DNA from: Casimicrobium huifangae
Lineage (GTDB): Bacteria; Pseudomonadota; Gammaproteobacteria; Burkholderiales; Casimicrobiaceae
Direction of reading: 5' to 3'
Assembly (NCBI RefSeq): GCF_009746125.1
Contig: NZ_CP041352.1
Coordinates: 523,847-587,846 of the forward strand
DNA length: 64,000 nt
Below are positions 1 to 64,000 of the stretch, one piece after another. How positions within the stretch are numbered: position 1 is the stretch's first letter; each line of letters starts with the position of its first letter. The position numbers and the translations under genes are program-made. The notes under the pieces are model-generated. The model was not told the DNA's origin, made no database searches, and saw only the letters and a program-made list of their open reading frames with translations.

Positions 1-1
1 G

Positions 2-2107
2 GCCTGCGCCGTGACGGTGGAACAAGCCCTGCGTGATCAGCCCGGGGTGCAGTCCGCCCGGGTTCACTATGCGACCCAGCGGGCCCAGATCAGCTTTGAT
101 CCAGCACAGGTGACGCTGGACAGCTTGCTCCGATGCATTGAGCGCATGGGCTACTCGGCCGATGCGGCCGGTAGCGAGAACCGGGCCGAAATCGTACGCA
201 GGCAGCGGCATCGTCGTATCTGGGGCTTCGGGCTGGCGACCTTCTGCGCCATGCAGATCATGATGCTCACGCTGCCGAGATTCCTTGCAGGAACCGACAT
301 TGAACCTGAACTGGCGCCTTTGCTGGACTGGTCGGCGCTGGCGCTGGTGTTACCGGTGATGTGGTGGAGTGCAAGGCCGTTTTACCAGGGGGCGGCCCGC
401 GAGCTGCGGCTACGGCGCCCTGGCATGGATTGCGCCATTACGCTGGGCACCGTGACGGCTTTCGCTGGGTCGGTGTGGCATCTGCTGGCCAACACTGGCG
501 CGCTGTACTTTGACTCGGTGGCCATGTTTGTTGCCCTGCTGCTTGGCGTGCGCTGGCTGGAGTGGGAGCAGCGCGAACGCAATCAGGCAGTGATCCAGCA
601 GGCCGCTGGCGCGGCTTCCCGTGGCCAGGCCTTGCGTGTGCAGGAGGGGGTTGATGGGGTTCGGATGGTCCCGACAGACGTAGACGCGCTGCAACCGGGG
701 GACCGTGTCTGGGTGCGGACGGGCGAAGCAATCCCTGTGGATGGTCGGCTCGACAGCGAGATCGCCCTCTGCGACGAATCCCTGCTGACCGGCGAGTCCG
801 TGAGCGTCCGTCGTCAGCGTGGCGAAAACGTCGTTGCTGGCGCCATCAATCTGGGCGCGCCGATCACCGTGCGAGCAACCGCCACGGCCGCGACCAGCAC
901 CGAACAACGCTTGCTGCTGCTCGCCGACAACGCGACCAAACCCGAGACGCTGGCATTTGCCGACATCGTCGCACGTTACTTCATGCCAGCGTTGCTTTTG
1001 CTGGCAATTGGCACCTTTGTCGCGCTGCTGCCGGCGGGCGTTGCCACTGCTACTGAACGCGCCATTGCGGTGCTGATCATCAGCTGTCCCTGCGCCCTGG
1101 CGCTGGCGGCCCCGGCTGCGCATGCGCGAGCCTTCTCTGGCCTGCTCGCCCGTGGTGTCGTATTGCGCCGTGCTTCCGCGCTCGAGCGCCTTGCCCGCAG
1201 CAACGCCTTCTTGCTGGACAAAACCGGAACGCTGTCCGATCCCGCAGTGGCGCGGGTCAGCGAATTGCGTCCTGGCTATCCGGAACAGCGGGCGCTGACC
1301 GTAATCGCTGCGCTGGAGCAGGCAGCCAACCACCCGCTTGCTGTGGCGCTGCGCGGCGCCCATGCATTTGATGTCGTCGTGACTGACGCTGACTGGCAGC
1401 CCGGCCATGGTGTTTCCGGGCGCATCGCCGGACGTGCTTACCGGTTCGGTCGGGCGGACTACGTCGGCCTCAATGACGAGTGCTTGCGCAGCGACCGGCG
1501 CCTCTGGCTGGCAGACGATGAAGGCGCGGTGTGCGCGCTTGATCTTTCGGAACGACTGCGCGAAGATGCGTCGGCACTGGTGAAGCAGTTGCTGGCGAGC
1601 GGGCAGGTGGAACTGCTTAGCGGCGATCATCCGGAACGTGCTGCCGCCGTTGCACGTACCCTGGGCATCGAAGTTTCGGAAGGCAGTGCATCGCCGGAGC
1701 GCAAGGCCGCCCGGGTGCAGCGCTTGCGGCAGGAGGGGCGCATAGTGGTCATGATCGGAGACGGTGTCAACGACAGCGTAGGGTTTGCCGGCGCCGATGT
1801 TGCCATCGCGGTTCATGGGGCAACCGATGCGGCGAAGGCAAGTGCTGACCTGATTTGCGAGTCACCTGGATTATTGCCGGTTGCGGAGGCCGTCGCCTAT
1901 GCGCGGCGCGTGGTTCAGGTGGTGCGCTGGAACTTTGGCTGGGCGATTGCCTACAACCTGCTGGCCATTCCATTTGCCATCGCTGGTGCCGTCAATCCGC
2001 TGGTTGCCAGCGTTGGCATGGCGGGCAGTTCGGCGATTGTGCTACTGAATGTCATGCGACTCGGCGGTGGTCGGGAGAAATTTTCGGACCCGGCGGTGGC
2101 GCGCTGA
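2..2107 (+). CDS. ccoI: Copper-translocating P1B-type ATPase CcoI/FixI, 5' partial
   Basis: This inner-membrane ATPase supplies copper for assembly of cbb3 oxidase. The frame is open to the window edge, and the first visible codons read A-C-A followed by a heavy-metal-associated domain fold. The Cys at 5-7 is probably the second Cys of the N-terminal CxxC metal site, so the gene starts upstream and the GTG at 11 is internal. P-type ATPase motifs appear in order: TGES (about 788-799), the membrane CPC metal site (about 1085), the phosphorylated Asp in DKTGT (about 1217), the HP motif in NHPLAVAL (about 1327) and GDGVND (about 1757). At least 701 residues remain. The stop overlaps the ccoS start as ATGA, which implies translational coupling. 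The neighbouring cco genes favour CcoI over a general CopA. Confidence 0.93.
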   Translation, partial: ACAVTVEQALRDQPGVQSARVHYATQRAQISFDPAQVTLDSLLRCIERMGYSADAAGSENRAEIVRRQRHRRIWGFGLATFCAMQIMMLTLPRFLAGTDIEPELAPLLDWSALALVLPVMWWSARPFYQGAARELRLRRPGMDCAITLGTVTAFAGSVWHLLANTGALYFDSVAMFVALLLGVRWLEWEQRERNQAVIQQAAGAASRGQALRVQEGVDGVRMVPTDVDALQPGDRVWVRTGEAIPVDGRLDSEIALCDESLLTGESVSVRRQRGENVVAGAINLGAPITVRATATAATSTEQRLLLLADNATKPETLAFADIVARYFMPALLLLAIGTFVALLPAGVATATERAIAVLIISCPCALALAAPAAHARAFSGLLARGVVLRRASALERLARSNAFLLDKTGTLSDPAVARVSELRPGYPEQRALTVIAALEQAANHPLAVALRGAHAFDVVVTDADWQPGHGVSGRIAGRAYRFGRADYVGLNDECLRSDRRLWLADDEGAVCALDLSERLREDASALVKQLLASGQVELLSGDHPERAAAVARTLGIEVSEGSASPERKAARVQRLRQEGRIVVMIGDGVNDSVGFAGADVAIAVHGATDAAKASADLICESPGLLPVAEAVAYARRVVQVVRWNFGWAIAYNLLAIPFAIAGAVNPLVASVGMAGSSAIVLLNVMRLGGGREKFSDPAVAR

Positions 2108-2250
2108 TGGAGTCGCTGTTTATTCTGGTGCCGTTGGCGCTGGTGCTTGCCGTGATCATCGGCGCCGCATTCTGGTGGTCGACCACGTCCGGCCAATTTG
2201 ACGACCTTGAGCGCCACGGTCGCAGCGTTGTTGAAGATGACGACCGTTAG
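2107..2250 (+). CDS. ccoS: cbb3-type oxidase assembly protein CcoS
   Basis: This 47-residue protein has one N-terminal transmembrane helix (about residues 4-25, LFILVPLALVLAVIIGAAFW) followed by a short acidic cytoplasmic tail ending EDDDR. Length, topology and the FWW(S) boundary match CcoS/FixS, which is needed for cofactor insertion into cbb3 oxidase. The ATG lies inside the ccoI stop (ATGA), so the start is well fixed. It lies between ccoI and ccoN, the usual place for this gene. It is easily missed because of its size. Confidence 0.9.
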   Translation: MESLFILVPLALVLAVIIGAAFWWSTTSGQFDDLERHGRSVVEDDDR

Positions 2251-2280
2251 TCGATGCGCAAAAAAAATGTTGCAGTGCGA

Positions 2281-2294
2281 TTGATTGTCGTCAA
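2281..2294 (+). promoter_or_regulatory. FNR/Anr-type box upstream of ccoN
   Basis: TTGATTGTCGTCAA matches the FNR/Anr consensus TTGAT-N4-ATCAA with one mismatch (G for A in the right half). A -10-like TATTGT lies at 2317-2322. With a start near 2329 the box is centred at -41.5, the class II FNR position. It is the only such site between ccoS and ccoN. Low-oxygen activation of ccoNOQP by FNR-family regulators is established in other proteobacteria; its operation here is inferred from the sequence. Confidence 0.8.
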
Positions 2295-2362
2295 AGTCCC
2301 TACTTCCAGTCGGGGCTATTGTTTCTGCTTGTAGTAATGCGTCATGAGAATGGAGTCAAACG

Positions 2363-3817
2363 ATGGGGAACACTCGCGCGTTAGGCGCTGATGGAGAGGT
2401 ATACAACTACAGCGTTGTATACAAATTTGCCCTGATGACGGTGGTCTGGGGCATCGTCGGCATGCTGGTGGGGGTGATCATCGCCTCGCAGCTGGTATGG
2501 CCGCAACTTAACGTTCACGAGTTCTTGAGCTACGGCCGCCTGCGTCCGCTGCACACCAATGCCGTGATCTTCGCCTTCGGCGGTTGCGCCTTGTTCGCAA
2601 CGTCTTACTACGTGGTGCAGCGAACCTGTCATACCCCGCTGTTTGCGCCAAAGCTGGCCGCATTCACATTCTGGGGCTGGCAATTGATCATCGTTCTGGC
2701 GGCTGTCACGCTTCCGCTGGGCATGACCAGCGGTAAGGAGTACGCCGAGCTTGAGTGGCCGATTGACCTGCTGATCGCGGTTGTGTGGGTTTCCTATGCG
2801 GTGGTGTTCTTCGGGACGGTCGCGAAACGCAAGACCTCACACATCTACGTTGCCAACTGGTTCTTCGGCGCTTTCATCCTGACGGTTGCCATCCTGCACA
2901 TCGTCAACAGCGCCGAAATGCCGGTTTCGCTGACCAAGTCCTACTCGGCCTATGCGGGCGTGCAGGACGCCATGATCCAGTGGTGGTACGGCCACAATGC
3001 GGTGGGTTTCTTCCTGACCGCCGGCTTCCTTGGCATCATGTACTACTTCGTGCCGAAACAGGCCGAACGTCCGGTCTACTCGTATCGTCTTTCGGTGGTG
3101 CACTTCTGGGCGCTGATCTTCACCTACATGTGGGCCGGTCCGCATCACCTGCATTACACCGCGCTGCCGGACTGGACGCAGTCGATCGGCATGCTGTTCT
3201 CGCTGGTGCTGCTGGCGCCATCGTGGGGTGGCATGATCAACGGCATCATGACGCTGTCAGGCGCCTGGCACAAGCTGCGCGATGACCCGATCCTGAAGTT
3301 CCTGGTCACCTCGCTTTCGTTCTACGGCATGTCGACCTTCGAAGGCCCGATGATGTCGATCAAGACGGTCAATGCCCTGTCGCACTACACCGACTGGACG
3401 GTCGGCCATGTGCACTCCGGCGCGTTGGGCTGGGTCGCATTCGTCTCCATCGGCGCGATCTACTACATGATTCCGCGTCTGGTCGGCAAGGAAAAGATGC
3501 ACAGCACCAAGCTGATCGAAATCCACTTCTGGATCGCCACGCTCGCCATCGTGCTCTACATCGCATCGATGTGGATCTCGGGTGTCATGCAGGGCCTGAT
3601 GTGGCGCGCAGTGAACCCGGACGGCACGCTGACCTACAGCTTCGTCGAATCGGTGAAATCCAGCTACCCATTCTGGTTCATCCGCTTCCTCGGCGGTGCG
3701 CTCTATCTCGGCAGCATGTTCATCATGGCCTACAACGTGTACATGACGGTGCGCGGTGCCAAGGTATCAAAGGCGGTAGTGCCGCCTCCGGCGGCTGGCA
3801 CGGCGGTCGCTGCGTAA
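2363..3817 (+). CDS. ccoN: cbb3-type cytochrome c oxidase subunit I
   Basis: This is the catalytic haem-copper subunit of the high-affinity cbb3 terminal oxidase. It is an integral inner-membrane protein of 484 residues, the usual family length, with about 12 hydrophobic segments. Family landmarks include the [14 protein letters not shown] segment with an early haem-ligand His, the [18 protein letters not shown] copper-site region, and the [13 protein letters not shown] segment carrying late haem-ligand His residues. A purine-rich GGAG-like ribosome-binding site precedes the ATG. It is the first gene of ccoNOQP, 112 bp after ccoS, and lies downstream of an FNR-type box. Confidence 0.97.
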
Positions 3818-3832
3818 TCGAGGAGAACAACA

Positions 3833-4447
3833 ATGGCAATTACACATGACACCATCGAACGCAAGACAGGACTACTGATCGCGCTCGTCATCCTCGTGGT
3901 CAGCATCGGCGGTCTGGTCGAGATCGTCCCGCTGTTCTTCCAGAAAAACCTGATTGAACCGGTTGCTGGTCTCAAACCATACGAGCCGCTGCGCCTGGTC
4001 GGTCGCGATGTCTACGTTCGCGAGGGCTGCTACAACTGCCACTCGCAGATGATCCGTCCGTTCCGCGCCGAGACCGAGCGCTATGGCCCGTACTCGGTTG
4101 CGGGTGAGTTCGTCTATGACCGTCCCTTCCAGTGGGGCAGCAAGCGCACCGGCCCGGACCTCGCCCGTGTCGGCGGCCGCTACAGCGACGACTGGCATCG
4201 TCTGCACCTGACCAATCCGCGCGATGTGGTTCCGGAATCGAACATGCCGCCGTATGCCTTCCTTGATCGCCCGATCGGTGGTCCGGATGTCTCGGCCCGC
4301 ATGAAGGCGCTGAAGATCCTCGGCCATCCGTATTCGGATGAAGAAATCGCCAAGGCAGGCGAAACCATCAAAGGCAAGACCGAGATGGATGCTCTCATCG
4401 CTTACCTGCAGGGTCTCGGTACGCAACTGAAGACGGTGAAAGGCTGA
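3833..4447 (+). CDS. ccoO: cbb3-type cytochrome c oxidase subunit II (mono-haem)
   Basis: This is a membrane-anchored mono-haem c subunit that passes electrons from CcoP to CcoN. The 204-residue protein has an N-terminal anchor helix (about residues 14-36) and one c-type haem site, [13 protein letters not shown] (CxxCH near residue 66). The following R[15 protein letters not shown] segment is typical of CcoO. It starts 15 bp after ccoN behind an AGGAG site. Nothing unusual was seen. Confidence 0.96.
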
Positions 4448-4452
4448 TCATC

Positions 4453-4629
4453 ATGGAAGAACTCAGAAGCGCGTTCACCGTGATTTCCTTCGCTACCTTC
4501 ATCGGTATTGTCTGGTGGGCATGGCGGCCGGGCAGCAAGGAGAAGGGGCAGCTCGCCGTTGGCGATCTGCTTGCCGACAACGATCACGATCCGCACGTTC
4601 CGTCTGCCGCCCGAGGAGTACAAAAATGA
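4453..4629 (+). CDS. ccoQ: cbb3-type oxidase subunit CcoQ
   Basis: This 58-residue protein has one transmembrane helix (about residues 7-24, containing IGIVWWAW) and a hydrophilic tail. It lies between ccoO and ccoP, as CcoQ does in most cco operons. CcoQ stabilises the assembled oxidase. The ATG is 5 bp after the ccoO stop. The gene ends by overlapping the ccoP start (ATGA at 4626-4629). The assignment rests on position, size and the FIGIVWWAW pattern. Confidence 0.88.
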   Translation: MEELRSAFTVISFATFIGIVWWAWRPGSKEKGQLAVGDLLADNDHDPHVPSAARGVQK

Positions 4630-5546
4630 AAGAACTACTGTCACCGGGGTGGGGCTGGTACGTCGCCATCCTGACACTCGTCAGCCTCGCCGTGTGTCTT
4701 TGGGTATTGCGGGCCAACAGCGTCAAGAAGGAGCACGGCGGCGACCCCAAGCTGCACGGGCACAACGAGTGGGACGGACTGCGTGAGTATGACAACCCGC
4801 TGCCGCGCTGGTGGTCGAACCTGTTCTACATCACGGTCTTCTTCTCGCTCGGCTATCTGATCCTGTATCCGGGTCTGATCGTCTTCCCTGGCCTGCTCAA
4901 CTGGAGTACCGATTCGCTGTACAAAGATGAAGTGAAACAGGCCAAGGCCGAGTTCGACCCCATCTTTGACGCCTACGCCAAGCAGGACGTGAAGACCGTC
5001 GCGGCCGACAAGGGCGCGCTGCAGATTGGTGGCCGACTGTTCCAGACCTATTGCGTACAGTGCCACGGCACCGATATGCGTGGGTCCAAGGGCTTCCCGA
5101 ATCTCGTGGACGGTGACTGGCTGTACCCGGGTACGCCGGAAGGCATCAAGCAGACCATCATGGAAGGCCGCAACGGTGCGATGCCGCCGTTTGGTGCCGC
5201 GTTCAAGCCCGAGCAGATCACCGACGTCGCGCAGTATGTGTTGTCGCTCTCGGGCCGCTCAACGGCGGCGGACGCTGCCAAACGTGGTGAAGAGACGTTC
5301 AAGACCACTTGCGCTGCGTGTCACGGTCCGGAAGGAAAGGGCAATCAGGCGCTCGGGGCCCCGAACCTGACCGACAACGTGTGGTTGTATGGCGGTAGCC
5401 TGGCAACGGTGACCGAAACGATCGCCAAGGGTCGTCAGGGGCAGATGCCGGCACACAAGGATCTGCTTGGTGAGCCACGCGTTCATCTGCTGGCGGCGTA
5501 CGTTTATGCCCAGTCACAGGAGCAAGGCGCCGCCCCCAAGAAGTAG
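4626..5546 (+). CDS. ccoP: cbb3-type cytochrome c oxidase subunit III (di-haem)
   Basis: This is a di-haem cytochrome c subunit and the electron entry point of cbb3 oxidase. The 306-residue protein has an N-terminal helix (about residues 10-30), a second helix near residues 60-80, and two periplasmic cytochrome c domains with haem sites CVQCHG and CAACHG. The frame extends upstream to 4515, but the ATG at 4626 is preferred. It overlaps the ccoQ stop, has a CGAGGAG-like site just upstream, and begins with the family-like MKELLSPGWGWYV. Confidence 0.95.
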   Translation: MKELLSPGWGWYVAILTLVSLAVCLWVLRANSVKKEHGGDPKLHGHNEWDGLREYDNPLPRWWSNLFYITVFFSLGYLILYPGLIVFPGLLNWSTDSLYKDEVKQAKAEFDPIFDAYAKQDVKTVAADKGALQIGGRLFQTYCVQCHGTDMRGSKGFPNLVDGDWLYPGTPEGIKQTIMEGRNGAMPPFGAAFKPEQITDVAQYVLSLSGRSTAADAAKRGEETFKTTCAACHGPEGKGNQALGAPNLTDNVWLYGGSLATVTETIAKGRQGQMPAHKDLLGEPRVHLLAAYVYAQSQEQGAAPKK

Positions 5547-5592
5547 GGCTTGACAATGCCGGGGCGGAAATCGGTTTTGTTCCGGCGGCTAT

Positions 5593-5640
5593 GATCAACT
5601 GCGGTTGATCGCAACACCCTCGGCGGAGTAACCTCCGCCG
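5593..5640 (+). promoter_or_regulatory. Two adjacent inverted repeats in the ccoP-ccoG spacer
   Basis: The 110-bp spacer holds a 7-bp inverted repeat (GATCAAC at 5593-5599 and GTTGATC at 5604-5610, 4-bp spacer). It is followed by a perfect 8-bp stem, CGGCGGAG/CTCCGCCG with a TAAC loop (5621-5640). No T-run follows either, so neither is a classical terminator. They could be a regulator site plus an mRNA processing or stability hairpin separating ccoNOQP from ccoGH. Function is not shown. Confidence 0.5.
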
Positions 5641-5656
5641 AGCGCACCATGGATTG

Positions 5657-7060
5657 ATGATGAGCAGTACCACGGGCGAGACCAAAGTCGTTTCGCTTTA
5701 CCAGTCGCAGAAGAAGATCTACGCCAAGTCGGTGACCGGGCGCTTCGCCAACCTGCGCTGGCTGATGGTGTTTGTCACACAGGCAATCTTCTACGGCCTG
5801 GCCTGGCTGCCCTGGAACGGTCGTCAGGCGGTGCTCTTCGACCTTGGTGCCCGCAAGTTCTACATCTTTGACTGGATATTCTGGCCACAGGATGTGCTCT
5901 ACCTGACGTTCATCCTGATCGTCTCCGCGTACTCGCTGTTCTTCGTCACCGCCATCGCCGGTCGCATCTTTTGTGGTTACGCCTGCCCGCAGACGGTTTA
6001 CACCGAGATCTTCATGTGGGTCGAGAAGAAATTTGAAGGTGATCGTGCCGCCCGCATGAAGCTCGACCAGGCGCCAATGTCGTTTGAGAAGGCATGGCGC
6101 AAGGGTGGCAAGCATCTGGCTTGGGTGCTGATCGGCCTGTGGACCGGATTCACTTTCGTTGGGTACTTCACGCCGATAAAAACCCTGGCGCACGAGGTAC
6201 TGACCGCTACGACCGGCCCGTGGGAGACCTTCTGGATTCTGTTCTACGGCTTTGCAACCTGGGGCAACGCCGGCTTCATGCGCGAGCAGGTGTGCAAGTA
6301 CATGTGTCCCTACGCACGCTTCCAGAGCGTGATGTTCGACCGCGACACGATGATCGTCACCTACGACAAGGAACGCGGTGAGCCGCGCGGCGGCCGCAAA
6401 AAGAGCGCCGACACCAAGGCGCTCAACCTTGGGTCCTGCGTCGACTGTTCGCTGTGTGTGCAGGTCTGCCCGACCGGGATCGACATCCGCGACGGTCTGC
6501 AGTACGAATGCATCGGCTGCTCGGCCTGCATCGATGTCTGCGATACGGTGATGGACAAGATGAGCTATCCGCGCGGGCTGATTCGCTATTCGACCGAAAA
6601 CGCCGTCGAAAAGCACTGGGATGCTGCCGCGATTCGCCAGCACATGCTGCGCCCGCGCATCCTGATCTATTTCGCCGTGCTGGTGCTGCTGGTTGCCGGG
6701 TTGCTGATGTCGCTGGCGTTGCGCAACCCGCTCAAGGTGGACGTCATCCGTGATCGTCAGGTGCTCGCCCGCGAGGTGGAAGGGCGCTACATTGAGAATG
6801 TCTACAAGCTGAACGTCATGAATACTGCGGAGCAGACGCAGAAATTTGTAGTGACTGCCGACGGTTTGCCCGACATCAGCATTGCCCGCGGCGCGCAGAT
6901 TCTGGCCGACCCGGCATCGACGGCGGCCGCTGTGCTCGCTGTTCGTGTGCCAATTGAGACGGTAAAACCAGGCAGTCATCCCATCCGCTTCAAAATACAG
7001 TCGGAAACTGATGCGTCGATCCACGTTGACGAGAAATCAGTGTTCCTGATCCCGAGGTAA
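5657..7060 (+). CDS. ccoG: Cytochrome c oxidase accessory protein CcoG (FixG/RdxA)
   Basis: This membrane-bound polyferredoxin takes part in copper handling for cbb3 assembly. The 467-residue protein has four to five transmembrane helices in the N-terminal half. It carries the CGYACPQTVYTEIF segment, a CKYMCPYARFQ motif, and two 4Fe-4S clusters (CVDCSLCVQVCP and CIGCSACIDVCD). A C-terminal Ig-like FixG domain begins near residue 370. The frame is open from a TTG at 5654, but the ATG at 5657 is the more likely start. ccoH follows after 4 bp. Confidence 0.95.
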   Translation: MMSSTTGETKVVSLYQSQKKIYAKSVTGRFANLRWLMVFVTQAIFYGLAWLPWNGRQAVLFDLGARKFYIFDWIFWPQDVLYLTFILIVSAYSLFFVTAIAGRIFCGYACPQTVYTEIFMWVEKKFEGDRAARMKLDQAPMSFEKAWRKGGKHLAWVLIGLWTGFTFVGYFTPIKTLAHEVLTATTGPWETFWILFYGFATWGNAGFMREQVCKYMCPYARFQSVMFDRDTMIVTYDKERGEPRGGRKKSADTKALNLGSCVDCSLCVQVCPTGIDIRDGLQYECIGCSACIDVCDTVMDKMSYPRGLIRYSTENAVEKHWDAAAIRQHMLRPRILIYFAVLVLLVAGLLMSLALRNPLKVDVIRDRQVLAREVEGRYIENVYKLNVMNTAEQTQKFVVTADGLPDISIARGAQILADPASTAAAVLAVRVPIETVKPGSHPIRFKIQSETDASIHVDEKSVFLIPR

Positions 7061-7064
7061 TTTC

Positions 7065-7562
7065 ATGAATAGCGCAACTCTCGTTTCATCCGCAGCGCCC
7101 ACTGCCGCAAAAGCCGTCAGCCCGTGGATCTGGCCTGGCCTGTTGATCGCTGGCCCCGCTGCGGTGGTCGTCGCTTGCGTCATTACCGCGTATTTCGTCC
7201 TGCAGCACCCGGATGGCCTGGTGGCTAGTGACTACTACAAGCAGGGCAAGGCGATCAACGCGCAGTTGTCGCAGCTTGATCGTGCCGAGCAGCTCGGCAT
7301 GGACCGGATGGTGATGACGGCGACCGAGCGCACGTTGACGCTATCTTTTCCCGCAGGCAAGGAGACCGGCTCCATCGAAGTCATCCTGGCGCATCCGGTT
7401 GATCCCGCACGAGACGTCCGCCAGGTGGTCGTCCCGGAAGCACCAGGGCGCTACGTCGTACCCTTGGCAGCACCATTCGCAGAGCGTCGCCGCATCATCG
7501 TCACCGACGCCCCGGCGCGCAGTTGGCGCGCTGAAGCCCTGTATATACCCGGTCGCGGCTGA
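7065..7562 (+). CDS. ccoH: FixH/CcoH family assembly protein
   Basis: This 165-residue single-span membrane protein has its helix near residues 22-46, then DGLVASDYYKQGKAIN, the conserved FixH-type segment, and a periplasmic beta-rich domain. FixH/CcoH is needed for cbb3 assembly and associates with the ccoG and ccoI products. It lies 4 bp after ccoG, so the two are almost certainly cotranscribed. The ATG lies behind a weak GAGGTAA-like site. Confidence 0.88.
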   Translation: MNSATLVSSAAPTAAKAVSPWIWPGLLIAGPAAVVVACVITAYFVLQHPDGLVASDYYKQGKAINAQLSQLDRAEQLGMDRMVMTATERTLTLSFPAGKETGSIEVILAHPVDPARDVRQVVVPEAPGRYVVPLAAPFAERRRIIVTDAPARSWRAEALYIPGRG

Positions 7563-7615
7563 GCACGGGATCGCCGCTCAGGTTCGCAAACACAGCCAGA
7601 CGCGATGGAGGATGC

Positions 7616-7873
7616 ATGAAGTGGGACGCAGCAACCATTGGAGCCGTCATGTGGCCAGCCTTTCTGGGCGCGGCGCTGGCCGATGGAATCATCTTTACGC
7701 TGATTGATCCGGAAACCATTGAGGTCTTTGGCTACCATGCGGTTTCCAGACAGGCCGCCTACACCGTCGGCTTTTTCCTGTTCTGGATCGTCATCGTCGC
7801 TGCCAGCTTGCTGACGCTCTGGTTGCACGGCGAGAATCTGGAAAAGTACAAGAACACGACGCCGCGCCGATAG
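7616..7873 (+). CDS. Small two-helix membrane protein, unknown
   Basis: This 85-residue protein has two predicted transmembrane helices (about residues 7-28 and 46-70) and a charged C-terminus. A good site (GGAGG, 7606-7610) precedes the ATG. It follows ccoH by 53 bp on the same strand and probably belongs to the cco assembly operon. I do not recognise a named family. Position suggests a role linked to the oxidase or to membrane biogenesis, but this is inference only. Confidence 0.7.
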   Translation: MKWDAATIGAVMWPAFLGAALADGIIFTLIDPETIEVFGYHAVSRQAAYTVGFFLFWIVIVAASLLTLWLHGENLEKYKNTTPRR

Positions 7874-7979
7874 CCGAAACGGCGGTGCTGGCGGCCCGCT
7901 GCCGGCGGCGCCGGGATTTTGCGCTGGGTCAGCGCGACGTTGAGGTTGCCGTCCCGGCGGCGGTAAGTAACGGTCACGC

Positions 7980-7993
7980 CTGATTTGCGTCAA
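7980..7993 (+). promoter_or_regulatory. FNR/Anr-type box upstream of hemN
   Basis: CTGATTTGCGTCAA matches TTGAT-N4-ATCAA with two mismatches and shares the right half GTCAA with the ccoN box. A -10-like GATACT lies at 8016-8021. A start near 8028 would centre the box at -41.5 and give a 28-nt leader before the GTG at 8056. hemN is a known FNR/Anr target in other proteobacteria. Operation here is inferred. Confidence 0.65.
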
Positions 7994-8055
7994 GGAGCGA
8001 TGCGTTTTGGCCGACGATACTGCGGGCTCATTCCCATCGCCCGGAACAAGCAGCT

Positions 8056-9414
8056 GTGTTTCCCGCCGAAGTTCTCAAGCAATTCGATCTCAACGGTCCG
8101 CGTTACACCTCGTACCCGACCGCTGACCGGTTTACCCCCACTTTTCAGCCGACCGACTACGACCGTGCACTGCGCGATGCGCAACGCAAACCGGTGTCAC
8201 TTTACGTGCATGTGCCGTTTTGCCGCTCGCTCTGCTACTACTGCGCCTGCAACAAGATCATCAGCAAGAGCGCGACGATCGCCGACGAATATCTCGACGT
8301 ATTGACTCTGGAGACCGCACTGGTCGCGCAGGCGCAACCGCACTTGCCGGTGGTGCAACTGGCGTTCGGCGGCGGCACGCCGAACTTTCTGTCGGTGGCG
8401 CAACTGACGCGCCTCATCCGTGATCTCGAAAGCAAATTCGACTTCCTGCCGGACCGGGAGCAGGGCATTGAGCTGGACCCGCGGTACCTTGACGCCGCCT
8501 ACATCGGCGCGTTGCCGGGCCTCGGTTTCAACCGGGTAAGTTACGGCGTGCAGGACTTCGATGAGCGCGTACAGAAGCTCATTCACCGATTCCAGTCGTT
8601 CGAACAGACTGCACAGGCGGTGCAGGCGGCCCGCGCGGCGGGCATCAACTCGATCTCGTTCGATCTGGTCTATGGTTTGCCAATCCAGTCACGCGAAACC
8701 TTTGCTGCCACGCTGGAGCGTGCGCTATCGCTTGAACCTGATCGGCTGGCCCTGTTCAACTACGCGCACATTCCGGAGCGTTTCAAGGCACAGCGGCGCA
8801 TCCCGACCGATACGCTGCCCTCAATCCAGCAGCGCACTGAGCTCTTTCTCTACGCTACCGAACGCCTGGTTGACGCTGGCTACCAGTCAATCGGACTCGA
8901 TCACTTCGCCAAGCCGGGTGATCCGCTCGCTCTTGCACATGCGGATGGCTCCCTGCGCCGAAATTTTCAAGGCTACAGCACGCATCAAAGTACCGATCTC
9001 ATCGGCCTCGGCGTTTCGGCGATCAGCAACGTCAACGGTGTGTTCGCTCAGAACAGCCCGCAGATGGATGTCTACCGCGAGCGCGTGTCCTCGGGTCAGC
9101 TGGCCACTGTGCGTGGCATCAAACTCAACCGCGACGATGAAATTCGCGCCCGTGTGATTGAGGAGATCATGTGCGTCGGCAGCGTGGACTGGCGGGCGGT
9201 CGGCGAACTGTTCGGTATTGACCCGGTGACCTACTTTTCCAGTGAGCAGGCCGATCTGGCTCGCTTTGCCAGCAGCGGCATCATCACCAGCAGCGCCGAG
9301 CGGCTGACGGTGTCGCCCCAAGGCAGGCTACTATTGCGCGCTGTTGCCATGGTTTTCGATGCTTACAAGAACATCAAGCGCGAACAGGTCATCACGTTCT
9401 CACGAATTGCCTGA
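8056..9414 (+). CDS. hemN: Oxygen-independent coproporphyrinogen III dehydrogenase
   Basis: This radical-SAM enzyme decarboxylates coproporphyrinogen III to protoporphyrinogen IX without oxygen, in the cytoplasm. The 452-residue protein has the family opening NGPRYTSYPTADRF, the radical-SAM cluster motif CRSLCYYCACN (CxxxCxxC plus the extra Cys typical of HemN), and AFGGGTPNFL. The C-terminal HemN domain covers about residues 340-450. The GTG at 8056 is chosen because the NGPRYTSYPT block then lies at the usual distance from the N-terminus and a matching promoter lies upstream. Its ribosome-binding site is weak. Low-oxygen haem synthesis fits the adjacent cbb3 oxidase genes. Confidence 0.95.
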   Translation: MFPAEVLKQFDLNGPRYTSYPTADRFTPTFQPTDYDRALRDAQRKPVSLYVHVPFCRSLCYYCACNKIISKSATIADEYLDVLTLETALVAQAQPHLPVVQLAFGGGTPNFLSVAQLTRLIRDLESKFDFLPDREQGIELDPRYLDAAYIGALPGLGFNRVSYGVQDFDERVQKLIHRFQSFEQTAQAVQAARAAGINSISFDLVYGLPIQSRETFAATLERALSLEPDRLALFNYAHIPERFKAQRRIPTDTLPSIQQRTELFLYATERLVDAGYQSIGLDHFAKPGDPLALAHADGSLRRNFQGYSTHQSTDLIGLGVSAISNVNGVFAQNSPQMDVYRERVSSGQLATVRGIKLNRDDEIRARVIEEIMCVGSVDWRAVGELFGIDPVTYFSSEQADLARFASSGIITSSAERLTVSPQGRLLLRAVAMVFDAYKNIKREQVITFSRIA

Positions 9415-9477
9415 CGGCACGCACCCGGCGCTGGTGGCGAGCAGCGTCGCAGTGGTCCGCTGCCACCGGATAGTGCG

Positions 9478-10167
9478 ATGACGCTTTCCCTGCTGACGTC
9501 CGCCATTCTCATGGGGCTGATGGGCGCTGGCCATTGCGCCACCATGTGCGGCCCGATCACCCTTGCGCTGGTCACGCGTACACCGGAACGCCCGCGACAG
9601 CCGCTGGCATCACATCTCGGGCGCATCACGACGTACGCCGTGCTCGGCGCGCTGGTTGCGATGTTCAGCGCATCCGCCACCAGCTTTTTGCGCAATGAAG
9701 TGCTGCAGACCGCCTGGTTGCTGCTACCCAATCTGCTGCTGCTGTTTTCTGCGCTGTACCTGATGGGCTTTCAGCAAGCCTACGCGCCGGTCGAGAAGGT
9801 CGGGCGTCGTGTCTGGCAGGGGCTTGAGGGCGCGCGCGGTTGGGCGGCGGCACGCGGCGGCGTTTGGGGCGACTTTTTGCGCGGCGCGTTATGGGGCATG
9901 CTGCCCTGCGGCATGATCTACAGCGCGCTCGGTCTGGCGGTGCTAGCGGCGCAGCCGTTCGACGGCGCCTTGGTCATGGCAGCCTTCGGTGCATCAACCT
10001 TGCCAGTGCTGCTCGCGTTGGGCATGCTGTCACAGAGTGCGGTGCGCCGCCTGCAGACCAAAGCCGCGCGACGCTGGATGGGGGCAGGCTTGCTGCTGCT
10101 GGTCGCGTGGAATCTTTACCTGTTGCCGGACCGCCTGCACGGCGTCAAGTTCTCGTTCTTCTGCTGA
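9478..10167 (+). CDS. SafE/DsbD_2-type membrane protein (sulfite exporter-like family)
   Basis: This 229-residue polytopic membrane protein has about six helices. It has two characteristic Cys motifs, MGAGHCATMCGP (residues about 16-27) and LWGMLPCGMIYSALG (about 139-153). These identify the SafE/DsbD_2 branch often found beside cco genes. Such proteins are annotated as sulfite exporters but may act in metal or thiol-redox work linked to oxidase assembly, and the cysteines make the latter attractive. It lies 63 bp after hemN on the same strand, so it could share the hemN transcript. The substrate is unknown. Confidence 0.8.
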   Translation: MTLSLLTSAILMGLMGAGHCATMCGPITLALVTRTPERPRQPLASHLGRITTYAVLGALVAMFSASATSFLRNEVLQTAWLLLPNLLLLFSALYLMGFQQAYAPVEKVGRRVWQGLEGARGWAAARGGVWGDFLRGALWGMLPCGMIYSALGLAVLAAQPFDGALVMAAFGASTLPVLLALGMLSQSAVRRLQTKAARRWMGAGLLLLVAWNLYLLPDRLHGVKFSFFC

Positions 10168-10194
10168 GCCGGAGTGAACTGGCCCCCGGTTTTG

Positions 10195-10563
10195 CTAGCC
10201 AGCGACTGGCGCCTGCCACAGCTCGAACTTGTTGCCTTCAAGATCGTAGGCCCAACCGAAGCGACCCTGTTCTGATTCCTCGATCCGGTCCTCCACGCGC
10301 ACATCGGCGGCGCGCAGCTGGTCAAGCATCGCATCGAGATCACCTACCCGCCAGTTCAGCATGGTCGACTGTCGGCGCGGCATGTAGTCGCTCTTTTCCT
10401 CGAACACACTCCAGTAAGTTTCCGGTGTGTCGTTCTGCAGAATCGCACCACCCCATTCGGTGATATCGAGCCCGAGGTGACGGAAATACCACTTGCGCAG
10501 CGCTTCGGCATTTTTGGCCCGGATGAACACACCGCCCAGCCCGAGGACTTTCTGCCGGCTCAC
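10195..10563 (-). CDS. VOC (glyoxalase/bleomycin-resistance fold) family protein
   Basis: This 122-residue single-module VOC protein begins VLGLGGVFIRAKNAEALRKWY and ends YDLEGNKFELWQAPVAG, with the usual beta-alpha-beta-beta-beta pattern and a metal-ligand Glu near the C-terminus. The GTG start overlaps the stop of the upstream gene (GTGA), so it is translationally coupled to the small membrane gene. It resembles the VOC protein at 17485-17871 (shared GG-x-FF/FI start, F/Y-GW-D-EGNK-x-ELWQ-P end). The substrate is unknown. Confidence 0.85.
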   Translation of the reverse strand: MSRQKVLGLGGVFIRAKNAEALRKWYFRHLGLDITEWGGAILQNDTPETYWSVFEEKSDYMPRRQSTMLNWRVGDLDAMLDQLRAADVRVEDRIEESEQGRFGWAYDLEGNKFELWQAPVAG

Positions 10564-10772
10564 GACTTGTCTCCGTTTTGTGGCTCATTGAGCACCCGAT
10601 GCAGCTTGCGACCGAGCCGCAAAAGCAGGAGGGTGAAGACAATGGCGCCAACCACGGCACCCGGCCACTTGCCCGATGACGAGTTGGCGATCAGGGTGCC
10701 TGCCACCATGCCAATGGCACCGCCAGACAGCACGCCGGTCAGTACGCAGGCAAAGTAAAGAAAACCGCTCAC
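10560..10772 (-). CDS. Small two-helix membrane protein, unknown
   Basis: This 70-residue protein has two predicted transmembrane helices (about residues 2-27 and 35-52), glycine-rich in the first, and a charged C-terminus. It overlaps the thioredoxin-fold gene upstream and the VOC gene downstream by 4 bp each. That tight packing is strong evidence of a real gene in a three-gene minus-strand operon. No family is recognised. Confidence 0.72.
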   Translation of the reverse strand: MSGFLYFACVLTGVLSGGAIGMVAGTLIANSSSGKWPGAVVGAIVFTLLLLRLGRKLHRVLNEPQNGDKS

Positions 10773-11416
10773 GACTGCGCCTTCTTCTCTGCCGTCGCCG
10801 GTGCGCCGGAACGTACCGCTGCGATCGCTTTCTTCACCATCTCTTCCACATACGCTCCATAAAAATCGAAATTGGCGATACCCACCAACGGCTCGCCAAG
10901 CAATTTGCCATCGCCGTCAACCATCATCACGGTCGGCGTGAACCCGCCCTTGCGCGCTCTTGAAAATTCAATTGATTCGATGCTGCGACCATCAAAATCG
11001 ATGAATTTGCGACCATCGTCGATGGTGATCTGGCGAAATTCGACGGCCGCCCGCCAAGCGGCGTCGCGATACATCGGCACGATCACTTCGCGCAGGGCGC
11101 CGCGGCAATAGTGGCAGCCAGTCAGATTAAAAAACAGCAGGATCGGTTTTTTCGCCGCGCTGGCGGCAGCACCGTCGGCCTTGAGGTCAACGGCCAGCGG
11201 CAGGATCTTCTCCCACTCGCGGCTGGAGGGCGCCAGTTTCGAGGTGTCGGGCACTGCGGTAGCAGTGCTGGCGCTCTGGGCGGCGGCCAGGCCGGGGAGC
11301 GCGTTCAGCATCGCCAAAAACACCGATGCGATAATGGCCCCGAACCAGCGAGTGGCCACACCGGCGTTGTCCGGCGCAGTCTTCGTCCGCCCCAATCTGT
11401 CAATTGCGCACCGCAT
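10769..11416 (-). CDS. Periplasmic thioredoxin-fold protein
   Basis: This 215-residue secreted protein has a hydrophobic signal segment (about residues 27-47, ending GLAAAQ), then [19 protein letters not shown] with a CHYC redox pair, and a thioredoxin/SoxW-like fold to about residue 205. A role as a periplasmic thiol reductant is inferred from family. The start is uncertain. The ATG at 11416-11414 shares the palindrome CATG with the divergent hemC ATG. A GTG at 11359-11357 would give a tidier signal peptide (residue 20 of this model). Frames upstream of 11416 run into hemC and are rejected. Confidence 0.83.
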
Positions 11417-12344
11417 GAGCGAATCCCTCATCATTGCTACCCGCGAGAGCCCGCTGGCACTCGCCCAGGCCCATCACGTCAAGGCCGAACTGGAAAGTGT
11501 AATTCCCGGCCTCGCCGTCACACTGCTGGGCATGACCACCCGCGGTGACCAGATCCTCGACAAACCGCTGGCGAAGGTGGGCGGCAAAGGGCTGTTCATC
11601 AAGGAGCTGGAAGTGGCGTTGCAGGACGGCCGCGCCCATCTTGCCGTGCATTCGCTGAAGGATGTGCCGATGGTGCTGCCCAAGGGTTTTGCGCTCGCCG
11701 CCATCCTGCCGCGCGAGGATGCCCGCGACGCCTTTGTGTCGTCGCGCTACGAATCACTGGCCGCGATGCCGGCCGGGGCGGTGGCAGGCACTTCCAGTTT
11801 GCGCCGTGCGGCGGTCTTGAAACGCGCCTACCCGACGCTCGATTTCAAGCCGGTGCGTGGCAATGTCAACACCCGCCTCGCCAAGCTCGACGCTGGCGAG
11901 TTCGATGCCATCATCCTCGCCGCCGCCGGCCTGATCCGGCTGGGCTTCAGTGATCGTATTCGTGCCCGCATTCCGATCGAGGAGTCGCTGCCGGCGCCCG
12001 GTCAGGCGGCGCTTGGCATCGAGATCGTTGCCGACGACGATGACACCGCCGATCTGGTTGCCGAGCTCGATCACGCCCCTACCGCCATTGCCTGCACTGC
12101 CGAGCGCACGGTCAGCCGGCTGCTCGGTGGCAGTTGCGAGCTGCCGCTTGGCGCCTATGCCGACTGGGTGGATGGCGAACGGCCGCTGCGGCTGCGCGCC
12201 TTCGTTGCCAACCTGGATGGCAGTGAGTACGTTACCGCCGAGGCCCTCGGCACACCAGACGCACCGGAGGCACTGGGCGAGGAGGTGGCGGCGGCGCTGA
12301 AGGCACAGGGCGCTGATCGCATCATCGCCAGTTTGAGCGTGTAG
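11415..12344 (+). CDS. hemC: Porphobilinogen deaminase (hydroxymethylbilane synthase)
   Basis: This enzyme joins four porphobilinogen molecules into hydroxymethylbilane, the linear tetrapyrrole, in the cytoplasm. The 309-residue protein has the family start [19 protein letters not shown], the KDVPM segment, the TSSLRRAA(V)L cofactor-region motif, and [12 protein letters not shown], whose Cys (about residue 240) attaches the dipyrromethane cofactor. The frame extends to 11181, but the ATG at 11415 matches family N-termini and clears the divergent gene. hemD follows 22 bp downstream. Confidence 0.96.
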
Positions 12345-12366
12345 CGCGACGAAGGAATTGAGCAGC

Positions 12367-13206
12367 ATGGCCGGTACTGATTTTCATTTGCAGTCGACAC
12401 CGACCGCCGGCAACACCGGGCCGCTCACCGGGGTGCATTTGCTGATCACCCGGCCGGTGATGCCTGCCTCGCGCACGGCGGCTCGTGTCGCCGCGCTTGG
12501 CGCGACGCCCTACGTGTTCCCCACCACCATCATCGAACCACCGGCAGACGGCGTGCCGCTTGCTGCTGCGCTCGCCGATTTGCCCCGCTGCTACGCGGCG
12601 ATCTTTGTCAGCCCGAGCGCTGCCGAGATGACGCTGGCGCCGCTGGGTGCCGCGCCACGCAAATTGCCGCTCGGCCTGCATGTGTATGCGCCCGGGCCGG
12701 GCACCGCCGAGGAGCTGGCAGCGCGCGGTGTCGAGGCCGTTGAGATTCCGGAATCAAGCTTTGACAGCGAGGGGCTGCTGGCACTGTCTTCCTTGCAGGC
12801 GGCAGCGGTCAACGGCAAGCGCATCGTGATCTTTCGCGGCGACGACGGTCGCGAGCTGCTGCGCGAGGCCCTGACGGCGCGCGGTGCCACCGTGAGTGCA
12901 GTCACGGCCTATCACCGCCGTGCCCCCAACACGCCACCGACTGGTCTGCTCGAACTGCTACGCGGCGGCCAGCTCAATGCGATCTCGGCGATGAGCAGCG
13001 ACGCCATTTCACATCTGGTACCGCTGGTGCCGGCCGCCGATCGCCCGGCTCGGCTGTTCAACTTGCCGGTGCTGGCGAGCCACCCGCGTATCGCCGCCAC
13101 GGCGCGAGCCGCCGGGTTTCACCAGGTGATCGAGACGCCGGCCGGCGACGCCGGCCTGATTGCGACGCTGTTGCAACGAGCCGACAGCGAGCTACCTCAT
13201 CATTGA
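12367..13206 (+). CDS. hemD: Uroporphyrinogen-III synthase
   Basis: This enzyme cyclises hydroxymethylbilane to uroporphyrinogen III. The 279-residue protein shows the two-lobed HemD pattern: LLITRPVMPASRTAARVAALGATPYVFPTT at the N-terminus and VIFRGDDGRELLREALTARGA in the middle. Sequence conservation in this family is low, so the call leans on these segments and on position after hemC. The ATG at 12367 is used because AAGGA lies about 10 bp upstream; a TTG at 12358 is in frame. Unlike many relatives there is no hemX/hemY after it. Confidence 0.92.
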   Translation: MAGTDFHLQSTPTAGNTGPLTGVHLLITRPVMPASRTAARVAALGATPYVFPTTIIEPPADGVPLAAALADLPRCYAAIFVSPSAAEMTLAPLGAAPRKLPLGLHVYAPGPGTAEELAARGVEAVEIPESSFDSEGLLALSSLQAAAVNGKRIVIFRGDDGRELLREALTARGATVSAVTAYHRRAPNTPPTGLLELLRGGQLNAISAMSSDAISHLVPLVPAADRPARLFNLPVLASHPRIAATARAAGFHQVIETPAGDAGLIATLLQRADSELPHH

Positions 13207-13239
13207 TATCTGCTGTTCAACTGCTTTTCCGAGAAACTG

Positions 13240-14211
13240 ATGTCAAAGCCTGAAATCGTCGCCATCGCCCCGCTGCCCGCGTTCTTCGCCAAACCGCTGC
13301 ACGAGAATTTCACCGTGCATGATCTGCATGGTGCCGCTGACGCCGAGGCGCGCCGCGCGCTGATCGCGAAGATCGCACCGACCACGCGCGGCATGGTGGC
13401 CTTCGGGGGCTCGCAACTGGCGCCGGACCAGCTCGCCAAATTCCCCCATCTCGAAATCATCAGTGTGTTCGGCGTTGGTTACGACGGCATGCCGCTCGCC
13501 GCCTGCGCTGAGGCAAAAGTCAAGGTCACCAACACACCTGATGTGCTCAATGACGAGGTGGCCGATACCGCCGTGGCGTTGACACTGATGACCTGTCGCC
13601 AGTTCGTCGGCGCCCACAAGTTCGTTGAAGCGGGTGACTGGCTCAAGGGCCAGTATCCGTTGACCCATTCGCTGTGGGGCAAAACGGTGGGCATCATCGG
13701 TCTCGGCCGCATCGGCAAGGGCATTGCCGAGCGGCTGGCGGCGCACAAGATGAGCGTGGCCTACTTTGGCCGCAACAAGCAGGACGTAACCTACACCTAC
13801 TACAGCAATCTGGTCGAGATGGCGGGCGACGTCGATGTGCTGATCGCCATCACGCCCGGCGGTGCCGCCACGAAGCATCTGGTCAATGCTGCGGTGCTGC
13901 AGGCCCTCGGCCCGACCGGTTTCTTCATCAACGTCGCCCGTGGTTCGGTGGTAGATCAGGACGCGCTGGTCAAGGCGATTGAGGCGGGCACCATCGCCGG
14001 CGCCGGCCTGGATGTTTTCGAGGCCGAGCCGAAGGTACCGGAAGCCCTGTTCAACCGCCGCAACGTGGTGCTGCTGCCGCACGTGGCCAGCGCCACGCAC
14101 GAAACGCGGCAGGCAATGGCTGATCTCGCTGTCGAAAATCTCGCTCTGCACTTTGCCGGCAAACCGGTGAAAACGCTGGTGCCGGAGCTGGCAGGCAAGG
14201 TCAGTCCGTAG
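13240..14211 (+). CDS. D-2-hydroxyacid dehydrogenase (GhrB/hydroxypyruvate reductase type)
   Basis: This 323-residue NAD(P)-dependent dehydrogenase has VFGVGYDGMPL in the substrate domain and the Rossmann motif GIIGLGRIGKGIAERL (about residues 151-166). The catalytic Arg lies in NVARGSVVDQDAL, Glu in GAGLDVFEAEP and His in LLPHVASATHETR. Likely substrates are glyoxylate or hydroxypyruvate, but specificity cannot be read here. It is monocistronic, 33 bp after hemD and followed by a dispersed repeat element. Confidence 0.92.
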   Translation: MSKPEIVAIAPLPAFFAKPLHENFTVHDLHGAADAEARRALIAKIAPTTRGMVAFGGSQLAPDQLAKFPHLEIISVFGVGYDGMPLAACAEAKVKVTNTPDVLNDEVADTAVALTLMTCRQFVGAHKFVEAGDWLKGQYPLTHSLWGKTVGIIGLGRIGKGIAERLAAHKMSVAYFGRNKQDVTYTYYSNLVEMAGDVDVLIAITPGGAATKHLVNAAVLQALGPTGFFINVARGSVVDQDALVKAIEAGTIAGAGLDVFEAEPKVPEALFNRRNVVLLPHVASATHETRQAMADLAVENLALHFAGKPVKTLVPELAGKVSP

Positions 14212-14225
14212 GCCGCAAGGCCGAT

Positions 14226-14342
14226 AGCTTTGCGGTGAAATGCCCATTCGCTTGGGGCTCAAGCGTATAAATGGCAAGAAATCGACTTTGCATCAATTTG
14301 GCTGCCTAGCCCAATTCCGATGCGGGTTTGAGTAAAAAGTTG
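14226..14342. repeat. Dispersed 116-bp inverted-repeat element, copy A
   Basis: This 117-bp intergenic element has imperfect terminal inverted repeats of about 35 bp. The left arm begins AGCTTTGCGGTGAAATGCCC and carries ATTCGCTTGGGGCT. The right arm, read from the other strand, begins CAACTTTTTACTCAAACCCG and ends in TTGGGCTAGG. The centre contains ATCGACTTTGCATC. It fills the spacer between convergent genes (dehydrogenase and pdxA). Copies B, C and D share length, arms and centre. Confidence 0.8.
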
Positions 14343-14352
14343 ATTAGTCCGA

Positions 14353-15387
14353 TCAGGGCTGATCGGCTGCGTCAATCCGCGCCAGATGCCAGCGCAGCAC
14401 ATGCAGCAGATTCGCCTCGCTGGCGACGCCGTGCCCGGCGATGTCGAACGCGGTGCCGTGATCGACGCTGGAGCGCAGGAACGGCAGGCCGATGGTCACG
14501 TTCACCGCCGCGTCGAGCCCGAGCAGCTTCACCGGGATCAGGCCCTGGTCGTGATACATCGCCAGCACCACGTCGAATTCACCCGTGCGGGCGCGCATGA
14601 ACACGGTGTCCGGCGGCAGCGGATCAGTCACCCGCAGCCCCAGCGCGCGCGCCTGCGCAATCGCCGGCAGCAGCACCCGCGACTCATCGTCGCCCAGCAT
14701 GCCCGCTTCACCGGCATGCGGGTTGATGCCTGCCACTGCGATCAGTGGTGACGCTTTGCCGAGCCAGCGCCCGGCGTCGTGGGTGAGCTGCAATTTGGCG
14801 AGAACCAGTTCTGGCGTCAGTGCCTTGAGGGCATCGGCCAGCGGCAGATGGATCGTCGCCAGCACCACCTGCAGGCGCTCGCTGGCGAACATCATTGCAA
14901 ACTGGTCATCACCGCTGCGCCCGGCAATCCGGGCGAGAATTTCAGTGTGGCCCGGCTCGCTCACCCCCGCCGCGCGCAACGCGAGCTTGCTGATCGGCGC
15001 CGTCGCCATGCCGCAGGAGTGCCCGTCCATGCTCAGTGTCGCTGCGGCCACGATGGCCTGATAAGCGGCGCGTCCGGCGTCCGCACCCACCTTGCCAGCC
15101 TCGGGCAGGGCGCTTAGACAGGGCACCGGATGAATCGCAATCTCGTGCTCCTGCAGATCGTCGGGCAGGGCGTCGCTGTCGCGCAGATCGACCTCACGCA
15201 GCCGGAACCTCGGCGCGTAACGGGTGAGCGCATCACGCATCGGCAGTGGGTCGCCCACCACGACCACACGGCCGCGCAGGATGGCGTCATGCGCCAGCGC
15301 CTTGGCGACAATCTCCGGCCCGATGCCGGCCGGGTCGCCCGGCGTCAGCGCCAGAGGCCTGTCGGCCAGTGCGCGGTCAGACGCCAT
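14353..15387 (-). CDS. pdxA: 4-hydroxythreonine-4-phosphate dehydrogenase
   Basis: This enzyme oxidises 4-phosphohydroxy-L-threonine in the DXP-dependent vitamin B6 pathway, just before the PdxJ condensation. The 344-residue protein has the family start ALTPGDPAGIGPEIVAKAL, the ISKLALRAAGVSEPGHTEILA segment, INPHAGEAGMLGDDE, and the late YHDQGLIPVKLLGLDAAVNVTIGLPFLRSSVDHGTAFDIAG stretch with metal and substrate His/Asp residues. The start overlaps the end of pdxJ by 11 bp, so pdxJ-pdxA form a two-gene operon. Confidence 0.96.
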   Translation of the reverse strand: MASDRALADRPLALTPGDPAGIGPEIVAKALAHDAILRGRVVVVGDPLPMRDALTRYAPRFRLREVDLRDSDALPDDLQEHEIAIHPVPCLSALPEAGKVGADAGRAAYQAIVAAATLSMDGHSCGMATAPISKLALRAAGVSEPGHTEILARIAGRSGDDQFAMMFASERLQVVLATIHLPLADALKALTPELVLAKLQLTHDAGRWLGKASPLIAVAGINPHAGEAGMLGDDESRVLLPAIAQARALGLRVTDPLPPDTVFMRARTGEFDVVLAMYHDQGLIPVKLLGLDAAVNVTIGLPFLRSSVDHGTAFDIAGHGVASEANLLHVLRWHLARIDAADQP

Positions 15388-16144
15388 GACACATGCGGCA
15401 ATACGCCCGCGTGGTTTCCGCGAGCCCCATCATCAGCGCATCGGCGATGAAGGCGTGGCCGATCGACACCTCGTCCGGCGCCACATCACGCAGCAACAGC
15501 GGCAGATTGTGCAGGTTCAGATCATGCCCGGCGTTGACCGCGAGGCCCGCCTCACGCGCCTTGCGCGCAGCATCGGCGAACGGTTGCAGCGCCTCACGCA
15601 CGGTGGCGCTCGCGGCTGTGTTGCTGACCTGCGCGCACGCGTGTGCGTAAGGCTCGGTGTAGAGCTCGATCCGATCCGCGCCAGCAGCACGGGCTGCAAC
15701 TACCGCCGTGACATCGGCGTCCACAAACACGCTCACCCGCATTGCCATCGCCTTGAAGTGCGCGATCAGCGGCTGTACGGCATCCATCTCGGCGCCTGCT
15801 GCAAAACCACGATTGGACGTGGGCACATTCAGCGCGTCGGGCACCAGCGTCACTTGCCGTGGAGCAAGGTTCGCCGCGGCAAGGCTCTCTACAATCTGCA
15901 CCAGATTGTGGTGCGGATTGCCCTCGACGTTGAACTCACGGTCGGGGTACTCGCGCACCAGCGCGGCGATTGGCTGCATGTCACTGGCGCGGATGTGCCG
16001 CTCGTCAGGGCGCGGATGCACGGTGATGCCATCAGCACCGGCGTCGAGCACGATGCGCGCGCAGGCGACCAGATCGGGCAAGCCGTTGTCGCGGCTGTTG
16101 CGCAGCAGCGCGATGCGATTGATGTTGGCAGAGAAATGAGTCAC
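15377..16144 (-). CDS. pdxJ: Pyridoxine 5'-phosphate synthase
   Basis: This enzyme condenses 1-deoxyxylulose-5-phosphate with 3-amino-2-oxopropyl phosphate to pyridoxine 5'-phosphate. The 255-residue TIM-barrel protein has family landmarks NINRIALLRNSR, GADGITVHPRPDERHI, NVEGNPH, VTLVPD, RIELYTEPYA and VNAGHDLNLHNL. The frame is open to 16192, but the GTG at 16144-16142 gives the normal MTHFSANINRIALL start. It also avoids a 36-bp overlap with the divergent gene at 16157. No strong Shine-Dalgarno sequence is visible. Confidence 0.95.
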   Translation of the reverse strand: MTHFSANINRIALLRNSRDNGLPDLVACARIVLDAGADGITVHPRPDERHIRASDMQPIAALVREYPDREFNVEGNPHHNLVQIVESLAAANLAPRQVTLVPDALNVPTSNRGFAAGAEMDAVQPLIAHFKAMAMRVSVFVDADVTAVVAARAAGADRIELYTEPYAHACAQVSNTAASATVREALQPFADAARKAREAGLAVNAGHDLNLHNLPLLLRDVAPDEVSIGHAFIADALMMGLAETTRAYCRMCHGV

Positions 16145-16156
16145 GGCAGGTAAACC

Positions 16157-16891
16157 ATGCAAACGGTTGCGAACAAGACTGACATTGTGCAAGAAATGCA
16201 GGCGCGAGGCTTTTGCCTGATCGCACCGGCGCAGCTCAGCGCCGTTACCGGCATCACGCCCGCCGCGCTTGACCCGCTGCGCCCGAGCTGGGAAGCGCTG
16301 CCGCGTGACGCATACCTGCGCGATGGTGGGCGCTATCGCTCACGGCGGCACGCGTCGTATGTGCAGACCATCGCCGCCGGCACGCTAGGCGACGTGCCGC
16401 ACCGGGCGCACTGGCAGCCGGTGGACTACAACGCGCTGCATGGCGGCATCGAACGCTGGTTTGAGCCGGTCACGCCCGAAGTATCTACCGACACCACCTG
16501 GCGCACCTTCATCCTGCGTGTCGGCGAACTTTGCGCCAGCACCCTCAGCGCGCCGCCGGATCGGTGGTACATCGAAGCACACCAGTTCCGCATCGATACG
16601 GCTGAGGGTATCGGTCGCCCCACGCCCGAAGGCGCGCACCGTGATGGCGTTGATTTCGTTGCTGTGGTGCTGGTCAATCGCCGTGGCGTCAAGGGTGGCG
16701 AGTCGCGCGTGTTTGACGCGCACGGCCCGAGTGGCGTGCGCTTCACGCTGACCGAGCCGTGGTCCGTACTGCTGCTCGACGACGCCCGCGTCATCCACGA
16801 GACCACGCCTATCCAGCCCGATGGTGAGCCGGGCGTGCGCGACACGCTGGTGATCACTTATCGGCGCAGCGGCTTTCAGGATCCGGTGTAG
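16157..16891 (+). CDS. 2-oxoglutarate/Fe(II) dioxygenase family protein (2OG-Fe_Oxy_2)
   Basis: This 244-residue protein matches the 2OG-Fe(II) oxygenase family that includes BsmA and free amino-acid hydroxylases. The likely metal triad is H-x-D in GAHRDGVDFV (about residues 160-162) and the distal His in ARVIHETTPI (about 215). An Arg in RDTLVITYRR fits 2-oxoglutarate binding. Upstream RYRSRRHASY is also typical. The substrate is unknown; some relatives hydroxylate free L-isoleucine or related amino acids. It is divergent from pdxJ with a 12-bp gap. Its 3' end overlaps the convergent GNAT gene by 38 bp. Confidence 0.87.
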   Translation: MQTVANKTDIVQEMQARGFCLIAPAQLSAVTGITPAALDPLRPSWEALPRDAYLRDGGRYRSRRHASYVQTIAAGTLGDVPHRAHWQPVDYNALHGGIERWFEPVTPEVSTDTTWRTFILRVGELCASTLSAPPDRWYIEAHQFRIDTAEGIGRPTPEGAHRDGVDFVAVVLVNRRGVKGGESRVFDAHGPSGVRFTLTEPWSVLLLDDARVIHETTPIQPDGEPGVRDTLVITYRRSGFQDPV

Positions 16892-17450
16892 TTAGGCTTG
16901 CGTGGCGCCAGTCTCGCGCGAGCAAGCCATACAGCGCCGAATCAGAAACCTCGTCGCCAACAATCCAGCGCTCGCGCAACAAGCCTTCGCGGATGAAGCC
17001 AAGCTTCTCCAGGCTGCGGGCCGAGCCGGCGTTGCGCGGATCAATATCCGCTTCAAGCCTGTGCAAATCCAGTTCGCCAAAAGCAAAGCCAATCAGCGCG
17101 CTGACTGCCTCAAACATGTAGCCCTTGCGCCAGTGCGGGCGGGCGATGCCATAACCCACTTCGCCACGACGGCATTGTGCGTTGAGATTGAAGAGTGAGC
17201 AGGTGCCGATCAACCCATCACCATCGCGCAGAAAGATGCCCAGCCGCACGTGTTCACCGGCCGCCAGTTCACGCAGATCACGCTCAATTAACTGCGTTGC
17301 CTGATCCATCGATGTCCACGGTGCCGAGCTCCAGTAGCGCATGAAATCGGGGTCGGAATAGATGTCGTAAAGTGGTTCGGCGTCGGTGGCGGCAAGCGGC
17401 CGCAACCGCAATCTTGGCGTCAGCAGCGCAACATCAGAAAATGGCTTCAC
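16854..17450 (-). CDS. GNAT N-acetyltransferase (RimJ/RimL-like)
   Basis: This acetyltransferase of about 198 residues begins TPRLRLRPLAATDAEPLYDIYSD. It has the acetyl-CoA loop region RRGEVGYGIARPHWRKGYMFEAVSALIGFAF and the late RNAGSARSLEKLGFIREGLLRE block of the RimJ/RimL group. The likely target is a protein N-terminus or small amine; it cannot be specified. The start is uncertain: GTG at 17450-17448 is used, and TTG at 17474 is the in-frame alternative. It lies 34 bp downstream of the VOC gene. Confidence 0.87.
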   Translation of the reverse strand: MKPFSDVALLTPRLRLRPLAATDAEPLYDIYSDPDFMRYWSSAPWTSMDQATQLIERDLRELAAGEHVRLGIFLRDGDGLIGTCSLFNLNAQCRRGEVGYGIARPHWRKGYMFEAVSALIGFAFGELDLHRLEADIDPRNAGSARSLEKLGFIREGLLRERWIVGDEVSDSALYGLLARDWRHASLTTPDPESRCADK

Positions 17451-17484
17451 AGAGTTTGCCGTAACGAAGTGCAAACCGGCAACG

Positions 17485-17871
17485 TTACTGTCCGGCCGGC
17501 GGCTGCCACAACTCCACCTTGTTACCTTCGGGGTCCATCACCCAGCCAAACTTGCCGTATTCCGAGTCGTCAGTCTTGTCGAGCACGTTGCAGCCTTCGG
17601 CGCGCAGCGCCGCGAGCAGTGCATCAAGATCATCAACGCGGTAATTGATCATGAACGGCGCCTTGCTTGGCGCGAAGTGATCGCCACCAGCCTTGCCAAT
17701 TGACCACACTGTCGTGCCCTTCATTGCATTGCCGTCGCCGTCTGCCCAGGTGAATGCCGTGCCGCCCCAGCTTTGCACGTCAATGCCCAGGTGAGCCTTG
17801 TACCAGGCATGCATCGCTGCCGGGTCCTGCGCCTGAAAGAAGATTCCACCGATGCCGGTAACGCGCTTCAT
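17485..17871 (-). CDS. VOC (glyoxalase/bleomycin-resistance fold) family protein
   Basis: This 128-residue VOC protein reads VTGIGGIFFQAQDPAAMHAWYKAHLGI at the start and FGWVMDPEGNKVELWQPPAGQ at the end. It is a close relative of the 122-residue VOC protein at 10195-10563. A purine-rich AGGGGATCACA precedes the ATG. Substrate unknown. It is probably cotranscribed with the GNAT gene. Confidence 0.88.
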   Translation of the reverse strand: MKRVTGIGGIFFQAQDPAAMHAWYKAHLGIDVQSWGGTAFTWADGDGNAMKGTTVWSIGKAGGDHFAPSKAPFMINYRVDDLDALLAALRAEGCNVLDKTDDSEYGKFGWVMDPEGNKVELWQPPAGQ

Positions 17872-17943
17872 TGTGATCCCCTGCTGGATTGATGAGTGCC
17901 TAGCGTAGCGCGTTTGGGAGCGAGTAACGCTCCGGTCAGCGCA

Positions 17944-18750
17944 CTAGCGCGGACAGGTTCTGTTGGCCCACTCGTCGATGGAGTTAAACGTCGGCTCGGG
18001 TGCATTCGACCGTGCCACTCCATACTGACCAGATGTCACATAGACATTTCCGCTCACTGCGCCCGATGCCGTGTCGACAGCGTAAGTCTCCTTGACGTAA
18101 AAGCTGTCAAGCAGAGCCTCTGTGGCCGAAGCACGTTTGCGAAAGCAGAGCAGCTCAAGCTCATTGTCCAGAACCGGATTCTTCGGCATACGCCGTGCGT
18201 AGGCCAACTCAATCGGTTTATTGCCTCGCACCGCCCCTTTGCTGACTTGCCAAAAACTGCCGGAATCGCGCTGCAGTGCTTTTGCGCAAGCGGCGAGGAA
18301 ACGCAGTTCGTGTCGCTCGCCGGTCGATTGGGCAGAAGGGCAGGCCTGCGAGCAGGCGCCCTTGTCACCGGCAAGGCATTCGTCGGTCAGATGTGACTTC
18401 ACATTCCGCGCAACGGGTTCGAGTTTCTGGGTCAGTGACTTGTAGTAAGCGCGCTCCATCTTGTCCCATTCGGCACATGCGCTTGCGTTACCAGCGTCGC
18501 ATTCCTTCTTTTTCTCGCGAAGGGCTGGGGGCTTCGGGTTCTCCTCGGCGATCTGATGAAACTTGTCCATCGCCTGTCGCGATTTCGGCGCGGGCGTGGC
18601 TGGCGGCGCAGGCGCCACCGCAGCACCCGCGCACGGTTGATCTGAATAGGTCACCTTGCCGTCGGCCGACTGGCAGCGATGCACCTGAGCGTTAGCGACA
18701 CCGCCCAGCATCACACCTGCCAGGAAGAGCACACGCAAGCCAATGGCCAT
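17944..18750 (-). CDS. Secreted DUF4124-domain protein
   Basis: This 268-residue protein has a signal peptide (about residues 1-20, ending GGVANAQ) and then the DUF4124 pattern VHRCQSADGKVTYSDQPC. An Ala/Pro linker follows, then a Cys-rich region (ECDAGNASACAEW, DECLAGDKGACSQACPSA) with the spacing of Sel1-like or disulfide-bonded repeats, and a C-terminal domain. The frame extends to 18945, but the ATG at 18750 places the signal peptide at the N-terminus. DUF4124 has no known biochemical role. Probably periplasmic. Confidence 0.78.
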   Translation of the reverse strand: MAIGLRVLFLAGVMLGGVANAQVHRCQSADGKVTYSDQPCAGAAVAPAPPATPAPKSRQAMDKFHQIAEENPKPPALREKKKECDAGNASACAEWDKMERAYYKSLTQKLEPVARNVKSHLTDECLAGDKGACSQACPSAQSTGERHELRFLAACAKALQRDSGSFWQVSKGAVRGNKPIELAYARRMPKNPVLDNELELLCFRKRASATEALLDSFYVKETYAVDTASGAVSGNVYVTSGQYGVARSNAPEPTFNSIDEWANRTCPR

Positions 18751-19159
18751 GCGGTCCAGCACGTGTGTAGCGTCAAGTGCGTGGCAGGACGGGGTGGGCC
18801 GCGATTGGTGATCGCGCCGGGTCTGTTCAGTACTCATTCGCAGAAGAGGATTCCAGTCAATCGCTTGCGGCACAGGAAGCAACCGGTGCCGCACTTGTGT
18901 TGTGGTTGGGACGTCTTGGGAATGATTCCGCACACTGGTGTGCATTCACCCGCAGCCGCGTTTCGACACCAGCGTGATCGCCGATGTCAGGCGTGGAAAG
19001 TATAGAGTCCGCACTTCACGTGGAGCGCGCCTTGTTTGCGCCATCGCTTGATAAGGATCGAGTTTCGGACTATTCCCGGCAGCGAATCCTGGGCAACGTT
19101 CCGGTGCTGCTTCGTAAGCGCACCTCGAAGGTCACCGAGCAGCCAATGACGGCCCGACG
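18751..19159. other. 409-bp spacer without a supported gene
   Basis: The spacer lies upstream of the DUF4124 gene and downstream of the peptidase gene, both on the minus strand. It should hold the DUF4124 promoter. Reading frames here are short, look unlike known proteins and have no good start sites. I saw no terminator, repeat-family copy or RNA gene. Confidence 0.5.
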
Positions 19160-20701
19160 CTATCGGCACCCCGCCACATACGCCGCCACTCCCGAGGCTC
19201 CATTGAGCAACGTACCCAGCGGCCCAACACCGCTAGCCAGCGCGCTGCTGGTTACGCCGCGCATGGCACGCTGAACGATGGTGCCGTCGTGCAGCGTGAG
19301 CGTGTTGCCGCTGCGGTCGAGGTCATAGTCCTTGCTGGCTATGTAGCTCTCGATCGTTGCCGGTTGCGTGCGCGCCGCGCCTGCCTGGTTGATGCCGGCA
19401 ATCAGCGCATTACCGCGCATGCCGAACAGGTAACGCAGCAGCAACACACCATCGCGATCCGGCTCAACGGTGCCGCTGCCATCAATGTCGAGATCACAAA
19501 TCTTGCTTGACGGATGCCCTGCCGGCAACGTGTGCATCGCCCAGCTGGTCGGGCTGGAGCCGTTGTAGGCGCAGGCCGTGATGCCGTCGCGCGTCAGGTT
19601 CATGCGTGTGCAGTTGCTGTCGTAGTCAGCAGTCACTGTGGTGGCATTGATGCGCCAGCCCGAGAACTCGCTCTGGTCAATCGCCACTTGCGCGCCGCTG
19701 GCGAGCAACGTCACGTGCGTGTGTGGCCCGGTCGAGCTGCCGCCCTGGCAGAGCGCCTGCGCCTGATTGTCGGCATAGTCTGCCAGCCGCTGGCCGGTGA
19801 CTACCGTGGCACCGTTGCTCACCGCCACATTGGACAGGTGGTAATAGTTGGTGGCCCAGCCGTTCGCATTGGTCACGCGAACATTGCACGAAGAGTACAC
19901 AGTGACCGTACCGCCATGCGCCGCATGCACAGGCGCATTGGTTGTGCTTGTGGTCCACTGCGGCCAGCCTCGCGAGAAATCGATGGACGATTGCGGCGAC
20001 GCACAGGGCGTGGGGTTGCAACTGCCGGATGTGGTGTGCACGCCGTTGAAGCTCCAGCCGGATTGCCCGGCCAGCCAGGGCAGGCGCAGGAAGAGCGCGG
20101 GCGCTGCCTTTTCTGATTCGGCCTCAACGGCAACCTGCGGTGCGCCGTAGCGCGTGCGCCAGCGCTCGCTCAGTTTGCGCGCATCGCCATCGCCCGCGAG
20201 AAACGTCGCCGCCACCGCCCGTGCGCCAAAACTCTGCCCTGCCAGCGCCAGCACCCGTGCGCGGGTGCGCGCGATACCGCCGTCCTGCTGGCTACGGCCG
20301 GTCTCGAACATATGCGAAACAGCGCCGACGAACTGGTCCAGCCGTTCGCCAGCCGCAGTGCTGTCAAGCCCATCCAGATTGCCCAGCAAATCGCTCTCGT
20401 CCGCCAGCAAGGCCAGCAGCCGCGGGTTCACGCTGTAGCGGCCAGCACGATCAATCACCCGGTCAACCCAAGGCGCCAGCTTTGCCGATTGCGCCACGAT
20501 GCGCCGCGCCTCCGCCACGTCCAGCACGCGCGTGTCCCACACCAGCTCGGCGTCGGTGAGGGCTGCAGCTGCATCGACTGGCGCGGCAACTGCCGGTGCA
20601 GCGTACAGCGCGTTTGCCAGCACACCGACGACAAGCGGCGCGAGATATCGACGACGTTGCCGCTGGATTGGTCTCATCACCGAAAAAAGTGTGGTTGTCA
20701 T
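19160..20701 (-). CDS. Secreted LasA-like M23 metallopeptidase with dockerin-like C-terminus
   Basis: This exported protein of about 513 residues has a signal peptide (RRRYLAPLVVGVLANALYAA, cleavage near AVAA). An N-terminal prodomain-like helical region (about 40-200) precedes a LasA/M23 domain (about 205-380). Candidate zinc ligands there are Asp in SSIDFSRGWP, His in VHAAHGG and His-x-His in GPHTHVTLL. C-terminal are two EF-hand/dockerin-like segments, DLDIDGSGTVEPDRDGVLLL and DYDLDRSGNTLTLHDGTIV, plus a terminal Cys. Likely a staphylolytic or elastolytic-type endopeptidase acting on peptidoglycan cross-bridges. Start: ATG at 20701; ATG at 20677 is possible. Confidence 0.85.
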   Translation of the reverse strand: MTTTLFSVMRPIQRQRRRYLAPLVVGVLANALYAAPAVAAPVDAAAALTDAELVWDTRVLDVAEARRIVAQSAKLAPWVDRVIDRAGRYSVNPRLLALLADESDLLGNLDGLDSTAAGERLDQFVGAVSHMFETGRSQQDGGIARTRARVLALAGQSFGARAVAATFLAGDGDARKLSERWRTRYGAPQVAVEAESEKAAPALFLRLPWLAGQSGWSFNGVHTTSGSCNPTPCASPQSSIDFSRGWPQWTTSTTNAPVHAAHGGTVTVYSSCNVRVTNANGWATNYYHLSNVAVSNGATVVTGQRLADYADNQAQALCQGGSSTGPHTHVTLLASGAQVAIDQSEFSGWRINATTVTADYDSNCTRMNLTRDGITACAYNGSSPTSWAMHTLPAGHPSSKICDLDIDGSGTVEPDRDGVLLLRYLFGMRGNALIAGINQAGAARTQPATIESYIASKDYDLDRSGNTLTLHDGTIVQRAMRGVTSSALASGVGPLGTLLNGASGVAAYVAGCR

Positions 20702-20871
20702 CGCCTGGCTCTTTGCAAACACGCGCCCGTCGTGCAAGCTGGGCAGGATAGCAAACGAGAGCGGCGAATCACGACAGACAACCTGTGCGAGAACGGCCGC
20801 CCGACGTAGCCGCGTCGCTGCGCGGCCGGATCGCGGCGATTTTCGGCTGCAAACGACGACTCACCAGAAAG

Positions 20872-21315
20872 TCATCTCCCGCAACGGCAGACGGATGGGG
20901 CTTGCAACCCCATCTCGCGATCAGTGACGTAGCGGGTGGTGAGCATCTCCGGGAATACGGTGAGCTGGTTGAGGCTGACGAGTGGGTGCCACGCGGCCTC
21001 GGTGATGTGCTCGGCCACGGCTTCGGGGTGGGTGCAGTCCAGGTGCCCGCCGGTGAGCCGCGCGGCGAACCAGAACTTGACGGTGCGGCACTCGGGGCTG
21101 AAGAACTCCTCGATGTAGAGGAGCTTGCCAATCGCCACCTCCACGCCCGCCTCCTCACGCGCCTCCCGCGTGGCTGCGGTCTCGAGCGTCTCCGCCCCCT
21201 TCACGCCCCCGCCCGGCGCCACCCAGAAGTCATACGCGCCCGGCTTGACGTGACAAACCAGCAGCACGCGGTCCTCGTGCTCGATGATTACGCCGGTGGA
21301 GATTAGGTGTTGCAT
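20872..21315 (-). CDS. Nudix hydrolase
   Basis: This 147-residue protein has a complete Nudix box, G-x5-E-x7-R-E-A-R-E-E-A-G-V, within GGGVKGAETLETAATREARE (about residues 35-60). It would hydrolyse a nucleoside diphosphate linked to another moiety. The frame is open to 21567, but the ATG at 21315 gives MQHLISTGVIIEHEDRVLLV, a normal Nudix N-terminus. Substrate unknown. It is the last ordinary-GC gene before a lower-GC patch. Confidence 0.88.
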   Translation of the reverse strand: MQHLISTGVIIEHEDRVLLVCHVKPGAYDFWVAPGGGVKGAETLETAATREAREEAGVEVAIGKLLYIEEFFSPECRTVKFWFAARLTGGHLDCTHPEAVAEHITEAAWHPLVSLNQLTVFPEMLTTRYVTDREMGLQAPSVCRCGR

Positions 21316-21605
21316 GGGGACGAGCGAAGTCCTTGGTTGACAAGGTATTAGGCTTTGACACGGTGTTCCTCGGAATCCTTCACTTCGAGTCGGCGAAGCA
21401 ACGCGAAAAGTCGAGCCCCTTTGAGTACAGCCCGGACGTGTGGCAAGGAGGTCGAACCGAGTCTTGCAATCACGTTGGCAGACGTATTGGGAACGTACAA
21501 TGCACGTTGCGCTAACGACAAATTCGGAAGGCATTTGCAGTATCGCAAGTTGCCTTCCACGCCACAATTCAGTCCAATCGAACAGGCACTTGGAGTACTA
21601 GCAAG

Positions 21606-21971
21606 ATGTCGGCCTCAAATGTTTTCCCTCATGCGATCCTCGTGGCGATGGCCATCGCGATTGCTGGCGAAGCAAATGCTGGGTATTTCAATGGAGCTAG
21701 ACTGAAGGACCTTGTCGATGCTGACGACAGAGTAGAAAGCGCGAACGCTAGCCCTTCGGATTTTCAAAAGAGCGGCCTACTTTTGGGATTTGTTGCCGGT
21801 GTGCACGATACAGCTAATGGCACGGCATTCTGTGGGCGGTCGTATGTGACAATCGGACAAGCGGTCGCAGTAGTTAAGAAGTATTTCCGTGAAAACCCGA
21901 ATAAATGGGATCAACAAGCTAGTGATCTTGTGTCCAATGCATTGTCGTCGGCGTTTCCGTGCCGGAAATAG
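21606..21971 (+). CDS. Rap1a/Tai-like secreted protein
   Basis: This 121-residue protein has a signal peptide (ILVAMAIAIAGEANA). Its mature part shows the Rap1a/Tai pattern: GFVAGVHDTANGTAFC, then TIGQAVAVVKKYFRENPNKWDQQASDLVSNALSSAFPC, with paired cysteines. Characterised members are periplasmic immunity proteins for type VI secretion amidase effectors; many homologues are orphans. No effector or T6SS gene is in the window, so an immunity role is only a family inference. Base composition is lower in GC than the flanking genes. A 33-bp stem (21526-21558, GGAAGGCA/TGCCTTCC) lies upstream. Confidence 0.72.
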   Translation: MSASNVFPHAILVAMAIAIAGEANAGYFNGARLKDLVDADDRVESANASPSDFQKSGLLLGFVAGVHDTANGTAFCGRSYVTIGQAVAVVKKYFRENPNKWDQQASDLVSNALSSAFPCRK

Positions 21972-22085
21972 TCATGAATTGAGAGGCGCTGCAACTTCGC
22001 AGAGGCAGTGAATTTGTTAGTCCAGCGCGTCTACCCTTCTATGCAAATCCATTGATCGAAAGTGGTATCACTTATTGCCACCGTT

Positions 22086-22757
22086 TCAGGTAATCACGAG
22101 GCGTTTCTGCAGCTCCCGTTCTACCCATCCTGCGAAACGCTCGACCTCAAGTAGGGCAGCAAACAGCTTTTCCTTGGTAACGTCGATTGGTGGTGCAGCG
22201 AACCAAATATGTTCTTCCTCGTTCCAGTCGCAGAACGTTGAAGCGAAATTCTCCTGGATCAGCGTTGGTGTGCATAGCTTCTCTAGATCGCTTATCGAGT
22301 AGTGCGCCCTACAGTTTGTTATTGAATCAGGATGTTGCGTTCTGTTTCGCGCGAGAACAATTTCTTCAAATAGCCTGAGCCCGCACGGGCTGTCAGCAAA
22401 TTGAATACAAAGACGACGTGCAAAATATGCTTGGTAGCCTGCAAACCATCCGTTCTTGAAGGCCGCGTTATCCGATGCATCTAAAGTTACTCCCACCCGA
22501 CCCACCGTTGTTTTCAGATACAAATGAAATACTGACGTGAGAGTCGATAGGCAAAGACGCCCGAGTAGTTGGAGACTTTCTTCCGCATCTATCCATTCCG
22601 CCAAAAACGGTGGTTCGGAGGTATCGCCGAGTGGAGGAATGAACGGCTCGTCGGCCGCAGAAATCTGGCGCTTTCGTTCTACAAACGGTACTGACGACAT
22701 CTCGTAGAACCACCGAATGAAACTTACCCTCTGAGCTAAAAAGAATCGCAAGTCCAT
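22086..22757 (-). CDS. Unknown protein with HEPN-type RNxxxH motif
   Basis: This 223-residue cytoplasmic protein has no recognised family name. It is largely helical. It carries EEIVLARNRTQHPDSI (about residues 131-146), where R137-N138-x3-H142 matches the R-(N/D/H)-x3-5-H active motif of HEPN domain ribonucleases. The helix before it (about residues 98-118) would suit a HEPN bundle. Codon usage and GC are clearly lower than in flanking genes, a sign of acquisition. A 7-bp inverted repeat (GACGTCA-6-TGACGTC, 22843-22862) lies upstream of the start. Function is not established. Confidence 0.6.
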   Translation of the reverse strand: MDLRFFLAQRVSFIRWFYEMSSVPFVERKRQISAADEPFIPPLGDTSEPPFLAEWIDAEESLQLLGRLCLSTLTSVFHLYLKTTVGRVGVTLDASDNAAFKNGWFAGYQAYFARRLCIQFADSPCGLRLFEEIVLARNRTQHPDSITNCRAHYSISDLEKLCTPTLIQENFASTFCDWNEEEHIWFAAPPIDVTKEKLFAALLEVERFAGWVERELQKRLVIT

Positions 22758-22842
22758 GGTGGTGCCTTGGTGTTAAACCGCTGTCGAAATGTGTCTTGCG
22801 CCCGCATGGTTATGTTGTCGCGCGTTTCAGAAATGCGAGCTT

Positions 22843-22862
22843 GACGTCATTTTCGTGACGTC
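22843..22862. promoter_or_regulatory. Inverted repeat upstream of the HEPN-like gene
   Basis: GACGTCA, six bases, TGACGTC: a perfect 7-bp inverted repeat 86 bp upstream of the minus-strand start at 22757. It could be an operator. A T-rich stretch (TTTTTTTT near 22900) lies further upstream. No protein is known to bind it. Confidence 0.35.
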
Positions 22863-22971
22863 TCAGAGCTTTTGGTACAGAGCGCTGCTAACCAGTTTTT
22901 TTTAGCAGATCGGCTAGGCTAATCGTGTAGGTGGGCTGCTTTGCTGCCTGCGCGGTTCGGTCGCGACGCCG

Positions 22972-23157
22972 CTACGGTCGCACTAGCCGCACTTGCACGC
23001 GATACCCGAGCGCCTGTGCGTAGCGTTGCAGAGTGGCAAGTGATGGCGAGTGTTTTGCGTTGGCCGATTCCAGTCTTGCCACGGCGGACCGGCTGGTGCC
23101 CATGCGCTCGGCGACTTCGGCTTGCCTGATACCGCACGGCGCACTGAACGCACCCAA
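22972..23157 (-). pseudogene. Truncated XRE/HigA-type antitoxin fragment
   Basis: The frame encodes QAEVAERMGTSRSAVARLES followed by HSPSLATLQRYAQALGYRVQVRLV, the second half of a helix-turn-helix antitoxin of the XRE/HigA type. The expected N-terminal extension and first helix (about 40-50 residues) are missing. Upstream the frame runs into the fadD terminator and then fadD antisense. The only starts are TTG codons at 23157-23160 with no ribosome-binding site. No toxin gene was seen beside it. It is best read as a decayed gene. Confidence 0.6.
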
Positions 23158-23159
23158 CA

Positions 23160-23182
23160 AAAACGGCCCGTAGGGCCGTTTT
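23160..23182 (-). terminator. Rho-independent terminator of fadD
   Basis: A perfect stem AAAACGGCCC/GGGCCGTTTT with a 3-nt loop is followed on the minus strand by TTTTTG. It lies 38 bp after the fadD stop and ends that minus-strand transcript. Confidence 0.85.
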
Positions 23183-23219
23183 GTGACATGTTGCGGAGGC
23201 GCAACTATCAGTCGGGCAA

Positions 23220-24914
23220 CTACGCCGCCTTCTTCTCCATGTCGCGCAGCTCGCGGCGCAGGATCTTGCCTACTGGTGTCTTGGGCAAATCGGCGCGGAA
23301 GACGATGTACTTCGGCTTTTTGTACCCAGCGAGGTTGGCTTCGCAGTAGTCGCGCACCTGCTGCTCGGTGAGGGCCGGGTCTTTCTTGACGATGAACACC
23401 TTGACCGCTTCGCCGGATTTTTCGTCGGGCACGCCGATCACTGCGCACTCGAGCACGCCGGGGCAACTGGCGACCACATCCTCTACCTCGTTCGGGTAGA
23501 CGTTGAAGCCGGATACCAGCACCATGTCCTTCTTGCGGTCCACAATCTTCACGTAGCCGCGCTCGTCCATCACGCCGATGTCGCCGGTCTTGAAGAAGCC
23601 GTCCGGTGCGAACACCTTGGCGGTTTCGTCGGGGCGCTGCCAGTAGCCCGCCATCACCTGCGGGCCGCGGATGCAGATTTCGCCTGGCTCGCCTTGCTTG
23701 ACGTCCTTGTTGTCGTCATCGCGGATGGCGATCTCGGTGCTCGGCAGCGGCAGGCCGATCGTGCCGGAGTAGGCGTCAGTGTCGGTCGGGTTGCAGGTGG
23801 CGGAGGGGGACGTCTCCGAGAGGCCGTAGCCCTCGACGATGGGGCAGCCGGTGGCCGCCAGCCATTTGTCGGCCACCGCCTTCTGCACCGCCATACCGCC
23901 GCCGTTGGCCACGCGCATGTCGCTCACGTCCAGCTCCTTGAACGAGGGCTCGTTGAGCAGCGCGTTATAGAGCGTGTTGACGGCCGGGAACATGTGGATC
24001 TTGAAGCCCTTCAGCGCCTTGATGGTGCCGGGGAAGTCGCGCGCGTTCGGGATCAGGATCACCAGCCCGCCGGTGCGCACCGCCAGCAGGAAGCAGACCG
24101 TGAAGGCGAAGATGTGATACAGCGGCAGCGCGCAGACGGTGGTGAGCTGCTCCGGCGGCTTCGGCTTTTTCGGGTTGGTCAGCGCCGGCTGCATCCACGC
24201 CTCGGACTGCAGCACGTTGGCCACGATGTTGCGGTGGAGCAGGGTGGCGCCCTTCGATACGCCGGTGGTGCCGCCGGTGTATTGCAGCACGGCCGGGTCT
24301 TCGAATTTCGCCTTCGACGGGGACAGCGCCAGCGGTTTGCCGCGGGCAATGGCGTCGTTGAACTTCACGGCCGTGGGCAGCGAGAACGGGGGCACCAGCT
24401 TTTTCTTCTTGCGCACCACGTAGTTGACCAGCGAGCCCTTGATGAAGCCCAGCATGTCGCCCATCGCGGCAAGGATGACGTGCTTCACCGGTGTTTTGTC
24501 GAGCACCTGCTGCAGCGTGGCGCCAAAGTTCTCCAGAATCACGATGGCTTTGGCGCCGGAGTCCTTCAACTGGTGCTCCAGCTCGCGCGGCGTGTAGAGC
24601 GGGTTGACGTTCACCACCACAAAGCCGGCGCGCAGGATGGCTGCCACCGAGACCGGGTACTGGATCACGTTGGGCATCATGCAGGCGACGCGGTCGCCCG
24701 GCTGCAGGCCCACGCTTTGCAGGTAGGCGCCGAGCGCGCGGGAGAGTTCGTCCACCTCGCCATAGGTGACGTTTTTGCCCATGCTGTTGAAGGCGGCGCG
24801 ATGGGCGTACTTCTGGAAGCTCTCCTCCAGCAGTTGCACGATCGAGCTGTACTGGTCGTACTTGATGGTGGCGGGTACGCCGGCCGGATAGTTGTTCAGC
24901 CAGGGTTTGTCCAC
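23220..24914 (-). CDS. fadD: Long-chain-fatty-acid--CoA ligase (FadD-type)
   Basis: This enzyme activates fatty acids to acyl-CoA through an acyl-adenylate. The 564-residue protein has the AMP-binding P-loop-like motif YTGGTTGVSKGA (about residues 213-224), the VEGYGLSETSP motif, GEICIRGPQVMAGYWQRPDET, DGFFKTGDIGVMDERGYV, and the C-terminal KKPKYIVFRADLPKTPVGKILRRELR with the adenylation Lys. The GTG start follows GAGGAGGAA with good spacing. It is monocistronic with its own terminator, and divergent from the ABC-F gene across repeat copy B. Confidence 0.94.
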   Translation of the reverse strand: MDKPWLNNYPAGVPATIKYDQYSSIVQLLEESFQKYAHRAAFNSMGKNVTYGEVDELSRALGAYLQSVGLQPGDRVACMMPNVIQYPVSVAAILRAGFVVVNVNPLYTPRELEHQLKDSGAKAIVILENFGATLQQVLDKTPVKHVILAAMGDMLGFIKGSLVNYVVRKKKKLVPPFSLPTAVKFNDAIARGKPLALSPSKAKFEDPAVLQYTGGTTGVSKGATLLHRNIVANVLQSEAWMQPALTNPKKPKPPEQLTTVCALPLYHIFAFTVCFLLAVRTGGLVILIPNARDFPGTIKALKGFKIHMFPAVNTLYNALLNEPSFKELDVSDMRVANGGGMAVQKAVADKWLAATGCPIVEGYGLSETSPSATCNPTDTDAYSGTIGLPLPSTEIAIRDDDNKDVKQGEPGEICIRGPQVMAGYWQRPDETAKVFAPDGFFKTGDIGVMDERGYVKIVDRKKDMVLVSGFNVYPNEVEDVVASCPGVLECAVIGVPDEKSGEAVKVFIVKKDPALTEQQVRDYCEANLAGYKKPKYIVFRADLPKTPVGKILRRELRDMEKKAA

Positions 24915-25089
24915 GGGTTCCTCCTCGTTGAAACAGTGCGACGGCGCGTCGGTGCGCGGCGTCGGTGGTCAGTGATTGCCGTTGCGCGCAATGTGAAGCA
25001 GCGCAACGCTTTGCAGGGCATGATAGCAGCGCAAATTTTGGCTGCGGTGCAGCAATTTGCGCGTTTGAACTGGCGCGCGACAGTCGATC

Positions 25090-25204
25090 ATCTTTTGGCT
25101 GAAAGCCTGATTGGATATGGGCAAAAATCGTAATTCGGCTAATAGTCGACTTTTTGCTAATTGCGGTGGCAAACCCAATGCAGACGCCGTTTGAGAAAAA
25201 AGAT
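25090..25204. repeat. Dispersed 116-bp inverted-repeat element, copy B
   Basis: This is a 115-bp copy. The left arm runs ATCTTTTGGCTGAAAGCCTG and then GATATGGGCA. The right arm, other strand, runs ATCTTTTTTCTCAAACGGCG and then CATTGGGTTTGCC. The centre is AGTCGACTTTTTGC. It lies between divergent fadD and the ABC-F gene, ending within 30 bp of the ABC-F start, so it may carry or influence promoter sequence. Confidence 0.78.
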
Positions 25205-25230
25205 GAATGCCTGCCGACTACACTTTGCGG

Positions 25231-27126
25231 ATGGCTCTTCTCACTCTGCAAAACGCCCACCTCGCCTTTGGTCTCGCCGCGCTCCTCGATGGTGCGGATT
25301 TCGCCGTTGAAACCCGCGAACGGATCGGCCTGATCGGCCGTAACGGCGCCGGCAAGACCTCGCTGCTGAAGGTGCTGGCCGGCGTGCAGGCGCTGGACGA
25401 CGGCGCGATGGCGCAGCAAAGCGGCCTGCGGGTGACCACGGTGCCGCAGGAGCCGGTGTTTGCGCCCGACGCCACGGTGTTTGACGCCGTTGCCGAAGGC
25501 CTCGGGCATGTACGGGCGCTACGCGGGCTCTACGAGACGATGACCGCTGCCGGCGGCGACGCGCATGAGCTGGCTGACATGCAGCACGAGATCGACGCGC
25601 TCGACGGCTGGACCTGGGAATCGCGCGTCACCACCACGCTGACGCAGCTCTCGCTGGACGCCGCCACCAAGGTCGCAACGCTTTCCGGCGGGCTCAAGAA
25701 GCGGGTTGCCATCGCCCGCGCGCTGGTGGCCTCGCCCGATCTACTGCTGCTCGATGAACCAACCAACCATCTCGACCTCGCGGCGATTGCCTGGCTGGAG
25801 GAACTGCTGCGCAATTTCAAGGGCAGCGCCGTGATCATCAGCCACGATCGCGCGTTTCTCGATAACGTGGTCACCCGCATCATCGAGCTGGATCGCGGCA
25901 AGCTCACTACCTTCCCCGGCAACTATGCGGCCTACGAGACGCAGAAGGCGGCGCAGCTGGAGTTTGAGGCCACGGTCAACGCCAAGTTCGACAAGCTGCT
26001 GGCGCAGGAAGAAGTGTGGATTCGCAAGGGCGTGGAGGCGCGGCGCACCCGCAACGAGGGGCGCGTGCGGCGGCTGGAGGCGCTGCGGCTGACGCGCGCG
26101 GCACGGCGCGAAACGCTCGGCCGCGTGAAGCTGGAGATCACCAGTGGTGCGCAGTCCGGCAAGGTGATCGCCGAGCTGACCGACGTCAGCAAAGCCTTCG
26201 GCGACAAAGTGATCGTGAAGAATTTCACCGCCACCATCCTGCGCGGCGACAAGGTGGGGTTGGTCGGCCCGAACGGCATCGGCAAGACGACGCTGCTGAA
26301 ACTGATCCTCGGCGAGCTGGCGCCGGACAGCGGCAAGATCCGCACCGGCATGAACATGCAGATCGCGTACTTCGACCAGATGCGCGACGCGCTGGACGAG
26401 AACGCCACGCTCGGCGAATTCATCTCGCCGGGCAGCGACTGGATCGAGGTGGGCGGCAAGCGCACCCATGTGATGACCTATCTGCAGGACTTCCTGTTCC
26501 CGCCGGAGCGCGCCAACGCGCCGGTGAAGATGCTTTCGGGCGGTGAACGCAATCGCCTGCTGCTGGCGCGGCATTTCGCGAAAGAGGCGAATGTGCTGGT
26601 GCTCGACGAGCCGACGAACGATCTCGACATCGACACGCTGGAGCTGCTCGAAGACAAGCTGGCCAACTACGAGGGCACGGTGTTCATCGTCAGCCATGAC
26701 CGGCGCTTTCTCGATAACGTGGTCACCAGTTGCCTGGTCGCCGAAGGCAACGGCCTGTGGCGCGAATACGAAGGCGGTATCACCGACTGGCAGGCCCAGG
26801 CGCGCGTGATGGCGAGCCTGGTCGCGCCGGAGCAGACGGCCGCCCCCGCGCGCGCGCCAGCTGCCACGCCCGCACGCAACGCGAGCGCGGAGCCGGCGAA
26901 GGCTCGCGCCAAGCTCAGCTACAAGGAGCAGCGCGAACTCGACGCGCTACCCGGCCGCATCGAAGCGCTGGAGACCGAACAGACCGAGCTCAACACACTG
27001 CTCGCCGACGGCGCCATCTTTCAAAGTGACCCGAAGCGCGCCGCCGAAGCTGCCAAACGCGTCGGCGAACTCGACGAACTCATCTTCGCCGCCATGGAGC
27101 AGTGGGAGGCGCTGGCGTCGCGATGA
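25231..27126 (+). CDS. uup: ABC-F family ATPase, Uup-like
   Basis: This soluble protein of 631 residues has two ABC ATPase domains. Walker A motifs are GRNGAGKTS and GPNGIGKTT, signatures are LSGGLKKRVAIARA and LSGGERNRLLLARH, and Walker B segments are LLLLDEPTNHLD and VLVLDEPTNDLD. A charged inter-domain linker and a C-terminal coiled coil (about residues 560-630) fit Uup, which acts on ribosomes or branched DNA intermediates. There are no membrane spans. ATG at 25231 (MALLTLQNAHLAFG) is preferred on family grounds; ATG at 25207 is in frame next to the repeat. Confidence 0.92.
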   Translation: MALLTLQNAHLAFGLAALLDGADFAVETRERIGLIGRNGAGKTSLLKVLAGVQALDDGAMAQQSGLRVTTVPQEPVFAPDATVFDAVAEGLGHVRALRGLYETMTAAGGDAHELADMQHEIDALDGWTWESRVTTTLTQLSLDAATKVATLSGGLKKRVAIARALVASPDLLLLDEPTNHLDLAAIAWLEELLRNFKGSAVIISHDRAFLDNVVTRIIELDRGKLTTFPGNYAAYETQKAAQLEFEATVNAKFDKLLAQEEVWIRKGVEARRTRNEGRVRRLEALRLTRAARRETLGRVKLEITSGAQSGKVIAELTDVSKAFGDKVIVKNFTATILRGDKVGLVGPNGIGKTTLLKLILGELAPDSGKIRTGMNMQIAYFDQMRDALDENATLGEFISPGSDWIEVGGKRTHVMTYLQDFLFPPERANAPVKMLSGGERNRLLLARHFAKEANVLVLDEPTNDLDIDTLELLEDKLANYEGTVFIVSHDRRFLDNVVTSCLVAEGNGLWREYEGGITDWQAQARVMASLVAPEQTAAPARAPAATPARNASAEPAKARAKLSYKEQRELDALPGRIEALETEQTELNTLLADGAIFQSDPKRAAEAAKRVGELDELIFAAMEQWEALASR

Positions 27127-27143
27127 GCGATTGATTCGCCGCC

Positions 27144-27236
27144 ATCCGTAGCCTCGATGCAACGAAGTGGAATCGAGGGCAACCGTTAGCGACGGAAAAG
27201 TGCCTCGATTCCGCTTCGCTCCATCGCGGTTGCGAC
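27144..27236. repeat. Dispersed ~92-bp palindromic repeat, copy 1
   Basis: The element runs from ATCCGTAGCCTCGATGCAAC through a GCAACCGTTAGCGAC centre to CCTCGATTCCGCTTCGCTCC and the end near GCGAC. The two ends form a long imperfect stem. It fills the spacer between convergent uup and mutM. Copy 2 at 57965-58056 is about 85-90% identical by eye. Confidence 0.8.
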
Positions 27237-27247
27237 CGCCACAACGT

Positions 27248-28093
27248 CTACCTCTGACAATTCGGGCAATACACCGTCGCACGCCCACCGTGGCGCATGA
27301 GCTTGAGCAGTCCACCGCATTGCTTGCACGCTTGCCCGTCGCGGCCGTAGACGAAGTAGTCGAGCTGGAAGTAACCTGGCTCGCCGCTGGCATTGACGAA
27401 GTCGCGCAGCGTGGAGCCGCCGGCCTCGATGGCCTCTGCCAGCACTGCTTTCACCTCCTGCACCAGCCGCTCGTAGCGCGCCAGTGACACGCGGTTCGCC
27501 GCGCGGTTCGGGTGAATGCCGGCGCGGAACAAGGATTCGTTGGCGTAGATGTTGCCGACGCCGACCACCAGCGTGTTGTCCATCAGCGCCTGCTTGATCG
27601 GGCCGGGGCGGCGGCGTGTCTGCTCGAAGAGATAGGTACCGGTCAGCGCATCGGTGAGCGGCTCGGGGCCGAGGTGAGCGAGCAGCGGCTGGTCGCTGTC
27701 TGCCCCGGTAAATACGTGCATCGAGCCAAAGCGGCGCGGATCGTTGTAGCGCAGCAGATAGTGGCCAGCGTTTGTATCCAGGCGAAAGTCGACGTGGTCG
27801 TGCAGGCGCAATGGCACGTTGTCACCGGCGGCAATGGGGCGCGCGACAAAGCTGCCGGTCATGCCGAGATGAGCGAGCAGCGTCAGTGAGTCGCTGCCCG
27901 CGAGGCGCAACAGCAGATATTTGCTGCGACGTTCGACGCGCTCGATGCGGCGCCCGCGCAGCCGCTCGGCGAAGTCCGCCGCCACTGGCCAGCGCAGCCG
28001 CGGCTCACGCACGATGACGTCGTCAATACGGGCATCGACGAGGGTTGGGGCAAGGCCCCGGCAGACAGTTTCTACTTCGGGAAGTTCCGGCAT
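27248..28093 (-). CDS. mutM: Formamidopyrimidine-DNA glycosylase
   Basis: This base-excision repair enzyme removes 8-oxoguanine and ring-opened purines. The 281-residue protein starts MPELPEVETVCRGL, where the Pro after Met is the catalytic nucleophile. It contains KYLLLRL, LAHLGMTGSF, NDPRRFG and VGVGNIYANESLF. It ends with a zinc finger C-x2-C-x16-C-x2-C (CKQCGG to CPNC). The frame is open far upstream, but the ATG at 28093 is fixed by the obligatory N-terminal Pro. Divergent from the TPR gene. Confidence 0.97.
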   Translation of the reverse strand: MPELPEVETVCRGLAPTLVDARIDDVIVREPRLRWPVAADFAERLRGRRIERVERRSKYLLLRLAGSDSLTLLAHLGMTGSFVARPIAAGDNVPLRLHDHVDFRLDTNAGHYLLRYNDPRRFGSMHVFTGADSDQPLLAHLGPEPLTDALTGTYLFEQTRRRPGPIKQALMDNTLVVGVGNIYANESLFRAGIHPNRAANRVSLARYERLVQEVKAVLAEAIEAGGSTLRDFVNASGEPGYFQLDYFVYGRDGQACKQCGGLLKLMRHGGRATVYCPNCQR

Positions 28094-28147
28094 GCCGTGA
28101 GTGTAGAGGCCGCGTCCAGTCAGGTTTGCGGGTGTATGCTCGCCGCC

Positions 28148-29878
28148 ATGAAATATCGTCATCTGGCTATTCCTGTTGCGCTTGCCACTGCGGGCGCTGT
28201 TACGCTGTTTGCGCCCCTCGCGCAGGCACAGATGCCGCGGCCCATGTCGTCGCAGGCGGTGAATGATCGTGCCGTCGTGATGGGTATCCTCGCTGCCGAG
28301 TTCTCGTTGCAGCAGGGCGATGTGGCGAGCGCCGCCGCGACTTACTACGAGGTCGCCAAACGCACGCAGGATGCCAAGGTGGCCGAACGGGCGGTGGATC
28401 TGCTGGTGCGCACCCGCCGGGTGAATGATGCGAAGGAAATCGCCGCACTCTGGCAGGTCGCCGATCCGGACGCCATCCGTCCGCTGCAGATCGCACTGGC
28501 GCTGGCCCTGACCAGTCAGGACGAGACTCGCGCGCAGCAGGCGGTGACCCGCGTACTGTCGTTGCCAGAGGAGAAGCGGGCCGAGGCGGTGATGGACGTG
28601 GCGCGACAGCTGGCGCAGTACCGCGACCGCGATGCGGCTGTGAAGCTGGCGTCGGTGTTCACCGAGCGTCTGCCGAAGCTGCCGGAATCGTATTACGCGC
28701 TGTCGGTGGCAAGCACGGGCAACAACAATGCACGCATTAACGAGTCGATGCTGGCGATTGACCGTGCGCTGGCGCTGCGCCCGGACTGGCCGCAGGCCGT
28801 GGCGGTGAAGTCGCGCCTGCTGCTTGCGCGTTCGGCGGCCGGTAAAGAGGGCGCCGCCGATCGCGCCGCCGCGATGTCGGTGCTCGAAAAGGCGATTGCC
28901 GCCGCGCCGGACAGCCGCGAACTGCGGGTGCTGGCGGCGCGCACGGAGTTCGATCTGGAAAATTTCGCAGAAGCGCGCAAGCGCTTCCTCGCGCTGGCTG
29001 ACGAAGGCAAGGAAGATGCCGAGGAGATGCGTCTGGCGGCAGCATTGTCGGCCTATCACGCCAAGGATTGGGTGACGGCGGACCGCGAATTCAGCGAGGC
29101 GCTTGAGGCTGATCGCGGCGACCCGGCGGCAGTGCGCTACTACCTGGGCCGCATTTCGGAAAGCCAGAAGCGCTGGGCAGAGGCTGTTGAGCGCTACTCG
29201 CAGGTGCCGCCGAGCGAGCGCTACTGGGAATCGCAACTGCGCGTGGCCAACGCGCTGGCGCAGGACAAGCAGATGCTGCAGGCGGTGGCGCACCTGCGTG
29301 CGTTGAAGCCCGGTAACGCGCTGGAGCGTTTGAGTCTGGCGCAAACTGAATCGGCGTTATGGCGCGATGCTGGCGAGAACGTGAAGGCGTTTGAGGCACT
29401 CGACGCAGCATTGGTTGTCGACAGTGAAGATGCTGACCTGCTCTATGAAAGCGCGATGCTGGCCGAGCGCATTGATCGAATGGACGAGGCGGAGAAGCGG
29501 TTGCGCAAGGTGATTGCACTGCAACCGAAGCGCGCCCACGCCTACAACGCGCTTGGCTACAGTTTTGCTGATCGCAACATCAATCTTGATGAGGCACGCA
29601 CGCTGATCGAGAAAGCGCACGAACTGGCACCCGATGATGCCGCAATCCTCGACAGCATGGGCTGGATTGCCTTCCGGCAGGGCCGGCTGGAAGATGCTGC
29701 GGCCTATCTGAAGCGGGCGTTCGACAAGTTTCAGGATGGCGAAATCGCCGCCCACCTCGGCGAAGTGCTGTGGGCGCTGGGCCGCAAGGATGAGGCGCGG
29801 GGCATCTGGCAGACACAACTGAAAGCGCAGCCGGACAGCGACATCCTGAAAAAGACGATGGCGCGTCTGGAGCGCTGA
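28148..29878 (+). CDS. Secreted TPR-repeat protein upstream of lolB
   Basis: This 576-residue protein has a signal peptide (residues about 1-26, ending PLAQAQ) and an array of TPR-type helix pairs. The clearest lie near the C-terminus (ADLLYESAMLAERIDRMDEA, HAYNALGYSFADRNINLDEA, AAILDSMGWIAFRQGRLEDA). It is probably periplasmic or outer-membrane associated, as a protein-interaction scaffold. ATG at 28148 is chosen because the signal peptide then begins MKYRHLAIPVAL. The lolB ATG directly follows its stop, so the two are cotranscribed. Confidence 0.87.
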   Translation: MKYRHLAIPVALATAGAVTLFAPLAQAQMPRPMSSQAVNDRAVVMGILAAEFSLQQGDVASAAATYYEVAKRTQDAKVAERAVDLLVRTRRVNDAKEIAALWQVADPDAIRPLQIALALALTSQDETRAQQAVTRVLSLPEEKRAEAVMDVARQLAQYRDRDAAVKLASVFTERLPKLPESYYALSVASTGNNNARINESMLAIDRALALRPDWPQAVAVKSRLLLARSAAGKEGAADRAAAMSVLEKAIAAAPDSRELRVLAARTEFDLENFAEARKRFLALADEGKEDAEEMRLAAALSAYHAKDWVTADREFSEALEADRGDPAAVRYYLGRISESQKRWAEAVERYSQVPPSERYWESQLRVANALAQDKQMLQAVAHLRALKPGNALERLSLAQTESALWRDAGENVKAFEALDAALVVDSEDADLLYESAMLAERIDRMDEAEKRLRKVIALQPKRAHAYNALGYSFADRNINLDEARTLIEKAHELAPDDAAILDSMGWIAFRQGRLEDAAAYLKRAFDKFQDGEIAAHLGEVLWALGRKDEARGIWQTQLKAQPDSDILKKTMARLER

Positions 29879-30517
29879 ATGACCGGCAACTTGCGGTACG
29901 ACGCGGGCAAGGTCCGCGTCGGGCGGTGGTGGTATTGGCCGCTGGCCGCATTGCTGGCGCTTTCGGGTTGTGCCGGCGTGGCCACGATGCCGCCGGCAAC
30001 ACCATCGACCGCACCGGCGACGGCGACAATGATCACGCCGCGAGCGCAGTTTTCGATGGCGGGGCGGTTCAGTGCAAAGGGGGAGCGCGAGCAGGCGAGC
30101 GGCCAGTTCCGCTATACCGAAACGCCCGCGCGACGCACACTCAGCCTGTTCTCACCGCTAGGCACTGCGCTGGCCGAGGTGGTCGCTGAGGGCGGTGTGG
30201 TGACGCTGACCGACGCCAACGGCGGGCGCCAGGTCGCGACCAGCGTTGCCGAGCTGTTGCGCCCAATGATCGATTTGCCGGTGCAGGACGCCGCGCTGTC
30301 GGCATGGTTGCAGGGGTTGCCAGCCGCTGGCGAGCAGGCGACTGCGGTCGAGCGGGATGTTGCCGGCTGGCCGCTGAGGTTCCGGCAGTCCGGCTGGGAC
30401 ATTGAAATCGGTGCGCGGCAGGCTGACACCGGCGCGCCGCGCCGGATGCGCTGGAGCCTGCCGGCGCAGCCCGAGGTTGAAGTGCGCTGGGTGATCGACG
30501 AATGGGCAGCGCCGTGA
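29879..30517 (+). CDS. lolB: Outer-membrane lipoprotein insertion protein LolB
   Basis: This protein receives lipoproteins from LolA and inserts them into the outer membrane. The 212-residue precursor has an N-terminal signal and lipobox LLALSGC (Cys near residue 31). The mature domain shows the LolB pattern SMAGRFSAKGEREQASGQFRY and TLSLFSPLGTALAEV, and ends VRWVIDEW. The position between a TPR protein and ispE is typical for betaproteobacteria. No gap to the gene before it and a short overlap with ispE indicate an operon. Confidence 0.9.
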   Translation: MTGNLRYDAGKVRVGRWWYWPLAALLALSGCAGVATMPPATPSTAPATATMITPRAQFSMAGRFSAKGEREQASGQFRYTETPARRTLSLFSPLGTALAEVVAEGGVVTLTDANGGRQVATSVAELLRPMIDLPVQDAALSAWLQGLPAAGEQATAVERDVAGWPLRFRQSGWDIEIGARQADTGAPRRMRWSLPAQPEVEVRWVIDEWAAP

Positions 30518-31407
30518 CGTCGGCGAGCACCACGCAATCGCTGACGCTACCGGCGCCGGCCAAGCTGAACTTGTTTTTGCACGTGACCGGGCGCCGCGCT
30601 GACGGCTATCACCTGCTGGAAAGCGTGTTTGTGCCGATCAACCTGGCTGACACGATCAGGTTGACCCGGCGCAGCGATGGTGTCGTCCGCCTTGTCGATC
30701 CGCCGCCGGGCCTGGACGAGCAGAACGAGCTGTGCTGCCGCGCGGCGCGGGCGTTGCAGGCGGCCACGGGCTGTGCGCTCGGGGTTGATATTCAGGTCAG
30801 CAAACGCATCCCGCAGGGCGCTGGTCTGGGCGGCGGCAGCTCGGATGCCGCCACTACCTTGCTGGGACTCAATCAACTGTGGGGGCTGGGCCAATCGCGC
30901 GAAGCATTGCAGCAAGTAGCGGCCAGTCTCGGTGCTGACGTACCCTTCTTTGTGTTCGGTCGGCCGGCGTTGGCGCGTGGTGTTGGTGAGCGCCTGCTCG
31001 CGGTCACGATGCCGGTGACAGATTACGTGCTGGCTTTTCCCGGCGCAGGTGTGGCGACGGCGAACGTCTTCACCGACCCGCAGCTCAAGCGCGACACACC
31101 GGCCAACGCGGGCGCCGTGTTCATGCTGGACCACGGTCATAACGATCTGCAGCCGGTGGCCGAACGGCTGGAGCCGCGCATCGGCGCCTTGCTGGCGGAC
31201 TTGGCACATCTGTGCCCGCCCGGCATCGCGCCGCGCATGACAGGCTCCGGCGCCTGCGTGTTTGCGAGGGCTCACAATCACGAGGCCGCCAGCGAAATCG
31301 CGCGACAACTTGAGCAGTCAGGCTGGCAAAGCTGGGCCGTCCGCACCATCGCCCGGCATCCGCTGTTCGCGATGGCGCTTTCAGCAACAGACAGTGCTAT
31401 AATTTAA
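30502..31407 (+). CDS. ispE: 4-diphosphocytidyl-2-C-methyl-D-erythritol kinase
   Basis: This GHMP kinase phosphorylates CDP-methylerythritol in the MEP isoprenoid pathway. The 301-residue protein has the early PAPAKLNLFLHVTGRRADGYH motif, the GHMP glycine-rich loop IPQGAGLGGGSSDAATTL (about residues 108-125), GADVPFFVFG, and the late MTGSGACVFA. ATG at 30502 overlaps lolB by 16 bp; a GTG at 30514 overlapping the lolB stop (GTGA) is an equal alternative. The stop region also carries the tRNA-Gln promoter. Confidence 0.95.
   Translation: MGSAVTSASTTQSLTLPAPAKLNLFLHVTGRRADGYHLLESVFVPINLADTIRLTRRSDGVVRLVDPPPGLDEQNELCCRAARALQAATGCALGVDIQVSKRIPQGAGLGGGSSDAATTLLGLNQLWGLGQSREALQQVAASLGADVPFFVFGRPALARGVGERLLAVTMPVTDYVLAFPGAGVATANVFTDPQLKRDTPANAGAVFMLDHGHNDLQPVAERLEPRIGALLADLAHLCPPGIAPRMTGSGACVFARAHNHEAASEIARQLEQSGWQSWAVRTIARHPLFAMALSATDSAII
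31395..31403 (+). promoter_or_regulatory. Extended -10 promoter for tRNA-Gln inside the ispE 3' end
   Basis: TGC-TATAAT is a perfect extended -10 element in the last codons of ispE, about 60 bp before the tRNA. No convincing -35 lies 16-18 bp upstream, as is common for extended -10 promoters. The stop TAA of ispE is 2 bp downstream. Confidence 0.6.
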
Positions 31408-31462
31408 GGCTTCCTGCGGTTGATTGGTAAGGTAAACCTTGCCGGGAATTGCCGGAAAGCGT

Positions 31463-31539
31463 AGGGGAGTCGCCAAGTCGGTTAAGGCATCGGATTTTGA
31501 TTCCGACATTCGAGGGTTCGATTCCTTCCTCCCCTGCCA
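31463..31539 (+). tRNA. tRNA-Gln (UUG anticodon), CCA encoded
   Basis: The cloverleaf folds by hand. The acceptor is AGGGGAG/CTCCCCT. The D arm is GCC/GGC. The anticodon stem is TCGGA/TCCGA with loop TTTTGAT, giving anticodon TTG. The T arm is GAGGG-TTCGATT-CCTTC. A discriminator G and an encoded CCA follow at 31536-31539. The mature tRNA is 74 nt plus CCA. The anticodon reads CAA and CAG (Gln). Its place between ispE and prs is a common betaproteobacterial arrangement. Confidence 0.96.
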
Positions 31540-31550
31540 CCAACAGCTAA

Positions 31551-31588
31551 AGCGGTCTTTGAGCAAACCTCCAAGGCCGCTTTTTTTT
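31551..31588 (+). terminator. Terminator after tRNA-Gln
   Basis: AGCGGTCTT pairs with AAGGCCGCT (9 bp with one G-U pair) and is followed by eight T residues (31581-31588). It would end the ispE/tRNA transcript before prs. Confidence 0.85.
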
Positions 31589-31682
31589 CAGTAGCGCCAG
31601 CGGCGTCGATTTCGGCAATCCCGGATCGTTCCTGCTGCCGGCAGACCGGCCGCCCCATAACGAGATCGCAGACAGGCCCGCC

Positions 31683-32645
31683 ATGAGCTTCCACGACATG
31701 ATGGTCTTTACCGGCAACGCCAACGCCAGGCTTGCCCATTCCGTCGTCGAGCATCTGGGCATGCGCCTGGGCAAGGCGCAGGTCGGCCGCTTCTCGGATG
31801 GCGAAGTCAACGTCGAAATCCTCGAAAACGTCCGCGGTCGCGACGTCTTCGTGCTGCAATCGACCTGCGCGCCAACCAACGACAACCTGATGGAGCTGGT
31901 GATCATGGTGGACGCGCTGAAGCGTGCGTCCGCTGGCCGTATCACCGCTGCCATGCCGTACTTCGGTTACGCGCGTCAGGATCGCCGTCCACGCTCCGCC
32001 CGCGTCGCCATCTCGGCGAAAGTGGTGGCCGACATGCTGACCGCAGTGGGCGTAGACCGCGTGCTGACGATGGATCTGCACGCCGACCAGATTCAGGGCT
32101 TCTTCAACATCCCGGTCGACAACATTTACGCCACCCCGATCCTGCTGGCCGATATCTGGAAGCAGAAGTACGACAACCTGCTGGTGGTGTCGCCCGATGT
32201 GGGCGGCGTGGTACGCGCTCGCGCGGTGGCGAAGCGTCTGGACACCGATCTCGCCATCATCGACAAACGTCGCCCGAAGGCGAACGTGTCGGAAGTGATG
32301 AACATCATCGGCGATGTACGTGGTCGCACCTGCCTGATCATGGACGATATCGTCGATACCGCCAACACGTTGTGCAAGGCGGCGCAGGCGCTCAAGGACA
32401 ACGGTGCGGTGAAGGTGATCGCCTACTGCACGCATGCGGTGCTGTCGGGGGAAGCGGTCAACCGCATCGCCGGCCCGTCCCTCGATTCGCTGGTGGTGAC
32501 TGACACCATTCCGCTGTCGAAAGAGGCCGAAGTGCTGGCGGCCAATGGTGGCAAGATTCGCCAGATTTCGAGCGCGCAGCTGATCGCCGAAACCATGCAG
32601 CGGATCAGCAACGAAGATAGCGTTTCGTCGTTGTTCACCGAATAG
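31683..32645 (+). CDS. prs: Ribose-phosphate pyrophosphokinase
   Basis: This enzyme makes PRPP from ribose-5-phosphate and ATP for nucleotide, histidine and tryptophan synthesis. The 320-residue protein has family landmarks [33 protein letters not shown], the [11 protein letters not shown] metal/ATP region, [13 protein letters not shown] and the PRPP-binding loop [15 protein letters not shown] at 31683 is used. It follows a terminator, so it has its own promoter in 31589-31682. rplY follows after 90 bp. Confidence 0.97.
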
Positions 32646-32653
32646 ATTTTTCT

Positions 32654-32672
32654 GCGCAGCAAAATGCTGCGC
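32654..32672 (+). promoter_or_regulatory. Stem-loop between prs and rplY
   Basis: GCGCAGCA-AAA-TGCTGCGC, a perfect 8-bp stem 8 bp after the prs stop. Only TTT follows a few bases later, so termination would be partial. It may attenuate read-through into rplY. Confidence 0.45.
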
Positions 32673-32735
32673 GGCCTTTGACGTCACCCTGGTCGCGGGG
32701 TCACGACAAAACTCATCAACACTGGAGTTACAAAA

Positions 32736-33416
32736 ATGGCAACCGAATTCACCGCGTTCGCGCGGACAGCGCAAGGCAGTAGTGCGAGCCGCCGCCTGCG
32801 CAACACGGCCAAAGTGCCGGGCATCGTCTATGGTGGCGAAGCCAAGCCGGAACTGATCGAGCTCGATCACAATGCCCTGTGGCATGCCCTCAAGAAGGAA
32901 GACTTCCACAGCTCGATCCTGACCATGACGCTCGGCAGCGCCACGAGTCAGGTGTTGCTGCGCGATGTGCAGTATCACCCGTTCAAACAGCTGATCCAGC
33001 ACATCGACTTCCAGCGCGTTGACGCCAACAAGAAGCTGCACATGAAAGTGCCGGTGCACTTCGTCAATCAGGAAGTCTCGCCGGCGGTCAAACTCTCGGC
33101 CGCCATCGTCAACCACGTGTTGAACGAAGTCGAAGTCGCCTGCCTGCCAAAGGATCTGCCGCGCTTCATCGAGGTGGACCTGAAAGACCTCAAGGCTGGC
33201 GAATCGATCCACGCTGCTGACGTCAAGCTGCCGAGCGGCGTGAGCCTGGTGTTCCACGGCCGCAACAAGGATGCCGTGTTTGCGACTGCTTCCGTTGTTG
33301 CCGAAGAAGCTGCCGTCGAAGGCGCGCCGGTTGCTGCTGCTGAAGTTGCAGCTTCCAAGCAGAAGGCGCCGGCCGCAGCCGCTGCCGCTCCGGCGAAAGA
33401 CGCGAAGAAGAAGTAA
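32736..33416 (+). CDS. rplY: 50S ribosomal protein L25/general stress protein Ctc
   Basis: This is the 5S rRNA-binding ribosomal protein of the long (TL5/Ctc) type. The 226-residue protein has an N-terminal L25 domain (about 1-95: [41 protein letters not shown]). A C-terminal beta domain covers about 100-190, and an Ala/Lys-rich tail ends KDAKKK. An ACTGGAG site precedes the ATG. In many relatives pth follows, but here a convergent reductase gene lies next. Confidence 0.95.
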
Positions 33417-33461
33417 TCTTGTCGTCGCATTGTTGCCGGATTCAACACCGACAACCCAAGG

Positions 33462-33490
33462 AAAAAGGCCCGCAACTGCGGGCCTTTTTT
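33462..33490. terminator. Bidirectional terminator between rplY and aldo/keto reductase
   Basis: AAAAAGGCCCGC-AACT-GCGGGCCTTTTTT: a strong GC stem with T-runs on both strands. It ends rplY on the plus strand and the reductase gene on the minus strand, whose stop codon overlaps it by 2 bp. Confidence 0.9.
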
Positions 33491-34532
33491 ATGCGGTTGG
33501 ATGCAGGTATCGGTTGCTGATGGCGTCCACCTCGGCAATCAGCTCGGGTGACAATTTCGTCTGGTAAGACTTGCGTACCTGATCAAGCTGCGCGACCGAA
33601 GTGCCGCCGATGATCAGGCTGCCGACAAACCAGCGGGTCGCGGCGAACGACATCGCCAGTTCGGTGATGGTCATGCCATGTTTGCGCGCGAGCGCTGCGT
33701 ACTCCTCGGTGGCGACGTGCGCCAGCGGGCGACGATAGCGTCCGCCCATGGTTTCGCCGAATTTCTGGAAGCGCGATCCCACTGGCAGCGCACCGTTGAG
33801 ATACTTGCCGGTCAGCATGCCCATGCCGAGCACGCTGTACGCCAGCAGGGGAACCTGCTCGCGATAGCTTACTTCGGCGAGATCGCCCTCGAAACTGCGG
33901 TTGAGCAGGCAATACGGATTCTGGATTGACGCGGGCTTTGGTGCGCCCAGTTGCTCCGCCGCGCGGCAGAACATCGTCGTACCCCAGGCGGTTTCGTTGG
34001 ACAGGCCATAGCCGCCGATCTTGCCTTGCTTGATCAGCGTCTGCATGGCCTCGACCTGTTCGACGATCGGCACAGTGGGCCGCTCCTTGCCGCTGTCAAA
34101 GCGCCAGGTGCCGAACGCCGCGACATTACGGTCAGGCCAGTGAATCTGGTAGAGGTCGATGAAGTCCGTCTGCAGCCGGCGTAGCGAGCCTTCGCAGGCA
34201 TCAATGATGTTGGCCTTGGTCAACGCCGTGGCCCCGTTGCGAATCCAGTCACGCCGGCCAGGCCCCGCGATCTTGCTGGCAACAACGACCTTCTGCCGAT
34301 TGCCTGGCTTTGCCAGCCAGTTACCAAGAATGATCTCGGTGCGCATGCCGGTCTCGGCGCACGGCGGCACCGGATACATCTCGGCGGTGTCGACAAAATT
34401 GATGTCGTGCTCCACCGCCCATTCAAGCTGGGCGTGGGCCTCGGCCTCGTTGTTCTGCTCACCCCAGGTCATGGTGCCGAGCGAAAGGACGGAGACGTTC
34501 AGATTGGCGTGAAAAAGCGGGCGGCGTTCCAT
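33489..34532 (-). CDS. Aldo/keto reductase (Tas-like)
   Basis: This 347-residue NADP(H)-dependent (beta/alpha)8 oxidoreductase has SVLSLGTMTWGEQNNEAEA at the start, catalytic-region FVDTAEMYPVPP (Asp/Tyr), VVVASKIAGPG (Lys), DFIDLYQIHWPDR (His) and KIGGYGLSNETAWG. The order and the WGEQN and MYPVPP signatures match the E. coli Tas group. The physiological substrate is unknown. It is monocistronic and convergent with rplY, filling the position where pth often stands. Confidence 0.9.
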   Translation of the reverse strand: MERRPLFHANLNVSVLSLGTMTWGEQNNEAEAHAQLEWAVEHDINFVDTAEMYPVPPCAETGMRTEIILGNWLAKPGNRQKVVVASKIAGPGRRDWIRNGATALTKANIIDACEGSLRRLQTDFIDLYQIHWPDRNVAAFGTWRFDSGKERPTVPIVEQVEAMQTLIKQGKIGGYGLSNETAWGTTMFCRAAEQLGAPKPASIQNPYCLLNRSFEGDLAEVSYREQVPLLAYSVLGMGMLTGKYLNGALPVGSRFQKFGETMGGRYRRPLAHVATEEYAALARKHGMTITELAMSFAATRWFVGSLIIGGTSVAQLDQVRKSYQTKLSPELIAEVDAISNRYLHPTA

Positions 34533-34586
34533 GATGTAGCTAAGCGTGAGCGAATAGCGCAGTTTAGCGAAGCGTTGTGCACACTC

Positions 34587-36116
34587 CTAAACGACGAGAC
34601 GGCCAGCGGACACGTATTGCTTGCGGAATTCCTCGAACGGCGTCGTGTCGGATGCCTCAATTTCGCGCTGCGCGCAGACTGAATCTTCAACCATGCGACG
34701 CTGGCGATCCGCCTGCTCGGGCGTCAACGGCATGGCAAGCAGGGCGTCCCGCGTTTGCACGGATCGCGTGCGCACGAAGCGGACGAAAGAGTTCTCATGT
34801 TCGTCGGCCATCGCCCGTAGCACGCGGGCCGACGGCAATGTGTCGGGGTGTTGCAGCGAACGGCGGGCGGCTTCGACGGCCTCTACGTGCAGGGCGCCCG
34901 TCGCCAGGGCGGCATCAATTGATCTAGCGATGGGCAAGCATTCGTCGATGATGGTCAGGCCCCAGTCGACAAGGCTTACCGCTTCGCCGTTGCGGTCCAG
35001 CTTCAGTCCGGGCTCGCGACCCTGTGCGGCGGTGAGGTGCTGGTTGCGGGCGAGCGCGGCGATCTCGTTCGGCGTGTCCTGCGCACTGTCACTCAACACG
35101 CAGTGCAACAGGAAGACATCCAGAAAGCGCATTGTCGTGGCGTTGATGCCGACAGTCTCGAACGGATCGAGATCCATCAGTCGCACTTCGACGTATTCGA
35201 CGCCACGCTCGCGGAGCGCATGTAGCGGCCGCTCGCCCGACCGAATCACCCGCTTCGGGCGGATGGTCCCGTAAAACTCATTTTCAATTTGCAGCAGCGT
35301 CGTTGCGAGCTGGTTGTACTCACCGCCCGGGTTCATGATGCCGATGGCTTCATACGCTGGATAGGGCCGTGTCAATGCGTCCTGCAACGATGCGGCGTAA
35401 CTCTCCAGACTGTTGTAGCTCACGGCGAGCGATGACTGGGCATCACTTTGATAGCCGAGGCGGCCCATCCTGAGTGATGTGCCGTACGGCATGTACATGC
35501 TGCCACTGGGCAGCGACTGCAGGCCATGTGGACGTCCTTCGACAAAGGTGGAGCAGACTGCAGGTGAAGCGCCGAACAGCGTCATCAGCAAGAAAGCGTG
35601 ACGGCGGAAGTTGCGGATCAGCGCGAAGTATTCGGTATTCGACAGACCCGGCAGCGACCAGTTGTAGTGAATGCCCGAGATGGTCTGCATGCGACGTCCG
35701 TAGCGGTGCCCGAGACCCATGCGGTAGACGCTCTTGGCACGGCCGATGTTGGACGAACCATAGCGTGCCAGCGGAATGGTTTCGTCGGTAGGCAGCCCGC
35801 AGGGCATGCTCGATGCCCAGAGCATTTCGTCGCCCGCATCGCGCAGCACGCGATAGGTGAACTGATGGAGCTCGGTCAGGTCATCCAGCACCGACTGCAC
35901 GTTGCCATGTGCGCGGGTGATGAGTTCAACCTGCGATTCGCTGAAATCAGTCGTGATCTGTGAGTGGGTCAGCGCCGACCCCAGCCCCACGGGATGGGGC
36001 GTCAGGGCCAGTCCACCGGACGGCAACGCACGCAGACTCTCTTTCTCTACCCCGCGCAGAATGCCCTTAAGGCGGTCAGGGGATACTGCGTCGATACGTT
36101 GCTGCAAGCTGCTCAT
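34587..36116 (-). CDS. gshA: Glutamate--cysteine ligase (class I)
   Basis: This ATP-dependent enzyme catalyses the first step of glutathione synthesis, L-Glu plus L-Cys to gamma-Glu-Cys. The 509-residue protein matches E. coli-type GshA: GVEKESLRALPSGGLALTPHP, ITTDFSESQVELIT, LWASSMPCGLP, GRRMQTISGIHYNWSLP, NEFYGTIRPKR and VEYVEVRLMDLDPF. The ATG follows at the end of a divergent spacer. It lies 54 bp upstream of the reductase gene on the same strand and may share a transcript. Confidence 0.95.
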   Translation of the reverse strand: MSSLQQRIDAVSPDRLKGILRGVEKESLRALPSGGLALTPHPVGLGSALTHSQITTDFSESQVELITRAHGNVQSVLDDLTELHQFTYRVLRDAGDEMLWASSMPCGLPTDETIPLARYGSSNIGRAKSVYRMGLGHRYGRRMQTISGIHYNWSLPGLSNTEYFALIRNFRRHAFLLMTLFGASPAVCSTFVEGRPHGLQSLPSGSMYMPYGTSLRMGRLGYQSDAQSSLAVSYNSLESYAASLQDALTRPYPAYEAIGIMNPGGEYNQLATTLLQIENEFYGTIRPKRVIRSGERPLHALRERGVEYVEVRLMDLDPFETVGINATTMRFLDVFLLHCVLSDSAQDTPNEIAALARNQHLTAAQGREPGLKLDRNGEAVSLVDWGLTIIDECLPIARSIDAALATGALHVEAVEAARRSLQHPDTLPSARVLRAMADEHENSFVRFVRTRSVQTRDALLAMPLTPEQADRQRRMVEDSVCAQREIEASDTTPFEEFRKQYVSAGRLVV

Positions 36117-36402
36117 TCGATTGTCTGCTGGCCAGTGATTGAAGTGATGCGACGCCGACGTTCCCGACTGCCCACGCCCACGATGTCTTGTCAGCAGATT
36201 TCAAGGTGCCAACCCACAGTATTTTGTGCCAGTTCCACCAATGTCAACGACGAGAAACTTGCAGCCTTGAATGCGCACCGGGCGGGGACTTGCGCTTGCG
36301 AAAAACTGCAAAGACCATTGCGCCCAATCAAGTTTATGTGCTGCGATCGACTTACATTCGATACTGCAACAAATCCAGTGCCGCGTGCAGCAGGAGGACT
36401 TC

Positions 36403-38523
36403 ATGGCCAGACCCCTCTTCATTGATTCGATCGACGCCGCTGTTGACAATGTACTTGACACCATTGCGGGTGACATCGTGCTCGGTATCCCGCTGGGGGT
36501 GGGCAAACCCAACCCCTTCGTCAATGCACTCTACCGACGCATCAAAAACAACCCGGCGCGGCGGCTGCGCATCATCACTGCGCTTTCGCTGGAAAAGCCT
36601 GTCGGCAAGAGCGAGCTGGAAGAGCACTTCCTGCAGCCACTCGCCGATCGCGTGTTCGAGGACTACCCCGACCTTGAGTATGTCAAGGAGCTGCGCGCCG
36701 GACACCTGCCGGAAAACATCGAGGTGCGCGAGTTCTTCATGAAGACCGGCGACTACCTCGGCAATGTCGTCGCGCAGCAGGGCTACATCTCGACCAACTA
36801 CACCTTCGTCGCCCGCGACATGGCCGTGCAGGGGATGAACGTGATCGCCCAGGCGGTGGCTGCACGTGGCGAGGCAGGTGACCTGCGCCTCAGTCTGTCG
36901 AGCAATCCTGATGTCACTTTTGAAGTGGTCGAAAAGTATGCCGAACAGGGCATGCCGTTGATCAAGATCGGCGTGGTGAACCGGCAGATGCCGTTCATGC
37001 TCGGCGGTGCCGTGGTGAAGCCTGACTTTTTCGATCTGGTCGTGACCGACCCGGCGGCCACGCACGCGGTGTTCGCGCCACCGAACAACAAGGTCTCCGC
37101 AGCGGACTACGCGATCGGACTGCACGCCAGCAGCTTCGTCACTGACGGTGGAACCCTGCAAATCGGCATTGGCTCGCTCGGGGACGCGATTGCGCAGGCA
37201 CTGATCGTGCGTGACCGGCACGGCGCCGAGTACCGCCAGATGCTGGAAAGCCTGTGCCCCGACGGCATCGACGGCCGTGAGACTGGCCGCTTTGACCGGG
37301 GCCTCTACGGCTGCTCGGAAATGTTTGTCAACGGGTTCCTGCGGCTGATCGAGGCCGGCATCATCCGTCGCGAAGTGTTCGCCGATACCGTACTGCAGCA
37401 ACTTATCAACGATGGCAGGATCGCCGACGAGACGGTGACGCCCGCCACGTTGCGGGCATTGCTCGATGCCGGGCGCGTACGCTCACCGCTGGCCAGGGAG
37501 GATCTGGACTTTCTGCTGCGCTTCGGCGTTTTCCGGCCAGGTGTGCGGCTCGATGGCGAAACGCTGGTGGCGGGTGACCATCGCTGCAGCAACAACCTGT
37601 TTGACGATGCAAATTTCGAAGCTGTCTGCGCCCACATGCTTGGCACGCGCCTGAACGGTGGCGTGTACATGACTGGCGGCTTCTTCCTCGGGCCACGCGA
37701 CTTCTACCAGCATCTGCGCCGCATGCCCGAGCATGATCTGGCGAAGATCGACATGACCCGCATTGACTTCATCAATCAACTGTACGGGCAGGGCGATCTC
37801 AAGCGGGCGCAGCGGCGCAAGGCACGCTTCATGAACACCACCATGATCGTCACACTGCTTGGCGCTGCAGCCAGCGATGGGCTGGAAACCGGCGAGGTGG
37901 TCAGTGGCGTCGGTGGACAGTACAACTTCGTGGCCATGGCGCACGCCCTGCCCGACGCCCGGCTGCTGATGATGCTGCGGGCAACGCACGACAACAAGGA
38001 CGGTCTGCGCTCAAGCATTGTCTGGAACTACGGACATGTGACCATTCCGCGCCATCTGCGCGACATCGTGATCACCGAGTACGGGGTGGCCGACCTGCGC
38101 GGTCAGAGTGACGCTGAGGTCGTCAAGCGCCTGCTGGCAATTGCCGACTCGCGTTTTCAGGATGAATTGGTGCGAGAGGCCAAAGCGCATGGCAAGCTGG
38201 AGGTCTCATACGCGCTGCCGGATCGCTACCGCAACAACTTGCCGCAGGCGCTGGAGGGCAAATTGCACCCCTGGGCGGAGGCTGGCCTGCTGCCTGATTT
38301 TCCGTTCGGTACCGATTTGACCGATGACGAGCTGCACATCGTGCGCGCGCTGAAGAAACTGAAGCACGCGACCAACCACCCGACCGAACTGGTCGCGATG
38401 GCAGTGCGCAGCCTGTGGGAAGGGCGTGAGGCGCCGCATGCGTATCTGGAACGGCTCGGGCTGGCCGAGGCGCACAGCTTCAAGGACTTGTTTGTACGAC
38501 GTCTGTTTGCCGGCAATCTCTAA
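36403..38523 (+). CDS. Acetyl-CoA hydrolase/transferase family protein
   Basis: This CoA-transferase-fold enzyme of 706 residues is the long version found in many pseudomonads and betaproteobacteria. It contains LGIPLGVGKPNPFVNALYRR, FVTDGGTLQIGIGSLGDAIAQAL, GLYGCSEMFVNGFLRL, the GEVVSGVGGQYNFVAMAH segment of the acetyl-CoA hydrolase C-terminal domain, and VITEYGVADLRGQSDAEVVKRLL. It probably moves CoA between acyl groups; exact donor and acceptor are unknown. The frame extends to 36271, but the ATG at 36403 has a strong GGAGG site. Confidence 0.88.
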   Translation: MARPLFIDSIDAAVDNVLDTIAGDIVLGIPLGVGKPNPFVNALYRRIKNNPARRLRIITALSLEKPVGKSELEEHFLQPLADRVFEDYPDLEYVKELRAGHLPENIEVREFFMKTGDYLGNVVAQQGYISTNYTFVARDMAVQGMNVIAQAVAARGEAGDLRLSLSSNPDVTFEVVEKYAEQGMPLIKIGVVNRQMPFMLGGAVVKPDFFDLVVTDPAATHAVFAPPNNKVSAADYAIGLHASSFVTDGGTLQIGIGSLGDAIAQALIVRDRHGAEYRQMLESLCPDGIDGRETGRFDRGLYGCSEMFVNGFLRLIEAGIIRREVFADTVLQQLINDGRIADETVTPATLRALLDAGRVRSPLAREDLDFLLRFGVFRPGVRLDGETLVAGDHRCSNNLFDDANFEAVCAHMLGTRLNGGVYMTGGFFLGPRDFYQHLRRMPEHDLAKIDMTRIDFINQLYGQGDLKRAQRRKARFMNTTMIVTLLGAAASDGLETGEVVSGVGGQYNFVAMAHALPDARLLMMLRATHDNKDGLRSSIVWNYGHVTIPRHLRDIVITEYGVADLRGQSDAEVVKRLLAIADSRFQDELVREAKAHGKLEVSYALPDRYRNNLPQALEGKLHPWAEAGLLPDFPFGTDLTDDELHIVRALKKLKHATNHPTELVAMAVRSLWEGREAPHAYLERLGLAEAHSFKDLFVRRLFAGNL

Positions 38524-38597
38524 CAATCGGATAGTGTCTGGTGTGCCGACTGTAGCTGGGGCCGTGGCCAGTTGCGGCATCGGCATTGCAACGCAAA

Positions 38598-38619
38598 GGT
38601 GGGCAACAAGTTGCCCACC
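38598..38619. terminator. Hairpin between convergent acetyl-CoA hydrolase gene and livF
   Basis: GGTGGGCAA-CAAG-TTGCCCACC, a perfect 9-bp stem with a 4-nt loop, symmetrical for both strands. T-runs are only 2-3 bases, so it is either a weak terminator or an mRNA end-stabilising hairpin. Its place between two stop codons supports that role. Confidence 0.6.
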
Positions 38620-38640
38620 CTGCGACCGACTTGCTACTGA

Positions 38641-39354
38641 TCAGCCGCCGAGATAAGCCTCTTTCACTCGCGGATCCGCGAGCAGCGTTTTGGCATCGCC
38701 GGTCAGCGTGATCTCGCCGGATTCCAGCACGTAGCCACGATGCGCGTTCTCCAGCGCCAGCTGTGCGTTCTGCTCAATCAGCAGGATCGTAGTACCGCGT
38801 TTGGCGATCAGGTTGATGATCTCGAAGATCTTCTCGACCATCAGCGGCGCCAGCCCCATTGAAGGCTCGTCGAGCATCAGGAGCTTAGGCTGCGCCAGCA
38901 TCGCGCGCCCGATGGCGAGCATCTGCTGCTCACCGCCGGAGAGCGTGCCAGCGAGCTGCGCCGTGCGCTCCTTCAGGCGCGGAATCATGGTGTAAATCTC
39001 GTCAACCTCGCTGAGAATCTGCGCCTTGTCATTGCGGGCGTAGGCACCCATCAGCAGGTTTTCGTGCACCGACAGCCGTGCGAATACGCCACGACCTTCC
39101 GGACACAATGCGATGCCGAGTCCAACCAGCGCGTGCGACGGGATGCCCGTGATGTCCTGGCCCTTGTAGGTGACCTTGCCGCCCGCCGGCCGGATGAGCC
39201 CGGACAGCGCACGCAGCGTACTCGATTTGCCAGCGCCGTTGGCGCCGATCAGCGTCACCAGCTCGCCTTCGTTGACGTAAAAATCAATGCCCTTGATGGC
39301 CTTGATACCACCGTAGGCGACTTCCAGCTTCTTGACTTCCAGCATGGCGCTCAT
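38641..39354 (-). CDS. livF: Branched-chain amino acid ABC transporter ATPase LivF
   Basis: This 237-residue ABC ATPase has Walker A GANGAGKSS, signature LSGGEQQMLAIGRA, Walker B LLMLDEPSMGLAP and the switch His region LLIEQNA. The GRGVFARLSVHENLLMGAY segment is typical of LivF. It energises branched-chain amino acid import with LivG. Its start overlaps the livG stop (ATGA). It is last in livHMGF. Confidence 0.95.
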   Translation of the reverse strand: MSAMLEVKKLEVAYGGIKAIKGIDFYVNEGELVTLIGANGAGKSSTLRALSGLIRPAGGKVTYKGQDITGIPSHALVGLGIALCPEGRGVFARLSVHENLLMGAYARNDKAQILSEVDEIYTMIPRLKERTAQLAGTLSGGEQQMLAIGRAMLAQPKLLMLDEPSMGLAPLMVEKIFEIINLIAKRGTTILLIEQNAQLALENAHRGYVLESGEITLTGDAKTLLADPRVKEAYLGG

Positions 39355-40145
39355 TTCTTGTTCTCTTCTGCATCGCCATGCGCGCCACCGAGGTAGGCCT
39401 TGATGACGGCGGCGTCCTTCTGGATTTCTGCCGGCGTGCCATCGGCGATTTTGCGGCCGTAGTCGAGCACCGCGATGTGCTGGCAGACGTTCATCACCAG
39501 ACGCATATCATGCTCGATCAGCATTACCGTGGTGCCATCGCGGGCGATGCGCTCGATCAATTGACGCAATGCGACGGTCTCGGTCGCGTTCATGCCGGCG
39601 GCAGGCTCATCCAGCGCGATCATTTTCGGATCAGTCGCCAGCGCGCGGGCGATTTCGAGGCGCCGCTGTTCGCCATAGGCGAGCGTGCGGCTCTTGTCAC
39701 CAGCACGTTTGCCAAGACCAATGTAGTCCAGCAGCTCGCGGGCGCGGTCGGCGATTTCGCGTTCCTCGCGACGCGCGGCCGGCGTACGGAAGATGGCACC
39801 GAAAGCGCCAGCCTTGGTGCGCACGTGGCGCCCGACCATCACGTTCTCGAGCACTGACATTTCGCCGAACAGGCGAATATTCTGGAAGGTGCGCGCGATG
39901 CCGACCTGAGCAACCTCATGCGGCGCCTTGACGTTGAGCGGTTTGTCATCAAAGGTGAACTTGCCGCCATCGACCTGATACAGACCGGTCAAGGTATTGA
40001 AGAAGGTTGTCTTGCCGGCGCCGTTGGGACCGATCAGACCAAAGATCGAATTGCGCCGGATCGACATCGACACGTTATCGAGTGCGGTGACGCCACCGAA
40101 CTTTTTGGTAACGCCTTCAGCGGTGAAGAGCATGTCAGCCATCAT
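39351..40145 (-). CDS. livG: Branched-chain amino acid ABC transporter ATPase LivG
   Basis: This 264-residue ABC ATPase has Walker A GPNGAGKTT, FNTLTGLYQVDGGKF, GIARTFQNIRLFGEMSVLENVMVG (a LivG landmark), signature-region LAYGEQRRLEIARAL, Walker B MIALDEPAAGMNATE and LIEHDMRLVM. The frame is open to 40166. The ATG at 40145 overlaps the livM stop (ATGA) and is preferred; a second ATG follows at 40142. Confidence 0.94.
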   Translation of the reverse strand: MMADMLFTAEGVTKKFGGVTALDNVSMSIRRNSIFGLIGPNGAGKTTFFNTLTGLYQVDGGKFTFDDKPLNVKAPHEVAQVGIARTFQNIRLFGEMSVLENVMVGRHVRTKAGAFGAIFRTPAARREEREIADRARELLDYIGLGKRAGDKSRTLAYGEQRRLEIARALATDPKMIALDEPAAGMNATETVALRQLIERIARDGTTVMLIEHDMRLVMNVCQHIAVLDYGRKIADGTPAEIQKDAAVIKAYLGGAHGDAEENKK

Positions 40146-41212
40146 TTCTTCTCCGGTGACGGCCACAGACCGGCCGGTTTGAACAGCATGATCAGGATCA
40201 TGGCGAGCGAGAAGATCAGGTTGCGCAATACCTCAGGTGCGATAAGCACGGTGCCAAACACATTGTGCTGCACGCGCTCATCGGCGGCGTAGCGAATCAC
40301 CTCCGGCATCGCCGCCAGCAGCACCGCACCGAGAATGACGCCGGGGATATGGCCCATACCGCCGAGCACCACCATCGCGAGGATCATCACCGATTCCAGC
40401 AAGCCGAACGATTCGGGGCTCACAAAGCCCTGCATGGCGGCGAACAGGCCGCCTGCGAGGCCGCCTGTCAGCGCGCCGAAGGCAAAAGCGGCGAGCTTGA
40501 TGTTGCGGGTGTTGATGCCCATGGCCTTGGCGGCGATTTCATCTTCGCGCAGGGCCTGCCAGGCGCGCCCAAGGCGCGAATGCTGCAGGCGATAGACGCC
40601 GATGATCGACAGGATCGTAAACAGCAGGAATACGAAGTAGTAGAGCTGCAGACCAGTAATCTGCATGCCAAACAATTCAAGGCCCTGCCTGATCTTGAAG
40701 CCGAAGAAGTTGAGGCCATCAATGCCGGTAATGCCGCGGGGGCCGTTGGTGATGTTGTAGGTCTCATCCGACCACGGCAGACCGACCTTGTCGAAGTTGT
40801 TCATCAGGATGCGCACGATTTCGCCGAAGCCCAATGTCACGATCGCCAGATAGTCGCCGCGCAACTTGAGCACCGGTGCACCAAGCATCAGGCCGGCAAG
40901 TGCTGCGAGGAAGGCCCCGAGCGGCAACAACACCCAGAACGGGTAATGCAAATTGAAGTGCGCGGAGGCCAGTAACGACCAGGTGTAGGCGCCGACCGCG
41001 TAGAACGCGACGTAACCCAAGTCAAGCAGGCCGGCGACACCGACCACGACATTGAGCCCGAGCGCCAGCATCACGTAAAGCAGCGTCACGTTGAGGATGC
41101 GTACCCACGCCTGACCGAGCATGCCGGCGAGGAAAGGCAGGATCAGCAGCACCACGGCGAGCACGCCGATGGCGACGATCATTTTTTTCTTGTCTTGCAG
41201 AATGCCGTTCAT
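40142..41212 (-). CDS. livM: Branched-chain amino acid ABC transporter permease LivM
   Basis: This inner-membrane permease of 356 residues has 8-10 hydrophobic segments. It has LivM landmarks GLLDLGYVAFYAVGAYTWSLL, LRGDYLAIVTLGFGEIVRILMNN, SRLGRAWQALREDEIAAKAMGI and GGLAGGLFAAMQGFVSPESFG. It pairs with LivH to form the translocation path. It starts 3 bp after the livH stop. Confidence 0.95.
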   Translation of the reverse strand: MNGILQDKKKMIVAIGVLAVVLLILPFLAGMLGQAWVRILNVTLLYVMLALGLNVVVGVAGLLDLGYVAFYAVGAYTWSLLASAHFNLHYPFWVLLPLGAFLAALAGLMLGAPVLKLRGDYLAIVTLGFGEIVRILMNNFDKVGLPWSDETYNITNGPRGITGIDGLNFFGFKIRQGLELFGMQITGLQLYYFVFLLFTILSIIGVYRLQHSRLGRAWQALREDEIAAKAMGINTRNIKLAAFAFGALTGGLAGGLFAAMQGFVSPESFGLLESVMILAMVVLGGMGHIPGVILGAVLLAAMPEVIRYAADERVQHNVFGTVLIAPEVLRNLIFSLAMILIMLFKPAGLWPSPEKK

Positions 41213-41215
41213 GGT

Positions 41216-42121
41216 TCAGGCCCTCTCTGCGACGCGCTCGCCGATCAGCCCTTGCGGACGGAAAATCAGCACCAGCACCAGCACAACGAAGGCAAAGATG
41301 TCCTTGTAGTCGCCGCGCACGAAGATCAGGCCCACGTTTTCGACGAGGCCGAGGATCAACCCACCAACCATCGCGCCCCAGAGGTTGCCGATGCCGCCCA
41401 TGACCGCGGCGGTGAACGCCTTGAGGCCCAGCATGAAGCCCATGTAGTAGTGAGCCTGGCCGTAGTTCGAGGCCACCATCACACCCGCGATAGCGCCGAG
41501 GCCGGAGCCGATGGCAAAGGTGATCGCGATGATCTTGTTGATGTCGATACCCATCAGGCCGGCGACCTTCTGGTTCTCGGCGGTGGCACGCATGGCGGTG
41601 CCGACCTTGGTGTTGTGCACCAGCCAGAGCAGCCCGGCCATCAATGCGATGGAGGACAGGAAGATCACGATCTCGTTGAGCGTGATCGTGATGTGGCCGA
41701 TGTTCATCGGCGTCTTTGAGATCAACTCAGGGAACGAAAAGTAGTTGCGCCCGAAGACAAGGATCGCGAGTTGCTGCAACAGGATGGAGACACCAATGGC
41801 GGTAATCAGCGGGGCCAGCCTTGGCGCGTTGCGCAACGGTCGATAGGCAATCCGCTCGATGGTGACACCGACGATTGCGCAGACCACCATGGCAAACAGG
41901 ATCGCGACCAGCAGGGCAAGGATGGGCGGCGTCCCCATGCCAAGCAGCCACTTGGCAGTGACCAGCGCAGTCAGGCCGCCGATCATCACGATCTCGCCGT
42001 GCGCGAAGTTAATGAGTTGCAGAATGCCGTAGACCATCGTGTAACCCAGTGCGACCAGCGCGTAAACGCTGCCCACAACCAGGCCATTGACGATTTGCTG
42101 CAGCAATACGTCGATTGACAT
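41216..42121 (-). CDS. livH: Branched-chain amino acid ABC transporter permease LivH
   Basis: This 301-residue integral membrane permease begins QQIVNGLVVGSVYALVALGYTMVYGILQLINFAHGE, the LivH signature. It also has YRPLRNAPRLAPLITAIGVSI and GTAMRATAENQKVAGLMGIDI. It is the first gene of livHMGF; the matching binding protein gene (46166-47458) lies beyond putA on the same strand. The promoter should lie in the 42122-42294 spacer, where no clear -35/-10 pair was found. Confidence 0.95.
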   Translation of the reverse strand: MSIDVLLQQIVNGLVVGSVYALVALGYTMVYGILQLINFAHGEIVMIGGLTALVTAKWLLGMGTPPILALLVAILFAMVVCAIVGVTIERIAYRPLRNAPRLAPLITAIGVSILLQQLAILVFGRNYFSFPELISKTPMNIGHITITLNEIVIFLSSIALMAGLLWLVHNTKVGTAMRATAENQKVAGLMGIDINKIIAITFAIGSGLGAIAGVMVASNYGQAHYYMGFMLGLKAFTAAVMGGIGNLWGAMVGGLILGLVENVGLIFVRGDYKDIFAFVVLVLVLIFRPQGLIGERVAERA

Positions 42122-42294
42122 GGAGTTCCCCGCTTGAAGGTTGTCTTGGACCGTGCTGGCATCCTCCCCGAACGCCAGCCCGTTAATGATCGGTATTCTG
42201 CCCTGATTCAGGGCGGGAGGTCATGCCGAAAACGCTTGTTTCGTTGCCAGTTGTGCCACACAGGCAGGAGTCGTGCCAACGGGTCTGCCCGCCG

Positions 42295-45200
42295 TTACGC
42301 GGTCATCAGCGTCACGTTGCCGCCGGCAGCGACGGTATTGATGGTGATGGTCTGCTCGCCAAGAAAGCGGGGCAGATAGAAGGGCCCGCCTGCCTTGGGC
42401 CCGGTGCCGGAGAGCCCTTCGCCGCCGAACGGCTGCACGCCAACCACCGCACCGATGATGTTGCGGTTGATGTAGACGTTGCCGACGTGGGCCTGCCGCG
42501 CCAGCGCATCTGCGCGGCTGTCGATGCGGGTCTGGATACCCAGGGTCAGACCAAAGCCGAGTGCGTTGATCTGCTCGATGACTGCGGCCGGATCACCCGA
42601 CCAGCGCACGACCTGCAGCACCGGACCGAAGATTTCCTGCTTCACCGCCGCGATGCTGTCGACCTCAAACAGATGCGGGCCGATGGTGTGGCTGTCCCTG
42701 TCGATGACCCAGGTTGTAGGAGCGGCTCCGCCGCGACCGTCCGACAGGCCTGAATCCGGTCGCGGCAAAGCCGCTCCTGCAGGATGTCCGCCCAGTCGCT
42801 CGACATGCGCGCGAATGCCATCGAACGCCTCTTGATCAATCAGCGGCCCGACGTCGGTGGCCAACGATGCGGTGTCACCGACCACCAGTTCATTCATGGC
42901 GCCGCGCAGCATGGTCACCACATGATCGGCGATTTCTTCATGCACGCAAAGCAGGCGCAGGGCAGAGCAGCGCTGGCCGGCGGAGCGGAAGGCTGATTGC
43001 ACGACGGCATCGGCGACGTGTTCGGGCAATGCGGTCGAATCGACCAGCATCGCATTGATGCCACCCGTCTCGGCAATCAGCGGAACGATTGGGCCGTCCT
43101 TCGCGGCGAGGCTGCGCTGGATGATCTTGGCGACCTGAGTTGAGCCAGTGAACACGACGCCGGCGACTTGGGCGTGCGCGACCAGGGTCGCGCCTACCGT
43201 TTCGCCCAATCCGGTCACCGTCTGCAGCACATCGGTGGGAATGCCGGATGTGTGCAGCAGCTTGACCGCTTCCAGCGCCACCACCGGTGTCTGCTCGGCA
43301 GGCTTGGCAACGACGGTGTTGCCGGTCACCAGCGCCGCTGCGACCTGGCCCATGAAGATTGCCAGCGGGAAATTCCACGGACTGATGCAGAGCCAGGCGC
43401 CACGACCGCGCGGATAGAGCACATTGCTCTCGCCGGTCGGGCCTGGCAGCGTGATCGGAGCGCAGACGCGCTCAGCCTCGTCGGCGTAGTAGCGCAGGAA
43501 GTCGATCGCCTCGCGCACCTCGGCCACGGCGTCGCCCCAGGTTTTGAACGCTTCCGTTACCAGCAGCGCGCAGAAGCGCGGCAACTCGGCCTGCAGAGCG
43601 TCGGCCGTGTGACGCAGCATCGCGGCGCGCTCGCTCACGGGGCGGTTGCGCCAGTCGTGAAAGGCCGCGTGGGCGCGCTGCACGGCGGCGCTAGCTTGCT
43701 CGGACGTGGCATCAGCGGGCGGGTTGATCTGCGTCGTCGCCAGCGCCGCTAGCAGTGGCGCGCGCATCGTCGCCACCGTCAGATCGACGCCATCGCTGTT
43801 GCGGCGCGGTGCCAGAATGTCGCGCGGCAGCGGGAATGGCCGTGCTTCAGTGACATGCAGTGGCGACGCCAGCAGCTCCTCAGCAGGTACCGCATCGTCG
43901 GCAAGCTGATGCACGAATGACGAGTTGGCGCCGTTCTCCAGCAGGCGGCGCACCAGATAGGCAAGCAGGTCTTCGTGCGAGCCGACCGGCGCGTACACAC
44001 GCAGCGTCTGCGTGGGGGCGATGGCGCGCGAAGCGAACAACTCACGGTAAACGCCACTGCCCATGCCGTGCAGCCTCTGCAGCTCGAACGGGGCATCGAA
44101 GCGCTTCGCCATTTGCACAATGGCAGCGATGGTGCCGGCGTTGTGGGTGGCGAATTGCGGAAAGAACGCGTCCTTTTGCTTGAGCAGCGACGCAGCGCAG
44201 GCGAGGTAGCTGGAATCAGAGTGATGCTTGTGGGTGAACACCGGGTACGCCGGCAGGCCCATTTCCTGTGCGCGCTTGATCTCGCTATCCCAGTAGGCGC
44301 CCTTGACCAGGCGGCACATCAGCCGTACGCCGTACTGCCGTGCCAGTGCACCGACGTGCTCAATCAGTTCGAGCGAACGGGTCTGGTAAGCCTGCAGGGC
44401 CAGGCCGAATCCGGTCCACGTCGGATAGCCAGTCTGCACGCGTTGCAGTAGCGCCTCGAAGACATCGAGTGAAAGTTCGAGACGGTCCACTTCTTCAGCA
44501 TCAATGGTCAGGTTGATGCGCGCGTTGGCGGCCATTTCACACAACTGCCAGACACGCGGCACCAGCTCGGCCAGCACGCGCTCGCGCTGCGCGTCCTCAT
44601 AGCGCGGGTGCAGAGCGGATAGTTTGATCGAGATGCCATCGGTATCGGCCGGTCCGGCGTCCGTGGCCGCCGCGTGTGCTTGCGCGAGCATGCGGATGGC
44701 GTGCTGGTAACTCGCAAAGTAGCGGTCTGCGTCGTCCATGGTGCGCGCGCCTTCGCCCAGCATGTCGAAACTGAAGCGCAGATGCGGCTCGCTGCGACGC
44801 TGCGAGCGGGCCTCGCTGAGGGCATCTTCAATGGTCTGCCCGAGCACGAACTGCCGCGCCAGCAGTTGCACGGCGCGCAGTGTGGCGGCGACCACCGTTT
44901 TGGCGCCGAGCTTGGCGAACAGGCCGGGTGGCTGATCGGTGTCTGGCAGGGTCTTCTTCGACAGCGCAATGACTGAATTTGACAGTCGGCCCAATGCGCT
45001 GGAATTGGCGCCGTCGCTGTTGCCGTCGAAGCTGGCGCGGCCCAGCTGGTCGGCCGTCAGCGCGATGGCGGTGGCGGAATCAGGCACCCGCAACAGCGCC
45101 TCGGCGAGCCGCATCAGCGCGAGGCCTTCGGGTTTGGAGATCGGATATTCCTTGAGCAGGCTTTCCATTGCCCAGAACGGCGGCGGATTCTCGCGAACCG

Positions 45201-45318
45201 CCGCCACCCACGGTCGCGCGGTTTCGATCACCTGTGGCCAGTCGAGCACGGCGGCAGCAGCATCGACGTTGCGGCGGACGATGGCGGGTTCGTCGCGGTA
45301 GGGAAAGGGCAGGCGCAT
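42295..45318 (-). CDS. putA: Bifunctional proline dehydrogenase/L-glutamate gamma-semialdehyde dehydrogenase PutA
   Basis: This enzyme oxidises proline to glutamate in two steps. The 1007-residue protein is the short type without an N-terminal ribbon-helix-helix DNA-binding domain. The ProDH barrel (about 60-450) contains MCRLVKGAYWDSEIKRAQ and FELQRLHGMGSGVYREL. The aldehyde dehydrogenase domain (about 530-1000) has LCISPWNFPLAIFMGQ, AETGGINAMLVDS (Glu) and SAGQRCSALRLL (catalytic Cys). Near residues 850-875 a REP-like palindrome is translated in frame. GGAGACCGACC precedes the ATG. A divergent Lrp-type gene is the likely regulator. Confidence 0.96.
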   Translation of the reverse strand: MRLPFPYRDEPAIVRRNVDAAAAVLDWPQVIETARPWVAAVRENPPPFWAMESLLKEYPISKPEGLALMRLAEALLRVPDSATAIALTADQLGRASFDGNSDGANSSALGRLSNSVIALSKKTLPDTDQPPGLFAKLGAKTVVAATLRAVQLLARQFVLGQTIEDALSEARSQRRSEPHLRFSFDMLGEGARTMDDADRYFASYQHAIRMLAQAHAAATDAGPADTDGISIKLSALHPRYEDAQRERVLAELVPRVWQLCEMAANARINLTIDAEEVDRLELSLDVFEALLQRVQTGYPTWTGFGLALQAYQTRSLELIEHVGALARQYGVRLMCRLVKGAYWDSEIKRAQEMGLPAYPVFTHKHHSDSSYLACAASLLKQKDAFFPQFATHNAGTIAAIVQMAKRFDAPFELQRLHGMGSGVYRELFASRAIAPTQTLRVYAPVGSHEDLLAYLVRRLLENGANSSFVHQLADDAVPAEELLASPLHVTEARPFPLPRDILAPRRNSDGVDLTVATMRAPLLAALATTQINPPADATSEQASAAVQRAHAAFHDWRNRPVSERAAMLRHTADALQAELPRFCALLVTEAFKTWGDAVAEVREAIDFLRYYADEAERVCAPITLPGPTGESNVLYPRGRGAWLCISPWNFPLAIFMGQVAAALVTGNTVVAKPAEQTPVVALEAVKLLHTSGIPTDVLQTVTGLGETVGATLVAHAQVAGVVFTGSTQVAKIIQRSLAAKDGPIVPLIAETGGINAMLVDSTALPEHVADAVVQSAFRSAGQRCSALRLLCVHEEIADHVVTMLRGAMNELVVGDTASLATDVGPLIDQEAFDGIRAHVERLGGHPAGAALPRPDSGLSDGRGGAAPTTWVIDRDSHTIGPHLFEVDSIAAVKQEIFGPVLQVVRWSGDPAAVIEQINALGFGLTLGIQTRIDSRADALARQAHVGNVYINRNIIGAVVGVQPFGGEGLSGTGPKAGGPFYLPRFLGEQTITINTVAAGGNVTLMTA
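42715..42781. repeat. REP-like palindrome inside the putA coding sequence
   Basis: TGTAGGAGCGGCTCCGCCGC at one end and GCGGCAAAGCCGCTCCTGCA at the other form a long inverted repeat. It includes GCGACCG/CGGTCGC and a short central spacer. The TGTAGGAGCGGCT head is the classical form of many proteobacterial REP sequences. It lies in frame within the aldehyde dehydrogenase half of putA, adding about 20 residues without a stop. Confidence 0.8.
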
Positions 45319-45384
45319 GGTCGGTCTCCGCGGTAACGGTGGTCTGGCTGAACAGATCGCTATCGTAGAAACAAAAGCGCTGCG

Positions 45385-45419
45385 TTATTCACCAAAATTT
45401 TTCACCTTATAGTGAATAA
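45385..45419. promoter_or_regulatory. Inverted-repeat operator between putA and the Lrp-type gene
   Basis: TTATTCAC (45385-45392) and GTGAATAA (45412-45419) form a perfect 8-bp inverted repeat with a 19-bp A/T-rich spacer. It ends 29 bp before the Lrp-type ATG. The spacing puts the half-sites about two to three turns apart, suitable for an Lrp-family dimer or octamer. It probably controls both divergent genes. Binding is inferred. Confidence 0.65.
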
Positions 45420-45448
45420 TGCCGCTTTCGGCTGGAAATTCTGCAGCT

Positions 45449-45910
45449 ATGTCGGACATCGATGCAATTGACCGAAAAATCCTCACTGCTCTGCAAAAAG
45501 ATGGACGGATCAGCAACCTGAAGCTTGCCGAAGCGGTGTCGCTGTCTCCGACGGCGGTGTTGGCGCGCACCCAGCGGCTGATCCGCGACGGCTACATCCT
45601 CGGCTTCGAGGCGCGACTGAATCCGGCGAAGCTGGATTCGGGCATGACGGTGTTTGTGGAGGTGCTGCTCGACCGCACCACGCCCAATATCTTCGATGCC
45701 TTCAAGGCGGCAGTGCTGACGCACCCGGAAATTGCCGAATGCCACATGGTGGCCGGCGGCTTCGATTACCTGATCAAGCTCAGGGTACGCGACATGGAGG
45801 CGTACCGCGAGTTCGCCAGTCGGCGGCTGTGGCAATTCCCCGGCGTGCGCGAGACGCGGACTTACGCCGTGATTGAGGAAGTGAAGGACGGCGGGCCGCT
45901 GCCGGTGTGA
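45449..45910 (+). CDS. Lrp/AsnC family transcriptional regulator
   Basis: This 153-residue regulator has an N-terminal HTH (DAIDRKILTALQKDGRISNLKLAEAVSLSPTAVLARTQRLIRDGYILGF) and a C-terminal RAM ligand-binding domain (PEIAECHMVAGGFDYLIKLRVRDMEAY, PGVRETRTYAVIEEVKD). Divergent placement next to putA is typical of Lrp-type PutR/BkdR activators that respond to amino acids. ATG at 45449 gives MSDIDAIDRKIL; upstream in-frame codons overlap the operator and are rejected. Confidence 0.92.
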   Translation: MSDIDAIDRKILTALQKDGRISNLKLAEAVSLSPTAVLARTQRLIRDGYILGFEARLNPAKLDSGMTVFVEVLLDRTTPNIFDAFKAAVLTHPEIAECHMVAGGFDYLIKLRVRDMEAYREFASRRLWQFPGVRETRTYAVIEEVKDGGPLPV

Positions 45911-45945
45911 ACGCCGGCAGGCCGAGGACGGATGTCTTTCAAGTC

Positions 45946-46060
45946 AGCTTTTTGCTGAAATCCCCATTCAATAAGGGCTACCGACGCGAATTGACGATTA
46001 TCGACTTTCGCTCATTTGGTGTGCTGAGCCCATTTTGAACGGGGCTTTCCGCGTAAAGCC
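45946..46060. repeat. Dispersed 116-bp inverted-repeat element, copy C
   Basis: This is a 115-bp copy with the clearest arms. The left arm runs AGCTTTTTGCTGAAATCCCC and then ATTCAATAAGGGCTA. The right arm, other strand, runs GGCTTTACGCGGAAAGCCCC and then GTTCAAAATGGGCTC. The centre is ATCGACTTTCGCTC. It lies between the Lrp-type gene and livJ, before a separate terminator. Confidence 0.82.
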
Positions 46061-46122
46061 GTAGGGTGCGACTATCGCCCCTCAGCACGCCTTAAAGCGC
46101 AGGCCGGCGACGTGAGGTCAAA

Positions 46123-46150
46123 AAAAACGGCACCCGAAGGTGCCGTTTTT
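46123..46150. terminator. Terminator of livJ (bidirectional)
   Basis: AAAAACGGCACC-CGAA-GGTGCCGTTTTT: a strong stem with eight T residues on the minus strand, 16 bp after the livJ stop, and five on the plus strand. It separates livJ from the convergent Lrp-type gene. Confidence 0.9.
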
Positions 46151-46165
46151 ACGAAGCCAGAAGAA

Positions 46166-47458
46166 TTACTTCTTCTTTTCTTCCTTGGCCGGAGCAGCAG
46201 CGGCCGGGGCCGGAGCGGCTGCGGGAGCAGGGGCTGCCGGGGCAGCAGCGGCCGGAGCAGCTTCTTTCGGGCCACCGACGATTTCAACGGTTTCCCACTT
46301 GCCGCCTTTGACCTGGAACACGGTCACAGCGCCGTCCTTGATGTCGCCCTTGTCGTCAAACGCGATCTTGCCGGTCACGCCATCCATCGAGGTTGCCTTG
46401 ATGGCGTCGATGATCTTGGCCGGATCGGTACCAGCCTTCTGGATGGCGGCGATCAGCACGTTGGTCGCGTCGTAGGTGAACGGAGCGTAAACCTGAACGT
46501 CAGCGTTGAACTTGGCCTTGAACTTGTCGTAGAAGGCGGCGCCCTGCGGCATCTTCTCTTTCGGCAGACCAGCGGTCGTTGCGTAGGAGCCTTCAGCAGC
46601 GTCGCCACCGAGCTTGATCAGCTCGGCGGATTGCGCGCCGTCACCCGAGATGAACTTGGCCTTGATGCCAAGGGCTTTCATCTGCTTGAGCATCGGGCCC
46701 GCTTGTGCGTCCATGCCGCCGAACATGATCACGTCCGGGTTCTTGGCCTTGACCTTGGTCAGCACGCCCTTGAAGTCCTGCTCTTTTTCGTTGGCAAGCG
46801 CTTCACGGATCACAACGGCGCCACCGGCGGCCTTGACAGCCTTTTCGGTTTCGTCAGCCAGACCTACGCCGTAGGCGGTCTTGTCGTCGATGATCGCGAT
46901 CTTCTTGCCGAGCTTGGCAGCAGCGTAGTTACCAATCGCCGTGCCTTGCGCCACGTCGTTGGCCACCATGCGGAACACGCCCTTGAAGCCCTGGTTGGTC
47001 AGCTTCGGGTTGGTGGCCGAGGGGGAAATCTGTGCCACACCAGCCTGGTTGTAGATCGCCGATGCCGGGATCGAGGTGCCGGAGTTCAGGTGGCCGACCA
47101 CGCCGACAACCTTGGCGTCCATCAGCTTCTGGGCTACTTGCGTGGCTTGCTTGCCGTCAGCAGCGTCGTCTTCGGTCAGCAGTTCGAACTTGGCCTTCTT
47201 GCCATCGACCATGATGCCCTTGGCATTGGCTTCTTCAACGGCCAGCTTGGCGCCGTTTTCGTTGTCCTTGCCGAGGTGGGCGATCTGGCCGGACGTCGGG
47301 CCGACGTGACCGATCTTGATGACGACTTCCTGCGCTGCTGCAGGTGCCGGAGCAGCTTTGGCTTCTGCTTTCGGCTCTTCTTTCTTGCCGCAAGCGGCCA
47401 AACCCGCTGCTACGGCGATTGCAATCGCTGCGAGAGCGAATTTATTGGACTGTTTCAT
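46166..47458 (-). CDS. livJ: Branched-chain amino acid ABC transporter substrate-binding lipoprotein
   Basis: This periplasmic binding protein of the Leu/Ile/Val type has 430 residues. It has a lipoprotein signal (VAAGLAACGKK), an Ala/Pro/Glu linker, then IKIGHVGPTSGQIAHLGKDNENGAKLAVEEANAKG, VVGHLNSGTSIPAS and PFTYDATNVLIAAI of the type I periplasmic fold. It ends in an unusual Ala/Pro tail and KEEKKK. ATG at 47458 follows CGGAGGA and puts the signal at the N-terminus; the frame to 47518 is rejected. It should feed livHMGF about 4 kb away. Confidence 0.93.
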   Translation of the reverse strand: MKQSNKFALAAIAIAVAAGLAACGKKEEPKAEAKAAPAPAAAQEVVIKIGHVGPTSGQIAHLGKDNENGAKLAVEEANAKGIMVDGKKAKFELLTEDDAADGKQATQVAQKLMDAKVVGVVGHLNSGTSIPASAIYNQAGVAQISPSATNPKLTNQGFKGVFRMVANDVAQGTAIGNYAAAKLGKKIAIIDDKTAYGVGLADETEKAVKAAGGAVVIREALANEKEQDFKGVLTKVKAKNPDVIMFGGMDAQAGPMLKQMKALGIKAKFISGDGAQSAELIKLGGDAAEGSYATTAGLPKEKMPQGAAFYDKFKAKFNADVQVYAPFTYDATNVLIAAIQKAGTDPAKIIDAIKATSMDGVTGKIAFDDKGDIKDGAVTVFQVKGGKWETVEIVGGPKEAAPAAAAPAAPAPAAAPAPAAAAPAKEEKKK

Positions 47459-47583
47459 GTGGCGGAATCCTCCGAGAAAAAACCGGTGGATTATGCTTTG
47501 CTCTTGGCGGGCTGTCAACGCGGAAATCCGCGCGCGGCGCCGGTTTCAGCGGTTCCGGCCGATTTTTTGCTTGTGAAATACCC

Positions 47584-48246
47584 ATGATGCGCGCATTTAT
47601 TTTTGACATGGACGGCACCCTGGCCGACAGCATGCCGTTCCACGAACAGGCGTGGAACGCCCTGATGCCGGAACTGGGCGTCAAGGTTGACCGCGACGAA
47701 TTCTTCCGCTGGTCGGCCGGACTGACCAACCGCGAAATCTTCCCGCGCCTGCTCGGCCGGGCCCTGGCCGACGACGAGTTGCAGACGCTGTCCGGTCGCA
47801 AGGAGGCGCTCTACCGCCAGCTCTATACGCCGCATTGCGCACCCCTGCGCGGTGCCGTGGACTTTCTGCGCGCCACCGAGCGGGCCGGCATCCTGCGTGC
47901 GGTTGGCACCGCCGCGCCGCCGGAAAACGTCACTCTGGTGCTCGACGGGCTCGATTTGCGGCGATATTTTCAGGCGGTGGTGGGCGGCGCCGACATCCGC
48001 CACGGCAAACCCGATCCGGAAGTTTTTCTCATTGCTGCGGATCGCCTGCGCGTGCGCCCGGCCGATTGCGTGGTGTTTGAGGACGCACCCGCCGGTGTCG
48101 AGGCGGCGCGTCGGGCGGGCATGCAATGCGTTGTTGTCACCACCACACTGACTGCCGAGAAAGCGCGCCGGTTGCCCGCCACAGAGCACGTCCGGCACAT
48201 TGTTGCCGACTTCACTGATCCGGCCCTCGACGGCCTCCTGGTGTAG
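47584..48246 (+). CDS. HAD superfamily hydrolase (beta-phosphoglucomutase-like)
   Basis: This 220-residue HAD hydrolase has motif I FIFDMDGTLADS, a helical cap domain, motif II-like RAVGTA, motif III Lys in HGKPDPEVF, and motif IV VVFEDAPAGVEAA. The pattern fits the beta-phosphoglucomutase/phosphatase branch acting on small phosphorylated sugars. Substrate unknown. ATG at 47584 or 47587. Divergent from livJ. Confidence 0.9.
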   Translation: MMRAFIFDMDGTLADSMPFHEQAWNALMPELGVKVDRDEFFRWSAGLTNREIFPRLLGRALADDELQTLSGRKEALYRQLYTPHCAPLRGAVDFLRATERAGILRAVGTAAPPENVTLVLDGLDLRRYFQAVVGGADIRHGKPDPEVFLIAADRLRVRPADCVVFEDAPAGVEAARRAGMQCVVVTTTLTAEKARRLPATEHVRHIVADFTDPALDGLLV

Positions 48247-48259
48247 TACGACGACACTC

Positions 48260-49402
48260 ATGCCGGCTGCATCGTTCACCGTTGATCCCACCTCGCTGGG
48301 GCTGGGCTTCGGTTTGGCCGGCATCACCGTGTCGGTGGTCATCGCGCTACTGTCACGGATTGGCGATTCCTCCAGGGCGCTGCCGTTTTGGGCGGCCGCT
48401 GCAGTCAGTCTTACGCTCGGGCTCGAGAGCGGTTTTCTCCAGGATGTTTTGCCTCCGGGCATCGGCCTGCTGATTGCGAATCCGCTCAGCGTGCTCGGCG
48501 CCTGCCTTTTTCTGGCAGGCGTGCGCACGATGGTGGGCGACCCCGTTCAACCCGGTCAGTTGATGCTCATTTCACTGGTCTCTGCGGTCACCAGCGTGCT
48601 TTTTGTGCTGGTCTGGCCACAAGTTACCGGCCGCGTCCTCAGCCAGCTGGCCTGTCTGACAGTGGTGACCTGGCTCAATACTGGCGTGTTGCGTCGCCTG
48701 GACCACGGCTACTTCCACTTCCCGGCAAAGTTCCTGCTGATCACCAATGCGGTGCTGTTCGCCTTCTACATTGTCCGCGGCGTAACGGTCGTCATCCTTG
48801 GCGACTCCATTTCGGCCAGTGGCGGACCGGGTACCAAGGCCATCGTATTTGTGATCAGCGGCCTGCTGATTCTCAGTTACCTGAAGGGGATACTGCTCAT
48901 CTGCTTTGCCGAAAAGCAGACGCTGCTGCGCCGGCTGGCCACGCACGACGCGCTGACGGGGGTGTTCAACCGCCTCGGCCTGCGCGACGCCCTCACCCAG
49001 TGGCCGGACGGCCATCCGGGCACCGTGACCGTTTTCGATATCGATCACTTCAAGCAGGTGAATGACGGCTTTGGCCATGAAACTGGCGACATCGTGCTGA
49101 AAACCTTTGCCGCCGCGTTGCAGGCCAATTGTCCGGCTGGCTCTGTCGTGGCCAGACTGGGTGGCGATGAGTTCTGCGTGGTCGAGAAGGGCGTGCCACA
49201 AACGCTGGCGGGCGAATGGATCCGCAACTTGCAGGACCAGCTGCCCACCCGTCTGGAGCTGGCCTGCCCCACGCCACTGGCCTGCAAGGTGAGCCACGGC
49301 TCGGCGCATTTCACCCGAATTGCTGATGAGTTCTCGTCGGCGCTGCACAACGCCGATCGCGCGCTTTACCGCTCGAAGTCTGCGCGCCTGCCGCTCGACT
49401 AG
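48260..49402 (+). CDS. Membrane GGDEF diguanylate cyclase
   Basis: This 380-residue protein has six to seven N-terminal transmembrane helices (about residues 12-220) and a C-terminal GGDEF domain (about 225-375). The domain has DALTGVFNRLGLRD, FDIDHFKQVNDGFGHETGD and the active-site loop GGDEF (in RLGGDEFCVV). It should make cyclic di-GMP in response to a membrane or envelope signal. A clear RxxD inhibitory site before GGDEF was not seen. It starts 14 bp after the HAD gene stop, so both may share a transcript. Confidence 0.92.
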   Translation: MPAASFTVDPTSLGLGFGLAGITVSVVIALLSRIGDSSRALPFWAAAAVSLTLGLESGFLQDVLPPGIGLLIANPLSVLGACLFLAGVRTMVGDPVQPGQLMLISLVSAVTSVLFVLVWPQVTGRVLSQLACLTVVTWLNTGVLRRLDHGYFHFPAKFLLITNAVLFAFYIVRGVTVVILGDSISASGGPGTKAIVFVISGLLILSYLKGILLICFAEKQTLLRRLATHDALTGVFNRLGLRDALTQWPDGHPGTVTVFDIDHFKQVNDGFGHETGDIVLKTFAAALQANCPAGSVVARLGGDEFCVVEKGVPQTLAGEWIRNLQDQLPTRLELACPTPLACKVSHGSAHFTRIADEFSSALHNADRALYRSKSARLPLD

Positions 49403-49467
49403 GGCGTGCCGGCACGCTCTCGCGTGAACCGCCGCCAGCGGCGCTGTCGCAGCCCGCCGACTGATCG

Positions 49468-50238
49468 TCAGCCGCGCCCGACGAATGGCATCTTGGTGGC
49501 CATGATGGTCATGAACTGCACGTTGGCGTCCAGCGGCAGATTGGCGATATGCACGATGGCGTTGGCCACGTGTTGCACGTCCATGCGCGGCTCCACCATC
49601 ATCTCGCCATTGGGCTGCAGCACGCCTTTGGTCATGCGCTCGGTCATTTCCGTCGCGGCGTTGCCGATATCGATCTGACTGCAGGCGATGTCGTACTTGC
49701 GACCGTCGAGCGAGGTGGTTTTGGTCAGGCCGGTGATGGCGTGCTTGGTCGATGTATATGGAGCGCTGTTCGGTCGCGGCGCATAGGCCGAGATCGAGCC
49801 GTTGTTGATGATGCGGCCGCCACGCGGCGTCTGCGCCTTCATCACCCGGAATGCCTCTTGCGTGCACAGGAAGGACCCGGTCAGGTTGGTATCGACCACC
49901 GCCTTCCACTGCTCCACGGTGATGTCCTCCAGCAGCACCGGCGGCGCGCCAATTCCGGCGTTGTTGAAGATCACGTCAACGCGGCCGAATGCGGCCACGG
50001 TCTTGTCGAATAGCGCCTTGACTGAGGCCGGGTTGCTGACATCGGTCACTACCGCGAGGCCGCGACTGGCGTCCTCCCCGGCGGAGGCGACTGCCGCTTC
50101 AAGCTCGGCCTGACGACGGCCAGCAAAGGCCACGTTATAGCCCGCCTTGAGCAGCGCCACGGCTGAGGCCTTGCCGATACCGGCCGACGCGCCGGTGATG
50201 ATTGCGACCTTGCCGTTGCCGACGAAAGTGTTGCTCAT
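49468..50238 (-). CDS. Short-chain dehydrogenase/reductase
   Basis: This 256-residue Rossmann oxidoreductase has the cofactor motif [12 protein letters not shown] (about residues 15-26), NNAGIG, catalytic Ser in [11 protein letters not shown], and Y-x3-K in YTSTKHA. The substrate is unknown. ATG at 50238 follows GAAGGAGACGTC with good spacing; the frame to 50286 enters the upstream gene. It follows the CoA-transferase gene by 10 bp, suggesting a two-gene operon. Confidence 0.92.
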
Positions 50239-50248
50239 GACGTCTCCT

Positions 50249-51238
50249 TCAATTCTTGAAAAGCTGGTGTTCTCTGGCTTCGGCAAGTGTAAGCACCGGC
50301 GTCACGCAGCAATCGATGCGGTCAAAGAATTCGGTCCACGCCGCGAGCGACTGCGTGGCAAAGCGATCTGCCAGCTCTTTGCGCACGCGCAGCGCGACGA
50401 TGCCCTCGCTGCAACCCAGCGCCTTGAGGTGCGGCATCTGCAATGCATCACACAGCAGATGCCAGAACTTTTCCTCCAGCGCCCCGACAGCGAGAAAGCG
50501 CCCGTCCCCGGTGGGATAGACGCCGTAGCAGGGCCAGCCGCCGGTCAGCCAGTCCTCACCGCGCGGGCGAGCGGCACCAAGTGCGAGGCCGTGCTCGGCG
50601 ATGATATTGAGCCCGGCGACCTCGTGCGTCATCGAGACATCGACAAACGAGCACTGTCCGCTCAATTTGGCCTGCACCAGTGCCGCGCAGATACGGGCGG
50701 CAGCAGCCAGCGCGCCGCCGGCGAGATCGGCAATCTGCCAGTTGGAAATTGCCGGCGGCCGGCCACGCTCACCGATCTGGTCGAGCACGCCACTCATGGC
50801 GAGGTAGTTGATGTCGTGCCCAGCCCGATGCGCCCACGGGCTGTCACTGCCGTAGCCGGTGATCGCGCAATAGACCAGCGCCGCGTTGTGTTCGCGCAGC
50901 GCCTCGTAGCCGAGCCCGAGCCGGGTCATCACGCCGGGCCGGAAGCCTTCAACCAGCGCATCGCTTTCCGTCACCAGCGAAAGTAACCGGGCACGGCCGG
51001 CTTCTGATTTGACGTCCAGTCGCTCGACCTGCTTGCCACGATTGACGATGCTGTACAGCGGCGCAACCTGGTCGGCAGGCGCATCGGCCGGCAGGCCAAG
51101 GCGATTGGCGTAGTCGCCTTCGGGCGGTTCGATCTTGATGACCTCGGCGCCCCAGTCGGCCAGCATGCGGGTGCAGGCGGGGCCGGGCAGCAGGCGGGTC
51201 AGGTCGAGGATGCGGATGCCGGTGAGCGGTTGTGTCAT
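50249..51238 (-). CDS. CaiB/BaiF family CoA-transferase (alpha-methylacyl-CoA racemase-like)
   Basis: This 329-residue protein starts [41 protein letters not shown], the family signature. It also has [50 protein letters not shown] and [13 protein letters not shown]. It probably racemises or transfers CoA on branched acyl groups. It ends [10 protein letters not shown], about 30 residues earlier than typical racemase-like members, so the C-terminal segment is lost or replaced. Paired with the downstream SDR gene. Confidence 0.87.
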
Positions 51239-51304
51239 GCCAGCATTATCCCCGCGCCATCAGCGCGCCGCGGTTCTGCGGTCCGACCAGCAACGACCAG
51301 CAAC

Positions 51305-52444
51305 TCAGGCGGCGATACGCAAAATCTGTTTCACGCGCTGTGCGGTTGCCAGCGCATCGTCAAGCGTTGCGCCAGTGCAGGTGACATGCCCCATCTTGCG
51401 GGCACGCCGCGCCTCCGCCTTCCCGTAGAGGTGCAGATGGGCGCCGGGCAACGCCAGCACCTCCGGCCACGCTGGCTGCATGGGCGTAGCCGCATCAAAC
51501 CACACATCGCCGAGCAGATTGACCATCACCGCTGGCTGCACCAGCGAGGTATCGCCCAGCGGTGCCTCGGCCAGAATGCGGGCCTGCTGCGCGAACTGCG
51601 AGGTGACGCAGGCCTCGATGGTGTAGTGCCCGCTGTTGTGCGGGCGGGGCGCGATTTCGTTCAGCAGCAAGCCGTCGGCAGTGACGAACATCTCGACGCA
51701 GAGCACGCCCACATAGTCGACAGCTGCAACCAGCCGGCGGGCGAGATCCTGCGCCTCCGCAAGCCTTGTACCGTCGATGCGCGCCGGCACGATGGTGAGG
51801 TCGAGAATGCCGCCGACGTGCTGGTTCTCCTGCACCGGCCACACGGCGGTGGCGCCATCAGCGCTGCGCGCTACCAGCACCGAAATTTCGCGCTCGAACG
51901 GGATCAGCGCTTCCAGCACGCAGGGCGCCTGCTTCATGCTCATCCAGGCAAGCAGCGCCTGTTCAACCGAGGTTACCCGCTGCTGGCCCTTGCCGTCATA
52001 GCCGAGCGTTGCCGTTTTCAGGATGCCCGGGAACAACGTTGGCGATGCCGCACGCAGGTCCTCGGCGCGCTCGATCACTGCAAACGGCCCAACCGGCAAG
52101 CCGTGATCGCTGAAAAAGCGCTTCTCGCGGCGGCGATCCTGCGCAATGCGCACCGCCTCCGCTGCAGGGCGTGTGGGTACAACTGCTGCGAGCGCTTCCA
52201 GCGTTGCCGCCGGGACGTTCTCGAATTCGGTGGTGACCGCTGCCACGCGCTTTCCGAACGCAGCCACTGCCTGCATGTCATCGTAGGCCGCAACCACGAT
52301 GTCGTCTGCCGCTTGCGCTGCCGGGCCGCTGGCGTCGGGATCAAGCACCAGCACCTTGTAGCCCATCGCCTGCGCGGCATGCACAAACATGCGGCCAAGT
52401 TGGCCGCCACCAAGGCAGCCGAGCCAGGAGCCGGGGGGCAACAT
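51305..52444 (-). CDS. purK: 5-(carboxyamino)imidazole ribonucleotide synthase
   Basis: This ATP-grasp enzyme carboxylates AIR to N5-CAIR in purine synthesis. The 379-residue protein has the N-terminal GCLGGGQLGRMF, VTTEFENVPA, PGILKTATLGYDGKGQQ, LEALIPFEREISVLVAR and LLNEIAPRPHNSGHYTIEAC. It follows purE by 8 bp, as in the usual purEK operon. Confidence 0.96.
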   Translation of the reverse strand: MLPPGSWLGCLGGGQLGRMFVHAAQAMGYKVLVLDPDASGPAAQAADDIVVAAYDDMQAVAAFGKRVAAVTTEFENVPAATLEALAAVVPTRPAAEAVRIAQDRRREKRFFSDHGLPVGPFAVIERAEDLRAASPTLFPGILKTATLGYDGKGQQRVTSVEQALLAWMSMKQAPCVLEALIPFEREISVLVARSADGATAVWPVQENQHVGGILDLTIVPARIDGTRLAEAQDLARRLVAAVDYVGVLCVEMFVTADGLLLNEIAPRPHNSGHYTIEACVTSQFAQQARILAEAPLGDTSLVQPAVMVNLLGDVWFDAATPMQPAWPEVLALPGAHLHLYGKAEARRARKMGHVTCTGATLDDALATAQRVKQILRIAA

Positions 52445-52452
52445 CGTGGCGC

Positions 52453-52974
52453 TTACTTGTCGGTCATGACCGGCGGCACCAGCATCGCGCGGGCGCCTGC
52501 CGTCTGCTCGTCGCGGAACGAAAGCAACTGCTGTGCGAGCGATTTGTTGGCGATGGCCAGCATGGCCACGGCGAACAGGCCTGCGTTCGCCGCACCAGCC
52601 TCGCCGATGGCGAAGGTGGCGACCGGAACGCCCTTGGGCATCTGCACGATCGACAGGAGCGAATCCTCGCCACGCAGGTATTTCGAAGGCACCGGCACGC
52701 CGAGCACCGGCACCGTAGTCTTGGCCGCCAGCATGCCGGGCAGGTGAGCGGCACCGCCGGCGCCGGCGATGATCACGCGGATACCGCGCTCGGCGGCGTT
52801 CTCGGCGTAGTCGAACATGTCGTCCGGCGTGCGGTGCGCTGAGACCACCTTGGCCTCGTAGTTCACACCAAAGCGGTCGAGCATCTCCACCGCGTGTTTC
52901 ATGATGTCCCAGTCGGATGATGAACCCATCACCACGCCAACTGCCGCCCCAACACCGTTAGCCACGTTTTGCAT
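52453..52974 (-). CDS. purE: N5-carboxyaminoimidazole ribonucleotide mutase
   Basis: This enzyme converts N5-CAIR to CAIR. The 173-residue protein has [80 protein letters not shown], all PurE landmarks. ATG at 52974 gives a normal N-terminus; the frame to 53016 is rejected. Divergent from slt across about 105 bp. Confidence 0.96.
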
Positions 52975-53079
52975 GCCGGCGATTGTAGCGATGCGCTGTT
53001 CGCAACAGCGCCGCATCGCCAGCCCGTGGTGACGACACGACAGCGCCGCATTGGCAAGGACTTGACGGAAAATATCGGC

Positions 53080-55047
53080 ATGACGTTACCGCTTTACCCA
53101 CGCCTCCGCGCAACAGCAGCGAGGGCAGCGACAGCACGCAGCGGCATCGCGCTCCTGCTCGCAGTCATCATCAGTCACCCGGCGCTCGCCAGCGACGCAG
53201 CAGTCAAGGACGCCGCCGAGGGCTATCGCTTTGGCGACGGCAAACGTGTCAATTCCGCGTTGGCGCAAGCCCGTGGCCACCTGCTTGAACACTACGTCGA
53301 ATACTGGGCGCTCCGGTTGCGGATCGACACCGCCAGTGCCGCCGAAATCGAACGCTTCCTGAAAGTGTCGGCCGGTAGCGCAGTGGGCGACCGCATGCGC
53401 ACCGACTGGCTCAAGCAGCTCGGCAGGACGGGCGACTGGGTGCGCTTCGAGCAGGTCGGGCAGGGCTTTGATACCGACGACAGCGAGATCGCCTGCTTTC
53501 GCGCCACGCTGGCTGTGCGCAACGGCAGCAAAGAAGTGCAGCCGGTGCCGCGTGGCATCTGGGAAGACCGCCTGACCGAAGCTTGCGCTGATGCCTTCGC
53601 CTCGCTGGTGCGGGCGAAGCAATTGACTGCGGAGGACGCGCTCTGGCGGTTCCGCACCACGGCGGACGGCGGCACGCTGCTGGCGGCGTCCCGCGTGGCT
53701 GATGTGCTGGGCGATGGCGTGGCGCCGCAACCCGATGCCTTGCAACGCGCGCACAGTAACCCGGAGGCGCTGCTGCGTGGTGGTGCGTTCGCTTCACGCG
53801 CCGCGCGCGAGGCTGCGCTCTACGCGCTAACGAGGCTGGCCCGTAGCGATGTGGTCAAGGCGCGCGCCGCCTGGGCGCCGATCCGCAGCAGGTTCAGCGA
53901 CGACGAGCAACGCTACGCCGCCGGGCAGCTTGCCTACGCCAGTGCACGCCGGCTCGACACTGCCGAGGCCATGGAATGGGCCAAACGGGCGCAGGACGGC
54001 GAGCAGTTCACCCGCCTGGGTGACTGGCAGGCGGCGTGGATCGCCCGCGCTGCTCTTCGTGCGGGCGCGTGGAAAGACGTGCAGCGGGCGATTGCGGCGA
54101 TGAGTCCCGCCGCCAATGGCGGGCAGGCGGACCCGGCGTGGCGCTACTGGAAGGCGCGTGCACTGGTGGCACTGGGCGAGCCGCTGACGGCGCAACCGAT
54201 CTACGTCGATCTGGCGAAAGAGCCCAGCTACTACGGTCTGCTGGCTGCGGAGGAAATCAACGCCGCGCTGCCCACGGTGGCCACCCTCAACGGTGGCGCG
54301 CTGAAACTGAGCGAGGTTGACTTCAAGCGCTTCGACCAGTCACCCGCTGCGAAACGGGTGCTCAAGCTCTCCGAGCTCGGGCTCCGCGCCGACGCGGCGC
54401 GCGAGTGGTACAGCGTGGTGAAGGATTACAACGACGCCGATTCGCTGGCCGCCGCTGAATGGATGCGTCGCAAGGGCATCTGGGATCGCTCGATCAATAC
54501 GGCAGAGCGCACCAAGGCGCAGCATGATTTCAGCCTGCGCTTCCAGATGCCGTACAAGGACGAGATCAAGAAGGCCGCTACCCAGGCGGCGCTCGACCAC
54601 GCGCTGGTGTTTGGTCTGATCCGGCAGGAGTCCCGCTTCTGGGCCGAGGCGGTGTCATCGGCGGGCGCGCTGGGCTTGATGCAGGTGATGCCGGCCACCG
54701 GCAAGTGGATCGCCGGACAATTGAAAGCCAGCGAATATCGCCCGAGTCACCTGGCCGACGTGGCGGTAAACACCGGCTTTGGCGCCTTCTATTTGCGCAC
54801 CGTGCTCGACCAGATGGGGGGGTCGGAGCCGATGGCCGCGGCGTCCTACAACGCCGGCCCCGGCCGCGCCCGGGCGTGGCGGGCCGATGTACCGCTCGAA
54901 GGCGCGATCTACGCCGAATCCATCCCGTTCAATGAAACCCGCGACTACGTGAAAAAGGTGCTCGCCAACGCCGTCTGGTACGCGCACCTGCAGGGCTCGG
55001 GCAACACCTCGCTGAAATCGCGATTGGGGATAATCCCTGCCAGATAG
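53080..55047 (+). CDS. slt: Soluble lytic murein transglycosylase
   Basis: This periplasmic enzyme cleaves peptidoglycan between MurNAc and GlcNAc. The 655-residue protein has a signal peptide (about 1-31, ending HPALA), a long alpha-superhelical U/L domain (about 40-480), and a C-terminal SLT domain. The SLT domain has [31 protein letters not shown], with the catalytic Glu in QES, and [21 protein letters not shown] at 53080 is chosen over upstream codons because the signal peptide then begins at the N-terminus. Confidence 0.94.
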
Positions 55048-55111
55048 GGGCAATTGGCGCCTCGCGGCGTCTCTGTCGGCGTACGAAACGCCTCGCCTCG
55101 TCGCCGCGATC

Positions 55112-55167
55112 GCTTTCGTCATTCGTCACTCCTCATTCGTCATTGGTTATTGGTCATTCGTCCTGCG
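55112..55167. repeat. Degenerate 7-bp tandem repeat
   Basis: Eight consecutive heptamers of the TCATTCG type occupy the spacer before the epimerase gene. They include TCATTCG (three copies), TCACTCC, TCATTGG, TTATTGG and TCCTGCG, with a worn copy GCTTTCG first. The array ends 12 bp before the ATG at 55180. Short heptamer arrays of this kind are known mostly from cyanobacteria and a few other bacteria. Confidence 0.75.
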
Positions 55168-55179
55168 AAGCAACTCATC

Positions 55180-56106
55180 ATGAACATCCTCATCCTCGGC
55201 GGCAGCGGTTTCGTTGGCCTCGCCATTTGCAGCAAACTGGTGGCCGCCGGCCACAGTGTTACCGTCCCCACCCGTCTGCGTGACCACGCGCGTAACCTGT
55301 TTCCGTTGCCCAGCGTGACGGTGGTCGAGGCTGATGTCTACGACGCCGGCGCACTGGTGCGACTGGCCTCCGGCATGGACGCGGTGATCAATCTGGTCGG
55401 CGTGCTGAACGGCGATTTCGAGCGCGCGCATGTCACGCTCACGCAGAACGCCATCGCCGCCTGCAAGGCTGCTGACGTCTCGCGCTACCTGCACATGAGC
55501 GCGCTCGGCGCGTCAGAAAACGGCCCCAGCCAGTACCAGCAGACCAAGGCCAGGGCTGAGGCGGCGGTGCGTGCTAGCGGGCTGGACTACACGATCTTCG
55601 CGCCCTCGGTGATCTTCGGTCGCGGGGATTCCTTCCTGAACAAGTTCGCCGCGATGGTCAAGCTGTTGCCGCCGTTCATGCCGATGGCACTGCCTGGCGC
55701 ATCGGCGCGCTTCCAGCCGGTGTGGGTGGACGATGTGGCGCGTGCCTTTGTAGCGGCGCTGACCACGCGCGCCACCGTCGGCCAGCGCTACGAGCTGGCC
55801 GGCCCCAAGGCCTACTCGTTGCGCGAACTGGTGCGCTACGTGATGACGCTCGCCGACGATCGTCACGCCATCATCGGCCTGCCGGGTTTCGTGTCATCGC
55901 TGCTCGGCGCCGTGCTCGGCCATCTGCCCGGCAAGGTGCTGACCACGGACAACGTGCGCTCAATGTCGGTGGACAACGTGACGGACGCTGCCTGGCCCGC
56001 GTTCGCTGGCAGCCGCGCCGCGCTGGAGGACATCGCGCCGACTTACCTGGGCCGCGTCGCGTCGTTTGACGAATTCGCGCTGGCACGGGAAAAGGCCGGG
56101 CACTGA
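55180..56106 (+). CDS. NAD-dependent epimerase-like protein of the NDUFA9 type
   Basis: This 308-residue protein is an atypical short-chain dehydrogenase starting NILILGGSGFVGLAICSKL (NAD-binding Gly motif). It contains INLVGVLNG, YLHMSALGASENGPSQYQQTKARAEAAVR (Y-x3-K shifted as in atypical SDRs) and TIFAPSVIFGRGDSFLNKFA. This pattern matches bacterial relatives of complex I subunit NDUFA9. The physiological role is unknown. ATG at 55180 is fixed by the Rossmann motif; frames upstream run through the heptamer repeats. Possibly cotranscribed with slt. Confidence 0.88.
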   Translation: MNILILGGSGFVGLAICSKLVAAGHSVTVPTRLRDHARNLFPLPSVTVVEADVYDAGALVRLASGMDAVINLVGVLNGDFERAHVTLTQNAIAACKAADVSRYLHMSALGASENGPSQYQQTKARAEAAVRASGLDYTIFAPSVIFGRGDSFLNKFAAMVKLLPPFMPMALPGASARFQPVWVDDVARAFVAALTTRATVGQRYELAGPKAYSLRELVRYVMTLADDRHAIIGLPGFVSSLLGAVLGHLPGKVLTTDNVRSMSVDNVTDAAWPAFAGSRAALEDIAPTYLGRVASFDEFALAREKAGH

Positions 56107-56121
56107 AGCGCCTGCCCTATT

Positions 56122-56237
56122 GGCTTTTGGTCAAAACGACCATTCGACATGGGCTCCAACGTCGTTTTCGCTAGAAGTCAATATCCAACCATTTCCAGCC
56201 TTGAGACCAGATTGAATGGGCGTTTCCGAGAAAAGTT
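56122..56237. repeat. Dispersed 116-bp inverted-repeat element, copy D
   Basis: This is a 116-bp copy. The left arm runs GGCTTTTGGTCAAAACGACC and then ATTCGACATGGGCTCC. The right arm, other strand, runs AACTTTTCTCGGAAACGCCC and then ATTCAATCTGGTCTC. The centre is AGAAGTCAATATCC, more diverged than in the other copies. It ends 9 bp before the esterase ATG at 56247, so it would lie in the leader or promoter of that gene. Confidence 0.78.
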
Positions 56238-56246
56238 GTTTCCCCG

Positions 56247-57197
56247 ATGAGCGCTCTCGATCCTGATCTCGCCGCCTACTTCGCCAGCCTCGGCACGCTG
56301 TTTCCGCCGCTGCCGGCGGACCCGACGCCGCTGGAGCGCCGCGCGCGCTACTGGGCGCTGGTGGGGCTCGGGCGCACGCCGTTACCGTCAAGCGTCACGA
56401 TGAACGACGTGCAGCTCGATCTCGCGTCCGGCAAGGTTGGCGTGCGCCTGTTCTACGGGCACGACGGCGCCGACGAGCCGGTGCCGACCATCATCTACTT
56501 TCACGGCGGCGGCTGGGTGGTGGGCGACGCCGACACCCACACCGTCACCTGCGCCCGCCTCGCGCACGAGGCGAACGCGCTGGTGGTCAGCGTGGACTAT
56601 CCGCTCGCGCCCGAAGCACACTGGCGCACCATCACCGATGCCTGCTTCGAAGCTGCGTCCGCCATCGCAGCGGATCGTGTGGCGCAAGATGCTGGTGCTC
56701 CAATCGCCCTGGCGGGCGACAGCGCCGGCGCGCATCTCGCCGCCGTCACCGCGCTGCGCGCGCGCGACGAAGGCAACTTTCACATCGCGCTGCAGGCGCT
56801 GCTGTATCCGACGGTCGCGCCGGATTTCGACACACCGAGCTACAGCGAGTTCGCCGCCGGCCCCGGCCTCACGCGCACCGACATGCAGTGGTACTGGCGG
56901 CACTTCGCGGGCGACGATCAGGCGGCCAACGACTACCGCATCGCCCCCACGCGCGCCGCGTCGCACGCCGGCCTGCCCCCTGCCTACGTGGTTACGGCCG
57001 GGCGCGACCCGCTGCGCGACGAAGGGCGCAGCTACGTGCGGCAACTGCGCGGCGCAGGCATCGAGGTTGCGCATGACGAGTTTGATTCGCTGCCGCACGG
57101 CTTTCTGCGCATGGCGAAGTACAGCGCCGCCACCGATGCCGCGATTGCGCGGCTGAACCGGCGTATCGGCGAGCTGCTGCGCGCTTCGCGCTCCTGA
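56247..57197 (+). CDS. Alpha/beta hydrolase, hormone-sensitive-lipase family
   Basis: This 316-residue esterase has the oxyanion motif IIYFHGGGWVVGDADTH (about residues 82-98), the nucleophile elbow LAGDSAGAHLAA (Ser about 156), an acid in TAGRDPLRDEG and His in SLPHGFLRM. This order identifies the HSL (family IV) carboxylesterases acting on short to medium acyl esters. Probably cytoplasmic; no signal peptide. Repeat copy D abuts its start. Confidence 0.92.
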   Translation: MSALDPDLAAYFASLGTLFPPLPADPTPLERRARYWALVGLGRTPLPSSVTMNDVQLDLASGKVGVRLFYGHDGADEPVPTIIYFHGGGWVVGDADTHTVTCARLAHEANALVVSVDYPLAPEAHWRTITDACFEAASAIAADRVAQDAGAPIALAGDSAGAHLAAVTALRARDEGNFHIALQALLYPTVAPDFDTPSYSEFAAGPGLTRTDMQWYWRHFAGDDQAANDYRIAPTRAASHAGLPPAYVVTAGRDPLRDEGRSYVRQLRGAGIEVAHDEFDSLPHGFLRMAKYSAATDAAIARLNRRIGELLRASRS

Positions 57198-57207
57198 AAG
57201 CCCACGT

Positions 57208-57960
57208 TTGAACTTCATCACCGATCCCTGGTTTTACGTCTGGGCGATCCCCGCAGTCATCATTACCGGCATCTCGAAAACGGGCCTCGGCGCAGGCGTC
57301 GGTGGCGTGGCGGTGCCGATGATGAGCCAGGTCATCGCGCCGGGCGCTGCCGCCGGCATCATGCTGCCGATCCTCTGCGTGATGGATGTGCTCGGCCTGC
57401 GCGCCTATCGCGGCAAGTGGGACTGGCAAAGCGTGAAGCACATGATGCTGCCGGCCATTCTCGGCATCGTGATCGGCGCGCTGAGCTTCGGCTCGCTATC
57501 GGTCAACACCACCAAGGCGCTGCTCGGCGGCATCTCGGTCGCCTTCTCGATTTATCAGCTGATTCCGGCGCTGCGTGACCTCAAAACCTGGCTGCCCGAA
57601 TGGCTGCGACCGTGGCTGTGGTGCGGGCTCTCCGGTTTCACCTCCACCCTCGCACACGCCGGCGGACCGCCGATCACCATCTACCTGTGGCCCAAGAAGA
57701 TCGACCGCATGCAGTTCATGGCGATCACCGTCGTGTTCTTCACCGTCGTCAACGCGGTCAAACTGATCCCCTTCGCCATCCTCGGCCAACTGAGCCTCAG
57801 CAATCTCGCCACCTCGCTGGTGCTGATGCCCTTCGCTCCGGTGGGCGTCTGGCTCGGGGTGCGCCTAAACAACGTCATCAACGACGTCATCTTCCGACGG
57901 GTGACGCTGGCTTGTTTGTTCCTTTTGGGCGTGCGGTTGCTTTATGAGGGGTTGAAGTAG
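57208..57960 (+). CDS. TSUP (TauE/SafE) family permease
   Basis: This 250-residue membrane protein has about eight hydrophobic segments. It has the TSUP N-terminal repeat motif ITGISKTGLGAGVGGVAVPMMS and the second repeat LSGFTSTLAHAGGPPITIYL. The family exports sulfite or organosulfonates or takes up sulfoacetate; substrate here is unknown. The start appears to be TTG at 57208, 10 bp after the esterase stop; no ATG gives a full first helix. It is probably translated from the esterase transcript. Confidence 0.88.
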   Translation: MNFITDPWFYVWAIPAVIITGISKTGLGAGVGGVAVPMMSQVIAPGAAAGIMLPILCVMDVLGLRAYRGKWDWQSVKHMMLPAILGIVIGALSFGSLSVNTTKALLGGISVAFSIYQLIPALRDLKTWLPEWLRPWLWCGLSGFTSTLAHAGGPPITIYLWPKKIDRMQFMAITVVFFTVVNAVKLIPFAILGQLSLSNLATSLVLMPFAPVGVWLGVRLNNVINDVIFRRVTLACLFLLGVRLLYEGLK

Positions 57961-57964
57961 TTCA

Positions 57965-58056
57965 ATCCGTAGCCTCGATGCAACGAAGTGAAATCGAGGA
58001 CCACCGTTAGCGACCCAAAATGCCTCGATTCCGCTGCGCTGCATCGCGGCTACGAC
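57965..58056. repeat. Dispersed ~92-bp palindromic repeat, copy 2
   Basis: It begins ATCCGTAGCCTCGATGCAAC and ends near CGCTGCATCGCGGCTACGAC, with ACCACCGTTAGCGAC in the centre. It matches copy 1 at 27144-27236 over its whole length with scattered substitutions, some of them compensating in the stem. It starts 5 bp after the permease stop. Confidence 0.8.
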
Positions 58057-58106
58057 GGTCACGATATTCGCGGCTAAGTTGACCGCCGCTCCGCCAAAAT
58101 AGCGGG

Positions 58107-60485
58107 ATGAACACTGCCACTGCCATCACGCTGGTCGCTGTCGACTGCGCTTATCCTGAACTTGCTGCCAAGGCGCTGGCGCGTTCCGCTGCGGCACTGC
58201 CAGTTGCGCGCACGCTGCTGCTGACGGATCGCGACATCGCGCATGCGGGCGTGGAGGTGCAGCGCATTGCGCCGATCCGCTCGCGGGCGGCTTACTCGCA
58301 GTTTGTGTTGAAGGAGTTGGGGAACCACATACACACCGACTATGCGCTGGTTGTGCAGTGGGATGGCTTCGTCATCGACGGCGATGCGTGGGCCGATGAG
58401 TTCTGGAACTACGACTACATCGGCGCCCGCTGGCCGCATGTGCCGGGCGAGTTTCGCGTTGGCAACGGCGGCTTTTCATTGCGCTCCAAGAAGCTGCTCG
58501 ACGCGTTGCGCGATGACGCCATCACGCTGGGCGAAGACAACGAGGACGAAGCGATCTGCATCCGCCATCGCGAACTGCTGGAACGCAAGTACGGCATCGT
58601 GTTCCCCGACGAGCGCGTGGCCGACCGTTTTGCGTTCGATGTGTCGCGCCCGAACGGCCCGACGCTCGGCTTTCATGGCGTGTTCAATTTCTGGCAGGTG
58701 TTGAGCGATGAGGAGCTGATCACCTTCTCGCGTACCGCGCCGGAGGCCATTGCCGAGGGCCTGGGCTTCGGTGCGCTGTGCCGCAATTTGGTCGATCTCA
58801 AGCGCATCGACGTTGCGCGCGAGTTTGTCACCCGCCGTCTGGCATCAGTGCCCGGCGACGTGCTCGGGCTCGACCTGCGCGCGCGGCTGGATGCGCTGCG
58901 CGCTCCCGCCGTGGCCGCCACCGCTCCAGTGGCAGCCATCAAGGCCCCTGCATCGCGCAACGACCCGTGCCCCTGCGGTAGCGGCAAGCGCTACAAGGAA
59001 TGCCACGGAAAAGTCGGGGCGGCGAGTTCCGGCGCTGCCGGTGCATCGCCGACGATCAATGTCGAAGCGGTGTTGGCAGAAGCCGTGCAGTTGCATGAAC
59101 AGGGCAATATCCAGGCCGCTGTTGAGCGCTATGCCCGTGTGCTGCAGCAGGAGCCGGAGAACCCCACCGCGCTGCACTACGCCGGGCTTTCGCAATACCA
59201 ATCGGGGCAGCCGTCGGCCGCCCTCGAACTGATGTGGCGGTCGGTGCGGCTGTTCGATCAGGAGCCGGAGTTTTTCAGCAACATCAGTGCTGCGGCGTGG
59301 ACGGCGGGTCGTTACGACGAAGGCCGCTGGGCGGCAGCGCGCGCGCTGGCACTGAACGCCGATCATGTGGGCGCGCTCAACAACCTAGGCTTCAACCTGC
59401 GCTCGCTGAACGACATCACCGGCTCGCTCGCCGCATTCGACCGCGCGCTGCAGCTCGCGCCAGCATTCGACTATGCGCGCTGGAATCGAACCTTCTCATT
59501 GCTCGCGAACGGTGACTACGCGCAGGGTTTTGCCGATTACGAGCTGCGTCTGAAATTTCCGCAGACACAACCGAGCGGCAAGATTCCGGCAGCGCCGATG
59601 TGGAAGGGTGTAGCGCCAGCGGCGACGACGCACGGCGGCCCGCCGCGAACATTGCTGATGTGCGAGCAGGGCCTGGGCGACACCTTCATGTTCGCGCGAT
59701 TTGTACCGCTGGTGCTGGCGCGCGGGTTTGACGTCACCTTCGCCGTCAAGCGCTCGCAGGTGGCGCTGATGCAGCAGTCGTTCCCTGACGTGAAGGTGAT
59801 CACGGTGGGCCAACACGAGGCCATGACTTTTGACTGCTGGGCGGCATTGTGGTCACTACCTGCCGCGCTCGGCATCACGCTGGCCAATCTGCCGGCGCCC
59901 TCACGCTTTCTGCAGACTCGCGCGGAGGATGTGGCACGCTGGCGCGAACGGCTGGCCGCAGTGGCGGCCGGCAGCCAGACGCGGCCGAGCCCTGCGGCCG
60001 ACTCATCCGCCGTTCGTGGTGAGCCTGTCGAACCACGAGCGTTGCGCATCGGCCTCGTCTGGCAAGGCCAGTTCGCCGGGCAGGACAACCAGATGGCAGA
60101 GCGCTCCATCCCGCCGCGCCTGATGCAGCGGCTGGTCGAAGCACACCCCGAGCACATCTGGGTATCGCTGCAACACGGCGCACCACCACTCGCCACCGCG
60201 AAGATGATCGACTGGACGGCGGACATGGTGGAGTTCACCCAGATGGCAGCACTGATCGACGCCCTCGACCTCGTCATCAGCATCGACACCGGCGCCGCCC
60301 ATCTGGCCGCCGCGCTGGGCGCGAAGACTTGGGTGCTGCTGCGGGAAGCCGGCGACTGGCGCTACGGCGTCAGCGGCGAAACCTGCGCGTGGTCACCCAC
60401 CATGCGCTTGTTCCGACAAGACCGCGCGCGGCGTTGGGAGCCGGTGCTCGCAAGCGTCAGCGAAACGCTGCGTGCACAGGCGTAG
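58107..60485 (+). CDS. Multidomain glycosyltransferase-like protein: DUF5672, SEC-C, TPR, GT9-like
   Basis: This 792-residue protein combines domains rarely seen together. Residues about 60-215 match DUF5672 (LVVQWDGFVIDGDAWADEFW, NYDYIGARWP, VGNGGFSLRSKK). Residues about 286-301 are a SEC-C zinc motif (DPCPCGSGKRYKECHG). Residues about 315-470 are TPR-like repeats. Residues about 500-785 resemble the heptosyltransferase/GT9 fold seen in TPR-glycosyltransferases (MCEQGLGDTFMFARFV, ISIDTGAAHLAAALG). A 26-bp repeat is translated at about 635-646 as VRGEPVEPRA. It is probably a sugar transferase acting on surface polysaccharide or protein. It is monocistronic. Confidence 0.82.
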   Translation: MNTATAITLVAVDCAYPELAAKALARSAAALPVARTLLLTDRDIAHAGVEVQRIAPIRSRAAYSQFVLKELGNHIHTDYALVVQWDGFVIDGDAWADEFWNYDYIGARWPHVPGEFRVGNGGFSLRSKKLLDALRDDAITLGEDNEDEAICIRHRELLERKYGIVFPDERVADRFAFDVSRPNGPTLGFHGVFNFWQVLSDEELITFSRTAPEAIAEGLGFGALCRNLVDLKRIDVAREFVTRRLASVPGDVLGLDLRARLDALRAPAVAATAPVAAIKAPASRNDPCPCGSGKRYKECHGKVGAASSGAAGASPTINVEAVLAEAVQLHEQGNIQAAVERYARVLQQEPENPTALHYAGLSQYQSGQPSAALELMWRSVRLFDQEPEFFSNISAAAWTAGRYDEGRWAAARALALNADHVGALNNLGFNLRSLNDITGSLAAFDRALQLAPAFDYARWNRTFSLLANGDYAQGFADYELRLKFPQTQPSGKIPAAPMWKGVAPAATTHGGPPRTLLMCEQGLGDTFMFARFVPLVLARGFDVTFAVKRSQVALMQQSFPDVKVITVGQHEAMTFDCWAALWSLPAALGITLANLPAPSRFLQTRAEDVARWRERLAAVAAGSQTRPSPAADSSAVRGEPVEPRALRIGLVWQGQFAGQDNQMAERSIPPRLMQRLVEAHPEHIWVSLQHGAPPLATAKMIDWTADMVEFTQMAALIDALDLVISIDTGAAHLAAALGAKTWVLLREAGDWRYGVSGETCAWSPTMRLFRQDRARRWEPVLASVSETLRAQA
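60013..60038. repeat. 26-bp repeat in frame within the glycosyltransferase-like gene
   Basis: TTCGTGGTGAGCCTGTCGAA followed by CCACGA. Its ends form an inverted repeat (TCGTGGT/ACCACGA). A second copy lies at 60556-60581 in non-coding DNA. It resembles the widespread GGTGAGCCTGTCGAACC repeat seen in many betaproteobacterial genomes, often translated as VRGEPVEP. Confidence 0.8.
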
Positions 60486-60555
60486 GGTGCAATCTCGTAG
60501 CACCCAAATGGATACCGCCCGATGACTTGAACTTCGCGCAGCGGCTCTTTCCCCG

Positions 60556-60581
60556 TTCGTGGTGAGCTTGTCGAACCATGA
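60556..60581. repeat. 26-bp repeat, non-coding copy
   Basis: TTCGTGGTGAGCTTGTCGAA followed by CCATGA. It differs from the coding copy at 60013 by two bases. It lies 71 bp after the glycosyltransferase-like stop. Confidence 0.8.
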
Positions 60582-60763
60582 ACTCGCAAGAGTTCGCAGA
60601 GCGGGTTTTAACCAACGGCAAATCGACAAAAACCACGATAAACCGGGGTGTCGTTTGTCTGTGCGAAGCCCCGAGGGCTTCATCTGATCGATGCTCAATC
60701 GCTTCGCGTTATCGGTAACGGGCAGCTAAGGGCATGTAAGTGGACCTACTCCACGTGCGCGTT

Positions 60764-60790
60764 GTTATACCGATCGCATATAGGTATAAC
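60764..60790. promoter_or_regulatory. Inverted repeat GTTATACC/GGTATAAC
   Basis: A perfect 8-bp inverted repeat with an 11-bp spacer, about 110 bp upstream of the nuclease-like gene. It shares the TTATAC core with the repeat at 60859-60881. It could be an operator or part of a degenerate recombination site. Confidence 0.45.
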
Positions 60791-60858
60791 TAGCAAACCT
60801 GCGAAAGATCAAGGGCTTGGCCGATGAACGTGCAAAACGCGAAATGCACTATAAAAAA

Positions 60859-60881
60859 GTTATACGCGCGATGCGCGTATA
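60859..60881. promoter_or_regulatory. Inverted repeat TTATACGCGC/GCGCGTATAA
   Basis: A perfect 10-bp inverted repeat with a 3-bp spacer (GAT), 20 bp upstream of the ATG at 60902. Palindromic and compact, it looks like an operator overlapping the promoter or leader. It might also be the stem of a worn attC site ending at GTTAGGT (60887-60893), because AACGTG near 60827 could pair with CACGTT at 60885-60889. Confidence 0.5.
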
Positions 60882-60901
60882 AAACACGTTAGGTGCCGAA
60901 C

Positions 60902-61747
60902 ATGCCACCGTCTCTGCCATCAAAGTCATTTCTTCGAGGCATGGAGCTATCCAAAAAGGATATTCTCGCGCTTGATTCGAAGCTGTTTAGTGCCGAAGAG
61001 AAGAAGGCATATATCAACCTTCTCTACGGCGCCCCCGATGAATGGTCTTGGAAGCGTGACCTTGAGTCTGCTACGAGCAACCTTCGTCGTTGGAGACTAC
61101 TACTGGGCGACGAGCCAACTCCGGGTGCGTCCTATCGTGTGGCGCACGACAGATTATTGTTCCTTGCCAAGAACTATCCACCGAAGAAGGTTGGCCAAAC
61201 GGTCACAGATTTCACCGATTGGATATTTCGCCTATATGTTCCTGAGCGGGACTACAGCAGTTTGCTGCGCGGCCAACAAATCGAACGCGAAATTGCAACT
61301 CTCCGAGTTCCTGCGCCTGTTCATTCTCGCTGGAAGCTGGAGTACAACGGCATGTCTGGTACAGACAGCGAGGCGTTTGAAATTTCCACACTCAAAATCA
61401 ATGGCACGCCTCTAAGGGGGAAGCCGGATCTGGTGTTCCGAGAAAAGGGAACTAAGCGCATCCTCATCGTAGAGGTAAAGACCTCCGAGGCTGACATCCC
61501 TTCGAACGGCTGGCCCAATATGCGAGCACAACTGTGGGCCTACTCGAAGATTGACGCATGGCGCGACGCTGAAGAGATATTGCTTGTCGGCGAGGTCTGG
61601 GGTTTCAAGTACGGACTTCGTTTGCGGCAGTCTATTCGTTGGGTCAAGGGGGATCAAATACTTGAGCGAGAAAACGCGGAACTATTTGCCTGCTATAGCA
61701 ACTACTGCGAGTCTATCGGTCATGCCCACAATGCCATCGGCACCTAA
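60902..61747 (+). CDS. Cassette-borne PD-(D/E)XK nuclease-like protein (RecB/Cas4-type)
   Basis: This 281-residue protein is not recognised as a named family, but it shows the RecB/Cas4-type PD-(D/E)XK pattern. It has Asp 176 in RGKPDLVFREK, then E-V-K at about 191-193 in RILIVEVKTSE, and a Q-x3-Y motif at about 210-214 in RAQLWAYSK. An upstream helix QQIEREIATL fits the fold. Cytoplasmic. The N-terminal 110 residues are unlike known domains. Lower GC than flanking genes. Its TAA lies inside the ACCTAAC box of the attC site, the usual cassette arrangement. ATG at 60902 is used; GTG at 60893 is possible. Confidence 0.75.
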   Translation: MPPSLPSKSFLRGMELSKKDILALDSKLFSAEEKKAYINLLYGAPDEWSWKRDLESATSNLRRWRLLLGDEPTPGASYRVAHDRLLFLAKNYPPKKVGQTVTDFTDWIFRLYVPERDYSSLLRGQQIEREIATLRVPAPVHSRWKLEYNGMSGTDSEAFEISTLKINGTPLRGKPDLVFREKGTKRILIVEVKTSEADIPSNGWPNMRAQLWAYSKIDAWRDAEEILLVGEVWGFKYGLRLRQSIRWVKGDQILERENAELFACYSNYCESIGHAHNAIGT

Positions 61748-61808
61748 CCCATCGTTGCAGGAGACGCTCCGCCTATCGGCGGCGCGCCCCTGAACTCAGA
61801 CGCTAGGC
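61742..61808 (+). other. Integron-type attC recombination site
   Basis: This 67-bp imperfect palindrome starts with ACCTAAC (R'' consensus RYYYAAC, exact) and ends with GCTAGGC (R' consensus GTTRRRY, one mismatch). The internal arms GTTGCAGGAGACGCTCCGCC and GGCGGCGCGCCCCTGAAC pair with small bulges around a TATC loop, and AACTCAGACG precedes R' as in many known attC sites. The stop codon of the preceding gene lies inside R''. Size and layout fit a genuine cassette attC. No integrase gene is in the window. Confidence 0.78.
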
Positions 61809-61818
61809 ACCCGCAGAG

Positions 61819-62223
61819 GTGAAGGTCACATTTCATTTCACGTTCGAGAAGGATTGGCGAACTGCTCCGCTTGCATTCTGGGTGCATGTGCCCGTTCCTG
61901 GCACAGCCACCGAGTGCAATCCGCCAGCGCCTGAAGCAGTTCCGCGTCTGGGTTTTCGCACCCTGCGAGTTCAGTTTGAAGAGCACGAGTTGCAGTTCAG
62001 TTCCCCAGCGCAGCTAGACCATTTCATTGAGGTTTTAGCTTCGAAGCCGATGCCAACATCCAGGCAGCTTTCATCGAAACGCGGCCTTCCAGTTGGCCCC
62101 AACGGCCATCGGCTCAGCCGCCTGCCAGCCGCGCTAAAGTCTCCAGGCAAGCGAGAGAAATTGGTGCAAGTCATGCGTACAGTAAGCGCTGAAGTGTCAA
62201 GCCATGCGACTGACCGGCCATAG
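61819..62223 (+). CDS. Cassette-like hypothetical protein
   Basis: This 134-residue protein begins KVTFHFTFEKDWRTAPLAFWVHVPVPG. It has a central FGFRTL-like segment (LGFRTLRVQFEEHELQF) and a basic C-terminus (SSKRGLPVGPNGHRLSRLPAA). No signal peptide or membrane span. It starts with GTG at 61819, 11 bp after the attC site, with a weak purine-rich site, as expected for a cassette gene. I do not recognise a function. Confidence 0.6.
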   Translation: MKVTFHFTFEKDWRTAPLAFWVHVPVPGTATECNPPAPEAVPRLGFRTLRVQFEEHELQFSSPAQLDHFIEVLASKPMPTSRQLSSKRGLPVGPNGHRLSRLPAALKSPGKREKLVQVMRTVSAEVSSHATDRP

Positions 62224-62395
62224 CGGTGGATCTCCGTTGGTAGCGATTGAGCTCCAACGTTGAGCGTCACCATCTGCGCCTTGACTCAGATAGCCGCATC
62301 GCGGTTCCCGCAAACAAGACGGCGTAACAGGCATGGCGCGCCAACGGCAAACTTGATTGCACTTGCCAATTGACCCATCACAAGAAACTTCAACA
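62224..62395. other. Spacer before the acetyltransferase gene
   Basis: No gene is supported. It contains GTTGAGC (62259-62265), which fits the GTTRRRY core, inside the palindrome GCTCCAACGTTGAGC. A partner RYYYAAC box at attC distance was not found, so a second attC is not called. Confidence 0.4.
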
Positions 62396-62400
62396 GGAGC
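62396..62400 (+). promoter_or_regulatory. Shine-Dalgarno AGGAG that points to a CTG start
   Basis: AGGAG lies 4 bp before CTG at 62405 and too far (37 bp) from the first in-frame ATG at 62438. It is the only strong ribosome-binding site near the N-terminus of the acetyltransferase gene. Confidence 0.5.
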
Positions 62401-62404
62401 GCAT

Positions 62405-63043
62405 CTGAACGGCCCGAGCCCTCTGAACAAGCATCCGATGGCGGGATTTCCGCAGGTGTGCTTCATCAAGAACACCGTGACGAATCCGAACATCGTTGTT
62501 GGGGACTACACCTACTACGACGATCCGGAAGACTCGGAGAACTTTGAACGCAATGTTCTCTATCACTTTCCGTTCATTGGCGACCGTCTGGTCATCGGCA
62601 AGTTTTGTGCGATCGCGCGTGGCGCAAAGTTCATCATGAACGGCGCCAACCACAAGGTCTCTGGCATCTCCACGTATCCGTTCTATATCTTCGGCAACGG
62701 ATGGGAAAAGGTCATGCCTCAGCCTGGTGATTTGCCGTACAAAGGCGATACGGTCATCGGGAACGACGTCTGGATCGGGTATGACTGCCTGATCATGCCC
62801 GGCGTAAAGATTGGCAATGGAGCGATCATTTCGTCACGGTCTGTTGTCGTGAGCGATGTGCCACCCTACACCGTCGTCGGGGGCAACCCGGCAAAGGTAA
62901 TCAAGGAACGTTTCCCTGCCGACGTGGTGCAGGCGCTTGAGGAAATTGCCTGGTGGGACTGGCCCATCGAGAAAATTTCAAGACACCTGGCCGTGATCGT
63001 GTCCGCAGATGTTGAGGCGTTGCGAGCGTGTGTCCGCAGTTAG
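62405..63043 (+). CDS. Vat/CatB-type xenobiotic O-acetyltransferase
   Basis: This acetyltransferase of about 212 residues has the left-handed beta-helix fold. Segments NPNIVVGDYTYYDD, LYHFPFIGDRLVIGKFCAIA, FIMNGANHKVSGISTYPF (active-site His), IGNDVWIGYDCLIMPGVKIG and VVGGNPAKVIKERF match the Vat/CatB family, closest in pattern to Vat streptogramin A acetyltransferases. Acetyl-CoA-dependent modification of a drug-like hydroxyl is the family activity; the substrate here is untested. CatB-type genes are classical integron cassettes, which fits the adjacent attC. Start: CTG at 62405 aligns with Vat N-termini; ATG at 62438 or TTG at 62357 are alternatives. Confidence 0.85.
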   Translation: MNGPSPLNKHPMAGFPQVCFIKNTVTNPNIVVGDYTYYDDPEDSENFERNVLYHFPFIGDRLVIGKFCAIARGAKFIMNGANHKVSGISTYPFYIFGNGWEKVMPQPGDLPYKGDTVIGNDVWIGYDCLIMPGVKIGNGAIISSRSVVVSDVPPYTVVGGNPAKVIKERFPADVVQALEEIAWWDWPIEKISRHLAVIVSADVEALRACVRS

Positions 63044-63432
63044 GGAGACGCTGCGCGTCGGGGACTTGTTCAGCGTTTCCTGGCTGCTGATCGCAACGTC
63101 ACGGCGCAAAAGAAGTTCCGCACGTTGCGTTCACGAAGCTGCGAATCGCGATCCATGTGATGTGTTGCGCGCCGCCGGCTACGGCGTCAGTGAACGCAAG
63201 AGTGCCTTTCATGGCGAACATCGCACGCAGAAGAACCAACATGCTGTCAGTTGCGGCGTCCGAGGCGCGGTTTAGAGGCGGCTGATCTGAGTCGGTAAAG
63301 TGTAGTTCGGATGCAGCGGTATCGCCAACGCCGGTTCCGCCGATAGCGGCTCCCGATTTCATGGCGGTAGCTCACGGCCCTGCCTGTGATCGCCCTGATG
63401 GCAAACTACCCGTCCAACTCCGTGAGCCACCC
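63044..63432. other. 389-bp spacer without a supported gene
   Basis: Between the acetyltransferase and oxidoreductase genes no frame has convincing protein character. A 10-bp inverted repeat TTGCGTTCAC/GTGAACGCAA spans 63125-63199. It lacks the conserved attC boxes. The promoter of the downstream gene should lie near 63380-63430. Confidence 0.45.
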
Positions 63433-63987
63433 ATGCCCAACTACCTTTTTCTTGTCACCTCCACCCGTGAACCAGACCATCTGGGCAACAGCGAATGGCT
63501 GGCTCGCAAGGCCGCAGCCGCACTCCCGGCGACCGCGCTGCAAACCTGGCTGCATCTCGCGCACATGAGCTTGCCGCCGTTCGTCGATCTGCGGCATACC
63601 GTCGGCACCTACCCGATGCCCGAGGGCGATTTGCGTACGCTGCTGGACGCGACGATGGCTTGCACTGATCTTGTACTGGTGACGCCGGTGTACTGGTACT
63701 CGTTCCCCAGCAGCCTGAAGACTTACCTCGACCACTGGAGCGCCTGGCTGCGGGTGCCGGGCCTGGGCTTCAAGGACGCGATGGCGCGGAAGCGCATGCA
63801 TGTGATAACCACCAGCGGTGACCGCGCCAAGGCGCAGCCGATGTTCGATTCGGCGCGGCTGTGTGCGCAGTTCTGCGGCATGGCCTATGGCGGCGAACTG
63901 TGGGGCAAGGGCGGGCCGCCGAATGCAGTGCAGAGCGATGCCGCGGCCATCGCGCAGGCGGCGCAGTTTTTCAAGACAGCCGGCTGA
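63433..63987 (+). CDS. NAD(P)H-dependent FMN oxidoreductase (flavodoxin-like)
   Basis: This 184-residue flavodoxin-fold protein has the N-terminal strand YLFLVTSTREPDHLGNSEWLAR (phosphate loop), VLVTPVYWYSFPSSLKTYLDHW (flavin loop) and VITTSGDRAKAQPMFDSAR. It resembles NADPH-dependent FMN reductase/quinone reductase proteins such as YwqN. The electron acceptor is unknown. ATG at 63433 is used because upstream codons (to 63361) do not match the fold. The gene ends 14 bp before the window edge. Confidence 0.88.
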   Translation: MPNYLFLVTSTREPDHLGNSEWLARKAAAALPATALQTWLHLAHMSLPPFVDLRHTVGTYPMPEGDLRTLLDATMACTDLVLVTPVYWYSFPSSLKTYLDHWSAWLRVPGLGFKDAMARKRMHVITTSGDRAKAQPMFDSARLCAQFCGMAYGGELWGKGGPPNAVQSDAAAIAQAAQFFKTAG

Positions 63988-64000
63988 AATTCACCAGATG

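Follow-up and report, generated by a model that had tools for sequence, protein, structure and literature searches.

The window (the whole 64,000-nucleotide stretch analyzed here) carries four mutually alignable copies of a palindromic intergenic element, all read on the + strand. Element 1 (14223..14344, +, 122 bp, dyad TCGA at 14282-14285) lies between the convergent genes for a 2-hydroxyacid dehydrogenase (13240-14211, +) and PdxA (14353-15387, -). Element 2 (25087..25207, +, 121 bp, dyad TCGA at 25146-25149) separates a divergent pair, the gene at 23220-24914 (-) and that of an ABC-transporter-type ATPase (+, start at 25207 or 25231), and element 3 (45943..46063, +, 121 bp, dyad TCGA at 46001-46004) is again flanked by convergent genes, one for an Lrp/AsnC-type regulator (+, ending at 45910) and another, on the - strand, that ends at 46166. 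Element 4 (56119..56240, +, 122 bp), whose dyad is TCAA (56178-56181), stands in a tandem arrangement between an epimerase-like gene (+, ending at 56106) and an alpha/beta hydrolase gene (+, start at 56247).

A preliminary description of this DNA had recognized the four copies, and they are real; the contexts that it gave (convergent neighbors for the copies at 14 and 46 kb, a divergent pair around the one at 25 kb, a start codon immediately after the one at 56 kb) are those found here. It placed the elements correctly but drew their edges 2-3 bp too narrow, so that lengths of 115-117 bp become 121-122 bp. The central sequence TCGACTTT is indeed present in three of the four, the fourth having TCAATATC, and what was taken for an "unconserved-to-conserved centre" is itself the point of symmetry of a consensus that is palindromic without a break over 122 bp.

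The element family and its distribution

The family has roughly 350-395 copies on this 4.47-Mb betaproteobacterial chromosome, 126 full and 17 partial copies being present in a 1.62-Mb sample. A nine-copy model gave a full-length match at all 150 of the places scored (150 among 893 candidates, both strands counted), and the family is far beyond chance recurrence. Its consensus is a continuous palindrome of 121-122 bp centered on AAAGTCGACTTT, with sharp boundaries and a motif information content of 85 bits; 125 of the 126 full copies are 120-122 bp long, and the free positions are saturated (free-column identity 0.298). The AT profile matches its own mirror image with r 0.96, and AT and GC alternate along the element with a period of ~9.5 bp, for which comparison with symmetric shuffles gives P 0.01. 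Our literature search, in which subscription journals were poorly covered, found no published description of the family. Carriage by phages was considered and rejected, the exact pattern GGGCT-N19-AAGTCGACTT-N19-AGCCC having 0 matches in IMG/VR.

None of the 126 full copies lies inside a gene. Their median distance to a gene 3′ end is 24 bp, and convergent gaps hold 37 copies where 18-20 are expected, a two-fold enrichment. The copies are single rather than clustered and are evenly spaced wherever sampled: the mean spacing is 12.2 kb with a CV of 0.51, far more even than the ~0.95 given by chance, the variance/mean ratio of copies per 20 kb is 0.45, and only 3 of 45 gaps in a contiguous stretch are shorter than 4 kb. 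There is no obvious origin-terminus gradient.

Conservation in relatives and the question of mobility

The family is restricted to one genus, and its positions are conserved. In genome G011 an element is present at the orthologous place for each of the four window copies (4/4), and in genome G006 the element architecture is retained although the best PdxA match there is only 51% identical. Orthologous intergenic regions, whose comparison the preliminary description had proposed, agree in presence or absence of the element in 80/80 collinear cases in the nearest relative (63 with neither, 17 with both, 0 discordant; regions of 60-500 bp, partial copies counted as copies). Identity between orthologous elements climbs with column conservation, from 35% where columns are free to 88% where they are conserved, and the ungapped noncoding flanks, at 39% identity (201/513), are about as diverged as the free columns. 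The motif columns are thus constrained, and the free columns evolve like noncoding flanks. Some orthologues have nevertheless decayed, which counts against a site maintained by the host: in G011 the strong copy L052:14680 has a counterpart that is only just detected (E 0.0096), and the counterparts of L051:16542 and L053:4925 are partial and split, respectively.

Two other evolutionary processes were considered. Faster-than-neutral turnover of the free positions was suspected when their 35% identity was set against 67.5% at four-fold sites and 69% in the 40-base flanks (gapped alignments of 11 pairs), and was rejected because the ungapped noncoding flanks have diverged about equally. Arm replacement or gene conversion was hinted at by L053:16997, one arm of which has 20 of 21 weak columns conserved, and was also rejected; such replacement is not general across 20 orthologue pairs, and there are no near-identical copies among 95. 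Separately, gapped alignments give an intergenic identity of 70.8% in the 17 regions with an element versus 78.0% in the 63 without.

A non-autonomous mobile element was among the three options offered in the preliminary description, and the terminal inverted repeats expected of a MITE are present in that the whole element is an imperfect palindrome. However, flanking target-site duplications of 2-10 bp, sought at offsets of -4 to +4 in 126 copies, were not found (best z 2.4 over 81 combinations, with perfect repeats in 0-10 of the 126 copies at the best offsets). Nor are there young copies, the best pair among 95 copies being 68% identical versus 66.5% in shuffles, or clear subfamilies, the top identity pairs being as in shuffles. 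With presence and absence conserved as well, the MITE reading was rejected.

A related reading is a fossil MITE family, of non-autonomous inverted-repeat transposons that once spread, perhaps with a transposition immunity that would explain the even spacing, and are now inert. The length of the inverted repeats fits this, as do the sharp edges, the dispersed intergenic copies and their even spacing; pairwise identities spread slightly more widely than in column shuffles (sd 0.046 versus 0.040), and an 85-bit motif hardly arose hundreds of times independently. We still consider it improbable: besides the missing duplications and young copies, the 80 collinear regions contain neither empty nor extra sites, and a dead MITE would be expected to lose its motif and exact length, whereas here the motif columns are held and only the free ones drift. 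How the family began is a different matter. Its 85 bits are far above what is needed for finding a site, and past dispersal is therefore a likely origin; the elements may have begun as MITEs and then been domesticated.

ERIC, the enterobacterial imperfect palindrome of 127 bp, offers a parallel, being like our elements in length, palindromicity and intergenic location. It too has hundreds of copies in some species; its positions vary among strains (PMC10969869), in contrast to the 80/80 agreement between two species here.

Arm symmetry and the possibility of an RNA hairpin

The preliminary description held that the arms differ between copies yet still pair, and took this as selection on structure. 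In 95 copies we count 2938 paired cells against 2934 expected from independent arms, and pairing at this independent-arm level recurs in G006 (24 copies) and G015 (20 copies). The arms pair only because each matches the same consensus, and the lack of covariation between them argues that what selection keeps is a symmetric site in double-stranded DNA and not a hairpin. Of the properties by which the family was to be judged, abundant further copies and sharp boundaries were thus found and covariation was not. Among the top 21 mutual-information column pairs, 20 are at most 4 positions apart and 0 are mirror pairs, a short-range coupling that resembles shape readout.

This bears directly on the idea that the element works as RNA, as an mRNA-stabilizing hairpin (the second of the options offered) or a bidirectional terminator at gene 3′ ends. 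The closeness to gene ends and the enrichment in convergent gaps are what such an element would show, and the 46-kb copy folds with z = -4.2. The other three window copies, however, scarcely outdo shuffles in folding (z -1.4 to -1.8); a T run marks the 5′ edge and an A run the 3′ edge, the reverse of an intrinsic terminator; and only ~1 in 11 gene pairs (122/1336) has an element. At gathering scores Rfam gave no element match in the window, where it found one tRNA alone. The element is not a terminator, the hairpin was rejected for want of covariation, and an RNA function of either kind seems to us very improbable. Inverted repeats, as this case illustrates, can pass wrongly for hairpins or MITEs.

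A putative binding complex and its candidates

The third option, a protein-binding site, fares better, although the binder is only putative. Symmetry without covariation, together with neutral free columns beside fixed ones, points to protein recognition. Taking these with the family itself, its conserved positions, even spacing and 3′-end placement, all directly observed, we infer wrapping of the site by a protein, and likewise its function; the elements are probably fixed, host-conserved binding sites for a large two-fold symmetric complex. Such a complex would contact or wrap ~120 bp of double-stranded DNA centered on the TCGA dyad, and the ~350-395 sites, most of them a short way past the 3′ end of a gene and many in convergent gaps, would split the chromosome into ~12-kb stretches. 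There they would probably be points at which DNA topology is anchored or reset, taking up the positive supercoils that transcription drives or serving as topological barriers.

DNA gyrase is the best single candidate for the binder, if a doubtful one. It leads because its published footprint is symmetric, AT/GC-phased and ~130 bp long around the cleavage dyad (PMC6379681, PMC12324340), and because it acts downstream of transcription units. The E. coli strong gyrase sites and Topo-Seq motif (PMC6379681) resemble our elements in length (~130 versus 122 bp), symmetry about the cut site, AT/GC phasing of about one helical turn and activity downstream of transcription units, but that motif is degenerate, whereas 85 bits are common to hundreds of elements here. 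The 122-bp length and 9.5-bp period fall within a gyrase-type range (about 120-140 bp, about 10-bp phasing), a comparison of length and phasing only, and the host GyrA frame has six C-terminal repeats. Among the three central cleavage preferences published for gyrase (PMC12324340), with the dyad placed by our own mapping, -2A/+6T is frequent in the elements (73/95 and 79/95), -4G/+8C is not (17/95 and 14/95) and +1G/+4C is absent (0/95 and 0/95).

Cross-tests on known gyrase sites are weak or negative. At the Mu strong site the AT/GC profile reaches z 1.4-1.6 at the expected dyad and up to 2.2 one base off, and on the pBR322-990 region, taken from pSC101, it is about 0 (equal numbering assumed). 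A full profile search found no match at the Mu cut site, and neither of the two known sites tested is clearly picked out by the element profile. Gyrase is also near-universal, in contrast to this genus-restricted family, which speaks against it.

These same points favor a variant of the binding-site explanation in which the binder is instead a genus-specific nucleoid or chromosome-segregation protein, such as an Lrp-like octamer, a bacterial SegB analogue or a new architectural protein. The absence of an obvious origin-terminus gradient also fits, and so do the sub-dyads nested within each arm, near its positions 13 and 27.5, which a dimer array would be expected to leave; their signal, however, is at best at only about the 99.9th percentile of symmetric shuffles. 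We regard this variant as a real possibility, if short of an even chance.

Bacterial topological domains of ~10 kb are generally described without fixed boundaries, and their size is usually thought to be stochastic. More tentatively still, the elements might form a chromosome-wide landmark system, hundreds of wrapped 122-bp sites at ~12-kb intervals that dock gyrase or a dedicated architectural complex and set topological-domain boundaries or supercoil balance. If so, this would be a bacterial chromosome with its topological units written in the sequence, its domain structure would be directly testable by deletion or relocation of sites, and the hundreds of high-information natural sites could teach how DNA shape is read by large complexes, of which gyrase is one.

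Known dispersed or palindromic sites differ from the elements in several ways. REP/BIME-2 sequences are bound by gyrase in E. coli and, like the elements, are dispersed, intergenic, palindromic candidate topology anchors (PMC6379681, PMC12306157); REPs are mostly 20-50 nt hairpins (PMC12306157), whereas the 122-bp elements show no sign of hairpin selection. Unlike the often clustered REP/BIME sequences, to which they do not belong, the elements are single, evenly spaced and positionally conserved, with a length of 120-122 bp, 3/45 gaps of <4 kb and a stem without covariation. The matS, parS and archaeal SegB sites are likewise chromosomal palindromes read by a dimeric protein; they measure only 13-23 bp and are either grouped in a single region or irregularly placed, in contrast to elements that are 122 bp long and evenly spaced.

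Copy number and anatomy

Re-examination confirmed the four inverted-repeat copies in the window, and a DNA search across the full 4,465,898 bp of the genome found further copies elsewhere. A covariance model built from nine copies gave 893 genome candidates, many of them sites that, being palindromic, were counted on both strands; at all 150 that were scored the match spanned the full model length. From a 1.264-Mb sample (60 evenly spaced 20-kb stretches, six of them without any copy, plus the window), 100 distinct sites were kept after four weak places (E of 1 or more) were excluded, and 95 of these, five weak or short sites having been dropped, were aligned to make a profile HMM. Run against 1,617,604 bp, this profile detected 126 full copies and 17 partial ones, which by proportion gives about 350 full copies in the genome, or about 395 full and partial.

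In 45 ungapped 122-bp copies, the logo has sharp edges and almost signal-free flanks. The consensus reads CAGCTTTT, AAA, CCCATT, GGGCT, a patch of A/T only and AAAGTCGACTTT, the last being its exact centre, and then repeats as a mirror image (position i is mirrored at 123-i); the motif holds 85 bits. Lengths of the full copies are 122 bp (66 copies), 121 (44), 120 (15), and 123 (1). AT and GC blocks alternate with a period of ~9.5 bp (P 0.01 in a comparison with symmetric shuffles), and the best period is identical in G006 and G015, two other genomes of the genus. Four partial copies, at L066:18779–18840, L107:9846–9907, L055:3743–3803, and L073:3617–3679 in our numbered stretches, start at model position 60, the dyad, and extend to one edge. 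Thus, a half-element from TCGA dyad to edge recurs, and these four may be one-armed sites.

Arm pairing and mobility

The preliminary description noted arms that differ between copies and still pair, and proposed selection on structure. Obligate pairing would give compensated changes, and these were not found: nine copies show no excess of arm pairing over shuffles, and 95 copies have 2938 Watson-Crick cells vs 2934 predicted by column frequencies alone (40% of 500 shuffles reach the observed value; their mean is 2931 and their sd 27). Arm pairing is likewise 663 vs 666.5 expected in G006 (24 copies) and 627 vs 629 in G015 (20 copies). Mutual information exceeds the 99.99% null level in 21 column pairs, 20 of them no more than four positions apart and none a mirror pair. 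We therefore reject the hairpin reading, while the DNA folding z values of the window copies (-1.4, -1.7, -4.2, and -1.8) show that one copy does fold well. Separately, the copy at L053:16997–17118 carries in its left arm a perfect GCCCCGCCGGAGCGGGGC hairpin, almost unchanged in G011 (the nearest relative) while the rest has diverged; this element may have been reused as a terminator.

A non-autonomous mobile element had also been suggested. The 126 full copies have no flanking direct repeats, so the proposed check for target-site duplications came out negative, and presence or absence of the element is never discordant with G011 (below). Mean pairwise identity among the 95 copies is 0.516, falling to 0.298, the random level, over the 37 columns of lowest information; a MITE is rejected on these grounds. 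The spread of pairwise identity, 0.046 vs 0.040 with columns shuffled, is slightly in excess, which may reflect neighbor dependence or weak residual kinship.

Placement and conservation in place

With genes called by a purpose-written simple codon-usage gene finder (1417 genes, 86% coding), none of the 126 full copies lies inside a gene, as had been observed for the window. They lie between convergent (37), divergent (20), and tandem (65) genes or at stretch ends (4), and the convergent class is enriched whether the reference is its proportion of all gene pairs (P 2e-5) or of intergenic bases (P 1e-4). The median distance is 24 bp to a gene 3′ end and 86 bp to a 5′ end. Copies are also evenly spaced: in a contiguous 557,604-bp stretch (46 copies, full and partial together) the mean gap is 12.2 kb with a CV of 0.51, and placements as even were not reached in 20,000 uniform trials or in 5,000 trials using 348 real intergenic slots. 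Counts per 20 kb have a variance/mean of 0.45, with none of 10,000 Poisson sets equally low. The 54 sites in 632 kb of G011 show a CV of 0.64 vs 0.96 (P 0.001), a spacing that is not independent of the host’s since positions are shared. By GC skew the replication origin is near the record ends and the terminus near 2.35 Mb; inspection, with no formal test, revealed no obvious origin-to-terminus density gradient.

Collinear DNA of G011 (PdxA 88%) matches the window at ~83% identity, with 80–88% elsewhere. Each of the four elements in the window has a counterpart at the orthologous position in G011, and the predicted edges mostly agree to within ~10 bases. In a first list of 20 host sites a G011 element was scored at 13, two of them doubtful (L054:10650, with a 92-base flank, and L053:9987, with 27 aligned bases), and a usable flank was lacking at three of the remaining seven; the counterpart of L052:14680 was barely detectable, that of L051:16542 partial, and that of L053:4925 split. 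At the weak host copy L082:19511 one flank mapped in G011, without an element there. Two-flank mapping found a partner for 20/20 host sites and 21/21 G011 sites, and the proposed comparison of orthologous intergenic regions, with partial copies counted as copies, was concordant in all 80 collinear regions of 60–500 bp (63 without the element in both genomes, 17 with it in both).

Over 20 orthologous pairs, identity rises with column information, from 254/723 (35%) below 0.3 bit through 425/782 (54%) and 276/370 (75%) to 453/516 (88%) above 1.2 bit; paralogs give 30, 43, 61, and 89%. Identity in ungapped noncoding flanks is 201/513 (39%), which makes them about as diverged as the free columns; the latter thus evolve like spacer, and the motif columns are constrained. 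Four-fold sites are 67.5% identical (composition alone predicts 41%), a figure well above free columns and flanks for which codon selection may be responsible. Regions bearing the element are 70.8% alike in gapped alignments, less than the 78.0% of those without it.

The split counterpart of L053:4925 holds a different, ~185-bp repeat with long GC-rich inverted ends (L194:16129–16313 of G011), which sits at the dyad and cuts the element into two halves; the central GTCG(A/G)CTT stands on either side, as if after a target-duplicating insertion.

Predicted function and occurrence in other genomes

Symmetry without covariation, constant length, alternating AT/GC blocks, and neighbor-dependent A/T tracts suggest that a two-fold symmetric protein complex would read the ~120 bp by shape, in the manner of a wrapping protein. 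A role at the scale of the whole chromosome is suggested by the even spacing, the location near 3′ ends, and the conserved positions. The element is thus probably a protein-wrapping site with a topological role. DNA gyrase is a tentative and rather doubtful candidate for that protein. Its published properties (PMC6379681, PMC12324340) resemble those of the predicted reader: length and symmetry of the footprint, phasing, and a preference for regions downstream of genes. We also count in its favor that six C-terminal repeats are present in the host GyrA frame. Other results speak against gyrase: cross-tests of the element profile on the known Mu gyrase site and the pBR322-990 region came out weak or negative, and the element shows only one of three published central gyrase preferences. 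Hence our greater commitment is to the wrapping site than to gyrase itself. In its mode of action the element may resemble BIME-2 or a strong gyrase site. Its assignment to REP, BIME, MITE, or terminator is rejected, since defining features of these classes were looked for and not found; nor do we, for now, file it under ERIC. We found no description of this family in the open literature.

At E 1e-5, a search model trained on the host genome (R2) matched 16 of 17 genomes of the genus, host included, and none of 47 from six other genera of the family, under stricter filters that may lose weak matches. A further search of 13 genomes from 13 other genera (one also in the R2 set) gave no match at E 1e-3. 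G016 (2.6 Mb) has no match and G008 (2.5 Mb) few (25, both strands counted), and the family may have been lost in genome reduction. An exact pattern scan found three MAGs only among GTDB genomes, where the host’s own records are possibly absent, and no match in IMG/VR. In G006 and others the best PdxA match is only 50–53%, yet length, dyad, and main blocks are kept while the letters have drifted (G002 rests on six copies in this comparison, G008 on only four). In G015, 16 of 21 elements are 120 bp, as extrapolated from profile matches, two less than the host’s commonest length, and this shift is coherent.

Other repeats were also encountered. A second family of dispersed inverted repeats is represented at L101:9769–10126 and 10693–11009 and has many partial matches in G011. 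A ~70-bp repeat at L096:12025–12095, which many G011 contigs match on both strands, is another palindromic family.
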